A stretch of DNA of 64,000 nucleotides. Origin: Cheiracanthium punctorium (taxonomy: Eukaryota > Arthropoda > Arachnida > Araneae > Cheiracanthiidae). The notes beneath the pieces were generated by a model. The model was not told where the DNA came from. It worked only from the letters and a program-made list of their open reading frames with translations, and did not search any database. The stretch is taken from the NCBI GenBank assembly GCA_038373885.1, contig JAWZYV010014411.1, positions 16,667-80,666 on the forward strand, given 5' to 3'. The number at the start of each line of letters is the position of its first letter. The stretch's first letter is position 1. The translations under genes were made by a program, and so were the position numbers. Positions 1-64,000 of this stretch are shown here, piece by piece.

Positions 1-109
1 TTAGGTGCGACTATTATGAGGGGAAAATCTAGTACATAATATTGGAACTCTAAAGCTATTTTTTCTGCTTCAAAATGGGGGTGCGACAATTATGTGAGGG
101 CGACTACGG
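1..109. mobile_element. Tigger/pogo-like element, terminal fragment cut by window start
   Basis: The segment ends in a terminal-repeat-like stretch that reads inward (minus strand) as CCGTAGTCGCCCTCACATAA and is followed by TA at 110-111. The phrase gtgcgac-attatg occurs twice, at about 5-18 and 80-94. Tigger/pogo elements have CAGT(A/G)-type ends and a TA target duplication. The other end lies outside the window, so the class is inferred from one end only. Confidence 0.4.
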
Positions 110-749
110 TATAGCCATACATTTTTTAGCTAAACAGCACAGTGTCGTCAGGCCATTATTCAGAGCAAACTTAACGTTGGTGCTTGTCAAAAGTAGCGAT
201 TTTTGTTGATCGCGCCGAAACTAATACAGCTGATTTTCAGTCGGAACATATAAAAGGAAATAACTTTCTTAGTGGAGCAAAGTGAAGATCTCACTATAAA
301 TATAATGAGCAGATGTTCTTTATTTTCGAGGACGCCTTGAATACTGAAAGCAAATATTTAAATACCAAGAACACTATGAATAGTAATTGTTCCTTCAATG
401 AAAACAAAACTGTTTCGTCTATAAAAAAAACTTTAAAATAGAATACTGTATTGCACTAGTTTCTGCTTTTATTTGACTTTTAAAAATTAACTAGCTGCCT
501 CAAAATAGAAATTTTGGTCACGTTACTATAAATAAATACTATGATATAAACATTAGGGTGATAAATACAAAAATATTCTGCAGCATTTTATTTGAAAAAT
601 ATGTAGTGAAATTTACGATCGAAAATTAAAAAATATGATTGAAATATTTATTATCCTACATAAATATTATCATCGAGCTACGCCATTTCACTTTGCATCT
701 TACCTAAATAATCTTTTTTTCTTTCTTTTTTTCTTTTCCTCCTTCTCAG
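110..749. other. AT-rich intergenic stretch, no gene seen
   Basis: I see no convincing ORF or terminal-repeat pair. The last 40 bases (about 710-749) are a long pyrimidine run ending in tctcag, a good-looking 3' splice site for the reading frame that follows. Confidence 0.5.
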
Positions 750-1085
750 CTGGCTCTGCGAACTCAAACGCACGTAATCGCCATCAATCATACCAGCAAG
801 GTTGAAAGCCTTGAAAGCTATTTGCTGAACAAGCTGTCACTCAAACTACGCAAAGAGGCTTTACCGCCAATGAACCCAGTCCTCAACTCGAGGGTGGGGA
901 TTACGAATCACATGAACTGGTGGTCGAAGCAAAGCATGGCGATTTCCTATCTAGTCCTTAAAAGATCTATGGTGCGAATTGACTGGGGGGACCGTCCAAA
1001 GACCACCCCTGCGGAAGAGGGTAATTTAGCATACCCTGGAGGTGGAGGCCTGGACACTGAGTGGACATCTGTTTCCCATGAATGA
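750..1085 (+). CDS. Candidate terminal exon of an unidentified protein
   Basis: A frame open for 111 codons starts directly after a strong polypyrimidine tract and AG (748-749) and ends at a TGA at 1083-1085. The stretch is clearly richer in G+C than its flanks. The peptide has a polar, lysine-rich start (residues about 15-40), two adjacent tryptophans near residue 60, a glycine run (GGGG) near residue 100 and a hydrophilic tail ending in SVSHE. No ATG is needed if it is a 3' exon. I do not recognise the family, and no upstream exon lies in the window. It could also be a chance ORF in an old TE. The support is the acceptor, the open frame and the composition, not homology. Confidence 0.35.
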   Translation: MALRTQTHVIAINHTSKVESLESYLLNKLSLKLRKEALPPMNPVLNSRVGITNHMNWWSKQSMAISYLVLKRSMVRIDWGDRPKTTPAEEGNLAYPGGGGLDTEWTSVSHE

Positions 1086-2079
1086 AAAAAGAAGCGATCA
1101 AAGAACGCTTCCTGACAATACACAGCGGCAACTTTAGAAGTGTTTAAAAGTATTTGTGACAATATTACTGTTTAAAAGCTTGATAATATTATGAGAGCGG
1201 TCAGGGCGCCCATCTGAATAACCAAAAAAAAAAAAGGGAGAATGTGTGGAAACACGAAAAAAAGTGAAAATTGGCGCCCCTCGATTGAAACTCAAGCGTA
1301 GGCGACCGCCTACGTCGCCTACGCCTCAAACCGGCCCTGTTTTTGCAGTTATTTCAGCAAATATTACAAACGTTTTAGTTAATTCGATGTTTAAAAGTAT
1401 TAAATTAGGACTTTCAATTCAAAATAAATTGGTATTTATTATAAATTTGTTAAACTTTCTTACTTTTCATTGTATAAATGAAATGTTCAAAAGTAAAGAC
1501 AATCCACGAATTTAGAGAATAAAATATGTAATGCACTTACGTTTATTTTACTTCAAAATTCCGTTATTTTACATTGTTTTGCATTCTGTGATTTTAAATT
1601 TTCATAAAAATATTCACATTTTAAAAGTCCGCTGAAAATAGAGTGAGACACACATTTTCTTCCATTTGGACACCTCTTTTTATGGTTTTGAAAGGTTGAA
1701 GCATTAAAGTTTATGTGGTTTTGGTCGTGAAGCGCAGGGCCTTATTATTATATGGGCAAATCGGGACTTTACTCAGGGGCCCCGAATTGAAAGGGCCCCT
1801 AATTTTAAATGTTTTTTTAAATATTCTTTTTTATATCAAAATTTTATGAAAAATATAACAAATTTCATAGATTGGGGCCTCCAAATCTATCAATGCTCGG
1901 TGCCCCTGTTGGTCATAATCGGGCGCTGGTAAAGTGTCTTCATTATCGGAGTCAGTTTCACTTTCCTGGCCTCCATTTTTATCATCTGTTACTCTTCCAC
2001 TAAGTGGTCTGTTCAAAAATTAAAATTTTCTTCAAAAGTAACAAAAAAAAAAAAAAAAGAAAAATCAAAGGTAAATCTG
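1086..2079. other. Non-coding stretch with hAT-like debris
   Basis: Around 1290-1339 a GC-rich bit (cgcctacgtcgcctacgcc, then ccggccctg) resembles the right end of the hAT MITE family seen at 2269 and 35885, without a matching left end. Short gggcccc-containing pieces at 1737-1800 and 1875-1910 look like further MITE debris. Short ORFs here show no recognisable protein features. Confidence 0.35.
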
Positions 2080-2225
2080 AAATATTCACTATGGGAAGAT
2101 AAGCTCTTCGTTATATGGAGAATGTTTATAGTGCTATTTCAGCCTAAAAGTTACGTTTCCATGAAAAATTTCGTTATTGGGAGAAATTCGTTGTAAGGAG
2201 ACTTCGTTATAGGGAGATTCTACTG
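2080..2225. mobile_element. Tigger/pogo-like right end, left end lost
   Basis: The right border reads inward as CAGTAGAATCTCCCTATAAC and is followed by TA (2226-2227). Several copies of the phrase cgttat(a/t)-ggaga precede it. This matches Tigger-type ends such as those at 21502. The left border is not identifiable; an A-run lies at 2042-2058. Confidence 0.35.
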
Positions 2226-2268
2226 TATCTATAGGCTTTTGATATCGTTGGAGAAAGTCTAGCTCTTG

Positions 2269-2418
2269 CAGGGCCGGCCCAAGGGGGGTGCGAATGTAGG
2301 CGATCGCCTAAGGCCCCGCTCCTGGGCCATTTTATTGCTATCTCATAAGACATGACAGAGAAGAGGCCCCGCTCTTGCGCTTCGCCTGGGGCCCCGCACG
2401 CCCCTCGGGCCGTCTCTG
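2269..2418. mobile_element. hAT MITE, CAGGGCCGGCCC family, copy 1
   Basis: This is a 150-bp non-autonomous element. The left end is CAGGGCCGGCCCAAGGGG and the right end, read inward, is CAGAGACGGCCCGAGGGG. It is flanked by the direct repeat gctcttg (2262-2268 and 2419-2425). The interior contains palindromic aggcgatcgcct and several gaggccccgc blocks. A second full copy at 35885-36051 shares the whole sequence. hAT elements normally make 8-bp duplications; only 7 bp match exactly here. Confidence 0.85.
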
Positions 2419-2591
2419 GCTCTTGATATAGATTTCACGCTTAAGAGACATGCTTTAAATTTTTATTTTAAAAAATTGGCGCAAGGACATCTGATTCGGC
2501 TTGGGTATAATATAATATCAAAATTGAAGGGGGAGACGGTCCTTGACTTTGTTTAATATTACAGGGGATGACGACCGTTAAAATGTTAAAG

Positions 2592-2797
2592 CAGGTATGG
2601 GCAACCTTTGAAAAGTTGTGGACCAAATTTTAGGATGTTAGCGAAGTCGCGGGTCAAACTTGCGGATTTTAGTGAAGTGGCGGGCCGTATAATTGGGATT
2701 TATATGGGATATTGAATGGTTTATACGGAGTTTTCAAATGTTCCGCGGGCCGGATCAAAAGCCGTTGCGGGCCACATCCGGCAGTTGCCCATATGTG
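2592..2797. mobile_element. hAT (Charlie-like) MITE
   Basis: The ends are CAGGTATGGGCAAC and, inward from the right, CACATATGGGCAAC. The flanks tgttaaag (2584-2591) and tgctaaag (2798-2805) match at 7 of 8 positions, as expected for an aged 8-bp hAT duplication. The interior repeats the phrases gcgggcc and gcgggtc, typical of this group of hAT MITEs. No coding capacity. Confidence 0.75.
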
Positions 2798-3065
2798 TGC
2801 TAAAGTGTAATATTTCAGCCTTCGAAATACGTTTGAGTAATTTGTTTCTATTTAGCTTATAGAACTTCAGATACAGACATTTTAATATTAGTCAGCCGGA
2901 AATATTTGAAACCAAAAGTAGCATTCTGCTATCGGAAGTGAATCGTATTTCTGCTCATGCAAACGGCGATAGGGTTTGAACTGAATGACGTTTGTCGGAC
3001 ATAACCCCCCCCCCCATGGTGCCCCTCTGCAAACGTAAAAAAGCCGCCCCTTTTGTGCTCTAGAT

Positions 3066-3289
3066 CAGTGGTTCCCAAACTATGGGCCGCGACCCATTGT
3101 TGGGTCACGGGAGCAATTTCGGTTGGTCGAAAAGGGTGGGGAAAATTAAACTTTCGTATTTTATATATACAGTAAACTATACTATTTTATATAGCCTATA
3201 TTGGTTATCGTTATGTAGTAGTGGGTCGCGAAAGAAAATCTAGTTGAAGATTTTTTGAATAGAAGGACAAAAAAAATTGGGAACCACTG
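3066..3289. mobile_element. hAT (Charlie-like) MITE with exact 8-bp TSD
   Basis: Terminal inverted repeats CAGTGGTTCCCAAACT and (inward from the right) CAGTGGTTCCCAAT, flanked by an identical ctctagat at 3058-3065 and 3290-3297. The interior includes two copies of gggtcgcg/gggtcacg. Non-coding. Confidence 0.9.
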
Positions 3290-3429
3290 CTCTAGATCAA
3301 GATTTTCTCAGTTTTAGTTCGAAATGGCCCCCGTTTCGACGATGGCACCCAGACAGTGCCGGATTAACAATATAGCAGAAGTAGCAAATGCTACGGGCTC
3401 CGCGCTTTTGGGGGCCCCGCGCCTTTACC

Positions 3430-4911
3430 TTGAAAGTTTTCGTTCTTTCACCTCCAAGATCCAGCTTTTTAACACTTTCCAACGAGTTAGAAAAGTGTTT
3501 ATGATTTCGGTTTGTCCGTCTGTGTATCCTTGCTCAAACTCGCGTAAATATGCATCGATTTCTAAGAATTTTATATAAGTTACTCTTATATACTGTACCA
3601 TGTACCCTATTGAAAATGTGTTTGTAGCATCCTTACCTACTATATAGTTGCGCTGATCCCTGACTTTAAGATAAAACGTTTTCCGCCATTACTGTAAAAA
3701 GATTACAAAGTCAAGGACAAAAAGCCCAAAAACTTCTTCACCGTTTGTACGATCGGCTTGAAAATTTTCACAACTACGTAAAAAAGTATAGAAAATAATC
3801 TGTTCTACCCTAAAAATCTGAAAATCCACCCGTTCCCTCATTTTTAAGCGATATTTCACTATTTTCAGCACCATTTCATTTCGAGAGTCAAAAAAGTGAA
3901 TCATTTGCGTGACAAAATTAGCTATTTCAAGTGAAAACTACGTCATACAATTGGGGATACCAATTTGGTAAAAATAATTTTTCCAGATTACACAGTCTAT
4001 TACTTTTTTTTTTCACAAATAAATCATCTGCTGGATATTTGAATTGTTGTGCACACGAAACGAAAGCTTTCGACTGCGAAAAGATTCCGCGCGTTTCCAG
4101 AAGAGCATGAAATTCGATTTGGGTCTGTAATAAAAATTGAATATGAACTTATTTATTTTAGATGGATGAAAATTAAATATATTGAATGAAGACATATTTT
4201 CGTAAAATGCTTTTCTACCACCCATTGTAATTGCCTCCACAACGGGCGTTGACTTCTAGTTTTAGAGATATTCTGATTTTTGAAATGAAACAAAATTGGA
4301 TTACAAGATGAAGCTTTCCATCGAAAATAGTGCCTGTATAAGTTAAAAGTTTTTCTTCGAGAGCACTCAAAATAATTTCAATGCAGTATGGTCAATCGCA
4401 GTTTAGAGACAGGCATCTATTTTAAGCAAATAATCAGGGCCGGATTGGCATATATATTACTAAGGCTCTCAAAATAGTGCTCTCCATTGAGAATGATGTC
4501 TGTATTATGAATAGTTCTAAAGGAGCACTCAAAAGAATTCCAATACATTTGAGAGACGCTAATACATTTCTAGCACAAGACAATGAGTATAAAATTTTTA
4601 TATTCTTCAGTTAAACGTTTAAAAAAAAATTAAAGGTCTTTTATAGGGTCTCATAAAATTGCATTTATACTGATAATACAACGTTTTCTTATTTACTAAA
4701 TCTCGCCAGTCTTAAGGAAAATACATCGCCAAATTTGTGGCAAAAATATTTTTGCATTGGAAAGTGTTTTATAATATATGCGTTTGGTATGATTTATCTT
4801 TCTTGTTTTTTAAGGCAACAGATAAATCTTGCAATTCTTTCTTTCTTTCTTTTCTTTTTTTTTTTGGGTAAGAGAACTTTTGAAGCTCTATATGGAACTG
4901 TAAATCAGTTG
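3430..4911. other. Non-coding part of the large insertion
   Basis: No gene is supported. At 4437 there is a lone hAT-like end, CAGGGCCGGATTGGCA, with no partner found. The phrase (a)gtgctctccattgag-like / gagcactcaaa recurs between 4350 and 4540. Confidence 0.35.
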
Positions 4912-4929
4912 TACACTATAAGAAAAAAC

Positions 4930-5400
4930 CATGCTAATTTACAGCACAGTGTGCTGGTAATCATAACGCCAACACCTGTGCTGTAAATTTCAAGCACTTT
5001 GAATTTTCAAGCACTGTGTTGTAAATTTACAACACCGTGTTGTAAATAGTTGGCACGATGGCACGGTGGCACAACAGCACATGTGCTGTAAATTTACAGC
5101 ACCGTGTTGTAAAATTACAGCACATCATTTTCAAGTACCTATGTAAATTCACAACACTGTGTTGTAAAATTACAACACTTCATTTTTCAAGCATCTATGT
5201 GAATTTACAACACTGTGTTGTAAAATTAAAGCACCTCATTTTTCGAGCACTTATGTAAATTTACAACACCATGCTATAAAATTACAGCGCCTGATTTTTC
5301 AAGCACTGTTGTGTATTTTTACAGCACTTGAATTTTCAAGCACTGTAACGTGTTTTCACAGTTCTTGAACTTTCAAGTACTTTCATGGAATTGTACTGCT
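4930..5400. repeat. Array of palindromic GTGTTGTAAATTTACAACAC-type motifs
   Basis: At least eight near-palindromic units built on gtg(c/t)tgtaaatttaca(g/a)cac occur in tandem or near-tandem, alternating with tttcaagcac. Two more occur beside the other end of element A (13816-13855). Arrays of inverted motifs near element ends are typical transposase-binding regions; that role is inferred. Confidence 0.7.
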
Positions 5401-5439
5401 CTTCTGTGTAAGTTTTAGCCTGATGCAATTTTTCTGTAC

Positions 5440-6610
5440 ACATGCATTTATAATTACGTTTCGAGCAAAAATTTATACCTGTCCCTCGATTTGCACGGCA
5501 CTCAATTTACACGTTTTTAAATGAAAACTTTTTTATTTTATTTTATTGTGTGTGTACATCATACACATTTACAATTACTTTTCAAACAAATTTACAGCTA
5601 TCCCTCTATTTGCTCGGTACTCAATTTACGCGGTTTTCAAAAGAAAACTTTAGTTTTTTAAATATTATTTATGGGATCCTACAATTTACAATTACATTTC
5701 AATCAAATTTACAGCTATCTTCTATATTCACTTTACTCAATTTACACGGTTTCGCGTTTACACGGTTTACATGTTTTTTTTTTTTAATCCTACACATTTA
5801 CAAGTAATTTTCAAACAAATTTACACATATCCCTCGATTTGCACGGTACTCAATTTACACTGCTTTTAAATGAAAACTTATTTTACAGGTTTTTTAAATT
5901 TTATTTATTGGATTCTACAATTTACAATTACAAAGAAATTTACAGAACTATCCTTCAATATGCACGGTACTCAGTTTTACACGGTTTCACTTTTATATGG
6001 TTTAAAATGATTTTTTAAATGGTTTTTCTTTCCTTATCCTCCAGTTTACAATTAATTTTGTGACAAATTTACTCCCATCCCTCGATTTGCACGGTACTCA
6101 GTTTACACTGTTTTTAAATGAGAACTTATTTTAGAGTTTTTTTATTATTTTATTTATTGGGTCTTATACAATTTAACATTACATTTCAAACAAATTTACA
6201 GCTATCCTTTCATATGCACAGTACTCAATTTACACGGTTTCGTGTTTATACGGGTTTTGGAATGAATTATTTTTTTCAGTTTTGTTAAATCCTAATATTT
6301 GCAATTAATTTTTAAACAAATTTACGCTTATCCCTCGATTAGCACGGTATTCAATTTACACTGTTTTTAAATGAAAACTTATTTTAGAGGGTTTTTATTT
6401 TAAATTTTATTTATTGGATCCTACAATGTACAATTACATTTAAAACAAATTTATGGCTATTCTTCAGTATGCCCGGTACTCAATTTATACGGTTTCGTGT
6501 TTACACGGTTTTTAAATAATTTTCTTTTATCCTACACATTTACAATTAATTTTCAAACAAATTTACCCCGATTTGCGCAGTACTAAACTTACACTGTTTT
6601 TAAATGAAAA
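5440..6610 (+). repeat. Satellite-like tandem array, unit about 110-130 bp, dimeric
   Basis: About ten diverged units each contain a core like ccctcgatttgcacggtact followed by caatttacac-ggttt and aaatgaaaactt. Cores start near 5487, 5600, 5717, 5830, 5950, 6072, 6199, 6330, 6457 and 6566. Neighbouring units alternate between two spacer types (cacatttacaattaattttcaaac and tacaatttacaattacatt), giving a higher period near 245 bp. The core resembles the end of some Tigger/pogo elements, so the array may be an amplified terminal repeat; that origin is inference. Confidence 0.75.
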
Positions 6611-7878
6611 CTTTTTTCTCTAACTCTGAAGTAGTTAGAAATTTTGCACGACCATTTAAAATATGTAGAAAAATCTTGCTCTTTTAAAAAGCCAAAAAGA
6701 TCTGCAATAAATATTTTTGTTGTTGAAACTTTTTGAAACAGCACTAATGTATAATTACAAAATGTGAATTTAACCAAAAGCATTGCAAGTGGCAGTGGAA
6801 AATTTCGGAATGAGATTTTCATTCTTGAAACTGAGACCATTTGCTATTAAAATAAAATATTTTCAAACTCACAGTCACCTCTATGCCTAATATGTTAATG
6901 TTATAGTGATGCATAGCTATAGGAGACTATAACTTTAAAAAAGAACTTTTGTGAGTGTGTAATAGCTTGATAATTAAATATGGCAATATTTTTAACAAAA
7001 CCGTTAAATTAAAGTCTCGTGAACATAGCTTTGAAATTAATTTATTTTAATAACTAAGTAAGCAAACTTACATCCAAGCTTGAAAAGGGGGGGGATTAAT
7101 AATTCTTGACTTGTAAAGGGACTAAGGTTCCTCTTATTCATAGGGCCAAATTATAAGTTAAGATCATGGAAACAGATTTTTTCAAAAATTTGATTGTATG
7201 GAGTTGTTTTATACATACCCGTAAAAGGCAGGCCCGTTGTATTTCTAGAGTTAAGTTGCTTCAGTGTTTTGTTTTTTTACTATGTCACTCAGCTACATTT
7301 ATACATACTTTCTCTTATTAATATGTTCTTCCACAAATCCAGATATTTAAATAATACTTGTTGAAAAGCTAAATTAAGCATAATGGTAATATACAATGAT
7401 TTAATGTGCTATTTATTTTTTATTTTACTTTCTTGGAACAAATGCAGGCAGTTAAGTTCTAAAGTAAAGATATAAAGATATGGCAGAACAAAATTTCATG
7501 CTGTTCTTTGAAAAAGTCAGTATAATGCTTTTAATTTATAGTTTAATAGATGAATAAAACTTATCATTATATGAATTAGTAGTTAATTTAAAATTGCATT
7601 GAAATTATTTATCTAGAATAATTTTGGTAGTTTCAAATTAAAAGTCATATTTATTAATTTATTATTAAAATTGCCTCCGATAAGATTTTTTTAAATTTAG
7701 ATTAATATATTCAAAACAATCACAACTAAAGTAATTTAATAAAATAACAAAAGTACTCAACAAAAATCTGGTGGTGAAAAGGTAAAAGTAATTAAAAACT
7801 TTGTAAAAATGACTCATAAAAGATACAAACTGAGGTCTATCATTTAGAGTAATACAAAAAAAGTCCACTCTTCTTCAG
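6611..7878. other. AT-rich interior of element A, no gene seen
   Basis: Nothing here is supported as coding; stop codons are dense in all frames and the short ORFs have no recognisable features. Could be intronic if element A's gene spans it. Confidence 0.4.
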
Positions 7879-8001
7879 TTACAAAAAGTCAGACATCTGC
7901 AGAAGTAAAAGGCTATTCTTTCTGACTGGGGTTGACTTTCTTGATGCTGTAGAAAAGTACACATTTTTGTACCAACCAAAGGGATTGTCCTGGATAAATA
8001 C
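7879..8001 (-). CDS. Candidate terminal exon on the minus strand, unidentified
   Basis: On the minus strand a frame of about 40 codons reads a well-mixed peptide beginning FIQDNPFGWYKNVYF and ending at TAA (7879-7881). Composition is richer in G+C than the surrounding sequence. A possible acceptor (aaaag before the frame) has a poor pyrimidine tract. It lies inside element A, downstream of the minus-strand THAP exon, so it may be the last exon of that gene. I do not recognise the protein. A chance ORF cannot be excluded. Confidence 0.25.
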   Translation of the reverse strand, partial: VFIQDNPFGWYKNVYFSTASRKSTPVRKNSLLLLQMSDFL

Positions 8002-8369
8002 CCTTTTATGTGTATTATTTTACAAAGTTCTTAATTATTTTTGATTTAATAAAATGTTAGCTTTTAAATAAACTGAAAAAAAGCATAAAATAACAAATGA
8101 AATTTAAAACATTAGAAATTTTATTGACTTTCAATATACAGTATATAAAGCTACATAGGTTTTTATATTTCATCTCTATTTTACGCCACATACAACATAA
8201 CTTATTCAGTCTTCTCTTTGATCAAACTTTCATTAATAAAGGAGTATTTTTCAGATGCCTAGGATAAAACAAAAACACGTCATCAGATCAGCAAATAAAT
8301 AAATCCCCAAAAATGTGCCATTCTTTTCTTTTTTGGCTACTATTTCATTATTTCAACTGATTTCATTAG

Positions 8370-8645
8370 CCCATTTGTGCCCTGATATTTTTGCGACTTT
8401 CTTCGATTTTTGCTAATACCAGCAATAATAGATAAATTTCTGATGTATACTTCTTGAACAAGGGATGATTTCTTTTAAAATCATTATGCATAATAATTGA
8501 AATGTCAACATCCTACTAGGCCATGTTAAAATATTTTGTGAAATTGAGGTTCAAGACTCGTGAATAAAGACTAGGGAAAATTAATAACGTTTTTGACTGA
8601 TAGCGAAAATGCCGTCCCAAAAAAGGGACACTAGGCATAAATGGG
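8370..8645 (-). mobile_element. piggyBac-like MITE, copy 2 (inverted relative to copy at 35073)
   Basis: The element starts CCCATTTGTGCC and ends ggcataaatggg, flanked on both sides by TTAG (8366-8369, 8646-8649). It is homologous over its whole length, in reverse orientation, to 35073-35332, including the phrases ttgcgactttcttcgatt and gtcccaaaaaagggac. piggyBac elements duplicate TTAA; copy 1 has TTAA, this one TTAG on both sides. Non-coding. Confidence 0.75.
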
Positions 8646-10250
8646 TTAGCTGAAATTTATTAATATAAACACTTATCGATACTTTTGAAAATCTTTATCC
8701 AAATAAAATATTTAAAAATGTTAAACTATGAAAATTTTATCATTATTAAATACAAAATAACAATATATAACGTCATGCAAAAATCAGGTGTTATGCTGGT
8801 TTCTTTTTTAAAAGAATGCATAAAATATGTACTATGTTGAGATTCCTCAACATAAAGGCATTAAACTGCGAAAATACATCTGTAATATTTGGTGGATTTT
8901 TGATGTTCCACTGTATATACAAGGTGAGCCAATGGTATGAAATAATTTTTTAAAACTAATAACATTCTAAAAATCATCTTTTGTAAAATCTAGTGATGAA
9001 GCAGCGTAATCTACATGAATGGAGATATTGTGTAGGTGCAGAATCGTTCATTTTTGGAAAATAATTTCCAAAAAGTCCTCTATTTTCCCACACACATTCT
9101 TGCAGACTCATTGCAAAGCTGCCTATAAAGTGCACAGTATTTTTAGCGTTATTGTGGACACAGCATGCTGAATCCTTTCTTTTAATGCTTGAAAAGTCTT
9201 TGGGAGGTTACTTTAAAATATTCTTTGTTTTAGGTACAGTCACAAATTATATTTATAACACTGAAAGCACAAGACTGCCTTTCCTTTAGTTCGCTTTTAA
9301 GGCACACACGCATTGCTCACCCAACCCAGTATTCCATAACTTATTTTCCACACTCTAGATTGACAACAGTGGTGGTCAAAGCTGCTTCCCCTTTTCTTTC
9401 TTTGCAGTGACTTTTTTAAATCATACGTCAATCATTTACCTTGTATGCATATACATACATATATAAAATTTATTTCCTTCCCTTTTTTTCTTTCTTTTTT
9501 AAACTTGATGTCACTTCTAAAACATTTAAAATGTATTTTTCTGACACAGTAATTATTTAAATCAATCAATGTGAATATTATTCTTTACAGAAGAACATTT
9601 TAAGTTTCAATTATTTCAATTAAAAATCTTTAATTATTGAAAAGGAAGTATATTAAATATAAAGTGTTTTTGTTTATAAATAATAAGCATATACTTAAAA
9701 TTTTATTTCTGAAAGAAAAACTGTTAGTGTCTTATTATTATACAATGACATTATTATACAGAGAAACTCCCGATTATCTATTATGTTAATCACTGAGAAT
9801 GCTTGCACGGCCAATAAAAGAACGCAATCAATTCGAAAACCCTTTCCAAAAGAAAAACAATCAACATCAGTACAAAAACATACAATTTAGTTACATTTTC
9901 AAGATGCATAACATTAAACTAGAAAATTTTCTTTTAAAATTAATTGCTTAAAGAAATCTGTAATGTTAATTTGATTTCTGTATCTTGTCCCAGCATCTAT
10001 GTGTATTGAAGTATTTTGTAAACCACTGTAATAATACCACTGTAATCAAATCCTCTTTTAAAAGATTTTAATGAAATTTAATTTGATGTAAAACAATAAA
10101 TAAATTATTAAAAAATTCAACATATGAAATGTACATGCATTACCATGCATTAACACTCATCAGATTCTTAAGGTTAAAAAAAAGGGGGGGTGTTAATAAT
10201 AAATATGGTCTCTTCTTTAAATATGCAAGCCTCACAGCGAAATTTCATAC
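8646..10250. other. AT-rich stretch, no gene seen
   Basis: No supported ORF. Contains long T-rich runs (for example around 9475-9500). Poorly conserved sequence, probably interior or intron of element A. Confidence 0.4.
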
Positions 10251-10396
10251 CTGAATTTGAAGCAGTTGATGAGTTCCAGAGGCAATTGGTTCGACTCCTT
10301 AAGCAATACTGCTTCCTGGCTCTCAGTGCTTCCTTTAGGAGGTTACGAACTGAAGTCGCTCATCTCTTGAATATCCCGACACATTCTAGACTACAC
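10251..10396 (-). other. GC-richer island with splice-site-like borders, possible exon remnant
   Basis: A 146-bp patch stands out from the AT-rich flanks. On the minus strand it is bordered by aaatag|GTG at the start and by ttcag|GTATGA at the end, the latter a good donor. All three minus frames contain stops, so it would be a decayed or non-coding exon. On the plus strand a frame is open for 77 codons but I see no domain. Placement between the THAP exon and 7879-8001 suggests it could belong to the same minus-strand gene; this is inference. Confidence 0.2.
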
Positions 10397-11240
10397 CTAT
10401 TTACCATTAGAAGTCATATGTAAATTGAGCAGTAATAAAGGAGGCCGCATAAGTTGAAGTACCTATGAATGTAATTTTTATGAAATTATAAGTTTTTGTA
10501 TAGTTTCAACAATTCATTGCATTATATAGAAATATTACACTCTCTCTCTCACACACACACAGTTATTTATTATTTGACATAAAAAGTAACAATATAAAAT
10601 ATTTTTGTATATTCACATACGAGTAATAACTTGTTATAACATGAATCATTATTTTTTAATTACAGGTTTATATTTATATACATATATTAGCACAGGGGTG
10701 CAAATAGAATCTAAATATTGGGGGGGGGGGAGGCTTGGCGACCACCAACTTCCAGCGACTGCCACCTTGTTTACATGGGGCTGAAACAGTCTCTGTCAAT
10801 TTTACCCACATTTCTATTGGATCCTTTATCGTGTCAAAAATGGATTTGACTGTTCATTTGACTATTCCAACTTAAATAACTCCATTTTAGTTCTGTAGAA
10901 GCCGCCGATTGACAATTGTGCTAATATTAAATTAAATGTAGTGTTTTTTCCATGGTTTGATTAATATCCTCTTTTAAATTAATCAGAAATTTTCAACATC
11001 TTTAAAATAAAGGTTGTAATGTTAAAATTCAATATTATAAATATATTCATATAAATCTGCACAAATCAAACAATTCAGTTTCAAGATTATTACTTAAACT
11101 GTTTTTGCATAATTTTATTTTAAAAAATTACTTACCTATATCATATTTACTTTAATTACATTTAATTACGTATTTTAACGAAATATAATATTTCTTTCTT
11201 AAAAGTCCCTATAAACATTTAAAAAGAAAAAAAAATTGTA
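10397..11240. other. AT-rich stretch with a lone hAT end
   Basis: A CT/CA dinucleotide run lies at about 10541-10560. A lone hAT-like left end, CAGGGGTGCAAATAG, starts at 10693, followed by a run of G residues; no partner end was found. No gene supported. Confidence 0.35.
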
Positions 11241-12184
11241 CATGGACGCACCCACGGAGGGGGGCTATGGGGGCAGAACCCCCTTCCCCCCGAAAGTTGG
11301 AGAGTTAGATGTCAAAAAACTTTAAAAATTAAAAGTTGTCATTAATGAGTTAAAATATTTTATTTTTAAAAAATCGTCTTCGAATTATTTCTAAAATATC
11401 TTTTAGGGAAATAATTGATTTTTATATAAATACTTACAGTTAGTGTATGAAATACATTTAAACTCGGTTAATGTCACTGAATAGATCAGATAATTTTTTA
11501 TGACTCTATAACGAGTTAATTTGATAGTGGCATTGGGTTCCATGGGCAAGTCATACTGAATATTTTGACGTAATAAAAGAGTTATAACTACAATCGAGAT
11601 CACTATAACCGAGTTCATCAGTATTTGTAGCCCACCCCCACCCCCTCTACCAAAGTAAAATCCTGGGTGCGCCATTGATTCTGTATAAATAATTCATAAA
11701 TGTAATACTATGAAAGAAGGATTATTCCAAAGAATGTTTCTTAGTTCTGAAATAGTTTAATGTAATAAAATAAACACTTAATATTTTGCAATTTAAAAAT
11801 AACGCATGAATAATAATTATTGAAAATAAATAATATACTTCAGTTTTGAAAAGCAATTTAAAAATGAGATAAAACAAGATAAATTTAAACTATTTTTGGA
11901 GTTGGACATAAACTATGTGATTTATTTAATATGTACATGTTTTAATAAAAAATATTTTTTTCTTAAAAGTCTCCATATAAACAACATTTTAAAAATATTC
12001 TGTATAAATAATTCATAAATGTATTACTATGAAAGAAGAATGATTCCAAAGACTGGTTCTCAGTTCTGAATTAGTTTAATGTAATTACAATGAGCACTTA
12101 ATATTTTGGAATTTAAAAATTACTTAGGGAGAACAGTACACCAATATATATAGTTTATATATAAATACGCATAGCAATTACTTC

Positions 12185-12218
<34 letters not shown>

Positions 12219-12850
12219 AAATGTATAGGGGGAACTTTAATTATTGAAAATAAATAAATATACTTCAGTTTTGAAAAACAATTTAAAAATGTGATAAAAC
12301 AAGATAAATTTAAGCTCGAGTTGGACATAAACTGATGTAGAATTTAAAACAGTACTATTTTTCTGGAACTACATTTTACCAATATTGGTTTAATGGGATT
12401 AAAACTTAAGTAGTATTATAAATAAAAAAAATTAAAAATGAATTAAATCAAAAGAATGCTTTCAAAAACCTGATACTTCATACTAAAATATTAAAATAAC
12501 AGTGAATACTCCTGATATTTTGACATTTAAAATCCATTTTATATAAAATATAACTTGATAGTAGTATATTGTATAGAGCAATGTTTCTCAGCATTTTACA
12601 AATATGGACCAGCAGATTACAAATTTCAAAACCTTCGCTGACCGGCACATTAAAATTTTCAATACCTTCGAAAATTTTAATATGGCGGTCAGAATCAATT
12701 TAAAAACGAAATAAATTTAAACTTTTTTTTGAGTTAGACAAACTTAATGCAGAATTTAAAACAATATTTTTCTGGAAATAAATTTTACCAATATTGGCAT
12801 TAAAATATATTAATAGAATAATGAAGCAAGTAAAAGAGACTACAGAAATT
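11180..12850 (+). repeat. Diverged direct duplication, about 310-450-bp units
   Basis: The phrases cttaaaagtc-c-ataaac, attctgtataaataattcat, atgaaagaag, cttcagttttgaaaa and aaaacaagataaatttaa recur in the same order at about 11195-11890 (interrupted by the hAT MITE), 11960-12320 and, in part, at 12690-12800 (gcagaatttaaaac, attttaccaatattgg). A 28-base T run sits at 12188-12215. These look like segmental tandem copies of old TE sequence. Confidence 0.65.
11241..11677. mobile_element. hAT-like MITE, GCGCACCCA family
   Basis: The left end is CATGGACGCACCCACGG and the right end, inward, CAATGGCGCACCCAGGA; both carry G-runs just inside (11260-11300, 11630-11646). The insert interrupts the first copy of the duplicated unit at 11180-12300, which confirms it as an insertion. 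The 8 flanking bases (aaattgta, attctgta) match imperfectly. Non-coding. Confidence 0.6.
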
Positions 12851-13392
12851 TTATAACTATATTTTTATATTTATTTACATATTCTTTAAGATGAAAAGTT
12901 TTTAATACAATAACTCTTGTCTACAAGACGTCAATGTTTCAAAATAATTATATTCGAATCGATGTTCCATTAGCTCATTGAAACGAAGAAATAATATTTA
13001 TAAATATGTATATGTATACGAACTTGGTTTTATAAAATGAAGAAACAGCACTTTAAAAAGATTTTTTTAAATAAAAATAAAAGCAGTATATAAGTTATAT
13101 TATTATTATTTAATAAATACAATTTGATAGTTTACTATCATTAACGCGTAATAACCTTGCAGAAATTTTTCAGTTCAGCAGTCTTGTTTACTAAACAAAT
13201 GCACACCGGAACTCGGTTTGGCACCGTTTAGAACACCGCCAATATCCAAACATCGTACAATAAACACATACTTTATACATTATTAGAAGCTTTGGAAGAC
13301 TAAATTACAACATTATACGATTATCTGGAACCTAAACTTTTTACTACATATCATAATTTCAATCAAATAAATATTATGATAGAATTACTTAC
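12851..13392. other. AT-rich stretch, no gene seen
   Basis: No supported feature. On the minus strand it directly follows the donor of the THAP exon, so it would be intron. Confidence 0.4.
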
Positions 13393-13554
13393 ACTGCAAA
13401 GTCCAACTTCCGTAACCGGATTCCATTGTAACACATCGGCAATTCACTATCCAAACTGTTTTCTTCGTTCAATATCTCTTGGAAATTTACGCATTTGCTT
13501 TTCAAATCTGGAACGACTTCAACAATTAACGTCTGAACACAACCGCCCTCCCAT
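13393..13554 (-). pseudogene. Degenerate THAP-domain 5' exon of element A
   Basis: On the minus strand an ATG (13554-13552) opens 54 codons ending exactly at a strong donor, GCAGT|GTAAGT (donor at 13392-13387). The translation has Cys6 and Cys11, RKFPRD at residues 22-27, a WNP at 44-46 and Cys53 followed by Ser at the exon end. THAP zinc fingers follow C-x2-4-C-x35-50-C-x2-H; here the spacings are 4 and 41, with the final histidine expected in the next exon. Three in-frame stops (codons 12, 36 and 37) show it is dead. THAP domains are DNA-binding and occur in P, Kolobok and some other transposases. The exon lies about 330 bp inside the right end of element A, and the region between (13555-13879) is GC-richer and could hold the promoter. 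Confidence 0.65.
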
Positions 13555-13907
13555 AATCAATTATATTGAAATCTTTAACAGCCGTTGAAGTATAACAAGA
13601 GTCGGTTAAACAACACGTCGGTTTACATATACCAGATTACAAAAACATGGGCATGGCAACCAAACCCTCACTCAACTCACATATTTTTGCCTGGAGTCCT
13701 AGCTTAGCTCACTGATAATGGCACGATATTCTGATTCGCTATGAATGTCATGTGACCACCAGAAGTGCCACCCTAAGTTTAAAAAACCAAGCGCGAGTGC
13801 TTGAATTTGATTTTGCTGCACGTGTTGTAAATTAGATACAGCACATTGTGTTGTAAAATTACAGATATTTAATACAGTGTAGACAACTCATTGAAACAAT
13901 ATATATA

Positions 13908-15003
13908 CAGTAAAGTCTCGCTTATCCGACCCTCGTTCATCCGACATTCCGTATTATCCGATGTCTGGCGAAGCGACGGGCAGCTACAAAATCTGTGTTT
14001 GATCTAGTGCAGAGATGACCTTTTTACACCTTCACTCTACGACGAAAAAAACACTCTGTGTCTTCCCATCGCCTACCCCGCCTCCCTTTTCGATATATTG
14101 CTTCTCTTTTGCCTGGAACTGACCGATCGAAAATTTTTCATTGGATGCGAAACACCTGGATGGAAACTATTAGAAAGAACTATCGCAGAAAGCTTCTATC
14201 TTCAGTGATAGAAGAAATCATGAAGGGCGAGGCATGATTGACAAATTGAAACTCGCTAATGTGAAAAATGTTGCCTATTGGATTGTAGGGGCCTGGGCTG
14301 ATGTAAGGGCTCAGACAATTGCCAAATCATGGAAAAATCTGTTTCATAATGATGATAATATGGACACGGAAAGCACAGATGAAGCCAAAGAAACGATTCT
14401 ACCTTTAGTACAACGAATTTCTGGGTGTGAGGATGTATCTTTGCAAGAAATCGAAAGTTGGATAAAGGCTGATGATCAGCATGAAATAACTCATGAGGAA
14501 ACTGTCGCTTTTGCAAACTGCAATGGCAACGAAAATGAAGATGAAGATCAAACACCGACTGTTGAGCGTCCCAGAATTTCACATACGATGGACTGAAGGC
14601 TCTACAGACTGCAATTCAATGCATTGAACAACAAGAAGAAGCTACAGGAATTGACATACTGGTGTTGCAAAGATGGCGAGATTTTGCAGCGAAGAAACGA
14701 CACTCATCATGAAAACAGACTTCCATAAAAAAAATTCTTTAAATCCTCACAGGATTGAACTTTAACCCCTTATCAGCGATTGAACAGCACCCTTAAATTC
14801 AGAAAAAAGATAACATGTAAGTTCATTTTTTAAATTCATTTTTTCCCATTGTTTTCATGTATTTTTAGAGCGCGATTATGATGCAAGATAATAATGTGTA
14901 ATATAACATATGTATGTATAAAATTTAAGAGGCTTTTTCTTGACTCCTCCCTATTATTCGACATTGTGCCGGCCCGTTTATGTCGGATAAGCGAGACTCT
15001 ACT
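13908..15003 (+). mobile_element. Tigger/pogo DNA transposon, internally deleted
   Basis: The left end is TA + CAGTAAAGTCTCGCTTATCC; the right end, inward, is AGTAGAGTCTCGCTTATCCG with TA after it (15004-15005). Just inside both ends is a further tccgac-type repeat. The element carries only the 3' part of a Tigger transposase, so the DDE-coding half has been deleted. Confidence 0.85.
14160..14712 (+). pseudogene. Tigger/jerky-type DDE_1 transposase, C-terminal remnant
   Basis: Three overlapping frames read a familiar Tigger/jerky C-terminus. An NYRRKLL stretch near 14181 is followed by VIEEIMKG, then AYWIVGAWADV at about 14273-14305 (the usual tryptophan-rich ...YWVAEAWDSV region), an acidic linker, and after a frameshift near 14590 an ALQTAIQCIEQQEEA helix and LQRWRDFAAKKR before a stop at 14710-14712. 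The first frame breaks near 14235 and the second near 14590. The DDE catalytic core is missing, so it cannot be active. Tigger transposases act in the nucleus on their own TIRs. Confidence 0.8.
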
Positions 15004-16067
15004 TATTATAAAAGATGTCTGTGTGTGTGTCGGCGGCGTTACGGACAAACGGCTACACGTAAAAACACCAAATTTGGTACTCAGGAAGTTCTATACATGA
15101 AGTTGTGCACCTCGAAGCGATTTTTTCAAAATTCGAACTAGAATTTTTTTATTTCATGTTCTATGCGATTTTTGGCATTTTTTCTCACCAAATTCGTAAT
15201 AACGGCGAAAATTGCGGTCGCAGCAAAACGACATTTGTATCATCGGATAGAGGAGAAAATTTTCTTTTAAAAACAGTTTGTTCTGAATACGTAACATAAT
15301 TTACCGATTTATTGGAATTTTTTTACTAAGCATCTGTTTCGGCAAATTTTTTTGTAAAATAATTTTAAAACGGTCGCATCTTGAATTCTATCCGTCATAG
15401 CTTTTTGATATTTTGACAGATCGTGAAACATTATTTTCTTCCTCTTTTAAAATAAAAAAGAAAACATTATGTAAATTAGGTGATTTTTTACGAATTTTAA
15501 TGTAACCTAATGTTTAGAATTTAATAGCATCAACGGAGAGATCTCACGTCATTACATTAATTGATCACAGAACGAGATAATTTTGTTTGCGTTGCCCCAA
15601 AAAGTTTTTTTTCAACCAATCAAGTTTTTAAATGGGATATCGGAATTTCAATTCGCAAGTGAGGATCTATGACGTCAAATGCTTTAAGATACGTAAAAAT
15701 TACGCCACAATTTTAACGTATTTATCCCTACTCCTTTTTTTAACACAAGGTGGCGATATTTTGATTAAAACTTACTTTAGAAATAAACTGAGAAATTCAT
15801 GATTATTATTCCCAGGTAGCACAAAGATATTGACGAATGTCCACCGATATCGGGCAATATTTTGAAAGTCTCTGAATGTCATACATTGAATTTACGACAT
15901 CTGCCGATATTGGCAGATATTAATTAAAAGTAATCCTTTTTAAAAACATTTAAGAGAATTTCTTCAATTATTTTATAACCTTATCATTCAGAAATAACAT
16001 CCTAATATTTGTTTTTTTCATTTAGTCCAATTTTTTAGCGATATACTCATTTCAATGTACTATTTTA

Positions 16068-16211
16068 AACATTGGTGAATATCAGGGAATATCGCAGAAA
16101 TGATATTCTGTTTACAACATTGGTGAATATCAGGGAATATCGCAGAAATGATATTCTGTTTACAACATTGGTGAATATCTGGGAATATCACAGAAATGAT
16201 ATTATGTTTAC
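16068..16211 (+). repeat. Three tandem 48-bp repeats
   Basis: The unit begins aacattggtgaatatcaggg and ends attctgtttac; copies are 16068-16115, 16116-16163 and 16164-16211. Each contains the gaatatc/gatattc motif of element B's ends and could be a transposase-binding array or a promoter-proximal element of its gene. The reading frame across it is a by-product (48 is divisible by 3). Confidence 0.85.
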
Positions 16212-16217
16212 AACATT

Positions 16218-16344
16218 CAACTCGCGCATGCGTACTAATCGTTATTCTTGGCGTGCGGGAGGAACAGGAATTCCCAAACATCAACAACGTGGGAAGTCGG
16301 AGGCCGCCATTGAACTTGATTCAGGATACATTTTACTGATCGTC
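16218..16344 (+). promoter_or_regulatory. Probable promoter and 5' UTR of element B gene
   Basis: This is a short CpG-containing, GC-richer stretch in AT-rich surroundings, directly before the candidate start codon. It contains gcgcatgcgt, resembling an NRF1-type palindrome, and ggccgccatt, the reverse of a YY1-type site (aatggcggcc). These motif names rest on similarity only. Confidence 0.35.
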
Positions 16345-16376
16345 ATGGCAAAGGATATAGAAATATCTTCTAAAAT
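16345..16376 (+). CDS. Element B exon 1 (start codon exon)
   Basis: An ATG at 16345 opens a 10-codon exon plus two bases, ending at a consensus donor AAAAT|GTAAGT. The peptide begins MAKDIEISSK. Joining its two leftover bases to the exon at 19261 keeps an open frame into a THAP-like sequence, the main reason for calling it. Short and unsupported by homology on its own. Confidence 0.4.
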
Positions 16377-17295
16377 GTAAGTACATCTTTTATGTTATTT
16401 AACTGTCATTTACAGTGTTTTTTTATATATTGATTTATGTATTGTTTGTTTATATGATGCAACAAAGAATATGCTGCACATCAAATCAGTATTTTTTTTT
16501 TCTACAATTGTGTAAATATTTCGTGAAAGGTGTTTTTGTCTGCACTTTCTATGTTAGCGATATTTTGAAAGAGAACGTAAATATATTTGCCGTTGCGGCC
16601 ATTATGTGAAATATTCTTGTACATTTTTATTGTGATTGTTATAGTGCACAAAAAATACTGAGTTATTTTTGATATAGTGCACACTAAAAATATAATATCG
16701 AAGCTTTGGGGGGGGGGGGTGATTTCAGCTTCTTAGAAGCAAAGAAGTTTATCTTCATCGCAGTTTATATCAGAAGTTTTAATTTAGTCTCGGAACATAT
16801 TTCTAATTTTTTTTTTTGGGGGGGGGTTTGAAGCTCAACTTCGTGTGTTTAAAATTAATGTGAAGAAACACAAGAATTACATTCAATATTAAGTAGCTAA
16901 GAAAATTGGAGGAAATACAAATTGTTATTTTTTTTTATTGTTCAGTGGTTAGTCTAGTAGTTCGCAGCGTACTTTGAGTTTCATTTTGCCTGTGATATAC
17001 CATCATTTCAGGGTTGGGTTTTTGACTTCAAAAACTGGTTTTCGACATGACAAGCATCAAAATCTGGTTTAAACCGTCAAAAACTAATTCATAAAAGAAA
17101 GAGAACAATATGCAAACTAATTATGCAGTATATTGCATTAAACTAAATGCCTAATTAAAATTAATTATATTAAAATATAATAATTATACTAGCACATAAG
17201 TTGTGCTCACTAAGAATAATTAGTTTAATACCATTTATATAATACAAATTTATAAATTTAATGTATACAATATTATATATAAAAATTGTATATAT
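16377..17295. other. Probable intron of element B gene
   Basis: AT-rich; G-runs at 16708-16719 and 16818-16826 look like remnants of hAT MITE interiors, but no paired ends are present. Confidence 0.35.
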
Positions 17296-17494
17296 CAGTG
17301 GCACAGCCAGAAATTTATCATGTGTGTGTGTGTGGTTACAACTACTGCAACTCACATATATGTATACGTGTGTGTGTGATACGGGAGTGAAGAATATACC
17401 TTTTGTATGACGAAGAATATACTTCTTGTATGACAAAAAATATTCCTCATTGGAGGGGGTTGTGACTTCCCTATCCCCCTTGGCTACGCCACTG
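17296..17494. mobile_element. hAT MITE, CAGTGGCGTAGCC family
   Basis: The left end is CAGTGGCACAGCCA and the right end, inward, CAGTGGCGTAGCCA. The flanks are atatat-rich, so the duplication is consistent but not diagnostic. Contains TG dinucleotide runs (17321-17332, 17370-17377). Related to the elements at 20373 and 34063. Confidence 0.7.
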
Positions 17495-18538
17495 ATATAT
17501 GTAATTAATGAATAATATTCTGCAGTTTTTCAAAAATTTGAACTAAAGTATGGGTAAACATTTCCTAGAAGAAACATCAAGTTTATTTTTGGTTTAATCT
17601 AAATATCTAAATTGAAAAGGCTTTAACGAATAGCCAATAGCATAGCAATTTCACTCATTTAGACTAAAGAGATAAAGATCAGATCGTTTTAACTATCAGT
17701 ATACTAAAGTTTTCCATTCAAAATAGAATTAGTAAAAAATTTTGGGACTTGGATGCTATGAGTAAGCACATCTTTACAAAGTACATAATGGTCTTACTTC
17801 TTAAAAATAAATAAACCTGATAGATGTAAACAAAGTAAGCATTTTTCACTGATTATAGTGCTTTATTTTTCTAAATATTAATTGATTAATTCATTATAGA
17901 TATTGAAGTACAAGCTATTTTGCAATAAAGTAAAACACTTAAAAGTATTGTTTATTTTTTCCACTCATTATTTGAGGTTTTTGACAGTTTTTGACATGAT
18001 GGTTTAAACCATGGTTAAAACTGTCAAAAACTAGCCAACCCTGCATCATTTGTTTCCATCGCATAACTTTTACTACTTTAAAAATCTCAATTTTTTTTTC
18101 TGCTGGAGCCCAATCATGACCCACAGCAAATTTTAGTTAATGAAATTTGTAACACATATCTTGTATCTTGATTATCAAATTTATAATTTTAGAAAAGTTG
18201 GTCACGAGATATTTTGATATGGCGTGCCATACCTAAGATTTTATTTTGTTGAGGACTGTGTATCAAATTGTAACCTAAGTTTCGTCTGTAAGCTAAGTAA
18301 ACAGTCAGATATTCGGGGGGGGGGGGTGGCTTACAGTTGCCTTAACCACCAGTCTGGATACGTGCCTTAGTTCGTTATATACTGGGTTTGCTATAAGAGT
18401 TCGACTGTATAGGAGAGATGAGAAATGATGATCTATCATATAATGAAATATGGGTATTTTTCCCGTGGTTTTCTCCAGTTGTTGTAATGTGAATATTCCA
18501 TATTCCTTCTCGGTCCAAAGGCATTCTCCCCCCCCCCC
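17495..18538. other. AT-rich non-coding stretch (intron of element B gene)
   Basis: A G-run at 18316-18326 follows the phrase cagatattc. The phrases ggttttcgacatgacaagcatc (17038) and gacagtttttgacatgatgg (17981) suggest a diverged inverted pair around aaccatg/catgg-ttaaacc and aaaactg/cagtttt, so the segment 17020-18045 may be another degraded element. No gene supported. Confidence 0.3.
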
Positions 18539-18600
18539 CAGGGGTTGCATTTCAGTTTTTCATTTGGTTGTGCAACTGCACCCCCTATTTGCCACCCCTG
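18539..18600. mobile_element. Tiny hAT-like MITE remnant
   Basis: The left end is CAGGGGTTGCATTT and the right end, inward, CAGGGGTGGCAAAT; total length 62 bp. The flanks are C-runs (cccccccc / atcccccc), so the duplication is ambiguous. Confidence 0.4.
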
Positions 18601-19260
18601 ATCCCCCCATTACGCAGATAACTTTTGTAGTTTTGCTGTAATTAAAAGCAGCCTTGTGGACACTATTAACAGAGAATTGCATTATCTAAAATTATTCGAA
18701 CTCAGTTACAGACAGCGCTCGAAAGTTGTGGTTGTCTGCTTACCCAGGGCAGTCAGATTTTTAAACGGGCAAGTAAAACAAAGAATTCAGTTGCCCTTAG
18801 GGCAACCAAAAAGAAAAGAATTTTCTTTCATGGAAATTATCAAAAAGAGTAGAAAGAAAGAAACTACTATTGTTTTATCTTCAGTGTGCTCGTTTCCTAT
18901 TTGTTTACAAGCAGCCGATCACCGTCAAGAGAATTCTGCCATCATAGTCAAATCATACGTAGTCAAAAATCCATTTTTCATAGTAACGGCCGCAATTAAA
19001 AAAAAAAAAATTGTATAGCAAAAGTTGCATGGGCAACAAACTGTACTTGCAGGCGACCAAAATAATTTCAGAGATTGCCCGAGGGGCAGCACAAAAAGAA
19101 AACAAAACACAAGATTCTACCCTTAGTTACAGACATTGCGGATAAGTTATTTGTAAAAATATTTCATGTTAATGTACGGGCTATTTTGCTTCAATATTGT
19201 CATTTGTAAAACTTTTTGTTTTGACTTCACCCCCTTTTTAATTAGTTTTTCTTTCTACAG
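18601..19260. other. Non-coding stretch before element B exon 2
   Basis: A 120-codon open frame at 18656-19018 shows low-complexity, lysine-rich sequence and no family features; I do not support it as a gene. The last 25 bases are a clear pyrimidine tract ending ttctacag, the acceptor for the next exon. Confidence 0.4.
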
Positions 19261-19359
19261 AAAAAAGAAGTCCTCCCATGTTACGTGTGTCCTTTATGAC
19301 ACAGCTAGAGTGAAAGAACCTGAACGCCAATATCATAGGTTTCCGAAAGACCCAATAAT
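19261..19359 (+). CDS. Element B exon 2, degenerate THAP-like domain
   Basis: The 99-bp exon lies between ctttctacag and a consensus donor AAT|GTAAGT. In the phase left by exon 1 it reads KKKSSHVTCVLYDT, then EPERQYHRFPKDP. THAP domains begin with a C-x2-4-C pair and contain HRFPKDP-like sequence about 20 residues later; here one cysteine is kept and the second is lost (Tyr-Asp-Thr in its place). The correct phase across a 2.9-kb intron and the HRFPKDP match are the evidence. The rest of the THAP fold would need further exons that I could not identify. Confidence 0.5.
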
Positions 19360-20114
19360 GTAAGTGTTAATTTTAGTAAGAGTATACCATGTGTTACTCA
19401 TTTTGTAATGAAGGTATCAACAAATTCTTTATGTATGGTAATGTACAATGTAGGGATGCACCGAATATTCGGTATACTGGCAGTATACCTATTCGATTGT
19501 ATACCGTGACGGTTCGGCCAAATACTTAAATATTCGACAACCGAATAGTAAACAAATTTAAGTATTCCCCAATTAGTAAACAAATACATATTTTTTATAT
19601 CAGGAATGAAAGATATAGTATAGTACCACAGTACTAAATTGATTCAAGTTGTTACTAATATCACATGTGAATAAGCGTTAGAAACCCGTATAAAGTCCCC
19701 CTACCAAGGCACCCCCATCCTTGGCAGATAGTCCTAACGTAGCATTCCACAATCACACACAAAAAAAAAACAATATCCCAAAGAAATTAGTTTTAATGTA
19801 AGAGAAAACACTCAGATGTTAAATTTGAATTTTGTTGCTTTTCAGTTTTTCTTAAATCATGACACATTGCATTAACCTGTGCTATTACTAACTGATTTAA
19901 ATTTGAAACAGTAATCAGGAAAAAAAAAAACTCATAACATTAAGGTAATTAACTCCTAAAGTAATCAATATGCTTATTCATTAGGGATGAGAATTCATTT
20001 GTGGTGAATAGTCACTGTTATGCCATAAAAGTGTCATTTGTTTATATTTAAATTCTAGATTTCCCTATAAAAACAATTTTATGGAAATTTACCTTCCATG
20101 GCCAACCTAAAATT
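19360..20114. other. Intron-like stretch with a lone hAT end
   Basis: At 19451 a hAT-type end, TAGGGATGCACCGAATATTC, starts a roughly 110-bp fragment rich in ttcggt/accgaa; no partner was found. The rest is AT-rich with no gene. Confidence 0.4.
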
Positions 20115-20290
20115 GGTACTTACGTATTATCCCGGTGGTCATTCCAGCCAAACTATTTTTCCGTCAAACGAGTTGCCAAACTGTTGCCCCAATCGTATTC
20201 AAAACCATTAATAATTTCATATGTCCAGCATTTCTCTTGGCAAAAAAAATTGCTCGTCTTGGCAGACTGCCGGGATAATACGTAAGTACC
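20115..20290. mobile_element. 176-bp MITE with perfect 21-bp TIR and 8-bp TSD
   Basis: Both ends begin GGTACTTACGTATTATCCCG when read inward, and the flanks are identical ctaaaatt (20107-20114, 20291-20298). The interior repeats ttggca/tgccaa. The perfect ends suggest recent activity. Superfamily unclear: an 8-bp duplication fits P, hAT or Merlin, and the GG start is not hAT-like. Confidence 0.85.
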
Positions 20291-20372
20291 CTAAAATTTA
20301 TCACTAACAGTCTGTTATCTGTTATTACTTTTTTTTTTCTCTACCAAGTCTAAGCAAATTTTGGGTGCCACT

Positions 20373-20503
20373 CAGGGGCGTAGCCAAGGGGGGGGTAGGG
20401 GGGTCATCCCCCCCTATGAGAAATTTTACACGTATACATATATATGAGTTGTAGTAGTCGTAACCCCCCCCCTCCCTATGAAAAGTTTCTCCCTACGCCC
20501 TTG
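20373..20503. mobile_element. hAT MITE, CAGGGGCGTAGCC family
   Basis: The left end is CAGGGGCGTAGCCAAGG and the right end, inward, CAAGGGCGTAGGG. Identical 8-bp flanks gtgccact (20365-20372, 20504-20511). Interior shares cgtatacatatatatgagtt and gtagtagtcgtaacc with the copy at 34063. Non-coding. Confidence 0.9.
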
Positions 20504-20960
20504 GTGCCACTAATAATACTTAACTCAAACTAAAACCCAATCTAATTAAAAATTATTGGATCTGGGGATCAAACTTGCTGGTTAGTATTGTTTCATTAAT
20601 TAATTAAAAAACTAGTATAAAACAGCATACTATACCATTTTGATATGTTTTGAAATGAGCAATGTATTTTTTAATTAATAGTTTTTCCAATATCAATGGT
20701 TTAAAATATTCATCAATTTTATTTTTTTTCTACTGTCAATTATTTTAAGAGTAAAAGAGAGTAACAAAAAGTCAAATCTGATTCTTCCGCTAATTATTAA
20801 TTTAAAAATGCAAAATTTCCTGATTTTGATGGGGGAAACTTACTAATTTCATTCTGATAATTTAAACCTTTAAGCAAACCATGTGGTTAAAATATTTTAG
20901 CTAATTTTATCGTGTAGCAATTACATGTCTGAAAAGCTTTCTTTTTTCTTTCTTTTGTAG

Positions 20961-21034
20961 CTGCTGCTGCTTTGAAGTTTAAGGAGGTTTTGGCAAATAT
21001 GTTTGGTCGAAGTTTAGCTGAAGCATCTGATTAG
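20961..21034 (+). CDS. Element B last exon candidate with stop and poly(A) signal
   Basis: A pyrimidine-rich acceptor (ttctttcttttgtag) precedes a 74-bp frame reading AAALKFKEVLANMFGRSLA to a TAG at 21032-21034. AATAAA follows at 21129-21134. Its phase needs one base from the previous exon, whereas exon 2 leaves two, so at least one exon between them is missing or undetected. No family recognised. Confidence 0.35.
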
Positions 21035-21501
21035 AATTAAAAAAAGATTCGTGATTCAGATTGTTCCTTAACATTTGTTATTGTGGACAATTATACTGAA
21101 AACTTATAAAGATAATTTTGTTTTTAAAAATAAAATATGAAAATCTGTTTCATGTAATTTTTTGGAAAGAAAACTTAATTTGAAGTGTGTTTATAATTAG
21201 GGATATTTAAAATATTAAAAATGTACAGTACTAATTTTTTACCAGTGTTAATCCTTTTCCAGTAAGCTGTTTAAAGCGCATTTTGTTTTGCATGAATTAA
21301 AACTTAAATTAGTTTTTAAAATTCACAATTGTGCAATTTTAAGCATTACTCAATTTTAATAGCATTTCCAATTTAATGAAAATCTTAAAATATAGCCCAA
21401 AAAAGATTTTAATCCATTTATTTCAAATCAAAATTTATTTATTTTAATATTTTCTTCTTCTGTTGTTTACAACCAATAATATTTGCTTTTCGATCAAGTT
21501 A
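21035..21501. other. 3' UTR-like and non-coding stretch
   Basis: Begins with the presumed 3' UTR and poly(A) signal; then AT-rich sequence without supported features. Confidence 0.35.
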
Positions 21502-21922
21502 CAGTAGAACCCTGATTATCCAAGGTGGTCAGAATCAAACATGCCTCGGATAACACTGACAATCATAATCACAGTTTTAAACATACAGATCATGTCCAGA
21601 CTTCGAAACGATTACAGTCAAATGTAATTCGCTATAAGAATGCTATTTTATAAATTCTACAGAAATAGTGTAATAAAATTGCATTACTTCAGAATTTTCG
21701 GAATATTTGATTTCACTAAGATCAAGATTACTACTTTTTTGCAAATTTAACAGTAACCGGTCATAATCCTTTTAGGAATTGGCCATAGTCGTAATCCTTA
21801 TCAATTCTTGTAATCAATTGCAGATGGATGTGTAATCATCCGAAGTCTGATCATGAATCTTTTACATTAACCAAGGTGTCACATTGAATATCATGGAGCA
21901 TTGCATAACCAAGGTTCTACTG
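21502..21922. mobile_element. Tigger/pogo MITE
   Basis: The left end is CAGTAGAACCCTGATTATCC and the right end, inward, CAGTAGAACCTTGGTTATGC, with TA on both sides (21500-21501 and 21923-21924). About 420 bp, non-coding. Confidence 0.85.
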
Positions 21923-22743
21923 TACTTTGAAACATTATAAAGAAATGTATTTAATCACTCGTAACTGGAATTATCATTCACCCCTCTTGTAATTTTTAAT
22001 GAAATCCAAAGGCTTAAGAGATTAACTTTCAATACAAATATATTGAAAATGAATTCATTGTATCTAAGATGCATTAGTGCTTCATTGAAATTAATATAAA
22101 TTAGGGGGGGGGGAAATAACCTCCAATGGCAAATTACATTTTGTGGGAAACGTTTCAAGGTAAGTACAGAGTAAAAAAAAAGGAATATGAGCATATTACT
22201 GGAATTTTTTTTTCTTTAATAGTTATTATTTTACTCGAAGAAAAGCTCTATTTATACTTCCTGCCCCCTCCCTTTTCCCTTTACACATATGGCAAACATT
22301 TATTGTATACTTTGAAATTGGTCATAACTCCCACAATCTTTCTGAAAAATTCTAGATAAACTGTGTTGACCAAAGAAAAGAGTATGCAGTTTGATTTAAC
22401 ACTGAGGTTGTTATAGCAGAGCTGTATTAATTAAAAGTATATTGTCTTTGTGGATTTTATGAGTAGTGGCTACTATAAAATCCAAAGTAAATTTTATATT
22501 CTATAGGTGATTATAAAATAGCTGCCTATAGTAAAAGTTTCAACTATTTGTTCAAGCTTTTAATTGCACTCTACAATATAAATTGCTGCAAAATTTGAGT
22601 ATTAAAGGCCTTTACGTTCTCCAAAAGGTGAGTCAAGAATGTGTGTGAAGAACGATCTTTTAGCACCATCAAATGCAAACTCGTACAAAAATTTTTTTCC
22701 CAGTCATTAAAAAAAAAAAAAAAATGTTTCCGCTAACTTATTA
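21923..22743. other. AT-rich stretch, no gene seen
   Basis: No paired repeats or credible ORF. G-run at 22105-22114. Confidence 0.35.
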
Positions 22744-23089
22744 AAGCATCAGGTCAATATTGTATGCTTGGACTCCTGTTTGTGAGGAAAAATTTTGATT
22801 GTAAAAGAAATTGGGGGGGGGGGGAGGGGACTTGACTAATTAATATTTCACATGTAGACATTTTTTTGGTTTGAAATTATAAAGTCAATGTCAAAAAGAA
22901 ATGTCAAAAGAGAATTTTTTAATGCTTTAACATAAGCATTAAAAAATTCTCTTTTGAGTTGTAATTTCAAACCAAAAAAATGTCTACATGTGAAATATTA
23001 ATTAGTCAAGTCCCCCCCCCAATTTCTTTTACAATCAATATTTTACCTCACAAATAGGAGTCCAAGCATACAATATTGACCTGATGCTT
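22744..23089. repeat. 346-bp near-perfect inverted repeat (fold-back)
   Basis: The left arm begins aagcatcaggtcaatattgt and the right arm ends acaatattgacctgatgctt. Arms are about 170-185 bp with few differences: a G/C homopolymer length change and a 16-base extra in the left arm near 22885-22900. They are separated by only about 6 bases near 22928. The young, long hairpin sits inside element B just before its right motif array. Confidence 0.9.
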
Positions 23090-23435
23090 ATAGGGCTGAT
23101 TGGAGAAACATGAAAACAATATTCAGAAATGTTGGAAACCAATATTGCTCAATGTCAAAAAATAATATTTAGGAATATCAGAAAAAGATATTCCTGGATA
23201 TCTGAAAACAATATTCAGAAATGTTGGAAACTAATATTGCTCAATGTCAAAAAATAATATTTACAAATATCAAAAAAAGATATTCCTGGATATCTGAAAA
23301 CAATATTCAGAAATGTTAAACTGATATCTCTGAATGTCAAAAAATAATATTCAGGAATATCATTTAGGGGGGGTCCATTTAATATTGCCCAATATTGTAA
23401 TTTTGATATTGGGCAATATCTCTGTGCTACCTGGG
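23090..23435. repeat. Right-end palindromic motif array of element B
   Basis: A unit of about 110-120 bp containing acaatattcagaaatgttgg and gaatatcagaaaaagatatt is repeated at least twice, followed by gatattgggcaatatc and the CCCAGG terminus. The same motifs occur at the left end. Confidence 0.75.
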
Positions 23436-24869
23436 ATTATTATAAGTGGCATTTTAATCTGTTGCTTATTTAAAAATTGAAATATTTTAACGCAGCTGAA
23501 AATGTTCTTCATTTTAAAAGCTGGATATATTTAAAATTTTCTATTTACTTTTTTATTTTTCGCATTTAATTATGTCGTAGGCATATATGTTTCCTAACAC
23601 ATGCATGTTGCGAGTATAGTGTTATTTTAACGTTGGATTACGTTCCTCCATAGTGTCCTATTCCTATATAAAGCAAAAAAATTTTCAACGTCTATGTAAA
23701 TTTTAATATGATACCATTTGAAAGCTAATGAGCGAAATATCCAAATTAACTCCCTCAACCAACCGGGGTATCTTTTACGGTAGTTAAACAGTGACGTCAT
23801 AAATTTTAAAAAATGCGTGAAAGTTGTAAACTCTGAAACTCTAATGTCCTGTCACAGTTTTAGCGATTCTAAATAGCTCCTCGAGAATACACAGTTTGAT
23901 GTTTTCAGTTGACAGAACTATGGAGGATTTATAAGATATCGCTATATTGGATACATGGATATTTAAATTGGCACCCCTTGAATATTTTCTACCACGGCGA
24001 GATGAAATGTTTTGCGGGGCTAAATACGCCAATCTTATAAAACTATGCAGAAATTAAATATGTATGGAGAGCTTCCTTAATAGCAACCATTGTGTGGAAT
24101 GAATCATGTTTATGGTAATGCGTAAATTGCAAAGAACGCCATAGAATAAAAAGGTCCCATTTGTGCCAAATAATGTAAGCTGTTTTTTTAAATTGAGCAT
24201 TAACGAGAAAGAAGCGAAGATAGATAGTATTAATATGCGTAATAGGTAGTATTAGTAGATTTGTAAGGATAATATGAATGAATCACGATGTACCACGTTA
24301 ATAAATATTTCATGAAATTAAAAGTGTTCCGTTTATCCTTTTTCAAGGGTTGTTTTACAATCAACTGAACGATAAGTAATTCTAATTTGTGTTGATATAT
24401 CCCTCAGTACTTTGAACAGAGGAGATAGATACTTGAACTTTTTTAAAAATGAAATTCTGTTTTGTTACATGCAGATATGATTTTAGTAAAATATTCGCTT
24501 CTTCCCGTATGAAGAGCGGGTGCGCAGATATTAAACAAACGGTTGTCCATTTCATGTAGTGTCTTAGGTATTTAATGCTAAAACGTGAACCTAAAAAACA
24601 GTATGATGTAGAAATAACACATTTTGTAAATCACGAGTTCTCTGCAAACCACTAAGCTTTTAACTTTTCTGATCGCGAATGACACTGACATAGTTTTTTG
24701 AGTCATTACATTGCAATGATGCCAAGTTAGTACTCATGATGCAAACTTTACATCAAGAGTCAAATAATTTTGATTTTATTTTACATTTCACATCACTGGA
24801 ATTAATTGGAATTACACATCTTAGGAAAAAATTTTTTTACTACCGTGCGAAGAACGGGCATGCAGCTAG

Positions 24870-26043
24870 TATTTAATGTAGCTGTTGCATGCCTGCATTA
24901 TTTAGTCAACTCATTACCTAGGCGAAACTGAATGAGTATTCTAGTCAGCAATAAGAACACAGACAAGAGTATATTTAACAATACTGTGGAACAATAAACT
25001 CAGTACTCAAAAAAACAGTACTGAAAAAATTTCAGAGAGCGTCCAAAAGGTGGGAAAGGCAGAATTTTAATTAAAAAAAAGACAGAAAGAAAGGCTGTAT
25101 AATTATCTTTTTTTGTTGACTAAAAGTGAACTCGAACAAACGGAGGAAGGGGTATCCAGATCCTTGGACCACCCACCTATGTCCTTTAGAAAATATATTC
25201 CTTACCAATAATGTTACATGTTAGTCGTTATTTGAAGAATGAAGCCAGAAATAAACAAAATAGAGAAAGTAAACTAAGTGCTAAAACAAGAGAACCGACT
25301 CGGGGTCTGATCAAGGGTGGATTAAAGGGACAGCATCGGAGGAGGCGACCGGCCCTCCCGAGAAAAAATATCAATGTAAATAATCCCAACCTACTTCCAT
25401 ATAATGGATATGCATGTGAATCTTCCATTCTAGTCTCCACTCACAAAATTGTATTAATCCGTCAGTGGGCCGGATAATTCATTAGGCTGTAGCCTATCTG
25501 ACTCGATCATTTCAGGGGCTTTTCAGTAACAAGTCGAATGAATTTCTGAAACAATAATAATATGTATTTTTTGAAACAATAATAATATATAGAATGTAAA
25601 TCATTTTTTTTATAACTGGGGAATCCACAAGTACAACAAATTATCTTATTAATCACGGAAATTAATCATGTTAAATATAAAAGATTTGATTTTGGCCGGT
25701 CGAAACCACAGGGCAAGACGCGAATGTCAGTACATTCGTTCAGATAAAATAATTAGAACCGAGAAGATCTTAGAACAAAGATAAGACGTTCGGAGTATCC
25801 GAGAAGCCATAACCCCAGGCAAACTGAAAACAAAGAGAATTTTCGGATACTCTTGATCCACAAAGAAACTCACAAATTACTTGATCACTATTATTATACC
25901 TTGCAAAAACATTTGAACGTAATACGATAATGAATGTTTTATCCGAATTTTTTATTATTTATTATATAGATTATTCTATTTAGAAAAGATACAAGCCTCT
26001 TATTAAGATTTTTTTAAACAAAATATTTTATATCATTTTAATT
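24870..26043. other. Non-coding remainder of the large insertion
   Basis: A GC-richer ORF region at 25211-25477 has no protein features. An inverted pair cggagtatccgagaag / tttcggatactcttg lies at 25793-25856. No supported gene or element. Confidence 0.35.
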
Positions 26044-26114
26044 GAGGGGGGGGGGAGTTCACATGTGAGTGTGAACCTCTCCCCCTCAAAATAAATAAAT
26101 AAGGATGCGTCACT
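26044..26114. repeat. GC-rich imperfect hairpin and hAT end near the right border
   Basis: gagg-G-run-gagttcacatgtgag is followed by its imperfect complement, gaacctctccccctc, ending 26088. The segment then ends with ggatgcgtcactg, a hAT-like right end (inward CAGTGACGCATCC), whose partner I could not find. Confidence 0.4.
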
Positions 26115-26182
26115 GAACATGGGGCCCCTTTGTAACATTTGCTACGGGCCCCGCGCTGTCTTAATCCGGCACTGCACCCAGA

Positions 26183-27655
26183 CCTTGCTTACCGTGCTAC
26201 GCCACCCCTGCTCAAAGCTTAGAATTAAAACAGATAAAATTTGTTCATATCAATCGCAGATAAACATGTTAACAATGTTCATAAAAACAAAAGCACTGAA
26301 GATCAATTTCATTAAATATGGATACTTTTAAGTAGCAACTTTTTTTTAAAGACATGAAAATTGAATTTAATTTATCATTTTTGGATTTTTCTTTAACCTT
26401 CATTTAATCTCGTCATTTTTAAGCATCTTTTATTTAGACCCTCCAAGGCGTAGCTTGAAAACGAACAAAAATATTTTTCTTCATATTATAGCTGTTTCAA
26501 TGACAAAATTAATGATGCGAAAATTATAAACGATACCTATATGTAAAAACAATTTATTCCTTTTTTATGTCGCAAAGAAGTTAACTCTTTGGCAGTGACT
26601 TGAAAACTGGCGACTCCCGTGAACTTTAATTATGTTGGGCCAGAAGTTAATTGATTCATTTTTAAATCATTACACACTATCAAAAGTACGAATTATCAAA
26701 CATTTAATGATTTTATTATCTATCAGATTAATGAGATAACGTAGGATTTGTGTATCATTCTTTTGAGAAGCGTAATAATTATCAATATCTAATAATTATT
26801 TATATCGTTAATTTTAAAAGTTGAAGCTGTATTAGTATAATTAGTAATACTAATTATTATTTAGTTTATTTCAAATTTTGGGGTAACAAAATATTTCTTG
26901 TGAATAGTATTTGGTTTATATATAAGGAAAACACAGGAATGATCGGCGTGTACCTGTTCTTCGTACGGAAAAGATCAAATACATGGATCATCCGGATTAA
27001 TTGTGACTTAACCCTGTCCGCAGAATCAAAATATTCGGATTTTCAAAAAGAACTTAAAAATGATCATATGAGTTCATATTAAAAAGAAATATTGCTAAAA
27101 CATTTAGTAATTCACTTATGGTTAAATAATTGGAGCAGATAAATAAAACCATGAAAATTAATGTGCACTTATGCATTTTAAGGGAAGAATTTAAATACGT
27201 ATCTAATAAACAATATCTAAATACATATGTACTTGCATAATACTATACAGTTTATACATTATCACAATTTAATGCAGTTTAAGTAATCTAAAAAATATTT
27301 TCATATGTGAAAGAATTATAATTAAAGAAAATCTAAATAAAACTTGCAAGCTTTGAAGTTGAATAAATTTCATGTGTTTACTTTTGTAAGCACAAAATCG
27401 AGGCATGAACCAAAAACAAAGACACATATAGTAAGAACAAGCAGGAAGCTGTTTTGGATCTAATATGGAAATCTTTTATCTGGCTCATAGCAACAATTAG
27501 GCGACAAAATAGAGGTTGAGAAAAATTGATTTAAATATTTGCACCAGTCGACTCTGGAAATGGATTCTCTTATTAATATATCCCTTTAACTCCCCCCCCC
27601 GTGTTTGTGTTCTGTCAAGCCTAAATGAGGGGCATCTACCTATAGGGGGGGGGGG
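26183..27655. other. AT-rich stretch, no gene seen
   Basis: A hAT-like right end, tacgccacccctg, lies at 26199-26211 without a visible partner. Short ORFs (for example 26900-27082) show no features. Uncertain whether host or decayed TE. Confidence 0.35.
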
Positions 27656-27659
27656 CTTG

Positions 27660-27812
27660 GGCAGAGGACTTTTTAAGGGAGTCTAACGCATATTCGCGTA
27701 ACATCTGGAGAATAGAGTTTTGGGCGATTTTCTGTCGATCTAGTAGTCTAACTAGATCGACAGCCACGCGAGGCGAGAGAATTCCGAACCTGCACACTAA
27801 GACGCTTCCCAG
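27660..27812 (-). mobile_element. tRNA-derived SINE, diverged copy
   Basis: On the minus strand a B-box-like ggttcggaattc lies in the head, followed by a body shared with the copy at 34510-34666: the phrases ctgtcgatct, tctccaga and acgc-tta-ac in the same order. The A box is lost. A perfect 13-bp hairpin, ctgtcgatctagt/actagatcgacag (27732-27763, loop agtcta), has grown at the head-body junction. Confidence 0.5.
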
Positions 27813-28369
27813 TGCTCAGATTTTTATAAATTCGGCCATTCGTTGGCATGATTGAATAGAAAAGAAAGACTGGAACTACTATATATTCACACTTCAATAT
27901 ATCCACTGCTTTTTCTTTTTAATGCTTTCTACTGGGATCAAATTTCATCATGCCGTTATTCATTTTAACGAAAACTATACTCTCGTTACAAAAACTGCCC
28001 AGAATACAGATGTAGGTTTAAATGACATTAAATTATGTAAAGTATCGGTATCGGCTATTTCTGAAAATGAATTTATAAGTAAAGTATCGGTATCGGTCAT
28101 CGTCGAAAATGTGGTATCGGTCGATCCCTACAATTTTATGATAATTTGTAAAATTTTTTATTTGGCTCTTACGAATGTATGGCTCAAATTCTTATCTACT
28201 CAAACCACAAAAAATAATGCTTCAACATTATTTTAATCCATTAATCTTTAGTATTGCTTACAAAGTTAATAAGATTTTGATAAAAATTTACTTAAGTTAT
28301 AGAGTACAGTTTAAGGGGAAAAAATACTAACTTGCAATTTTCGTTGTTGTTTTCTTTATTGAATTCATG
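27813..28369. other. Non-coding stretch with lone hAT end
   Basis: The phrase ggtatcggt occurs three times at 28045-28120 and the piece ends tcggtcgatcccta (28130), a hAT-like right terminus reading inward TAGGGATCGACCGA; left end not found. The 104-codon ORF across it appears to be a by-product. Confidence 0.4.
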
Positions 28370-29756
28370 TTTAAAATGGATAAAAGGAAGGGTTACTGGA
28401 ATTCTAGTCATTCTTCAAGGATTTGCCCGTCGATGGTGTTGACACTATGTCAGTACTGCCCTTTGCAATACCGGTGGTTAAAAAAGTTACGTAGGGCTGC
28501 CGATAATAAGTAGCTTGAACAGAATGGTTGAAAGATTTGAAAAAAAACAGGAACTTTTGGTATCCAATGAACCAGGCCAAGTACATACAGGTATCAAGCA
28601 ACAACAAGCTAAGGAAATTGCACCTGCCGTTATGGATCAGCCGGCAACTAATATGCAGGGTACGAGCAGTGTATGCTCAGTATCACGAAAAACAGACATC
28701 CTGTTATCGGTGCAGAAGATATTGCATAAAATCCTGAAACTTTATCCCTATAAGATAAAATACATTCAAGAATTGCTCCCAGGGGATAGACAAACCCAAT
28801 TTAATTTAGCTTTGGAATTTTTGGCTCGATTGGAAGTGAATGACGAATGGCCTAGGCAAATATTATGGAGCAATGAAGCACACTTCCATGTGCACGGTAA
28901 TATCAACACACACATCTTCCGTATTTGGGCTGATATAAATCCACAACAAGTTAGTCTACAGATCCCTTATCCCTTTGCATTTGCCGAAAGACAGTTTGGT
29001 GTGGTTTTCATTGCTTTTATCATCAGCCCTTACTTTTATAAAGTTCAAAGTCCATGTGGACTAGTGACTTATTCTGTCAAGTCCAATAAATATACTGATA
29101 TACTTGAGAACTTTGTGATATCTCAACTGCAGAAAAGAAATTGAATTGATTGGACCATTTTCATGCAAGATGGTGCACCGCCGCAGATCAGATGATGTCC
29201 TGCACATTTCACAGATGCTAGTATAATTAGTAGTACATTTCCCATGACTTGGTCTCTGAGGTCCCTCGCTATGAATCCTTGCGATTTCTGTATGTGGGGG
29301 ATACTTGAAAAGCGATGTGTATCAAGGACATGTTTCTGACATTTCTACCTTTAAAGATCGAATAACATTACAAATCAGACGAATAAATGCTGATATGCTG
29401 CAAGTCACTGTCGAAAATGTTGTGTACTGCATGTAGTTATTGGAACATCAGGATGGTGGTCACATTGAGTCACATTTGTAAGCTGCCGTAATAAATACTT
29501 TTCATTGTTATTTAGTGTGTTGTTATTTACTGTTTCCATTGGCAATTAAGTATAATTTTTTTTTACACATATTTTTCACTTGCAGCACCAGAATTTTCCC
29601 TATCAGAATATTTTTGTTACTATTATTTTCTTCTTTACAAATCGAAACCACATACTTTAGTGTATGGTGGCTACATTTTGTTCTATTCCATCCAATACAT
29701 AACACACTACAGGGCTTTGAAAACCTCCTGCTTCCTGTTATTTCTTGAACACCCTG
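28370..29756 (+). mobile_element. mariner/Tc1-type element with dead transposase, 5' end eroded
   Basis: The right end reads inward CAGGGTGTTCAAGAAATAAC and is followed by TA. The left terminus is not recognisable. The interior holds a long transposase remnant. The element lies directly before a Tc1-like fragment at 29771. Confidence 0.65.
28515..29481 (+). pseudogene. Mariner-type DDE transposase pseudogene (HTH + DDE_3, insect/spider type)
   Basis: The frame open from 28515 to 29144 matches a common arthropod mariner-like transposase. Residues about 40-75 hold the second helix-turn-helix region (TNMQGTSSV...SVQKILHKIL), then YPYKIKYIQEL, LEFLAR and ILWSNEAHFHVHG, where the first catalytic Asp of the usual W(S/T)DEAHF is Asn. 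After a TGA (29142-29144) the same frame continues with IFMQDGAPP, keeping the second Asp. The usual SPDLNPCDF is AMNPCDF, so the third acidic residue is lost. Further stops follow, and the C-terminal HQDGGHIE-like end is shifted in frame before 29481. It cannot be active. An upstream N-terminal part (from about 28379) is recognisable only in pieces (LKKLRRA). Confidence 0.85.
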
Positions 29757-29770
29757 TAATTATTTTTATA

Positions 29771-29945
29771 TACACTACTGGACATTAAGATTGTTACACC
29801 AAGAAGGCGACATGGTACAGATGTAAAATTTAAACGCCAGGAAAACGATGCTGTGATATGCAAATGATTAGCTTTCCAGCGCATTCAAAACAGGCGCTGT
29901 TAGCGACACATATAATTTGTTTAAATGAGGAAATTATACAGCCAG
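29771..29945 (+). mobile_element. Tc1-like element, 5' fragment
   Basis: Starts TACACTACTGGACATTAAGA, then gttacaccaagaag, gctgtgatatgcaaatgatt and gcgctgttagcgac. This order matches the 5' untranslated part of a widespread insect Tc1-like element as I remember it. Truncated before any coding region. Confidence 0.5.
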
Positions 29946-31270
29946 TTTCAGTGGCACTGACTACCTGGGTGCTCAGGGGCTCAAGCACCCACTGGAAAAA
30001 TATTGTGGGTGCTTGATTTGTAGAAAAAAATATGAAATTCAGAAAACTAGTTTTTTGGTTTCAGAAAAATAATCACTTAAAAATCTAGTTCACTTATTGC
30101 TATATAAAATTATTCTCGAGGAGGGAAAATAATCGTGAATGATGGGGAAAAAAAAATTCTTTCGTTTATAAAATGAAACGAAATTCACCCTTTCTTGGTT
30201 TTGTCCTCAAGAAAAATTTCATGAGTGCTCAGTGCTTACATGATTCTAAAATAAAATTTTACTTCATGCTTGCCTTCATCTATACGGATGCCCCATTAAT
30301 AAACTTGATGGATGTTGTGCTCTTTGGATTATTCCATAAAAGTGGCTGTCAAATGTTTAAGATATTGAGTAAACACAGTACACAGACAATATACATAAGT
30401 TGAATTGGAGCAGAAGAGCTATGGTAACGGATTTTCGTGTGAGTAACTCTTCAGAACTCGAACACCCACAGAAGACTTTTTTGAGCACTCAGTTTACACT
30501 GTTGAAGACTAAAATTTAGTAATTTGTCTCTCTGTATGTGGGTGTTATCGCAGATACCTACAAAAATTAATATAGGTGCTCAACGTCTCTCTAATTCCTT
30601 TATTTGAGAATAAAATTTAACGGTTCTCAAGCTTTGTTTTTAGTGGATGCCTCTAAGACTTATTATAAGGACGAATCAATTTATGCTTACTGAATGCTTG
30701 GATTTTTTGAAACTAAATTTCGGATAGTTTAGCTGAATCATTTCAATAAAAGGGCTTCTGAGCATTCACAGAAAAATTAGGATGGTGTATTAAAAAACAG
30801 AAAGAAAACGGAAGGAAAATCAGAAAAAGTAAATAAACGCTGGTAAAATAATTGGTATAAATAATGAGGTTTATTGCTTTCTATTTTCAAGGAACTGCTG
30901 TTGTACAGTGATGAGAATCAGCATTTGATTTTTATGCTATTGAAAATCTGAGTCTGGACAAGTTCAGTCACTGCAGATTATTCAGAAGGCACTCTGGAGT
31001 AAAAAGGAAGTTTGCAGAGACTCGATAGTTCAAGATTTGTGGAGAATTATTTCAAATGAAGAAATGCATATGGCACGACTTCCCGCCTGAGATAACCGTC
31101 TGAGTTGATATTGAGATAGGATGGAATTTTGATTCTGTCTACATTTTTGTTCAATAGTGTTCTGTTAGTAAACACGTAACCCTAGTAGCAATAACTGCTT
31201 GTTTTCTGCATGGACGTTCATCCACTCATTGCTAACTCATCGACTCATCGAATTAAGACATCGGCAAGAG
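29946..31270. other. Non-coding stretch up to the Gypsy element
   Basis: Contains gggtgctcaggggctcaagcaccc (29966-29992), a small hairpin, and further gtgctca/gagcac phrases up to 30590 that suggest a degraded MITE. No gene supported. The last 5 bases (aagag, 31266-31270) are the Gypsy target duplication. Confidence 0.4.
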
Positions 31271-31554
31271 TGTTGGGGTCTGACATCGCCGCAGTAATCT
31301 CCTGCATCCGGAAACTAGCGCGTTACGGCGCGGAAGGCGATAACTGTCAACCGCGCAGGAGGAAGAAGAAGATTACGCTTCCACTCGCAGTTGGTGTGCA
31401 TGTAGGATGGCTTAGCTCCAGCGACCAAATGTGGCATGCTTAATTTTTTATCGTTCAGAGTGTAACGTAAATTCGTCGAAGTTTTAAAATAATTATGGTT
31501 TAAGTGTTGATATGTGTTTAATTATTTAATAATTTTGTATTAGCAACCTTCTAA
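31271..31554 (+). repeat. Gypsy 5' LTR
   Basis: A 284-bp copy matches the 3' LTR at 56207 (phrases tctgacatcgccgcag, ctgtcaaccgcgcagg, cttccactcgcagttg, gacca aatgtggcatgc, gtattagcaaccttcta). The end was set by the primer-binding site that follows and by the 5-bp target duplication. It differs from the 3' copy by point changes, a short gttacggc insertion and the nested element. Confidence 0.95.
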
Positions 31555-31556
31555 AC

Positions 31557-31572
31557 TGGTGACCCGTGTGAA
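31557..31572 (+). promoter_or_regulatory. Probable tRNA primer-binding site
   Basis: TGGTGACCCGTGTGAA begins two bases after the LTR, the expected place for reverse-transcription priming; TGG-starting sites match the CCA end of tRNAs. Which tRNA is not assigned. Confidence 0.55.
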
Positions 31573-31620
31573 AAGGAAACTCAACCCCGTGCAGTAATGT
31601 AATCTCAGTGCATCTGTTCC

Positions 31621-31713
31621 AAGAACGTATATAAGTGGATTTTGAATGCTCAAGAACGTATATAAGTGGATTTTGAATGCTCAAGAACGTATATAAGTGG
31701 ATTTTGAATGCTC
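31621..31713 (+). repeat. Three exact 31-bp tandem repeats in the Gypsy leader
   Basis: The unit is aagaacgtatataagtggat followed by tttgaatgctc; copies at 31621-31651, 31652-31682 and 31683-31713 are identical. Each carries tatataag, a TATA-like string. Identity suggests recent replication slippage after insertion or in the parent. Confidence 0.95.
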
Positions 31714-32245
31714 AAGCCGATATATTTTTCATCGGTATATTTCGTGTGGTAAAAAAACCGCAGTGTGTTGTCGACGTGAAATAAGTTATGCGAACCACGT
31801 GAACTGAATCAAGCTATGTGTGTTCTGAGTTGTGCTTTTGTGAGTTATGTGAGCAGCTAAAATCATCATATTGAAATATCTGTGCACTTGTTCCCGATGT
31901 TATTTATGTGGTGACGGTAATAAGCATCCGGCTGCATATTGGTGTGCTCTTCTGTGTTTATGTATTGCGCAAAGCGTGAAGTCTGCCCCGGTAAGTGTTT
32001 TACACACTTTTTTTCATGTTGCGTTTAGATTCCTGTGTGTGACAGCCTTACTTTTACATATTATTTGTATACATTGGTTGAGGTATTGCATTATTATATT
32101 ACTAGTTGTCATAAATCGTGTGTTAATATTTTAGATGTGTAGAATATATTTTCCCCTCATTGCTAGTGTTAATTAATTTTTTTTATATGTCTTAGCTGTA
32201 TTATAATTTAGTATTAGTGATATAACGTGTTATTATTAGGTAAAT
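31714..32245 (+). other. Gypsy leader / 5' untranslated region
   Basis: No recognised domain. An 87-codon ORF (31871-32134) is cysteine-rich but unlike Gag. A donor-like ccccg|gtaagtg (31988-31995) and an acceptor-like aaatatgcag (32242-32251) raise the possibility of leader splicing; unproven. Confidence 0.4.
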
Positions 32246-32349
32246 ATGCAGAACGAGGCTGTAGTTAATGCTGGACCTCTCCCCCTCAGGATAACCCTTA
32301 TGCCGCGATTAAAACACGTTTAATCAACCAATATGCTGTTAGTGAGGAC
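32246..32349 (+). pseudogene. Gypsy gag, N-proximal fragment
   Basis: An ATG (32246) opens a short frame; after a frameshift in the C-run near 32280-32286 the sequence reads DNPYAAIKTRLINQY, the usual arthropod Gypsy Gag stretch (NPY..LK..LI..). The continuation (RELVSGMQLGDKK) lies at 35383 after a composite insertion. Gag forms the cytoplasmic particle that packages element RNA. Confidence 0.65.
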
Positions 32350-33466
32350 CAGGGGCGGATCCAGTGAGACCATCTGGGGGGGGGGGGCTCCGTTTTTCAT
32401 TAGGGTGATACATTCATTTCGCAATACTTTTTCTCCCAATGTATAATTAGACATGGTATATCACAACTAAATAAGTATGTTGTCTGCTGCAAGAACCGTC
32501 GAAAGAAAAGTCGGATGGGTGGGCAGAGTTATCGTGCGCCCTATACCGATCAAGTTAAGGCCGATGCCCAGAGTCATAAGCCGCGTGTTTTATGCGTTTC
32601 AATGGACGACGGGACTGGCACGGGAAAAAGATGTTCCGTTGCTCTCTCCATTGTGTGGGGGGGACAGGGTTTTCAGTTTAACACATTAATCTTTTGTTGG
32701 TAGATCCCGACTGATCATTAAAAGTCGTAAATTTCGCCAGAAAAATGCCGCCTTAACCCCTGTAGTGACGAGAAGACGTGGCTAATCAGCAACGACCTTT
32801 ATTCATGTTGTTGTTCGCGGGCCCTACCCATTAACATTTTAGTGTGTACAGAGTATAATTGCTGAATGCATTATTGAACCCATTTCACAGCCACCGTGCA
32901 ATATACAGTGTTCACAGCATATATTTTCGCATTTTAGTATTGCAATAAGTTTTCCAGATTAAGTAATTCCCATCCTTTTTTGTGAGGACTGTAGTAAACC
33001 AACCTCAATTGCTATTTACAACTATTATCACTATTACCTTCTATTTACAGTTTGAGCTTTCTTTTTTAAAACCAGACCAGCTGTACATTGCCAGGTACTC
33101 GCTTTGTCTGATGTCTTAGAATATGTTTTACTTTTATAATGAGGATTTGTACCCATACGTCTGGGTGGTGTGGACAACTTATGAGAGCAGTTGAACGAAT
33201 GAAAGTTGTTCAAATTGCGGAAGGTTGGATTGTTCGTCTATGCTTCAGCATCACTTAAGGCCGAGGCTGATTGCCGCTGCGTCTCACGTGACTGCAGTGG
33301 GTAAGAGGGTATTCTCATCGCGAATTTTACGAATTTTTAATGGCAATTCGGGGTTTACCTATAAAAGATTTCTACACTATACCGCAAATTCCGTCCCCTA
33401 TAAAATGGAGAGAGCAACGGAAGATTTTTTTTTCTCCGTATCAGTGTGCCGTCGTCCATTCAAATA

Positions 33467-33655
33467 CGGTGGAACCTGCTAAAGTGACCACCTTGGTAAA
33501 GAGATCATCTGTCTATAGTGACAACTTTAATGCAATTTCACTTTACAACATCACACTTTGCCACCTTTATAAGGTGACCGTCTTTAACTGGTCACCTTTA
33601 TAAGGTGACCAGTTTTGTTCATCCCGAGGGTAATCCCATTAGACAGGTTCCACTG
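33467..33655. mobile_element. Tigger-type MITE
   Basis: The left end is CGGTGGAACCTGCTAAAGTG and the right end, inward, CAGTGGAACCTGTCTAATGG, with TA on both sides. Internally aaggtgacc(a/g)-tctttaactggtcacct forms a short hairpin around 33570-33612. Confidence 0.8.
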
Positions 33656-33842
33656 TACAAATAAAACTGGGAAGTGTGCTCCAGCCACTGTGGCGATAGC
33701 GAGTCAATAAAATTTGCCCCTCCTTCTGTTTAAAAATAAAAGCTCTATTGTTTTTGTAACTAGAGAAATTATGCTTAGTTCACAAGGATTCAATAAGTAT
33801 TTGTGTAAATATTCTTGGTGTATGTATATATATATGTATGTA

Positions 33843-34039
33843 CACTCTCCAAAAAAAGTATTCGAGCAAGAGAGAAATTTCCTACGTTGGTTTGGTATAT
33901 CGAAGAATATGAATTAGGCTATGTATAAATATGACTTTCTATATTTCTATCAAGTTCTGCGTTTTTCAAAAACTCAATTATTATTCGCAAATCTAAAATA
34001 GGAAATTTCTCTCTTGCTCGAATACTTTTTTGGAGGGTG
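33843..34039. mobile_element. Mariner-type MITE with about 42-bp TIRs
   Basis: Ends CACTCTCCAAAAAAAGTATT and (inward) CACCCTCCAAAAAAGTATTC, both continuing cgagcaagagagaaatttcc; TA on both sides (33841-33842, 34040-34041). Two short pairs (gaatat, ttgcg-atct) in the middle; no coding. Confidence 0.85.
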
Positions 34040-34062
34040 TATATATATATATATATATATAT

Positions 34063-34388
34063 CAGGGGCGTAGCCAAGGGCGGGGGGTTAGGGGGGTCAT
34101 AACCCCCCCCCAATGAGGAATTTTTTGTCATACAAAATATATATTCTTCACTACATTATCAGACACACGGATGCATATATATGAGTTGTATAGGGATGGA
34201 CGCGAGACGACTTTTTTGCGAGACGAGACACACATTTTTAACATTACGATATAGGGATTTTTGCGAGACGAGACAAAGCTTTTAGGCTATTTTGCGAGAC
34301 GCGAGACTCTTACTTTCGTCTCGCGTCCATCCTTAGAGTTGTAGTAGTCGTAACCCCCCCCCATGAAAAATTTCTGGCTACACCCCTG
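34063..34388. mobile_element. hAT MITE, CAGGGGCGTAGCC family, host of a nested hAT
   Basis: The left end is CAGGGGCGTAGCCAAGG and the right end, inward, CAGGGGTGTAGCCAG; flanks atatatat on both sides (within an AT run, so only consistent). Same interior as the copy at 20373. Interrupted at 34191. Confidence 0.8.
34191..34335. mobile_element. hAT MITE, TAGGGATGGACGCG family, nested
   Basis: Ends TAGGGATGGACGCGAGACGA and (inward) TAAGGATGGACGCGAGACGA, exact 8-bp flanks gagttgta (34183-34190, 34336-34343). Interior is built of gcgagacgaga repeats. Confidence 0.9.
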
Positions 34389-34509
34389 ATATATATATAT
34401 ATAGTTGGCTCTCTGTTTAACGACTTTTAAGGAACCGTGAAAATGTAAAAAATCGTCCTGGGGCGCCTGCATTCTGGGGCGGTTGCCTTGGTTGGACGAT
34501 TTTTTCAGA

Positions 34510-34666
34510 GGCTCTAACGCGTATTCACGTTAAATCTGGAGAAAACCATCTGGAAAAAACTCCAGATAGTTAGATCGACAGCCGCGCGGTAGGCCCAAAC
34601 GCAGGACCTTCACACTTCAGCCATCTATCATGTCGAGTGTCTTATCCACTCGGCCATGGTAGGGCC
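34510..34666 (-). mobile_element. tRNA-derived SINE inserted in Tigger transposase
   Basis: On the minus strand it starts cctaccatggccgagtgg, with an A-box-like tggccgagtgg (as in Leu/Ser tRNAs) and a B-box-like ggtcctgcgtttgggcc, followed by the body shared with 27660-27812. It breaks the Tigger frame immediately after ISGP. An inverted pair aaaaaatcgtcc/ggacgatttttt (34449-34505) lies at its tail side. Confidence 0.6.
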
Positions 34667-34995
34667 CAGAAATTAGAATGTTGGATGCTCTTGCTTCATG
34701 CAAACATTTGCATGCAGAAGTGCCTTGGTGCAGAAGTGCCTTGAAACTCTTCCTATTGGCCACACTGACTTTTCGGTCGTTTGGATTTGGATCCCGAACT
34801 AAATTTTTGTGCTGCTGCAAGAATTTTCTCTTTGCTTCTAAAATACCTTTGAGAATACACTCAGGTAGTTGAGATTGTCTTGCGAATTGCACTTTTGACA
34901 TTCCCCGACACTTTTTTCCCACTCTTAAAAAAATTTTCCCCTGTTCCTGTAGCGTAAGATGAAAAAGAAAAATCGTTGTTAAACTGAAACGACGT
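34667..34995 (-). pseudogene. Tigger transposase N-terminal DNA-binding part (CENPB-type HTH)
   Basis: On the minus strand the frame reads GKKCRGMSKVQFARQSQLPE, then a KGILEAKRKFL helix, a basic NPNDRK linker, FKALLHQGTSACKCLHEARA and ILISGP, where Tigger proteins have W..AR...IPISGP. It then runs into the SINE. The usual helix with DKG..V..IA is partly lost upstream by frame breaks. DDE domain absent. Confidence 0.6.
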
Positions 34996-35072
34996 CGTCT
35001 TTGAATAGAAATTTTTTACGTTGGAGTTGTTGGGACTTTGAAATATCGTCTTTGGAAAGAGATCGTCGTTAA

Positions 35073-35332
35073 CCCATTTATGCCTAGTGTCCCTTTTTTG
35101 GGACGACATTTTCGCTATCAGTTGAAAACGTTATTTATTTTTCCTAGGCTTTATTCACGAGTATTGGTACTCAACTCCACAGAGTATTTTAACATGACGA
35201 AGTAGGATATCGACATTTCAATTTTAAAAGTAGTCATCCCTTGTGCAAGAAGTTGATATCAGAAATATATCTATTATTGCTGGTATTAGCAAAAATCGAA
35301 GAAAGTCGCAAAAATATCTGGCCACAAATGGG
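35073..35332 (+). mobile_element. piggyBac-like MITE, copy 1
   Basis: Ends CCCATTTATGCCTAGTGTCC and (inward) CCCATTTGTGGCCAGATATT, flanked by TTAA (35069-35072, 35333-35336). Inserted in the Tigger terminal region (cgtcgttaaac target). A reverse-oriented homologue is at 8370-8645. The ORF spanning its right half belongs to no protein. Confidence 0.85.
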
Positions 35333-35381
35333 TTAAACAAAGAGTCGACTGTATATACAGTGCTACTTTTTCAAATTTCAG

Positions 35382-35884
35382 TTCGCGAGTTAGTATCGGG
35401 CATGCAGCTGGGTGATAAAAAACTATCCAGGTTATTACTAGAGATGCGCAGTAAGGCGGGCGCTCAAGTAGGCGACGATTTGCTAAAAACATTATTTGTT
35501 CAGAGGCTGCCTGCCAACGTCAGCAAATCAGCCATTTCGAACGATAATTTAGACAAGTTAGCCTAGATGGCGGACGGTATTATGGCCGCTACGGGGCCAA
35601 TACCAAGTGTGCAAGGTGTACATAACGATAACGAAATTAAATCACTCATATTAGATATTTCGTCACGTTTGCAAAAGCTGGAAACACGAAATGCGGAGGA
35701 TAGGCCAAGGCGACCCTCCACACGCGCACGATATTTCAGAGGGCGGAGTAAATCTCGCAATAGGCAAACTCCCGCTAGTAGCGACAGCTCGTTATGCTGG
35801 TACCATGAAAACTTTAAGGAGAAAGCTAGGAAATGTAAGGAACCTTGTACTTGGTCGGGAAACCGCTAAGGCCGTCACTCGAGC
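35382..35884 (+). pseudogene. Gypsy gag, C-terminal part with CxYHxxF...C zinc-like motif
   Basis: Reads VRELVSGMQLGDKKLSRLL, then LLKTLFVQRLP, one in-frame TAG (35564-35566) within LDKLA-(stop)-MADGI, a basic region (RRPSTRARYFRGRSKSR) and CWYHENF...CKEPC, the zinc-binding-like signature typical of arthropod Gypsy Gag C-termini. A TAA at 35867-35869 follows. The next Gypsy piece starts after the MITE at 35885. Otherwise well preserved, so the stop may be one of few disabling changes here. Confidence 0.9.
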
Positions 35885-36051
35885 CGGGGCCGGACCAAGG
35901 GGGGTGCGAATGTAGACGATCGCCTAAGGCCCCGCGCTTATAGAGGCCCCGCTCTTGGGCCATTTTATTGCTATCTCATAAGACATGATAGAGAAGAGGC
36001 CCCGCTCTAACGCTTCGCCTGGGGCCCCGCACGCCCCTCGGGCCGTCTCTG
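35885..36051. mobile_element. hAT MITE, CAGGGCCGGCCC family, copy 2
   Basis: Starts CGGGGCCGGACCAAGG and ends (inward) CAGAGACGGCCCGAGGGG, flanked by ctcgagc (35878-35884, 36052-36058). About 167 bp; compared with copy 1 it has an extra gcgcttatagaggccc block. It sits in the linker between Gag and protease of Gypsy. Confidence 0.9.
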
Positions 36052-36058
36052 CTCGAGC

Positions 36059-36476
36059 AGAAGGGTGACGGCACACCTTTGATCATTAGGCTATACTTGA
36101 GCGATAGGTCGTCAAATATGCGTTTTTTAATTTACACTGGCGCAGACATGTCTGTGATGCCGAATACGGACTGTAAGCAACAAAGTACTCCCGATAAGCT
36201 TCAGCTTTTTGCTGCGAATGGGACAGTAATTAATACTTATGGCCAGAAGTTACTGAAACTAGACCTAGGTTTAAGGAGAGAATTTCATTGGCCTTTCGTC
36301 CTCGCGGATGTATCCCAGCCAATTATCGGTGTTGATTTTTTAAGGCATTTTGGCCTACTAATTGATATCCGTAGAGGAAAGCTGCGCGACCCAGTTACCA
36401 ACCTGGAAGCAAAAGGGGACTTAAAAATTAAAACCATTTATAATATTAAAGCGGTAGCGCACAGCTCACCGTTCCA
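36059..36476 (+). pseudogene. Gypsy aspartic protease domain, catalytic Asp changed
   Basis: The frame (ORF from 36079) reads RFLIYTGADMSVMP where retropepsins have LIDTGAD; the catalytic Asp is Tyr (tac at about 36132). Downstream are LQLFAANGTVINTYG (flap region) and QPIIGVDFLRHFGLLID (the usual ILGADFL). It then ends at an hAT element at 36477. The protease normally cleaves the Gag-Pol polyprotein; the change should inactivate it. Confidence 0.9.
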
Positions 36477-37775
36477 CAGAGGCGGATCTACGGGGGGGGG
36501 CTATAGGGGCTATAGCCCCCCCCATTGAAACTGAATTTAGACTAGATAGAATAGAATTCTGATTCTTAGTTAAAAACTACGTGTCTAAAATCGGTTATTT
36601 TGAAATTTTAATTTACTTTTTTGATTTATTACTCAGCTTTTTAGACTTGACCTCAATCAATGGTTTTTAACCCTTTCGTTCCCAGGCTACAGGTATTTTC
36701 AAAACGAGTCTCAAATTTCGGGCTAAGGAATCGCCCGAAATTTCGTCTTCTCCTTGAAACATTTCGGTTTCTTTTAAGGATCATCAGTAACCTAGTTTTA
36801 CCATATATACGTGATAGCGCAGAACAGCTAATTGTTTGAACGGGTTATGGCAAGTGCAAAGAACAGTGTTTGAGCGATGATGTCCATTCACCCCCTGCAA
36901 AGTCATAAAAAGGGGGAACTAAAAATACATATAATTCGCTGTTAATATAAACAGTCTTTGCGCGCGCCTTGTGCGGTGCGCGTCTCGGATTCTGTACTGA
37001 TGTGTACCTGATGTGGAATACCTTATGATAGATGTACACACAGACCTCTAAATACACATAGACTAGACACCGCTATGATTTCTCTGTGACTAAAGTGATC
37101 AGAAGCAGTGAGAGGGGCTGAGAGCTACCAGACGGTCCCGAAGACTGTTTACAAGTTCATGAACAAAAGATCGGTACTCTTTCGCTTTGTAGAAAGGGGA
37201 AAGCGCAGCACCCCCCCCCCTAAGGAAGAGGATTGAATTCGCCAATCGTCATCTTTGGGACCTCCTTGGCAGCTGACAGCTCCTCCTACAGCTCCCGATG
37301 ATTTTAGTCACAACGAAAGCATAGGGGCCCTAGTAGTAAACGGTCATCGGTTCCTGAAATGCCAATGATCGGACAGGGAGGAAGCGCAGCGCGCGCCATG
37401 CCGTCAACCCCGATAGATATCGGAATTGACGGCCATGCAAGGTTCTCCATCGCGTCGGGGGCTCTTATCTCGGAATGCGCTCGGGCATGTCCTCTCCCGA
37501 ATAGTAGGGTTGGATCATCGGCAAGGGGGGAAAATTGGGCGTAGAGCCGTTGTAAAGCCGATGCGATTGGGGTTATATTCATCTCGGAAGAGCAAACACC
37601 TTGCAACTTAGGATGTGAAGCCTATGACCTTTGATAAAATTTTAAACTGAACAATCGATAAAAATTGGGGTATATACCAGCTAGATAAAATTTTTTAAGA
37701 GTAAAAAAAGCAAATTCGAACTTTTTCCTCTTCTCTTTGAATTTTAATGCTGCCATCTGAACTTCATTTTTCAAG

Positions 37776-37845
37776 CTTCCGAGACTTGGTTTCGAACTGG
37801 GGAGCTAACGCTTGGCAGCCGGGCATTCTAACCACTAGACGGAGG
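37776..37845 (-). mobile_element. tRNA-like sequence (SINE head or tRNA pseudogene)
   Basis: On the minus strand: tagtggttagaat (A-box-like) and agttcgaaacc (B-box-like) 30 bases apart, spaced as in a tRNA. A possible anticodon loop ctgccaa would place GCC. Acceptor and T stems do not pair well, so it is not called a functional tRNA. Confidence 0.4.
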
Positions 37846-38439
37846 GGGGGGGGTCTGACTCGTTATTGGCGAGACTAAAATTTGAAGTGATTGTTGTTTC
37901 AAGTTCGGAATTGGAATATTTAAGTTTCTAATTAAATAAAACGAGACTTTTCCTGTACACTACTCAAAATTAAAAAGATTTTGCAATTTCTATCCGTTTG
38001 AAGCATTTGGGACCTGTGTACGGCCGTAAAAAAAAAAAAAAAAAAGTTTTTCTGTTTTAAAAATATTCATTATAATGAATATTTTAAAAATCTCTCTATA
38101 GATTGAGATTTTTCGAAGATTGTTTCAAACTGTGTAAATTTTTGTTCGCACATCAAGTAAAAGTGACTAAAGCTAAAGGAATGAAATTTACTGACATGAT
38201 AGGCAATCACTCACCTTAAGCTATAATCGTCGGATTTAAAAAAAAATTAGATTTTGAGATTTTTTCTGAAAATCGTTTTAAACTGCGTAAATTTTTGTCG
38301 GCGCATCACATACGACTTAAGTGAATAAAGCAAAATTTAGTGACACGATAGGTGGTCGTACAACTTAAACTATGCCCCTAAAGTTTAAAATTTGGATTAG
38401 ATTTTGAGATTTTGTGAAAACTGTTCAAACTGCTTAAAT

Positions 38440-38701
38440 CCCAGCTAGAAAATGTTTGCACTTCTTGTGCAGAAAATTTGCATATAAAGTGAATATTTTG
38501 AATACTTTGAAAAGTATACACTTTTTGTGCACAATTTTTGACAATATAAAATATTCACTTTTTGGTATGCATAAAAACTGTATATAATTTGCACAAAAAG
38601 TGTATGCTTTCAAAATATTAAAAAATATCCACTTTTTATGCACAAATTATACACAATCTATACTTTTTTTTGCAAAAAAAGTGAAGACATTTCTAGCTGG
38701 G
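38440..38701. mobile_element. CCCAG-ended MITE with TGCACAAAAAGTG motif array
   Basis: Ends CCCAGCTAGAAAATGT and (inward) CCCAGCTAGAAATGTC. The interior consists of at least six forward and inverted copies of a cactttttgtgca-like motif. Flanking bases (aaat, tata) do not show a clear duplication. Inserted into the third 160-bp tandem unit (after gcttaaat, where other units continue ttttgt). Confidence 0.75.
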
Positions 38702-38984
38702 TATATTCATCTCGGAAGAGCAAACGCCTTGCAACTTAGGATGGGAAGCCTATATGACCTTTGGTGAAACTTTTAAACTGAGCAATCGATAAAAATTGGC
38801 ACATATATCGCTGATTTGCATATTAGCTTGTTTATTTCTTTTATTGTATCAATTAATTCATGTACTTTCATATGCATATATAATTTTATAACTAAATATC
38901 CTTTTCTTCAAGGCTGTTCTAGGGAAGAATGCAAGTTTTTGAATGAAATGTCATTTAAAATTTACACAAAGGAAAATTTCTTAT

Positions 38985-38985
38985 G

Positions 38986-39031
<46 letters not shown>
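38985..39031. repeat. AT dinucleotide microsatellite
   Basis: A run of alternating at/ta interrupted once by aaa, ending before taatttcg. Simple repeat. Confidence 0.9.
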
Positions 39032-39034
<3 letters not shown>

Positions 39035-39984
39035 TTCGCACTTTTTCAGGAAACTTCCAGAATTTTTAGTCGCTGACAAATTTTGTTTTAAAAATATTCC
39101 TTGTCACCCCTCTTTGACAGAGATTGACTAAGGCAAGGTGCCCTTTTAGCTAGCACAAGATAGATACATACAGGAGAACACGACATAGCTAAGAGCAGGA
39201 AGAGGACAACATGATTCAGCATTTTGTCGCCTGTCTTGTCTTCCCGCGTAATAGCTTAGCCAATCAGCAACCTTAAAACAAACATATGGTGTGCATATGA
39301 TGCTCTTTGCACATTAATGAAGGAACGGAGATATCCAGCCGTTCAGCTACTTGGTAGAAAGACCGATATAAACCTGTTTGCTCGCTTTACCCTTCGCAAT
39401 CTTGAAAGCGCCTATCAGATCTCAGTGTAAAGATTCGATCATCGGGAAAAGATGAACATACGAAAAATTAAGGATGATCAGAAATGGTCAGGCGATGAAT
39501 AGCCGATGCACCGATCATAGGCCTGGTAAAGCCCGAGCAAAGATTGCTGCTAGGGGGTTGTCTGGTCTACGGGTATTTTGAGGTCTGTGGATGTACATAG
39601 TGAGGGGATGGGGAGTGTAACATAGACATCAAGTGACTAGGAATCCCAAGTGGTAATCTTCTGTATCAATGTGAAAGGTTCTTTTGTTCCGCCATTTGGA
39701 TTTTCAGGGATATTTTGAAAGAATAATATTATTATAGCTAATTTTCCTTACCTGGTTTTCGCACATTTACTGTTTTTACAAAAGTACATCCGTTTTGAAT
39801 GTTTAGGAATGGTGGAAGAATTTCTTGGAAGTACTGTAGTCCTATCTAAGCAGGCTTCAAAGTCTTAGCCCATTGAAATTGCTTTCGCCGCTTGGTCGTT
39901 CTTTTCGGGTGAAGCGCTAGTGTGATTCATTTGTTCTCTATTTAGCTCCGTTCGCGTGTAGAATTTAATTTAAATGCAAATATT

Positions 39985-40161
39985 ATGGCCTCAAGAAAGC
40001 GGTCATTGAATCGTAATGTAGGTGATTATTTTATGAAAATTCCAAAAACTGATAATTTGTCTAGTGAGAGTGAAAGCGGAAATCATCAGGAAGAAATCAT
40101 AAATGCCCAGCCCCAGAACAAGCTATTTCAAGGAGAACAGCACTCACAAAATACAGGGTGA
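39985..40161 (+). pseudogene. hAT transposase N-terminus (remnant)
   Basis: A 58-codon frame starts at an ATG preceded by a possible acceptor (ttctctatttag at 39935-39946). It reads MASRKRSLNRNVGDYFMKIP and then a Ser/Glu-rich segment (SSESESGNHQEE), like the basic, KIPK-containing N-termini of TTF-type hAT transposases. It runs into the mariner MITE inserted at 40154. No zinc finger or RNase H-like core is found downstream before the hAT end. It fits as the first coding exon of the surrounding hAT; the identification is by style, not by a diagnostic motif. Confidence 0.45.
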
Positions 40162-40591
40162 ATCTAAACTCTTGGGCAAAACTTTAAGGGGTGATAGGGC
40201 ACACAATGAGGAATAATAATCACATAGCAATCTGGGGTGAAACGCAGTTTTAACTTACCCGGTAATAATCACTTTTGGAAAAGCATTGAAGTGTCCGTCT
40301 AATTTCTTAACCAAGTTTCATAAGCAATAGGCTCGTCTCCGAAAATTTCATCCATGAAATAAAATAAACTTTTTAAACTATCCATTTTAGTCTTCTGTTT
40401 TGAGAAAAATACATTAGTTTCTGACGAACAATGGTCGGCAAGTGACTGTTGTTTCAGCACTTTTTCCGAAGTGATTATTAACAGCTATACGAAGACGACG
40501 TTGCCGACCCCACATTGCTATGTGATTCTGATTCCTTATTATGTGCCCTATCATCCTTTAAAGTTTTGCCCAAGAGTTTAGATTCACCCTG
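40154..40591. mobile_element. Mariner-type MITE, CAGGGTGAATC family
   Basis: Perfect ends CAGGGTGAATCTAAACTCTT on both sides, with TA outside (40152-40153, 40592-40593). TIRs extend about 95 bp with few changes (including gggcaaaactttaa and cacatagcaat). Non-coding middle. Confidence 0.9.
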
Positions 40592-40593
40592 TA

Positions 40594-41163
40594 TACATGC
40601 ATCACTAACAGGCAGTTTGTAAAGAGGTGCATTATTAGAAAGAATACAATGATATCGCTATGGAAAAAAGAGGTATGATTTAAATTAATTTTTTCAGACA
40701 TTGTTTTTCCTATGAAGTGCAAGTCCTAGCAGGTTCGAGTATTTTATTTTATCGGAAATTCGCACATCTTTCTCGAAATTCGATTACGTAATGCTATATG
40801 TAGGTTGAAAAATGAAATATACAGGCGACATGTAAAAAATCGTGCCAAATGTCGCCAAGCTTCGATAACCAGGTCCTCTGAGAGAAATTTTATAAGGCGG
40901 GACTAAAGTCTTCCCGGCCCCTTTCGTAAAGCACAAAAGTTTCGAAAAAACAGGAGGGACAGAAGGGATTTTTTTTTTTTTTTTTTTTTTTTGTAAAACT
41001 GCTCTTTTAATGATTTTCATACAAAATGCTAAAAGGAAAGAGAGTGGGAGGGAAGTTTGTCTGATATGTAATGATACTTTTAATTCATGTTCGAAGATTG
41101 AAAAAAATACTAATATTTAAATGGTAAAATTAACATTTCTGCCATCTAAATCATTCTAGAATT
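40594..41163. other. hAT interior, no gene seen
   Basis: A T-run at 40971-40993 is the only notable feature. No credible ORF. Confidence 0.4.
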
Positions 41164-41165
41164 AT

Positions 41166-41686
41166 CCCAGATAGCACAGTTGTTCATTTTATATCCATTT
41201 CTGATCCATCTCGCCCATATAACGTCCATGTCTATAGATAGACATCCAGAAGACAATATTTATGGACATAATCTGGAAAATCCAGAAACTGTCCATGAAT
41301 AGACCAAAATTAGACATTTAATTTCCAGAGTAAGTCTTTTTTATAGACGTGTCCCAGATAATCCATAGTACGTTAGTGAAATGGCAAGAAGCATGGATGG
41401 AGATGTCCAAGACTTGACCTAAGTAGGTCCATATATAGACGTTGATGTCCAAGACTTGCCCATACTAAGTCCATACGTGGACTTAGTATGGGCAAGTCTT
41501 GTATACGTAAGCACGTCCATAATTATGTCTATATAGATGTCTATAAGATTTCATATGGGCGACCTATAGTGCCATATTGATCTAAAAGAGACGAGAATCC
41601 GACGAATCGTGGATGTTTAATGGACATGTCAACTTGTCTATATGACGTCTTCTGGGAGGGTTCTGGACAAGTTTGTGCTATCTGGG
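41166..41686. mobile_element. CCCAG-ended MITE with GTCCAT/TAGAC motif array and AT TSD
   Basis: Ends CCCAGATAGCACAGTTGTTC and (inward) CCCAGATAGCACAAACTTGT; flanked by at on both sides (41164-41165, 41687-41688). The interior is crowded with gtccat/atggac and tagacat/atgtcta motifs. A perfect hairpin with 23-bp arms, aagacttgcccatactaagt + cca, is at 41451-41500 (loop tacg). Confidence 0.85.
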
Positions 41687-41917
41687 ATGTATTCGAAATT
41701 TAGTCTATTTAAAAAAAAGATTTTAATTAAAGACCTATAAATGAAATTCTTAACACACTCTGAAAAATTTACGGACGCACTTTAGCTGAACACGGGCCCC
41801 GGGGTGGCGCCCCCCCCCCCTCTCGTAGGGCCTGTGGATAACTGTGCCCAAATTATTGAATACCCAGTAAGTTAGCCCCCCCCTTTACCCAATCCTAGAT
41901 CCGCCACTGCCGTTCCA

Positions 41918-42476
41918 TGTTCTCCTAAGTAAATATCCTAGCCTAACAGACGTGTCATCAACGCTCAAGACTCCTAAACATGAAGTAAAACATGTAATTG
42001 AAACCAAAGGTCCACCGGTGTTTGCCAAGCCAAAGAGGCTGCCGCCGGATAAACCGGATAAACTTAAGGTCGCGAGGCAAGAGTTCCAATTTATTGTAAA
42101 TGCATGGATTTGTAGACCGTCAAGTAGCAGTTGGGCCAGCCCCACTACATATGGTTCCAAAATCTAATGGTGACTGGCGTCCCTGCGGGGATTATAGAGC
42201 TTTAAATGCAGCCACGATGCGATACCTGATCGTTACCCCGAACCACATATACAGGACTGTGTGCAAGTGTTATATGGGAAGTCTATATTTTCAACTATAG
42301 ATCTTGCCAGAGCATATCACCAGATTCCTGTACGTCCAGAAGACGTTCACAAAACGGCAGTAACCACTTCGTTTGGATTATTTGAATTTTGTTCATGCCT
42401 TTCGGTTTGGCTAATGCGGAGTCCACGTTTCAGCGATTCATACATAAGGTGTTACATGGTTTTGACTTTTGGGGGA
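41918..42476 (+). pseudogene. Gypsy reverse transcriptase, first part
   Basis: Across at least three frames: [39 protein letters not shown] (RT motif), [14 protein letters not shown] with the first catalytic Asp, [13 protein letters not shown] and then, after a frameshift near 42390, [15 protein letters not shown]. This is the standard order of Ty3/Gypsy RT. It stops at the insertion at 42479, within the stretch leading to the YxDD box. Confidence 0.95.
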
Positions 42477-42478
42477 TA

Positions 42479-43917
42479 ATACCGTAAGCGGGTGTCCATC
42501 GCCAAGGGAAATGCGTCGCCAAAGCTTACTATTTGTAGTAAACAGTCCTGGCAGCGTTGCCAATCGAGATTAGCTATTCGGCCACCCGTCCGGCGGAGTT
42601 GTGTTGTTTTATGATGTCATGAGAAACTATACTGTTGGAAGGAATTATGTGATTGGTTGAACGAATTTCAAGGAGTTTAACTGGCAAAATAACTGAATTT
42701 GAATTCGCCGGGAAGGAAGTCGTGTCGTGTCGTCTGCTGAAGTTTTGTATTTTATAATGGTTATTTTTGAAAAATGTAATTTTTGCTTGGTTTTATAATA
42801 AATGTAGGTAATTTGTGTAAAGCTGTAATGATATCGGTTCGTTTATACGCTGAGTTGTTTCTTTATCAAGTCAATTTCGACAAACATTTGAAAATGTTGC
42901 GACTGTGTTGAGCTATAGTTGTTATGCTTATTTGAATGCTTCTGATGGATTTATTTTGAGATGAACGCACGTTGTTCATGAATAAAATTTAAGGTATGTG
43001 GTGCTTTTATTTATTTAAATGTTTATTCCTTGCTTTACGGTACACCAGTGTATAGTTGAGAATATTTATGGTCTTATGTTTTCATAATTATGTAAGGTTT
43101 TCAGTATGTTATGTTATTTTTTTTGTGAATTGGGATGAAAAAGTAAAAATTTTTAAGGTTTTAAGAGGGATGGTTAATTTTATTTGTGATATGCATTTGC
43201 TCCTGATTTACAGAATTCCCGTACAATTTCTAGGTTTAATATGAATAAATATGTAAGCATTTTTGAGTTGTTTGAGATCAGATTTGATTCTAGTGTGATT
43301 AATAGTGTAAATGTTGTGTGTTTTGAAGGTATTAAATTGCAAAAAGCACGTGAGGGAGGAAGTAGTTCGTTTATCATAGTAGTTTTATGTTATTTATAAA
43401 GAGTGTTTTTAACGTTATGAAAATATTTGCAGTATATTTTTCTTGAAATCACGTGCACTATTCACGTTAAATATGATTCAATATATGTATTTTTGAGTTG
43501 TTTGTGGGGAGTTGTGTGTGTGTGTGTGGGGGGGGGGGTAGTTGGTTTATTTGATGTTTTTCTATTAATTTAAAATTGTTATTTTAACGTTTTAAGGGAA
43601 ATTTTGCTGTATAATTATGTGCAGAAACTTATTTTGGCATTTTGTATATGATTAAGGTTATGGTTTATTTATTTTTTGACGTACCCATAGTCCAGAGGTA
43701 GTGCTTTGTTTATGTGATTTTTGTTCATAATTGCATTTGAAATATGTCTAAAAATGTTTTTATGTGTTTAGATAGTGTGTTATAGTTTGGGGTTCATTTT
43801 GTTAGTTATGTGTCAACGTATGTTTATGTTTTGTTTGGCGCTCAAAAAAAGTCGCCAAGGTTAAACGCTGGCGACAAAAAAAAATTCGCCAACTCAACCG
43901 ACACCCGCTTACGGTAT
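42479..43917. mobile_element. 1.4-kb TIR element with TA TSD and TCGCCAA motifs
   Basis: Perfect 18-bp ends ATACCGTAAGCGGGTGTC on both sides, TA outside. Near both ends are tcgccaa/ttggcga motifs (42499, 42521; 43850-43890). The left side is GC-richer with a gatgtcatgag site and may be a promoter; no transposase frame is seen. TG microsatellite and G-run at 43515-43538. Excision in silico restores the Gypsy RT frame. Confidence 0.85.
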
Positions 43918-43919
43918 TA

Positions 43920-43964
43920 TTCCCGACTTTTGTATTCCCTATTTTGATGACGTTTTAGTCGCCT
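43920..43964 (+). pseudogene. Gypsy reverse transcriptase, catalytic DD box
   Basis: This 45-bp island between two insertions reads TFVFPIFDDVLVAS, the YxDD-box region of Ty3/Gypsy RT (Phe for Tyr, both Asp kept). It is in frame with 42476 and with 47127 once the inserts and one duplication copy are ignored. Confidence 0.9.
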
Positions 43965-44367
43965 CCCAGCAAACACACAACTGCCCGCAAAATGACGGCC
44001 GGGTACCCGTCGTGCTGGCGAAGTGCCGTATACCGGGAGCAAGATAGATTGCCATCGTCTGGAAGTCACTGGAGTACCAGTGCCTGAAAAGTGCATATGC
44101 GCCGGTACATAACTAGTAACGGCGAACTGCCATGTGTCTGTGACATGCACAAAAAAGTTAACGGCGTGGTACTGCTTAAAATGTACCGGACCAGCACTAT
44201 TTGGCAGTAATGGGCCTGTATATATTTCGTAGTGTTGGCATAAAATTTCGTTATTTTAATTAAATAATATTGTCTCACATTCATACGGTGTAGAAGTGTT
44301 AGGGGATATAAGTTCCGGGCACCCAAAGGCAGGGTCACTGCTAAGATTTTTTTTTTGAGGGGGGGGG

Positions 44368-44617
44368 CAGTGGCGGATCCAGACATTTTTTTGGGGAGGG
44401 GCTAAATTTTTTTTAAAAAAAAGCTTATTTCACCCAATTAAAATGTACTATAATTCAAAATTTTAGTCTAAATCAATGTGCATGCTTTTGGGAGGGGCTA
44501 AGTAATAAAATATGATCATTTTAGCATTTTAAAGTGTATAATAAAGCAGAATGTTACCCTTCAGCAATCTTTTGGGGGGAATGAAGCCCCCTAGCCCCTA
44601 CCCTGGATCCGCTACTG
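44368..44617. mobile_element. hAT MITE, CAGTGGCGGATCCAG family
   Basis: Ends CAGTGGCGGATCCAGACA and (inward) CAGTAGCGGATCCAGGGT, flanked by G-runs on both sides (target in a poly-G). Interior shares gaatgttaccctt with the solo right end at 46670-46764. Confidence 0.75.
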
Positions 44618-46800
44618 GGGGGGGATGTAAGGGGATAAGTTCATATTGTGCCTTCAAATATTTTAGTACTAAAAACTAAAATAATACAAACGAGTTCAGT
44701 ATGCTATAAAAATATTTACTACACCGACAGTGTAACCTCCACTCTGTATATGACAGTATATAACCCCCCACTGTGTACAGAATTATGAATTTTAATCTTA
44801 ACATTTTTATAATTTATATTAATATTTTACGATTTTGCTAAACTTTTCCTGAAAAACATATTTGGAGACTTTTTTCTACGTTAAGCCCCTTTTAAAATCT
44901 ACCGAATTAGGGTGCAGAAATATGTTAGAGAGTATTAGACGAAGACCAGTCAGGGTTTTGCATGAGAGCTCAGCTCCTGTAGTCTTTTTTTCTTCAGAGA
45001 ATTTTAGATTAAATTAAAATTTTTAACAGCCTACATAATTGCTTCTATTGACATTTTTTTATTCAATTAAATATAGCAGTGGTAAAACAAAAGATAAATA
45101 TAAATTAGGTAATTAATGCTCAAATTTACAATAAAACAAATTAGAGCTCCTGCAGCTATTTTGTTAGAAATTCAGCAATGAACCAATATTTACATATTAT
45201 ATTATTTCATTCTGTTTCATTACTCCTGAATCAAATGTTCTATTTCGCACCCTTTAACGGCCTCCTTACGGAAAGCAAGAGGTCAAAAATATCTACCCAG
45301 GGTCAACTAATATCTCACGGTTGCACGATAAGGCACCAAGAATTCGAACTGTTATCGCGGATTTGGCTATATTAATTCAGATTATTTATACAAAGTACAA
45401 ATGAATTTTTTATGCATTTGAATATTGGCGAGTTTTACTGTCGATTGAGTGTAACCATTCTTTTTTCTCTTGATGTTTCATTTCGTTTTGCAAATCTTGA
45501 AACCTTGGGCGGGAAGCCAGTTATGAAATACGCTTTTTAGGATAAAGTTTTGGTTGTTTTTGCAGACTTTCGAGAAATTTATTGCTATAGACTAGTGAGA
45601 TATCTCTATTAGGAGCAATAATAATTATAATAAGATTTGCTTCTGCAGTGATATCTTGCTGGTTATGGATACAGAAAGAAGATTTTACGGTTGGATTTAA
45701 GTTTTTAAACAGTCAGGAAAATATTACAGGTAAATTTTTACTTTTACTGTTTTTAATGTACAATGGACTTTTGCAACTAATTTAAAGATTAGGCGACTTT
45801 TTGAACCAAAAAAACGTCATTTTCATACTATTTTCATGTTTTACCTTACTCCAGCGACTCATTTGAAAATCTGGTGTTGGTTTTTGTCAACTCCCTTTTT
45901 TTTTAAAGCTGATACTGAGCTTTCGGAAAACATTATAATCTTTTTTTTTTAATCGTGCTATAAAAATAAATGTATTATATGTTCTGTTATATATATATGA
46001 CGTTTTTTAAATTTATCATTTTATTCAATCCTTCTTAAATGAAGCTAAATTAAGCATGTTTATTTCTTAACTACAAAATCATTCAAAAATGTTACTACTT
46101 TGGGAACTAAAATTGAGAAAATGGCTACTAAACCGGTGACTTTTTTTAAGTCGGTGATGTTACTAGATACTTATTTGAGTGTATAAAAGTACTTTCCTCC
46201 ATATTATTTGAATCATGCAGTATACAACAGATATAGATACAGAAAATTTCTTTTCAGAATAGCTAAGATTTAAAAAATAATTTGATCTAAACAAAATGTA
46301 CAAGAAAGCAAAATGTTACCCTAAAGTTATGTGTGTAATCATAGTACAATTTTATTTATTATTACTTCCTGTAAGATTTTGATTAGTACATACACACACA
46401 CACATATATATATATCAACCATAAAGTATTATAACTCATTTATAAAATCTCTAACTCTGAAATATTGAAATTAAACTGTTTATAAATGATTTTATGTTGG
46501 TTCTGAAATGTGTTACCGACTTTCTCACAAAAAAATCTTTTGCGACTGCAAATTTGTAAGAAAATTGCAGTTTATGAAAACGGCACACAATTCACTAATG
46601 ATAGGCGCACATAATTTGCAAACGATTGACCAACAGATTTTGCTGTTTTTTATCTTTCATTTATGTTGTTTTTTATCTTTCAAAATGTTACCCTTAAGGA
46701 ATTTTTTTTTTCTGGGTGGGGGTGGGGATTGATGAATAAGCCCCCTACCCCGAATCCGCTACTGGCTCATATTTTAATTATGGCAGCATTACTGTAAATA
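44618..46800. other. AT-rich interior of the CCCAG element; solo hAT right end
   Basis: A second hAT right end of the CAGTGGCGGATCC family lies at about 46680-46764 (inward CAGTAGCGGATTCGGGG); its left end is not identified. CA/TA microsatellite at 46388-46413. No gene supported. Confidence 0.45.
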
Positions 46801-47126
46801 AGCACTAATCCCGTACCGTACCATTACCTTGTAGTCACTGTTAAGGTACCAGGCCAGTGCCTTTATTTTTAATAATAGTCGGCACCCGGCCGTTTCATTT
46901 CGGGCATTATAAACTTAATGGGCCAGTGCCTTTATTGTGAGTAACGGCCGGCACATGCAGTATGCCAGCAGAGTGCCGTTGCCTTCCCAGGCTTCTGGCA
47001 AGGTACTTCTCGGGCGACCACTTTTGGTACGATTCAGTTACTTTTTGCAGTGCCGGCCGGTACTGGACGTAAAGGCAGAAAGGCACTGGCAAGGTACTCC
47101 GCCAGCAGGTGTGTGTTTGCTGGGCT

Positions 47127-47810
47127 CCTCCACTCAGGATGAACATATGCAGCACTTAAAAGCTGTATTTGAGCGTTTTGCTGAATTTGGCGTACGGATA
47201 AATCCCACCAAATGTGTCTTCGGCCAAACTAGTGTAAAATTCTTAGGCCATAACATATCTTCTAAAGGCATTAGCCCGCTCAAAGACAAGGTTAAAGCAA
47301 TTCTTGAATTTCCGCGCCCCCAAACAATCAAACAATTGCGTCGGTATTTAGCAATGTTAAATTTTTACCGTCGATTTATCCCAAAGGCTGCACACACACA
47401 GGGTATCCTAAACAAATATTTACAAGGGGCAAGGAAGAATGACAATAGACCAGTGGTGTGGTCTGAAGAAGCCAACACTGCATTTCTTCAAAGTAAAGAA
47501 CTCGCGAATGCGACCACCTTAAAATTTTTTGTTCCCGCTGCTTCACTTTCCGTCGTAGTGGACGCTTCTGATAAGGCCATGAGAGCCGCCCTACAACAGC
47601 GAATAGAAGATGCCTGGCAACCGCTTGCTTTCTATTCCAAATCTCTATCTTCCGCGGAACAGAAGTACAGCGCATATGATCGCGAGCTCTTGGCGATCTA
47701 TTCGGCGGTGAAGTACTTCCGGCATATGCTAGAAGGTCGATCGTTTACCATATTTACGGACCATAAACCACTCATTTTTGCCTTTAGGCAAAAAGCGGAT
47801 AAGTGCTCAC
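47127..47810 (+). pseudogene. Gypsy RT C-terminus and RNase H
   Basis: One long open frame (within 46937-47896) reads TQDEHMQHLKAVFERF, KCVFGQTSVKFLGHNIS (RT thumb), ILEFPRPQTIKQLRRYLAML, then RNase H: SVVVDASDKAMRAALQQ (first Asp), SSAEQKYSAYDRELLAIYSA (Glu) and FTIFTDHKPLIFAF (second Asp). It is interrupted after KADKCS by a hAT. The domain is intact here, with no stops in 228 codons. Confidence 0.95.
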
Positions 47811-48300
47811 TAGAGATGAGTTCGGGCTCATTTTTTGAAGCCCGAGCCCGAGAACTTTTAATCCGAGCCCGCCCGAGCCCGAGCAATATTATTTAAATCG
47901 GAGCCCGAGCCCGAAAAAAAAATTCAATTACTTCATTGATAGAATACAATAAATTTTGCTGTTTGTGCAAATTAACGACAAATATAGTTTCAAATTCTCA
48001 ATGCACTTTCTAATACTTTATATCCATGTTTATCGAATAATGTCTGATCTGATGACTAACTAAGCAATATAAGACGCTTTTCTGAAATACCCAAAGAGCT
48101 TCACGCACCTTCTAGGCACCCGTGTCGCTTATTTTTTTTATAAGTACTTTTATTTTCCTCATGAATCACTTTTAAAATCTGTTTCAAGGAGTATGTTCAA
48201 TAAATGAGAAATTTTTCACGAGTCCGAGCCCGAATGCAATTGGGAATTACAGAGCCCGAGCCCGGTTCGGGCTTCTCGGGCTGAGCCCGTCTCATCTCTA
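47811..48300. mobile_element. hAT MITE, TAGAGATGAG family, exact 8-bp TSD
   Basis: Ends TAGAGATGAGTTCGGGCTC and (inward) TAGAGATGAGACGGGCTC; identical flanks gtgctcac (47803-47810, 48301-48308). Many gagcccgagccc repeats near both ends. 490 bp, non-coding. Confidence 0.95.
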
Positions 48301-48308
48301 GTGCTCAC

Positions 48309-48497
48309 CAAGACAAACGCGGCAACTGGACTTTTTCTCAGTTCTCTACTGACATTCAACATATCAGCGGAATGGACAATGTAGTCGCTGATGCACTATC
48401 TCGAGTCAATATCTTCGCGTATGAGCAGCCATCCATTGACTTCACTAAAATGGCTGCTTTGCAAAGTACAGATGAGGAGTTGCAAGAGGTATTGGAG
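48309..48497 (+). pseudogene. Gypsy RNase H end / pre-integrase linker
   Basis: After a frameshift near 48337, reads FSTDIQHISGMDNVVADALS, the universal end of Gypsy RNase H (HISGKDNVVADALSR), then STDEELQEVLEQ. Interrupted by a hAT at 48498. Confidence 0.9.
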
Positions 48498-49949
48498 CAG
48501 TGGCGGCTCGTGGGATACAGCAAGTACAGCCGGGCTGCACTTGAAATTATCAGCACATACTTTAAAATAATTTATTCTACTAACTTTCTTAAATTGAGAC
48601 TAGAATTATGGAATTCCTATGGTAAATTAAAAAAAAAATAAAAAAAACGTATTGTAGTAACAGCCGGATCGCTCATTCAGAAAAAAACCCCTTTAATCTT
48701 CCCGCAATTCAACTGTGAAAATCGTTAGTACAGCCGGGGCCACGCGAGATAGCAATAGCAAGTTTCCTCTTCCGGGCCGAAACCTTGCTCTTCATGACGT
48801 CACAGCAGACACCCTTTTTCGAGCGCTTAGTCCATAGGATTAGTATAGAAATCGGAGGTGAAATTAGTTTATTTTAATTATAGTAAATGGATATAAATAA
48901 ATGTAGCTTGCAGAATGACTGAAATGTGACTTACTGATTGTAATAATGCTATATTTGCAAAATGTAAACAATCATTTTTTTTTTTTTTTCTGGAACAGAA
49001 TATTTTGGAAGGTCTGGAGAATACAACTTTTCTTTGAAAATGCTAATTCTTAAATTAATTATATTTTTATTATTCTAATTACTAAAGGTGTTAAGCATCA
49101 CAGAAGCAGTAAACTAAAAAAGTAAAAGAGACACTATTTGATTAAAGAAACAATTTTATTGAACATAGATAAATACTTCAATTAGTAAATGGCAAATCAA
49201 TAATAATGATCATTTTTAAATATCGATTACATCAATAAATTATATTATTTATTAACAGTTCTTTTATGTATAATTATAAACTTTTTTAAAATTTTTATGT
49301 AAAAGGGAATGGAGTGTGATGTTTTGAAAATGATGAAGTAAAATTTAGCTTTCTAATAACAAATATACATTTAGGATAAGGTCGTAGTTATGAAATAATA
49401 CTATATCATAAGGCCACTGTGAATCAAAATAACAAAATAAAACCTCGCATAACAATTTTAATATTTTCTAATTACGAATTAAAAGTTCTAATTCGATCAC
49501 TATGTTGAAAAATTCCGAAATTTAAATAGAATAATTTAATGTTTTAAGAATATTTGGAGTTAGAATAAAAAAAAGATTTTTTTTTTAATTTAAATTGAGG
49601 AAAAATCATGATGGAACATTTTACACATGAAGAAATTTATTTTTATACGCACTAAATTCCAAGTTAGTGTTTTAATTTCTTGAAATAGAATAATTATTGT
49701 ATAGATGTGAAAAAGCATTTAGTATAATAAAACAATTGCCTTTTTTACGAATTGAATGTAAACAAAAAAATTAACCAATATCTTTATTTTTTATATAATT
49801 GATAGTACAGAGATTGATGGTGATAAAAGTTTTTTCTTACTCAATTTTCACTTCGTTGGCAAAAACAAATTTTCATACTAGGAAAGTAGAGTGGATAGTT
49901 TTCTTTTTGAATTTTTTATTTTAATTTTATCATTTCTCATTTTACTATA

Positions 49950-50416
49950 GTTATTTTAAAAAATATTTGATGAGAGAGACAAACAATATTTCATTATATT
50001 TTCTATACTATTTCTACAACCACATGTATTCAGTGGAATCATTGATAAAATATCAAATTTTTCGAAGACTAATTGTTCCAATACATTTTTTTGGATCTTG
50101 CAATTCAGAAATACATATTCATATTTATAACTAATAGATTCAAATAGATATACTAACAATTCAAAAATGTAAAATATGTCTCGATAACAATGTCAATTAA
50201 CAATTTTGTGGGCCATTTTAAATTTCCTCTATCAATAAGTGAAAAATATTCTTTTATTTTAGTACCATCAACTTCGTAGTCCAGATTTTTTTCAGTGATT
50301 AAAATTTTATGGCATTCTTGACAGCTAATTTTTTTACAGGTTTGATAACCAACATACCCTGCTATGAAAACAAGAACAGAACGTTTATTAAAAATTATTT
50401 CAATTTTAGAATTCAA
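49950..50416 (-). pseudogene. P-like transposase, C-terminal region
   Basis: Two overlapping minus frames. The first (50416-50153) reads KRSVLVFIAGYVGYQTCKKI, then SCQECHKIL and a YEVDGTKIKEY segment; the second (to 49956) reads EKFDILSMIPLNTCGC. THAP9/P-like transposases end with an IAGYV..K..K...C..C segment of this kind. It is joined out of frame to the core near 50440, where several hundred residues of the family's catalytic and GTP-binding insertion region are missing. Confidence 0.65.
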
Positions 50417-51255
50417 AGTTTCATATAAAATCTCAGGGATGGATGTTTCTCCCTGAAACTCTTCTGGGGGTTTTTAGAAAACACTGATGTAATCATGAAA
50501 TCTTGAATGGTAGTAGCCTTTTCAACAGAATTATTAGCTGTATCAATAATTTCTCCGCATTTATACGAAATTGAGGGATTAATATATATCTCGTCAAGTA
50601 AAAGGGAAACAACTTTTTCACTTTCTTTAAGTAATTCAGATTTCTTTTTCAAATAATACAAATGGTTGCTATTATCAAGATTACTATGACTTTTTAAAGG
50701 GGAAGAGAGTTTTTTTAGGTAGACAGGATGAGGCAAGATTAAAATTTTTGAGTCACGAATAAAGTTATAAGCATTTTTGTAACTGAAATAAAATTTAGCA
50801 GCAAATAAGATGTAATTGGATGAATAAATATATTTTTTTGTATCTAAAAGAGAGATTTGTTCAATAATAATATCAATATAAAATGTTCTCTTACCTTCAT
50901 CACACTCCATTTTCCTTTTATATTCATTAAGGATATCCATTACATGGTTTAATTTGTCTTTAAAACAAAAATTATCATTATTATAACTGGCTACTAGGTT
51001 TAACAAACAATCAAATTTCGTCCATCTATCACATTTATTTTCAGTTTCCAATATAAATTCGAATGATTTCGAATTTAATAAAATGTTTTCATGCCAAACT
51101 TTGATAGTAAGATCATAGTTCACAAGAAATAAAACAGAAATTTTTGGAGCATCTTTTAAGTCCACTTTATAAATTAAAATAGAATCAAGTTGTTCTATAA
51201 ACTGCCAGTATTTTCCCAGCTTTGAGGCGAATCCTTCTTTAAATTTTTCAAAAGA
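50413..51255 (-). pseudogene. P-like transposase core (Tnp_P_element), truncated
   Basis: A 280-codon minus-strand frame reads KYWQFIEQLDSI, a helical Lys/Asn/Leu-rich region, FAAKFYFSYKNAYNFIRDSK, LPHPVYLKKL and VVSLLLDEIYINPSISYKCG, then ATTIQDFMITSVFSK. The LPHP...L...L..DE......SYK..G order is the conserved start of the P-element/THAP9 RNase H-like domain; the Asp in LLLDEI would be the first catalytic residue. It ends at SFREKHPS, where an internal deletion joins it to the C-terminus. Asn/Lys-rich composition matches the AT-rich surroundings. Confidence 0.85.
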
Positions 51256-51281
51256 TTAAATTTTGTCCAGCATACACCAGT

Positions 51282-51671
51282 TTAAAAAATTTTCTTCGTC
51301 TCTTTCTCTGATTTTTTTTTATCTCTATCAGAAGGAGATCTTCTTTTATGAGGAGGCTCACTTGAGAGATAGGAAGGCTGATTATGGAATATCGATGGGT
51401 AAGCATCTGCTGTCAATTTCGGTCTGTCTCTGGTAACGGTCAAAATGCTTCCATCATCTCTCACAACACTGTCTTCACGAATAATGAATTCATATGAAAA
51501 GTGCTGGATGCACACGACTGCTGTTTTGCTGGGATTAAAATTAGCTCTGTTGATTTTTTTAATCCAAAGCTGGCGTCGTGACTCATCTTTCCGGAATAAA
51601 AAAGATGAAATGTATCCAGATTCTTTGTTGTAATTAGATCTGCATCCAGGGACACAACAATTTCTACCCAT
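51282..51671 (-). pseudogene. P-like transposase THAP-domain exon
   Basis: A strong acceptor (T-rich tract, ttctcttacag on the minus strand) precedes ATG at 51671-51669. The frame reads MGRNCCVPGCRSNYNKESG, LWIKKINRANFNPSKTAVVC and IQHF: C-x3-C then C-x2-H with the usual W, P and AVVC..HF residues, a complete THAP zinc finger. A basic tail (HKRRSPSDRDKKKSEKETKK) follows and the frame ends at 51282. Unlike the other two THAP exons here, the finger is intact. A 5' non-coding exon probably lies between 51680 and the right TIR. It could be spliced or frameshifted to the core at 51255. Confidence 0.9.
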
Positions 51672-52400
51672 CTGTAAGAGAAAAAAAAAAAAAAGAAAAA
51701 AAAAAGAAGTTAGACGATATACTTTGACATACATATTTTATATTTTCATTTTAACTATATTTACTACAAATTTTAAAACAGGATTAAACATTTAATTTTA
51801 AAACTCCATTTTACATTATATGTAAAATATTTAGAAATAAGTAATGCATAACTGTAATAATTCATAATGAATGCAGATTAAATTAGCATTAATATAGCAA
51901 AATAAGCAATTACTTTCTATATAACTACTTAATAGAAATACTTATGATAATGTAAATGACAGTTTACGTAATACATGCATGCACATTTACAATTAGAAAT
52001 GCTAGTCAAATTTTTGCAATAGTACGTGGTGTTAGTTTTAATTTTTGAAACTTATATGACTGCTAGAAATTACCAGGCTTAGCGAAAATATACATGCATA
52101 GCATTAATTCATATAAACTAAATAACACAAAACTGTAATTACTTACTTTATAATCTGAAAATTTCTTGTCCAAAACTCATTAATTTGAAGCAATTTACTA
52201 TATGCAGCAGCTACCTAGTTGAAGATTAAATAGCGTAGATTCATTCAGACACACGAGCAAAGCAGAGAAGCTTTCTCCTGAAACTGGTTTATCTCCAGTG
52301 CTGCCGGTTGTCTGTTGTGACGTCACAGTCCTTCTTCCGAACTAGTATTACGGCCCGGTAAAGGAAACTTGCTTGATCTCGCGTGGCCCCGGTACAGCCC

Positions 52401-52447
52401 AGGCCTCCGAGAGGGGAGAAAGATTCTTTCTCCTCTCTCGGAGGCCT
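52401..52447. repeat. 47-bp near-perfect palindrome beside the P-like element
   Basis: Left arm aggcctccgagaggggagaa + aga, right arm its complement with one mismatch, one-base spacer (52424). The direct repeat ggtacagccc flanks it (52391-52400, 52449-52458), as if it were a tiny inserted hairpin. Confidence 0.85.
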
Positions 52448-52667
52448 CGGTACAGCCCTCAGCGCTCATTAGGGAATTGGCAGCACCGTTGCCTTGGTAA
52501 CGAGTACGTAAGCAGTTTCTCCGGCTTAGGATAGCATAGGGTGTTTTAGCTAAGACACAGCCGAAGAAAGGTTTTCTCATTTTTGTTGCAGTAGTGAATT
52601 CGACGAACTGATTGGCTCGAACGGGAAGTGAGGGAGAGAATAAAGACACAGAATATATGTTCTAGCC

Positions 52668-52938
52668 CGGCATTTCTCAACCTGAGGGGGTCGCGCCCCC
52701 CGCAGAACGCTTGCAGGGGGGGGGCGAGAAAAACTATAGAGCAAGTAGTGATGCATGTTTTTAAAAAATCATCTTATTCTCGTTTTTACTCAAAAATATA
52801 TCCATTTTCGCTTAAAATGGTCATTATTAAAGATTAAAAAACTCAATGAATGCTGAAAAAAGTGAGGGAGGGGCGCCACTGTAAGTTAGCGTTTGTTGGG
52901 GGGGGGGGGGAACGACGTTAAAAGGTTGAGAACCGCTG
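52668..52938. mobile_element. hAT (Charlie-like) MITE with exact 8-bp TSD
   Basis: Ends CGGCATTTCTCAACCTGAGG and (inward) CAGCGGTTCTCAACCTTTTA; identical flanks ttctagcc (52660-52667, 52939-52946). G-runs at 52718-52725 and 52899-52910. Confidence 0.9.
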
Positions 52939-53069
52939 TTCTAGCCCATTCTAACGGAAACAATAGGTTTTTTTTTTTTTTTTTTTGTCTGGGAAGGTTG
53001 AAAGTTTTTAGCCTTATTTGTTACTGTGTCCATGTGTTATTGGAATCTATGATTTAACCGTTTTGAAAC

Positions 53070-53712
53070 ATGGAGCCCCGTTATTATCCAGTTTGCGTCT
53101 TGTTTGAAACTCCGTTTAACACATGGAAAGAAGATAATAAACGACAACCACTAAAAGAAAATAGACCGACACCAAAATTGTCCATTCATAAGAAAAAAGC
53201 AGGTTCGTCTCAGCATGGTCGTAGCTTCCATTTCTCATGATATGCACTATTCTCGTGGCTATGGGGCAGTTTTTATTTTTTTTAAATGTTTTGTTCGTCG
53301 TGTTTAATCGTTGAGATAAAAAAGACCGTTTGGAATGGTACTGGATAGGATGGATTAACCACCATCACACGAGCACGTAAAACACATGAAAGCTCAATCG
53401 AGCATTTAAAAAATTCTTTAAAAATTTAAGGAGTTGATAGGAAGTGGGAGCTAAATTGCTGACGCATTAAAGGAAAACTCTCGACTTTATATTGCTGAAT
53501 TTATCAAGAAGGTAAGCCTGAATAGACGCTTCATGCAAGTACCCATCAAAGCAGTATTGTTTTTAAGTAAGCAGGAACTGGCATTAAGAGGACATGGCGG
53601 GCGAGAAAATTCTTTAAACATGGGGAATTTTAAAGAGCTTTTAAAATTAATGATATCTGAATTAAAACAACGCCTTTTTATGAGGACATCACTGACTGAT
53701 TCGCAAGTTTAA
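53070..53712 (+). pseudogene. hAT transposase remnant (TTF-type zinc finger and N-terminal half)
   Basis: From an ATG at 53070: a PVCVLFETPFNTWK-like stretch resembles the TTF finger (C..F....F.NWK) of ZMYM/TTF-type hAT proteins, followed by a basic HKKKAGSSQHGRS end. After breaks, 53494-53712 reads FIKKVSLNRRFMQVPIKAVL, FLSKQELALRGHG, NMGNFKELLKLMIS: the family's conserved vLFLarQglALRGH...NrGNFLELLkl. A TAA ends it. The RNase H-like catalytic part is missing. It is on the same strand as, and inside, the hAT at 48498-54054, so it is that element's own gene. Confidence 0.8.
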
Positions 53713-54062
53713 AAGAAAAGAGGATTTATTTGACTTATAAAAAATAAGTAAGTTTTCTTTTTTTCTTTTACTTCTTTTCTTCTCAAGTTATCATTACAAA
53801 AGAAAATTCTCAGGAAACTTCGAATCAGACACGGATTAATGAAATTTTGAGGATAGGAGCGGCTGGTTGAAATTTATGTCCATTTTATGGAAGTAAAATA
53901 GGATCTCTTACATTTTTATGTAATTTCTTTTTTTTTTATCCTGGGTGAGGGCTTAATCCGCCAGCTTTCGAATTCAGTAACAAAGATTTCCTAGGGGGGA
54001 GGGGGGTCACATGTTTCCGGCTGCACTAACATTTTTTACCACGGGCCGCCACTGTATTGGAG

Positions 54063-54801
54063 AACCCTGCATCTACTCTGGACATTAAACACATGTCGGT
54101 AGGAGAGTCTGACAAGACTGTGCTTCAGTGCGATGTATCTACTGGTCGCATCAGACCGTTCGTGCCTCAAGCAATGCGTCGGCAAGTGTTCGAACAGCTG
54201 CATAACCTAGCACATCCTGGTGCAAAGGCCACGACACGGTTAATTGCCGAACGTTTTGTATGGCCTTCGATGAAAAAAGACATTCCCCACTGGGTTCGAA
54301 CTTGTATCCCGTGCCAAAAGTGTAAAGTACAGAGTCACACTAAAAGTCCAATTGGATCATTCGAGATACCAACTGCACGTTTTCAGCATGTCCATATAGA
54401 CCTCGTAGGCCCTTTACCACCATCAAAAGGGTATCGGTACTGCCTAACATGTGTGGATCGTTTTTCTAAATGGCCGGAAGCTATTCCGCTCACGGATATT
54501 TCAGCGGAAAGTGTTGCGGAAGCTTTTTATTCGGGGTGGATTGCTAGATTTGGGCCACCCATGCGACTGCGGATCAAGGAGCCCAATTTGAGTCTTCATT
54601 ATTTTCCGCTTTGATTAAACTTCAAGGTGTCACGCGTATTCGTACGTCGCCATACCATCCCGCAGCGAACGGGCAGGTTGAACGTTTTCATAGACAGCTC
54701 AAAGCAGCCATCATGGCTCATGACACAGTAGAGTGGGCTCGAATCCTTCCCACTGTCTTGCTGGGAATAAGAGCAGACTGGAAGGAAGACCTGCGGTCAA
54801 C
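54063..54801 (+). pseudogene. Gypsy integrase, zinc finger and catalytic core
   Basis: Reads FEQLHNLAHPGAKATTRLIA ... CIPCQKC (HHCC zinc finger), FQHVHIDLVGPLP (first Asp), TCVDRFSKWPEAIPL (second Asp); after a one-base frameshift near 54565 it continues AQFESSLFSALI with the Glu, then SPYHPAANGQVERFHRQLK. All three DDE residues are present. Ends at TVLLGIR...DLRST, where the CCCAG element is inserted. Integrase inserts the cDNA into nuclear DNA. Confidence 0.95.
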
Positions 54802-55679
54802 CCCAGACAGCACAGCAAACTTGCAGCAAGCTTGATTTATCAAGTCAGCAAACTTGAATTAAGCTTGAAAATTTCAAGCGTGTAAGCTTAATGCAAGCTT
54901 GAATCAAGTGTTCTAGTAAGTTTTAAATGACAGTTATCGTTAGCACGCCGTTTTCTGGCGAACCGAACCGAAGTGGGGTTTTATCCCCAGCGTGTCATTA
55001 AAGAGTGTCTTTTGAAAAATGAAATAAAAAACTCCAAAAGGAGAAATCGTAAACAGTTCGTAAAGTCGGACAATGCCTACAGATGTTAAATCGTGGCAGA
55101 TCGAAAAAAATAAAAATGCAGCGAAGCTGCGAAAAATAAAAAGGAGAAGAGGAAAGGAAAACTAACGCGCTCTTCCGCCCGGGTTAGAAACACGGACTCC
55201 ATTGAGCGGGTTGCTCAGTTGAGACCATAAAGATGTTAAAAAAAAACAGGACGTCGATCGAAAATGATGTTGAAGTTGTAAAGAAACAGAGTGACCCTCC
55301 AAAACAGGAGATTGAGAAAAATCCGAGAATGGTGAAAAAAAAAAAAAAATAGCGCCCTATGTCGCCCATAGAGGGTGCCACTATAAAGCGACGCTCTCGA
55401 TCTTCCACTATTGATTTGGCCTGTTGATGTGCTTATTTTATTTTTCCATGGGATTAATCAAAATTAAAATAATGTTATGTGTGATTTAGACTCTACTAAT
55501 ACGGAATAAGCATAATATAAGCTTAAAAGCAGCACAAGTTTTAAAACTTTCAATATCGCGATTCAAATGACTTCTCCAAGCTTGCTGCAAGCTTAAAATA
55601 AGTTGAACTGTCAAGCTTGTATTAATATGTCAAATTCAAGGAAATGTCAAGCTTGATTCAAGCTTATGTGCTGTCTGGG
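54802..55679. mobile_element. CCCAG-ended element with CAAGCTTG motif array, AC TSD
   Basis: Ends CCCAGACAGCACAGCAAACT and (inward) CCCAGACAGCACATAAGCTT; flanked by ac (54800-54801, 55680-55681), whose single-copy removal restores the integrase frame. Palindrome caagcttg or close variants occur at least five times near the left end and five near the right. The middle (54950-55450) has a GC-richer stretch without recognised protein. Confidence 0.85.
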
Positions 55680-55681
55680 AC

Positions 55682-56163
55682 GGCAGCAGAAATGGTGTAT
55701 AGAACGTCAATAGCTCTGCCTGGCGAATTTTTGACACCTGCTGATGACGCTCCGGACACGGCAAGTTTTTTAGGCAAGCTAGGCGAAAGCATGCGTAACC
55801 TTTGCCCTCCTTCAACTCGGTCAGTCTCCAATCAAACAATTTTTGTACAAAAAGAACTGAAGGATTGCTCTCACTTATTTCTGCGTAGAGACGGAGTTAA
55901 GAAAAGTTTGCAACCCCCATACAACGGTCCTTTCGCTGTGTTGTCACGCTCTGACAAAAACTTTCGTCTAAAAATAGGAGAAAGAGTTGTGCCGGTGAAC
56001 ATTGACCGGGTTAAGCCCGCATATCTCTGTGTGGATGAGAAATGCAACCCAGAACAATGCAACCCACTAACAAAATCTGAGGACAACTTGCCAACAAATG
56101 CAAACAACAGTAGTGAAAAGACTACGCACTCCGGTAGGCGAGTCAGATTCAACTCGAAGTAAC
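55682..56163 (+). pseudogene. Gypsy integrase C-terminus
   Basis: Reads AEMVYRTSIALPGEF, then LFLRRDGVKKSLQPPYNGPF (the GPY/F module of Gypsy integrases), FRLKIGERVVPVNIDRVKPA and ends HSGRRVRFNSK plus TAA at 56161-56163. This long end is open from the insertion to the stop. The LTR follows 43 bases later. Confidence 0.95.
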
Positions 56164-56189
56164 TCTCATAGTGAAAATAGTTTCGTTAT

Positions 56190-56206
56190 CACTCATGGGG
56201 GGATAC
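56190..56206 (+). promoter_or_regulatory. Probable polypurine tract before the 3' LTR
   Basis: cactcatggggggatac directly precedes TGTTGG. Short purine runs of this kind prime plus-strand synthesis in LTR retrotransposons. Confidence 0.6.
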
Positions 56207-56839
56207 TGTTGGAGTCTGACATCGCCGCAGTAATCTCCTGCATCCGGAAACTAGCGCGGAAGGCGATAACTGTCAACCGCGCAGGAAAATACAGGGTGGC
56301 CATAATTAAACTGCAAGTGTTCAATGGGTGCTGGAGAGAAAACTACCGAGAATATTCCAGTGAAATTTGATATTTACACGTTTCAGAACATGCGCAAGTC
56401 AAATATGCAACAACAAAAAAAAGTCATTTTCACCCGATAGATGGCGCTGTACGGTATTTCAACGACCACCGGTGGCATATACAACTTCCAAAACCGATAG
56501 ACAGAGAATAGTGACATTCTAAGAGGCATATAAACAATATAAAACATCATTTACAGTTTATCAAAATTCCATAAAATTCGCTTCAGCAATTAAATTTTTA
56601 CTGTAAAATGCAATCAAAAATTAACGTAAATTAAGATCACAAATTAAACAATTCATAAAGACGCTTTGGAAAACAATTAAAGCATTATTTATTCTCATTG
56701 GACCTCTTCTTATCGTTTCATACGCCGGTATTCTTTCAGAGTAGCTGAATAATTCCTACCATTCTGATAGAATATCTTCACTAACAATGCACGTTCCTTC
56801 TTATTCAGAGTCATGATTGACCATTACTCAATGTAGTCT

Positions 56840-57502
56840 CAGGGCCGTAACCAGGATGAAATGTTAGCTAGGGCTTAAAATCTAGTTCGGGTTCTAACCA
56901 AATATAAATATTAGTAATAGAAGGGGTGGGGAAAGAGACTCTTTTTCAGTTTGTATACTTTTTTCTAGAGTATTTGCTGTGCCGCACAGCCAGCTGTCGT
57001 CAAAAAAAGGGTCTCTAGATCCAGTGGCGTATGCGTAATATTTAAGCAAAAATTGAAAATTGAATGACATTTTGTTAAAAAAATTTTGACAAGGGGGGGG
57101 GGGTTGAACCCCAAACCCTCCCTTGCATACGCCACTGTCTAGATCTGTGGCACGCGATGAACTTTTCGATCATCCGCCATCTTGCTGGTAGTTAAGTCGG
57201 GCGATGGCAACGGCTGCCCTTTTGAAATCCAAAATCCGGTGGTACATGCAACCAAGAGCAGCAAAATAATTAACTGTATTTTTAGAAATCTAGCCATTGT
57301 GATAAGAAATTCCCTCCCCCTTCAAACGAGGGATATTTTTAATGATGTAACATTGAACGATTCTTAAACAATTATTTGTTTCTAAACTTTCGTATTTATT
57401 AGTCAATTTACAAAAACATTTGAACAATCTCGTTTGGGGGGGGGGCTGAAAGCCTGCTAGGTAGGGCTCAGCCCCCATTGACCCCCTCTGGTTACGGCCC
57501 TG
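56840..57502. mobile_element. hAT element, CAGGGCCGTAACCAG family, nested level 2
   Basis: Ends CAGGGCCGTAACCAGGATG and (inward) CAGGGCCGTAACCAGAGGGG; identical flanks tgtagtct (56832-56839, 57503-57510). Contains a further hAT at 57022. Confidence 0.9.
57022..57137. mobile_element. hAT MITE, CAGTGGCGTATGC family, nested level 3
   Basis: Ends CAGTGGCGTATGCGTAA and (inward) CAGTGGCGTATGCAAGGG; identical flanks tctagatc (57014-57021, 57138-57145). 116 bp. Confidence 0.95.
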
Positions 57503-57954
57503 TGTAGTCTTGTTTTTACACTGTTGGATGGGCTTCAAATTTGCATATATGACGTTCATAAGCATTGAAACACGATATAGCGCCAGCTATCGGGGGAAAA
57601 TGGCGATTTTTTTAAATTGCATATTTGACTTGCGCATGTAGATACCAAGTTTCACTGGAATATTCCTGGTAGTTTTCTCTCCAGCACCCCTTGAACACTT
57701 GCAGTTTAATTATGGCCACCCTGTACTTTTGCACCTGGCTCGCGCTGAAGGAAGAAGAGGATTACGCTTCCACTCGCAGTTGTTGTGCATGCAGGATGGC
57801 TTAGCTCCAGCGACCAAATGTGGCATGCTTAATTTTTTATCGTTTCAGTGTGTAACGTAAATTCGTAGAAGTTTTAAAATAAATATGGTTTAAGTGTTGA
57901 TATGTGTAATGTTTAATTATTTAATAATTTTGTATTAGCAACCTTCTAAAAGAG

Positions 57955-58483
57955 CAGTTCTGATTTTCTGCAATAGATGAATTTTTATTCATGCATAGAG
58001 GTGATCTAGACAAGCAATTTCTCCGATGGGAAACCGACAAACAATTTTTTATCGGAAACTGCAGCTGTCATCGGGCATTGCAGGTCTCTCAGTAGTTTAC
58101 ATTTTACCAAAATTCCTATAAATATTTGCGTAATTTAGATGTGCCTTTGCATATAATCTAAGGAAAATTTGAACAATTCTTGAACTAATCGCATCATTTA
58201 CTTCAAATTTCTTTTATTGGAGTCGGGACGGGGCAGGGAGGTGGGATCCCCCTTGCCCCCTCCCACAAAATTTGGGGAGAAATATTTACAGAAAAAACAT
58301 GCTGCATTATAAGAATAACGGAAACTTCTTTAAAATAAGCAACTCTTTTGAAACCTCATTAATGTAAACAGCAAGAAGAGAAATCAGTTAATTTTTAAAA
58401 GTTATCCAAGAAATATGAAAATTAAAATCACACTAAAATTCCTATACAATTTGCAATATTGCTTTTTAATTATTAATTTTGAA
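57955..58483. other. Flank of the Gypsy element, no gene seen
   Basis: AT-rich, with a GC-rich patch at 58220-58270 (ggcaggg, ccccttgccccctccc) that resembles MITE interiors. No paired ends. Confidence 0.35.
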
Positions 58484-59449
58484 CAGGGCCGGCACAAGGG
58501 GTGCGCGAATGTAGGCGATCGCCTAAGGCCCTGCAGCTGGGGCTCTACCACCATTGTATCGGAAAGCTTTAGCTAGCGAATATATCCAGCCTTCTCTTCT
58601 CATGACGTCACAATACGAGAAATATCCGATATGCCCTACCATGATCCTATCGTGATTGTTTCACTGTCGTATTGACTATCGGAAATAATGCTGTTTTTTC
58701 CCGACACGTTGGATGAAGGCGAAAACTTGCATTCCGGTATCAGGGAGTACGATATGGATGGGTTTTTATTGTGTGGATCGTGGAGTGTCAAGTACTTCCA
58801 CAAAAGGACCCCTCTCCCTAGCATGCTGGGTCTGTCAAAAAAGGGGTTCCACTCGTGATGGATGTCTCCGTAGTCTTCGGAAATTCTGAAGACAATGCCT
58901 TCGTTTAAGAAAAAGGGGGGAAAGCCTAGTGTTTTGATAGGTTGATCGCTCTGAGTGTCGGACCTCTATCAAGCACAAAAATACTCGCTTGTTTTATTCG
59001 ACACTCATCGTAGTAGCACCAAAAGGAGAGTCGCGGCTATTTATCCGAAGTACCTGCCTATCCGAGAGCGAGAAATATCCGTCACTGATATTCTACGACA
59101 CCATGGTGGTAGAGTCCCAGGTCGCGTCTGTCGACCTAACCGTTCGGAGTTTGCTGTGGTTTCCTCCGAAACTTGGCGTAAATACGGATCAGGTCCCCTT
59201 TAAGAGACCCCCGCGAAGGGCATCCAACCCATAGGCCTAGATCCCTCGTGTAGATAATTGGCCTTAATCCCACAACACAAATACACCCTTCTCTAAATGT
59301 AGGGGTGGATCTTGTGGCTAGTGGTCGCCACGACGAACTTCTAATGATTCTTCTGTGGAAAAACGCAAATTCTCCAAACAGTAAGCATGATAAGAAAGTG
59401 TCTATTTTCAAACCCTTTAAGAGGTTGATTTCACTAACACCGGCCCTCA
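58484..59449. mobile_element. hAT-like block, CAGGGCCGGCAC family (borders uncertain)
   Basis: The left end CAGGGCCGGCACAAGGGG shares gcgaatgtaggcgatcgcct with the MITEs at 2269 and 35885. A possible right end reads inward GAGGGCCGGTGTTAG, but the 8-bp flanks do not match. The interior is GC-richer than the surroundings; ORFs of 82-115 codons (58955-59203, 59136-59483) show no known motif. Confidence 0.35.
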
Positions 59450-59486
59450 GAAAGTCCACTGTCCAGGCCAAAAATTTTTTCATGGG

Positions 59487-59524
59487 GAAAAAAAAAAAAA
59501 AAAAAAAAAAAAGAGAGAGAGAGA
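59487..59524 (+). repeat. Poly-A plus GA microsatellite
   Basis: About 27 A residues followed by a gagagagaga run. Confidence 0.9.
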
Positions 59525-61222
59525 AGAATAGAATGCAATCAAAGAGGTCTGGGATGATACCGAAGGTAATTTATTAAAGGTTTATTTTTGACAAAGTCTT
59601 TGAGGACTTAGCAAATAAGAAAGCAAGAAAAATACAAATTTAAAATTTATACAGCAAAATCTCGAAAAAAAAATTTTTTTTTTTGGAAGAACTTTTTAAC
59701 TTCACAGAATAACTTAAATTCTTATTTTTTAAAAGTATGATTTGAAAATTTATTTCCACTTCGCTGTTCATGAATTATTATTTTAGATTTGCTGCGTTAA
59801 AAATTTTGGTTTTGATTTCCTCCTAATCCGCTATTGTTAAAAACAACACGAAATTATATAAAATATTTAATTCTAATGCCTTTTAACTATAAACTATATT
59901 TAAAAAAACGATAAACTGCCCCCCCCCTTCTATCAAGGCAATATTTAGTGAGTCTGTTAAAACCTCATTGAACTTTTACTAATAAAAATTTCACACATAA
60001 TCTTGCAGTATTGAGATTATGGGTGATTTTAAAATATCAAATATTTCCTGTATTTATCACCATTGGCATAATTTAATTAGCGATAATTAAAAGGTCGTAT
60101 TTAAAGGTTTGCTTGCTAAATTTACGAAATTGTTTATGTGCTGTAGTATTGCTTCAAAAATTCTCGATCATTAACTAGTTTCAGAATTTTAATACTGTTT
60201 TCGGTTATATATCCTCAACACCTATATATTTTTTATGTTCCTAATCAAAACTTAAGTATTTTTACTGAAAGAAATGAAGGCTATCAAAAAAACATTTATA
60301 CTATTGATTTTTAATTATAATGTTTAATATAATCAGCAAAATTTACTTTTCATCAAAAACAAGTTATCTAATTTGTAATATTGTAATTACGGCCAATTAA
60401 ATATAGTTTTGATCATGGTACATTCCTGTAAACAGTTTTTTTTATTTCACTGTACAATTAATTATATGTACAGCTGCGGGAAAAAGAAAAAGGCCCGCTT
60501 GTACTTTATTCAGCCGTCGTTCGTCGTACAGCACAGATACCAATCGTTTACGATTGGCGTACACTTTAATTTGCTATACATAAAAATTGCATAAGGGGCC
60601 GTCTCCATATTAAAATTCGCATCAACTTCTTTTTTTCCAATAGCAACCCTAGATTTCACTTCATATTTCAAAAATTTAGCTCATTTTAACCCCGGATACC
60701 AATTTTCAATAAACTGAAAATGAGTTAGTTATGAGCACCCAAAATCCCCTTCTCCCTATGTTAAAATATTTTTTCATACTTTAATTCATATGTCATATAA
60801 TATTGATAGTAAGAAGCTGACTTTTATCGTACTATTAGAACTAAACGACTCAAACATAATTTACTATTATTATAATTTTTAATAAAATATTAATATGAAT
60901 TATGAATTATTAAATTAATATTCAAAAAAATTATGAATAGCAACCTAGCCAAATTTTGATAGAAATAGATGCAAAAAGTGATTTTACATGGCTGTGCGAA
61001 ATTTCAAACTTTTACGTTAAGTAGTTTAATTTATATTAAATAAAATGTGTTATTTTCCTGAGTTAAGGGACCACATGGTCCCTTAAATTGTCTTTAAAAA
61101 TTGCGTAAAATAAACGTAAATTAGATTTCTTTTGTGCAAAAACAGTAAAAGATGGTGGTATTTAAAAAAATATCAAATTTTGAAGCAAATAAATTAGAGG
61201 TTTTTACATTTTGATGATGATT
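59525..61222. other. AT-rich stretch, no gene seen
   Basis: The phrase taaattatg/aattatg recurs around 60870-60950. A short GC-richer patch at 60480-60560 has no recognised feature. Confidence 0.4.
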
Positions 61223-61426
61223 CTATAAAGCGTCTATTGTTGCGTACGCTACCATGTCCCACCAAATAAAATGTTTTTCATGTATTGAATTAGATGCAAT
61301 AGATGTATGTCTTCCAATACAACGTCCTATTTCTGAAAAACTAACATCCTCAACATTCCAGGCATGAATTTGACCTCTTTTAATATTGGAAGCATCAGGT
61401 CTTTGAACATTGAACCCCATACTCAA
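61223..61426 (-). pseudogene. Tc1/mariner HTH N-terminal remnant
   Basis: A minus-strand frame of 67 codons reads KRGQIHAWNVEDVSFSEIGR then CIGRHTSIASNSI, similar to the first helix-turn-helix of Tc1/mariner transposases (R..I..L...G.S..EIGR.IGR..STV...). Codons then run into TAG. No catalytic domain nearby. Confidence 0.5.
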
Positions 61427-61568
61427 ACATTCAAAATCACATTTTTCTGTCTAAATTTTCATCTGACTATAAATTAAAATATACCGCCAAAAGTCTTATA
61501 AGAATATTGCACATTGCAGACGATAATATTAAATGAAGAATGTGAAATAACAAACACAGTGATAATAT

Positions 61569-61610
61569 TGGGTCGGCAAAAAAGTAATTGCGTTTTTTAC
61601 ATGAAATTCA
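61569..61610 (+). mobile_element. Mariner-family terminal repeat, solo
   Basis: ttgggtcggcaaaaaagtaa followed by ttgcgttttt matches the well-known mariner terminal consensus (TTRGGT-GGCAA-AAAGTAATTGCGG). No partner end or transposase follows. Confidence 0.6.
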
Positions 61611-62352
61611 AACAAATAAATTTTCAATCATGAAACCATTCTTCAAGTTCGATCGTAGCTGAGTAACATTCATGATTGTAGTCAGAAGAGCAGAGAACTG
61701 CCTCTCACTCCTGGCAACATTTCACCTTTCTAAGAGAACCTTCAAGAGAAATACCCAATAACAATTTCAAAATTAGAAATATTTTCAAAATCGTGAGCAG
61801 TCGTTTTGCATTTTTCCTTTAAATCATGTGTTCGAACCAAGGAAGTTATGGACTCACGGGTCATTTGAACCACTGACTAAATATTTTAAATTCTATACCT
61901 GATATTCTTAGTACAAAAAACTTTAAGACTAGAAACAGTATTTTCCGTTAAAATAATATTTATTTCTTTTAACTCTCGAGAGCAAAATTAATGAAAGGGG
62001 AAAAGTTCGGAACCTACAAATAGCGTTTCTCAATTTGCAGAAAGTCCCTTAAAATCGCGCAAAAAATATGTCGCAATAGCTCCGGAAACACTGATAAGCA
62101 AAAAAAAAGTTTCGGTGGATATCTTGGTATCCAACACTTGTTTTAAGACAATTGAGACATGCTGATTAAAAATATGCAAACCGTTTGTCTCTATCACCCA
62201 CAGTTTTTGAGATATCGAATATTAACCATTTATATATGTTTAACATTGTATCAAGGCAAACAACTCGCAGACAAGTTACAGTAGAGCACATATTACTGAA
62301 CAGAGTACTAATTAACATAAATTATCATCTAGTTTAAGGTATAATACACATA
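61611..62352. other. Non-coding stretch, no gene seen
   Basis: No supported features; it may be the decayed body of the mariner whose end precedes it. Confidence 0.35.
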
Positions 62353-63999
62353 TCTATATATATAAAAGAGAAGAGTTTGTTTGTTTGTTTGTTCGCTATA
62401 CACGTCCAGACATTTCGACGGATCTGGACCAAATTTGGCACGCTGACTAAATAGGACAAGAGAAAGCTAATGCCGTAAAAATGAAATTAATCTGATTAAT
62501 AGTTTTTGAGTTATTTTATGTTTTGTAAGGTTTTTGGCCCCTTTTCTCGCATTTTACGTTATCGCGAGCAAAATTTCTATCCGAATACTATATTTTTTAT
62601 ATCATCGGAAACTACAGAGTTTTCTTTTTCAAATACAACTTGTTACAAAATCGTAGTTACATTTGCCGATTTTTGGGAATTTTTTTAAGGAGATACTGTT
62701 TCGAAGAAAATGTACTGCTTTTAAAAATATGCTATTTTTAAACTGTCGCATCGAAAAACGTAATGGGCAAAAATTTTCCACCTTTTTACCGCTGATTGAA
62801 CATGTATTTCCCCCTCTTTTAAACTTTGAACCGTGCGGAAATGTTTGTTAGATTTTCTTATATGATTTTTTTTCTGAAAAATCGCATATTAAAATTCTAT
62901 CCAGAATGTAAGTTCCGGGAGGACGGCAAATTCCCCCACTCGGTTGTTCATTTTCAAGGTCGTTCTTCTGACGTCAGGCGAGCAAAGGACAGACAGGGGG
63001 GGTGGGGAAGGGGAGTGGAGTGGAGTGGAGTGAAGAGCGCTGCATTAGGAAATACGAATTTTTACATTCTCCCCCCGAGATAAATCATTTAATTTTTTAA
63101 AAATAAAACTAACTAATTTTTAGATCCCCCCTCCCCCGAGATCAATCATTTATTTTTTTTAAATAAAACTAAAGAGGTACACATTCCCCCCAGGAGTCTT
63201 GAAATTCCAACTTTTTGCAATTTCTTTTTATCAATTGGCAGTCCTGTTGATGTTTTGATTATAGCCAGTTATTCACGTGGCCAGTGAGCCAAGTTTTGAT
63301 GATCAAGCAATTGCATCGCGTGGCGAGAGGGAACAGAACAGAAAAGACAAGTGGTATACGATTGAAAGCCTCGAAATTCGAGGACAGTCCCCAAATATAG
63401 ATCGTTTTTTCAATTTGTCATCAAAAATACTTTGACTTCTTGGGGACGCCAAAAGTCCCCAAATTTAAAGATTTGTACTTTTACCCTGAAAGTTCCCGTT
63501 AGTTTATTTATTTCAGAAAAAACTGAAGAAATAAAATAAAATAAAACTACTAAAAGTGCCTTCTGCTCAGAGAAACAACAAAATTCGATCTCTGAAAAAT
63601 GATTGTTAGAACACAGACAGGTAGAAGAGGAGAAATCTAGCCACGTCCAGTTCCTGGAGCCTCTAAGCCATCGGGTGCTTTGTTCTTTTTTTTTTTTTTT
63701 TCTATTTTGCAGCGACAAGACCCATGTCTTTTTTTGTTATTATTGCAGCGGGAAGTCCCATGTCCTTTTTTTATCATTGCAGCGGGAGGATTCACATTCC
63801 AGCCTAGCCAAGTCCAATTACTGGCAACCTCTGCATTTTATTAGGTGCCGTGTTCAATTTTTTTCGTTGCAGCGGGAAATCCTGTGTCATTTTTTATCAT
63901 TCCAGCGGGAGTATTCACATTCATTCCCTTTACAATCTATATTTAAGGTAAATGGCATTTCTCATTCATTGCACGGGCAAAGCCGGGCCACGCTGCTTG
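62353..63999 (+). mobile_element. Helitron-like non-autonomous element, reaching the window edge
   Basis: Starts TCTATATATATAAAAG, followed by tttgtttgtt repeats, acacgtccagac and ccaaatttggcac; ends with a hairpin-forming gggcaaagccggg and cacgctgcttgt, close to a Helitron 3' end (hairpin, then CTRR). No duplication is expected for Helitrons. Interior shares blocks with 15005-15810. No Rep/helicase frame, so non-autonomous. The exact 3' base may lie just past the window. Confidence 0.65.
63640..63922 (+). repeat. Tandem duplication in the Helitron 3' region
   Basis: Two diverged copies share ctagcca(c/a)gtcca, (c/a)ctggagcctct/actggcaacctct and ggtgc(t/c)-tgttc. Several short ttgcagcggga units with tcattccagcgggag variants follow, and two copies of ttcacattc. 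Confidence 0.7.
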
Positions 64000-64000
64000 T

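Follow-up and report, generated by a model that had tools for sequence, protein, structure and literature searches.

The window and its CCCAG-ended elements

The window, the whole stretch of DNA analysed here, comprises 64,000 nt of Cheiracanthium punctorium (GCA_038373885.1, contig JAWZYV010014411.1, positions 16,667-80,666 of the forward strand). The initial annotation had proposed five CCCAG-ended elements within it, and all five coordinate pairs, with their ends, are present in the window sequence. They are labelled E1 to E5.

E1, 15811..23435, unstranded: 7,625 bp, CCCAGGTAGCACA ends matching at 13/13, no transposase seen
E2, 38440..38701, unstranded: 262-bp near-hairpin, CCCAGCTAGAAA ends, terminal inverted repeat 12/13, fold z -10.4
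E3, 41166..41686, unstranded: 521 bp, CCCAGATAGCACA ends, duplication AT, strongly self-complementary
E4, 43965..47124, unstranded: 3,160 bp, CCCAGCAAACACACA ends, duplication CT
E5, 54802..55679, unstranded: 878 bp, CCCAGACAGCACA ends, duplication AC

Exact 13-bp CCCAG inverted ends are found in E1, E3, E4 and E5. Both ends of E1, E3 and E5 read CCCAGGT/AT/ACAGCACA and vary at positions 6-7 of the 13 only; E4 has CCCAGCAAACACACA and E2 has CCCAGCTAGAAA. Scanning the window for CCCAG...CTGGG pairs up to 10 kb apart and matching at 10/13 or better gives 15 pairs, among which E1, E3, E4 and E5 reach 13/13 and E2 reaches 12/13. The same scan with 19 permuted cores yields 72 such pairs in total, or 3.8 for each core. 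Three of these match at 12/13; the single 13/13 pair is E4 itself, in a reading shifted inward by one base. Because permuted cores also give 12/13 pairs, the ends of E2 are not outstanding on their own.

Three of the five elements are flanked in the window by exact 2-bp duplications (E3 AT, E4 CT, E5 AC), just as had been proposed. E1 and E2 have no 2-bp duplication at their flanks, which read TT|AT within an ATT run for E1 (where 3 and 6 bp match) and AT|TA for E2. The two restorations of a Gypsy reading frame also hold: removal of E4 leaves the empty site ...FDDVLVASSTQDEHMQ... and restores the reverse transcriptase frame, and removal of E5 leaves ...KEDLRSTAAEMVYRT... and restores the integrase frame.

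E2 does not stand as a separate element. A 7-bp flank, CTTAAAT, is common to 323 of the 418 genomic left ends that match that of E2, so that E2 has spread within a larger repeat. It is a CCCAG-ended segment carried in that repeat, and its standing as a mobile element of its own is doubtful.

Copies and target duplications in the genome

In the 2.53 Gb genome of C. punctorium the end pattern CCCAGRYAGCACA has 19,988 matches (10,041 + 9,947) vs 88 (43 + 45) for its control, and CCCAGCAAACACACA has 5,709 (2,846 + 2,863) vs 0 (0 + 0). Together the two end types amount to about 25,700 matches, some of which may be duplicated assembly, since some E1-type ends share their flanks: by flank, 12 E1-type left ends represent nine distinct insertions (L051/L052, L058/L062 and L060/L061 share flanks, L052 being the window's own E1). 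Other copies of E1 lie in different surroundings; L053, for example, is 99.6 % identical over 2,089 bp with a different flank. Near-identical copies and a 68-bp minimal hairpin also occur in the genome.

An exact 2-bp duplication flanks 26 of the 36 genomic copies examined and is absent from 10. It is present in 17 of 24 end pairs (chance ~2e-14), two of which, L029 and L048, have one right flank in common and may not be independent; in 7 of 8 short copies (chance ~1e-7); and in 2 of 4 further E1-type copies. Ten dinucleotides are duplicated among the 17 pairs (TA, AT, AA, AC, CT, TT, GG, TC, GT and TG), with AT accounting for three of the 17. The duplication length is identical in E4-type and RY-type copies.

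Subterminal arrays

Short motifs are repeated inside the ends of the elements, as follows.

E1 left array, 15811..16217, unstranded: AATATC/GAATATC motifs; the part at 16064-16217 repeats itself in units of ~47 bp
E1 right array, 22986..23435, unstranded: AATATTG/GAATATC motifs
E3 array, within 41166..41686, unstranded: ATAGAC/ATGGAC motifs
E4 arrays, within 43965..47124, unstranded: GTACC/AGTGCC, in the outer 280 bp on the left and 350 bp on the right
E5 arrays, within 54802..55679, unstranded: AAGCTTG, starting at element positions 26-94 and 776-858

The family-specific arrays described initially are borne out: the best 6-mer score exceeds 200/200 dinucleotide shuffles in all five elements. 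With 7- and 8-mers, 8 of 10 tests lie above every shuffle, the E2 7-mer and the E3 8-mer being equalled once each. Among six controls, every shuffle is outscored by ctrlB with 7- and 8-mers and by E1mid with 6-mers; the ctrlB 8-mer score (6.7) exceeds that of E3 (6.5), and the ctrlB 7-mer and E1mid 6-mer scores are below those of the elements.

End variant and array motif go together in all 24 of the elements that were located through their ends alone (23 end-pattern elements and one GT-type pair found likewise, with one 68-bp pair omitted): in each case the array could be predicted from the two bases at positions 6-7 of CCCAGRYAGCACA. The 12 E1-type left ends, drawn from the best 40 of 490 candidates, are excluded from this count, as they were picked by likeness to the first 590 bases of E1 and the test would be circular. 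The relatives of E3 (L049 and L046) carry E3's array. One end can also close different arrays: the 15-bp CCCAGCAAACACACA bounds E4, with GTACC/AGTGCC, and also short hairpins (68-111 bp) composed of an unrelated motif, TTCAGA/AACGTT. Five array vocabularies have been seen so far.

Coding content and transposase genes

No transposase gene was found within any CCCAG-ended element, as judged from the plus frames of E1 and six frames of L031. The three plus-strand frames of E1 hold no Pfam domain, THAP included, and the six frames of L031, a 4.2-kb copy, hold none either. A putative gene remnant can be traced by eye in E1.

Exon 1, 16345..16376, + strand: putative, MAKDIEISSK..., GT donor
Exon 2, 19261..19359, + strand: putative, AG acceptor and GT donor, phase joins exon 1
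Last exon, 20961..21034, + strand: putative, AG acceptor, with stop

The phase of the last exon does not follow exon 2, which would imply a missing exon; in four other copies this last exon has 12 extra bases. Putative exon 2 is identical in three of four other copies and has a single change in the fourth, which is no evidence of selection because long unchanged runs occur throughout E1 (at least 75 bases at 15 places in 5 kb). The two small peptides from the putative exons have no convincing match among 120 TRC-like proteins (best E 0.10) and belong to no Pfam family. A search with PF16064 (DUF4806) gave no match, its controls being likewise silent.

Elsewhere in the genome Transposase_21 (PF02992) is matched at 10 places, and many divergent TRC-like transposase genes are present. 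The protein at one place, L082, carries PF02992 (8.2e-9, over the cut-off), has 60 genome matches and shows the motifs DG...WPI, CxxC and DYMHSVLLG, near those given in an excerpt of PMC1636069, with a different residue before the D of DYMHSVLLG. At L082, the one transposase place read with its surroundings (3.96 kb to the left and 4.35 kb to the right, 11.7 kb in all), there is no inverted 11-mer starting CCCAG. The assignment to TRC set out below therefore rests on ends and duplications.

Probable assignment and proposed mechanism

The elements combine CCC-starting inverted ends, a 2-bp duplication and, as in plant CACTA, subterminal arrays whose motifs occur in direct and inverted orientation. 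On their sequence, E1, E3, E4 and E5 are very probably gene-poor cut-and-paste transposons of TRC (Transposon Related to CACTA), an animal branch of the CACTA/EnSpm superfamily, non-autonomous as far as seen, E2 being part of a larger repeat. We infer that they are moved by Transposase_21 and an array-binding protein. Transposase_21 from complete elements at other genomic sites would cut the CCCAG ends, and insertion would duplicate 2 bp of varied sequence. A second, TNPA-like protein would bind the short direct and inverted motifs inside the ends and pair the two ends. If the ends serve cleavage and the array serves pairing, the ends would be conserved while the array of each family changes with its own binding protein; such co-evolution of array and protein is plausible.

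A different CMC-clade lineage (Plavaka-, Mirage- or Chapaev-like, or undescribed) that had arrived at CCCAG ends by convergence seems improbable. Duplications in the CMCT clade are 2-5 bp, with 2 bp in PlavakaA (PMC12730594, excerpt), and the surroundings of L082 show no transposase physically linked to CCCAG ends; however, PlavakaA ends read TGT..ACA and most CMCT ends CA..TG (PMC12730594, excerpt), whereas it is for animal TRC that the combination of CCC ends and 2-bp duplications has specifically been reported (PMC1636069 and PMC4298943, excerpts). It is less probable still that CCCAG ends converged among unrelated superfamilies alike in duplication length alone. The ends of E4 and E2 do depart from CCCAGRYAGCACA past CCCAG, and the arrays have no common motif that we saw, but the restriction of E1, E3 and E5 to changes at positions 6-7 and the equal duplication length of the E4 and RY types both argue against it.

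The group recognized initially, with its CCCAG ends, 2-bp duplications and individual arrays, is upheld; its suggested place in or beside ISL2EU is not. Membership of ISL2EU or a sister group in PHIS, with movement by a THAP-DDE transposase and a YqaJ partner, would account for 2-bp duplications, and THAP domains are common in the genome (PF05485; 150 scored matches of 3,727 candidates), but it is the least credible of these readings. ISL2EU is reported to target A|AT|T, with AT duplicated, and its ends mostly start GG (PMC4482050, excerpt); neither feature characterizes the present elements, in which ten dinucleotides are duplicated and the ends start CCC. Nor is THAP found in the plus frames of E1, and neither these frames nor L031 showed a THAP-DDE transposase or a YqaJ protein. 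Of the 13 THAP loci from the PF05485 search (10 loci plus three longer stretches), the three longer ones, L077-L079, were read; their proteins look P-like by eye, and no CCCAG-initiated inverted repeat was seen there.

P elements duplicate 8 bp and Kolobok elements TTAA; in 0 of 24 pairs were the same 8 bases present on both sides, and in 0 of 24 was TTAA duplicated.

Returning to the TRC assignment, it is possible, if speculative, that end and array are separable modules in this genome, a single group of closely related end-cutting transposases serving many families and the array acting as a swappable address label. Arrays would then be exchanged between families and not drift slowly. CACTA subterminal arrays are considered to evolve in step with a rapidly changing binding protein. 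The expectation in PMC2613891 (excerpt) is that comparing many plant genomes may reveal the pace at which the two co-diversify. The CCCAG-ended elements are useful for testing the evolution of ends vs arrays, and the question could be addressed within a single species because the spider offers the ~25,700 end matches, five vocabularies, near-identical copies, a minimal hairpin and many transposase genes. They also illustrate that elements of the TRC kind can be mistaken for ISL2EU when judged by duplication length alone.

Comparison with known systems

In the TRC/CACTA (EnSpm) superfamily, alternative splicing of transcripts yields additional proteins. TRC elements are described as having a CCC core, 2-bp direct repeats and Transposase_21 (PMC1636069, excerpt). 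SmTRC1 and the TRC elements of Tribolium castaneum and Aedes aegypti resemble those described here in their CCC-initiated inverted ends and 2-bp duplications, the latter present in 7 of 14 SmTRC1 copies (PMC1636069, excerpt). The published ends are CCCTAGTAGCACCGAATATT... in Tribolium and CCCAGTCAAC in Aedes (PMC1636069, excerpt); the Tribolium end has TAGCAC in common with E1 and E3. The likeness to these published ends is short and was judged by eye. Transposase_21 lies inside TRC elements, in contrast to the CCCAG-ended elements, which have so far shown no transposase within. For SmTRC1 a repeat inside the end and a tandem-repeat region are mentioned; PMC1636069 contains neither the word 'subterminal' nor 'palindrom'.

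ISL2EU, of the PHIS superfamily, shares the 2-bp duplication and differs in its AT target, GG ends and THAP-DDE and YqaJ proteins (PMC4482050, excerpt). Spongebob/EnSpm-4N1_HM of Hydra and insects likewise starts CCCAG, duplicates 2 bp and has yielded no intact transposase; the Hydra end is CCCAGCCAACATTGAC, it continues CCAACATTGAC, and no array is described in the excerpt of PMC4298943 from which these details come.

Plant CACTA elements (En/Spm, Tgmt*, Jozin) combine short ends with subterminal arrays in which motifs are repeated in direct and inverted orientation and vary from family to family (PMC2613891, excerpt; PMC8978399). These arrays are bound by TNPA (PMC2613891, excerpt; PMC8978399), a second protein that is not the transposase (PMC2613891, excerpt); no TNPA-like protein was identified in our analysis. 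The CACTA core and 3-bp duplication of the plant elements are replaced here by CCCAG and 2 bp. The pairing of conserved ends with family-specific arrays has precedent among known elements and is displayed with unusual clarity by the CCCAG-ended elements.

Ends and target duplications of the CCCAG elements

Five segments with common CCCAG ends, three of them with exact 2 bp duplications, had been proposed in the initial annotation. The three duplications were recovered, and the common ends were confirmed, fully matched in E1, E3, E4 and E5; those of E2 match at 12/13, a level that permuted cores also reach, and E2 shares flanks across its copies.

CCCAG-ended segments of the window, with terminal inverted match and duplication
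E1, 15811-23435, 13/13
E2, 38440-38701, 12/13
E3, 41166-41686, 13/13, AT
E4, 43965-47124, 13/13, CT
E5, 54802-55679, 13/13, AC

In the window the CCCAG core gives 15 pairs of at least 10/13, four of them at 13/13, against 72 such pairs for 19 permuted cores, with one at 13/13 (E4 shifted by one base) and three at 12/13. Since permuted cores also reach 12/13, the ends of E2 are by themselves unremarkable. When the empty sites of E4 and E5 are rebuilt from the Gypsy flanks and a single duplication copy, the frame is open across the junction (FDDVLVASSTQDEHMQ and KEDLRSTAAEMVYRT respectively). E1 lies between TT (left) and AT (right) inside an ATT run with no exact 2 bp duplication, and E2, between AT and TA, has no 2 bp duplication.

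A P-like element with inverted ends CCACGCGAGAT also lies within the Gypsy element (48740-52386); its THAP domain is at 51282-51737 (E = 1.2e-15), and its P-transposase matches are weak, under the cut-off. Three THAP loci outside the window (L077-L079) have open frames of 897-975 codons and are P-like by eye.

Copies across the genome

The window is part of contig C9362 of the 2.53-Gb host genome. The end CCCAGRYAGCACA, whose bases 6-7 distinguish AC (E5), AT (E3) and GT (E1) types, has 10,041 forward and 9,947 reverse occurrences (43 and 45 for the pattern read backwards); for the 15-bp end of E4, CCCAGCAAACACACA, the counts are 2,846 and 2,863 (0 and 0 for its control). The fetched loci contain 24 distinct CCCAGRYAGCACA pairs; 17 of them carry exact 2 bp duplications (TA 3, AT 3, AA 2, AC 2, CT 2 and TT, GG, TC, GT and TG 1 each), extended to 3 bp in 0/17; six have none, one matches at 3 bp only, and in 0/24 are 8 identical bases or TTAA found on both flanks. 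Exact duplications are also present in two of four additional E1-type copies (TA, TA; the other two have none) and in 7/8 short CCCAGCAAACACACA elements, 26/36 genomic copies overall.

The best 40 matches to the left 590 bases of E1 are 98-100% identical, and L053, a copy with a flank unlike that of E1, is 99.6% identical to it across 2,089 bp; these near-identical copies, one in another flank, indicate recent movement of some copies. Certain E1 copies on separate contigs have common flanks (L051/L052, L058/L062 and L060/L061), so the assembly may contain uncollapsed haplotypes or recent duplications. L063 (G000:C7717:281500-287500) is 98.6% like E1 and diverges at element position 2936, beyond which there could be an insertion or an altered internal structure. 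A 6.9-kb copy with CCCAGACAGCACA ends (L050, G000:C85:1335499-1343019) has an apparent mariner-type insertion, judged by eye, and a short open frame (3964-4296, minus strand).

CCCAGCTAGAAAWTGT, a match to the left end of E2, is found 222 + 196 times (control 0 + 1) and directly follows CTTAAAT at 171 + 152 places (323 in total). Two E2 copies compared (contigs C53 and C214) have a longer left flank, CTGCTTAAAT, in common; the right flank of E2 is the same at C214 and the stretch read at C53 is different. Because flanks are shared among copies, E2 must have spread mostly inside a larger repeat, and it may be a single old insertion or no insertion.

Subterminal arrays and their pairing with ends

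That each element carries its own motif array was borne out: the 6-mer score was matched by 0/200 shuffles in 5/5 elements, and the motifs cluster near the ends. At 7 and 8 bases, 2/10 element tests were equalled once by shuffles (200 each); among six control stretches one was above its shuffles at 7 and 8 and another at 6, and the 8-mer score of the first (6.7) exceeded that of E3 (6.5). The commonest excess words, both strands counted, are AATATC/GAATATC at the E1 ends (GAATATC 12 against 0.33 expected), AAAAAGTG in E2, ATAGAC/GTCTATA in E3, AGTGCC/CCGGCCG/AGGCACTG in E4 and AAGCTTG in E5 (13 against 0.30). All 13 AAGCTTG of E5 start at most 103 bases from an end and all seven AGTGCC of E4 at most 270, and 12/14 GAATATC of E1 are within 450. 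Three elements fold far better than their shuffles (z = -10.4 for E2, -10.0 for E3 and, from 20 shuffles, -7.3 for E5).

End type and array were compared in 23 two-ended elements located by end pattern alone. All 21 AC-type elements (one with GC on the left) have 9-19 AAGCTTG and at most one ATAGAC in the outer 250 + 250 bases, and both AT-type elements have 5-9 ATAGAC, 7-8 ATGGAC and no AAGCTTG. In a GT-type pair located by pattern (C3), the outermost 400 bases hold 12 and 7 AATATC and neither AAGCTTG nor ATAGAC. Twelve further GT-type left ends, with 12 AATATC each, are consistent with the pairing and add no proof, as they were located through likeness to E1. Stretches of 500 bp drawn at random from the loci hold on average 0.43 AAGCTTG, 0.91 AATATC and 0.12 ATAGAC; their maxima (10, 11 and 4) are probably due to overlap with elements. 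Such pairing is expected from families as such; its exclusiveness is striking.

The E4 end runs against this pattern: one 15-base end closes two different motif sets. The outer 280 + 350 bases of E4 hold 14 GTACC, seven AGTGCC and no AACGTT or TTCAGA; eight hairpins with the same end hold 1-5 TTCAGA and 0-3 AACGTT each and no AGTGCC, and the two GTACC of the L089 hairpin both lie across its flank.

Hairpin elements with CCCAGCAAACACACA ends
L088-L095, 68-111 bp, contigs C1, C44, C64, C74, C139, C214, C340 and C424

Among 100 CCCAGCAAACACACA places listed, 27 adjacent pairs are less than 12 kb apart (23 span 68-111 bp, a single pair 242 bp and three pairs 2.9-4.2 kb). To our knowledge, the 68-111 bp hairpins rank among the smallest of their kind. 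The pairing of end and array within a single genome is the part worth following.

Transposase genes and a possible division of labour

PF02992 matches occur at 10 places in the host genome. The protein of L082, a locus with a Transposase_21 gene, has PF02992, DG...WPI, CxxC and DYMHSVLLG and 60 genome matches, some in frames unbroken up to 833 codons; the named public sequences that match it best come from the spider Araneus ventricosus (42-46% identity), which hints at a chelicerate host. The 11.7 kb around this gene, the single one examined with its surroundings, contain no inverted 11-mer starting CCCAG; the host transposase genes are putative partners of the CCCAG ends.

In plant CACTA elements TNPA binds to subterminal motifs, motifs and binders vary by family, and a transposase is thought to act on the conserved ends (PMC2613891); Jozin arrays are described as 12-bp units (PMC8978399). 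By analogy with the plant elements, a transposase would act at the CCCAG ends and a separate TNPA-like protein would bind the arrays, a division that would explain conserved ends with variable arrays. Three exon-like pieces of E1 could be a TNPA-like remnant.

Exon-like pieces of E1
16345-16376, piece 1
19261-19359, piece 2
20961-21034, piece 3

Their phases are incompatible unless another exon is added, and comparison among copies gave no sign of selection.

Relation to known superfamilies

Assignment to ISL2EU, suggested initially, fails on both target and ends: ISL2EU elements duplicate AT within A|AT|T, have usually GG-initial ends and encode THAP-DDE and YqaJ proteins (PMC4482050), whereas here ten different dinucleotides are duplicated and the ends begin with CCCAG. 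Judged from sequence features, the group is best read as TRC, the animal branch of CACTA/EnSpm. No account of these families was found in literature searches on CCCAG ends with subterminal repeats and on spider CACTA/EnSpm; the families are new and their kind is already known. The TRC hallmark is CCC ends with 2 bp direct repeats and Transposase_21, in SmTRC1 (Schistosoma) and in Tribolium (CCCTAGTAGCACCGAATATTTGTAAAA) and Aedes (CCCAGTCAAC) members (PMC1636069); since 7/14 SmTRC1 copies have the 2 bp repeat in that study, absent duplications are usual. CCC-initial ends and 2 bp duplications are common to TRC and the present group, and 2 bp duplications are likewise shared with EnSpm-4N1_HM of Hydra (CCCAGCCAACATTGAC), which was assigned to TRC (PMC4298943).
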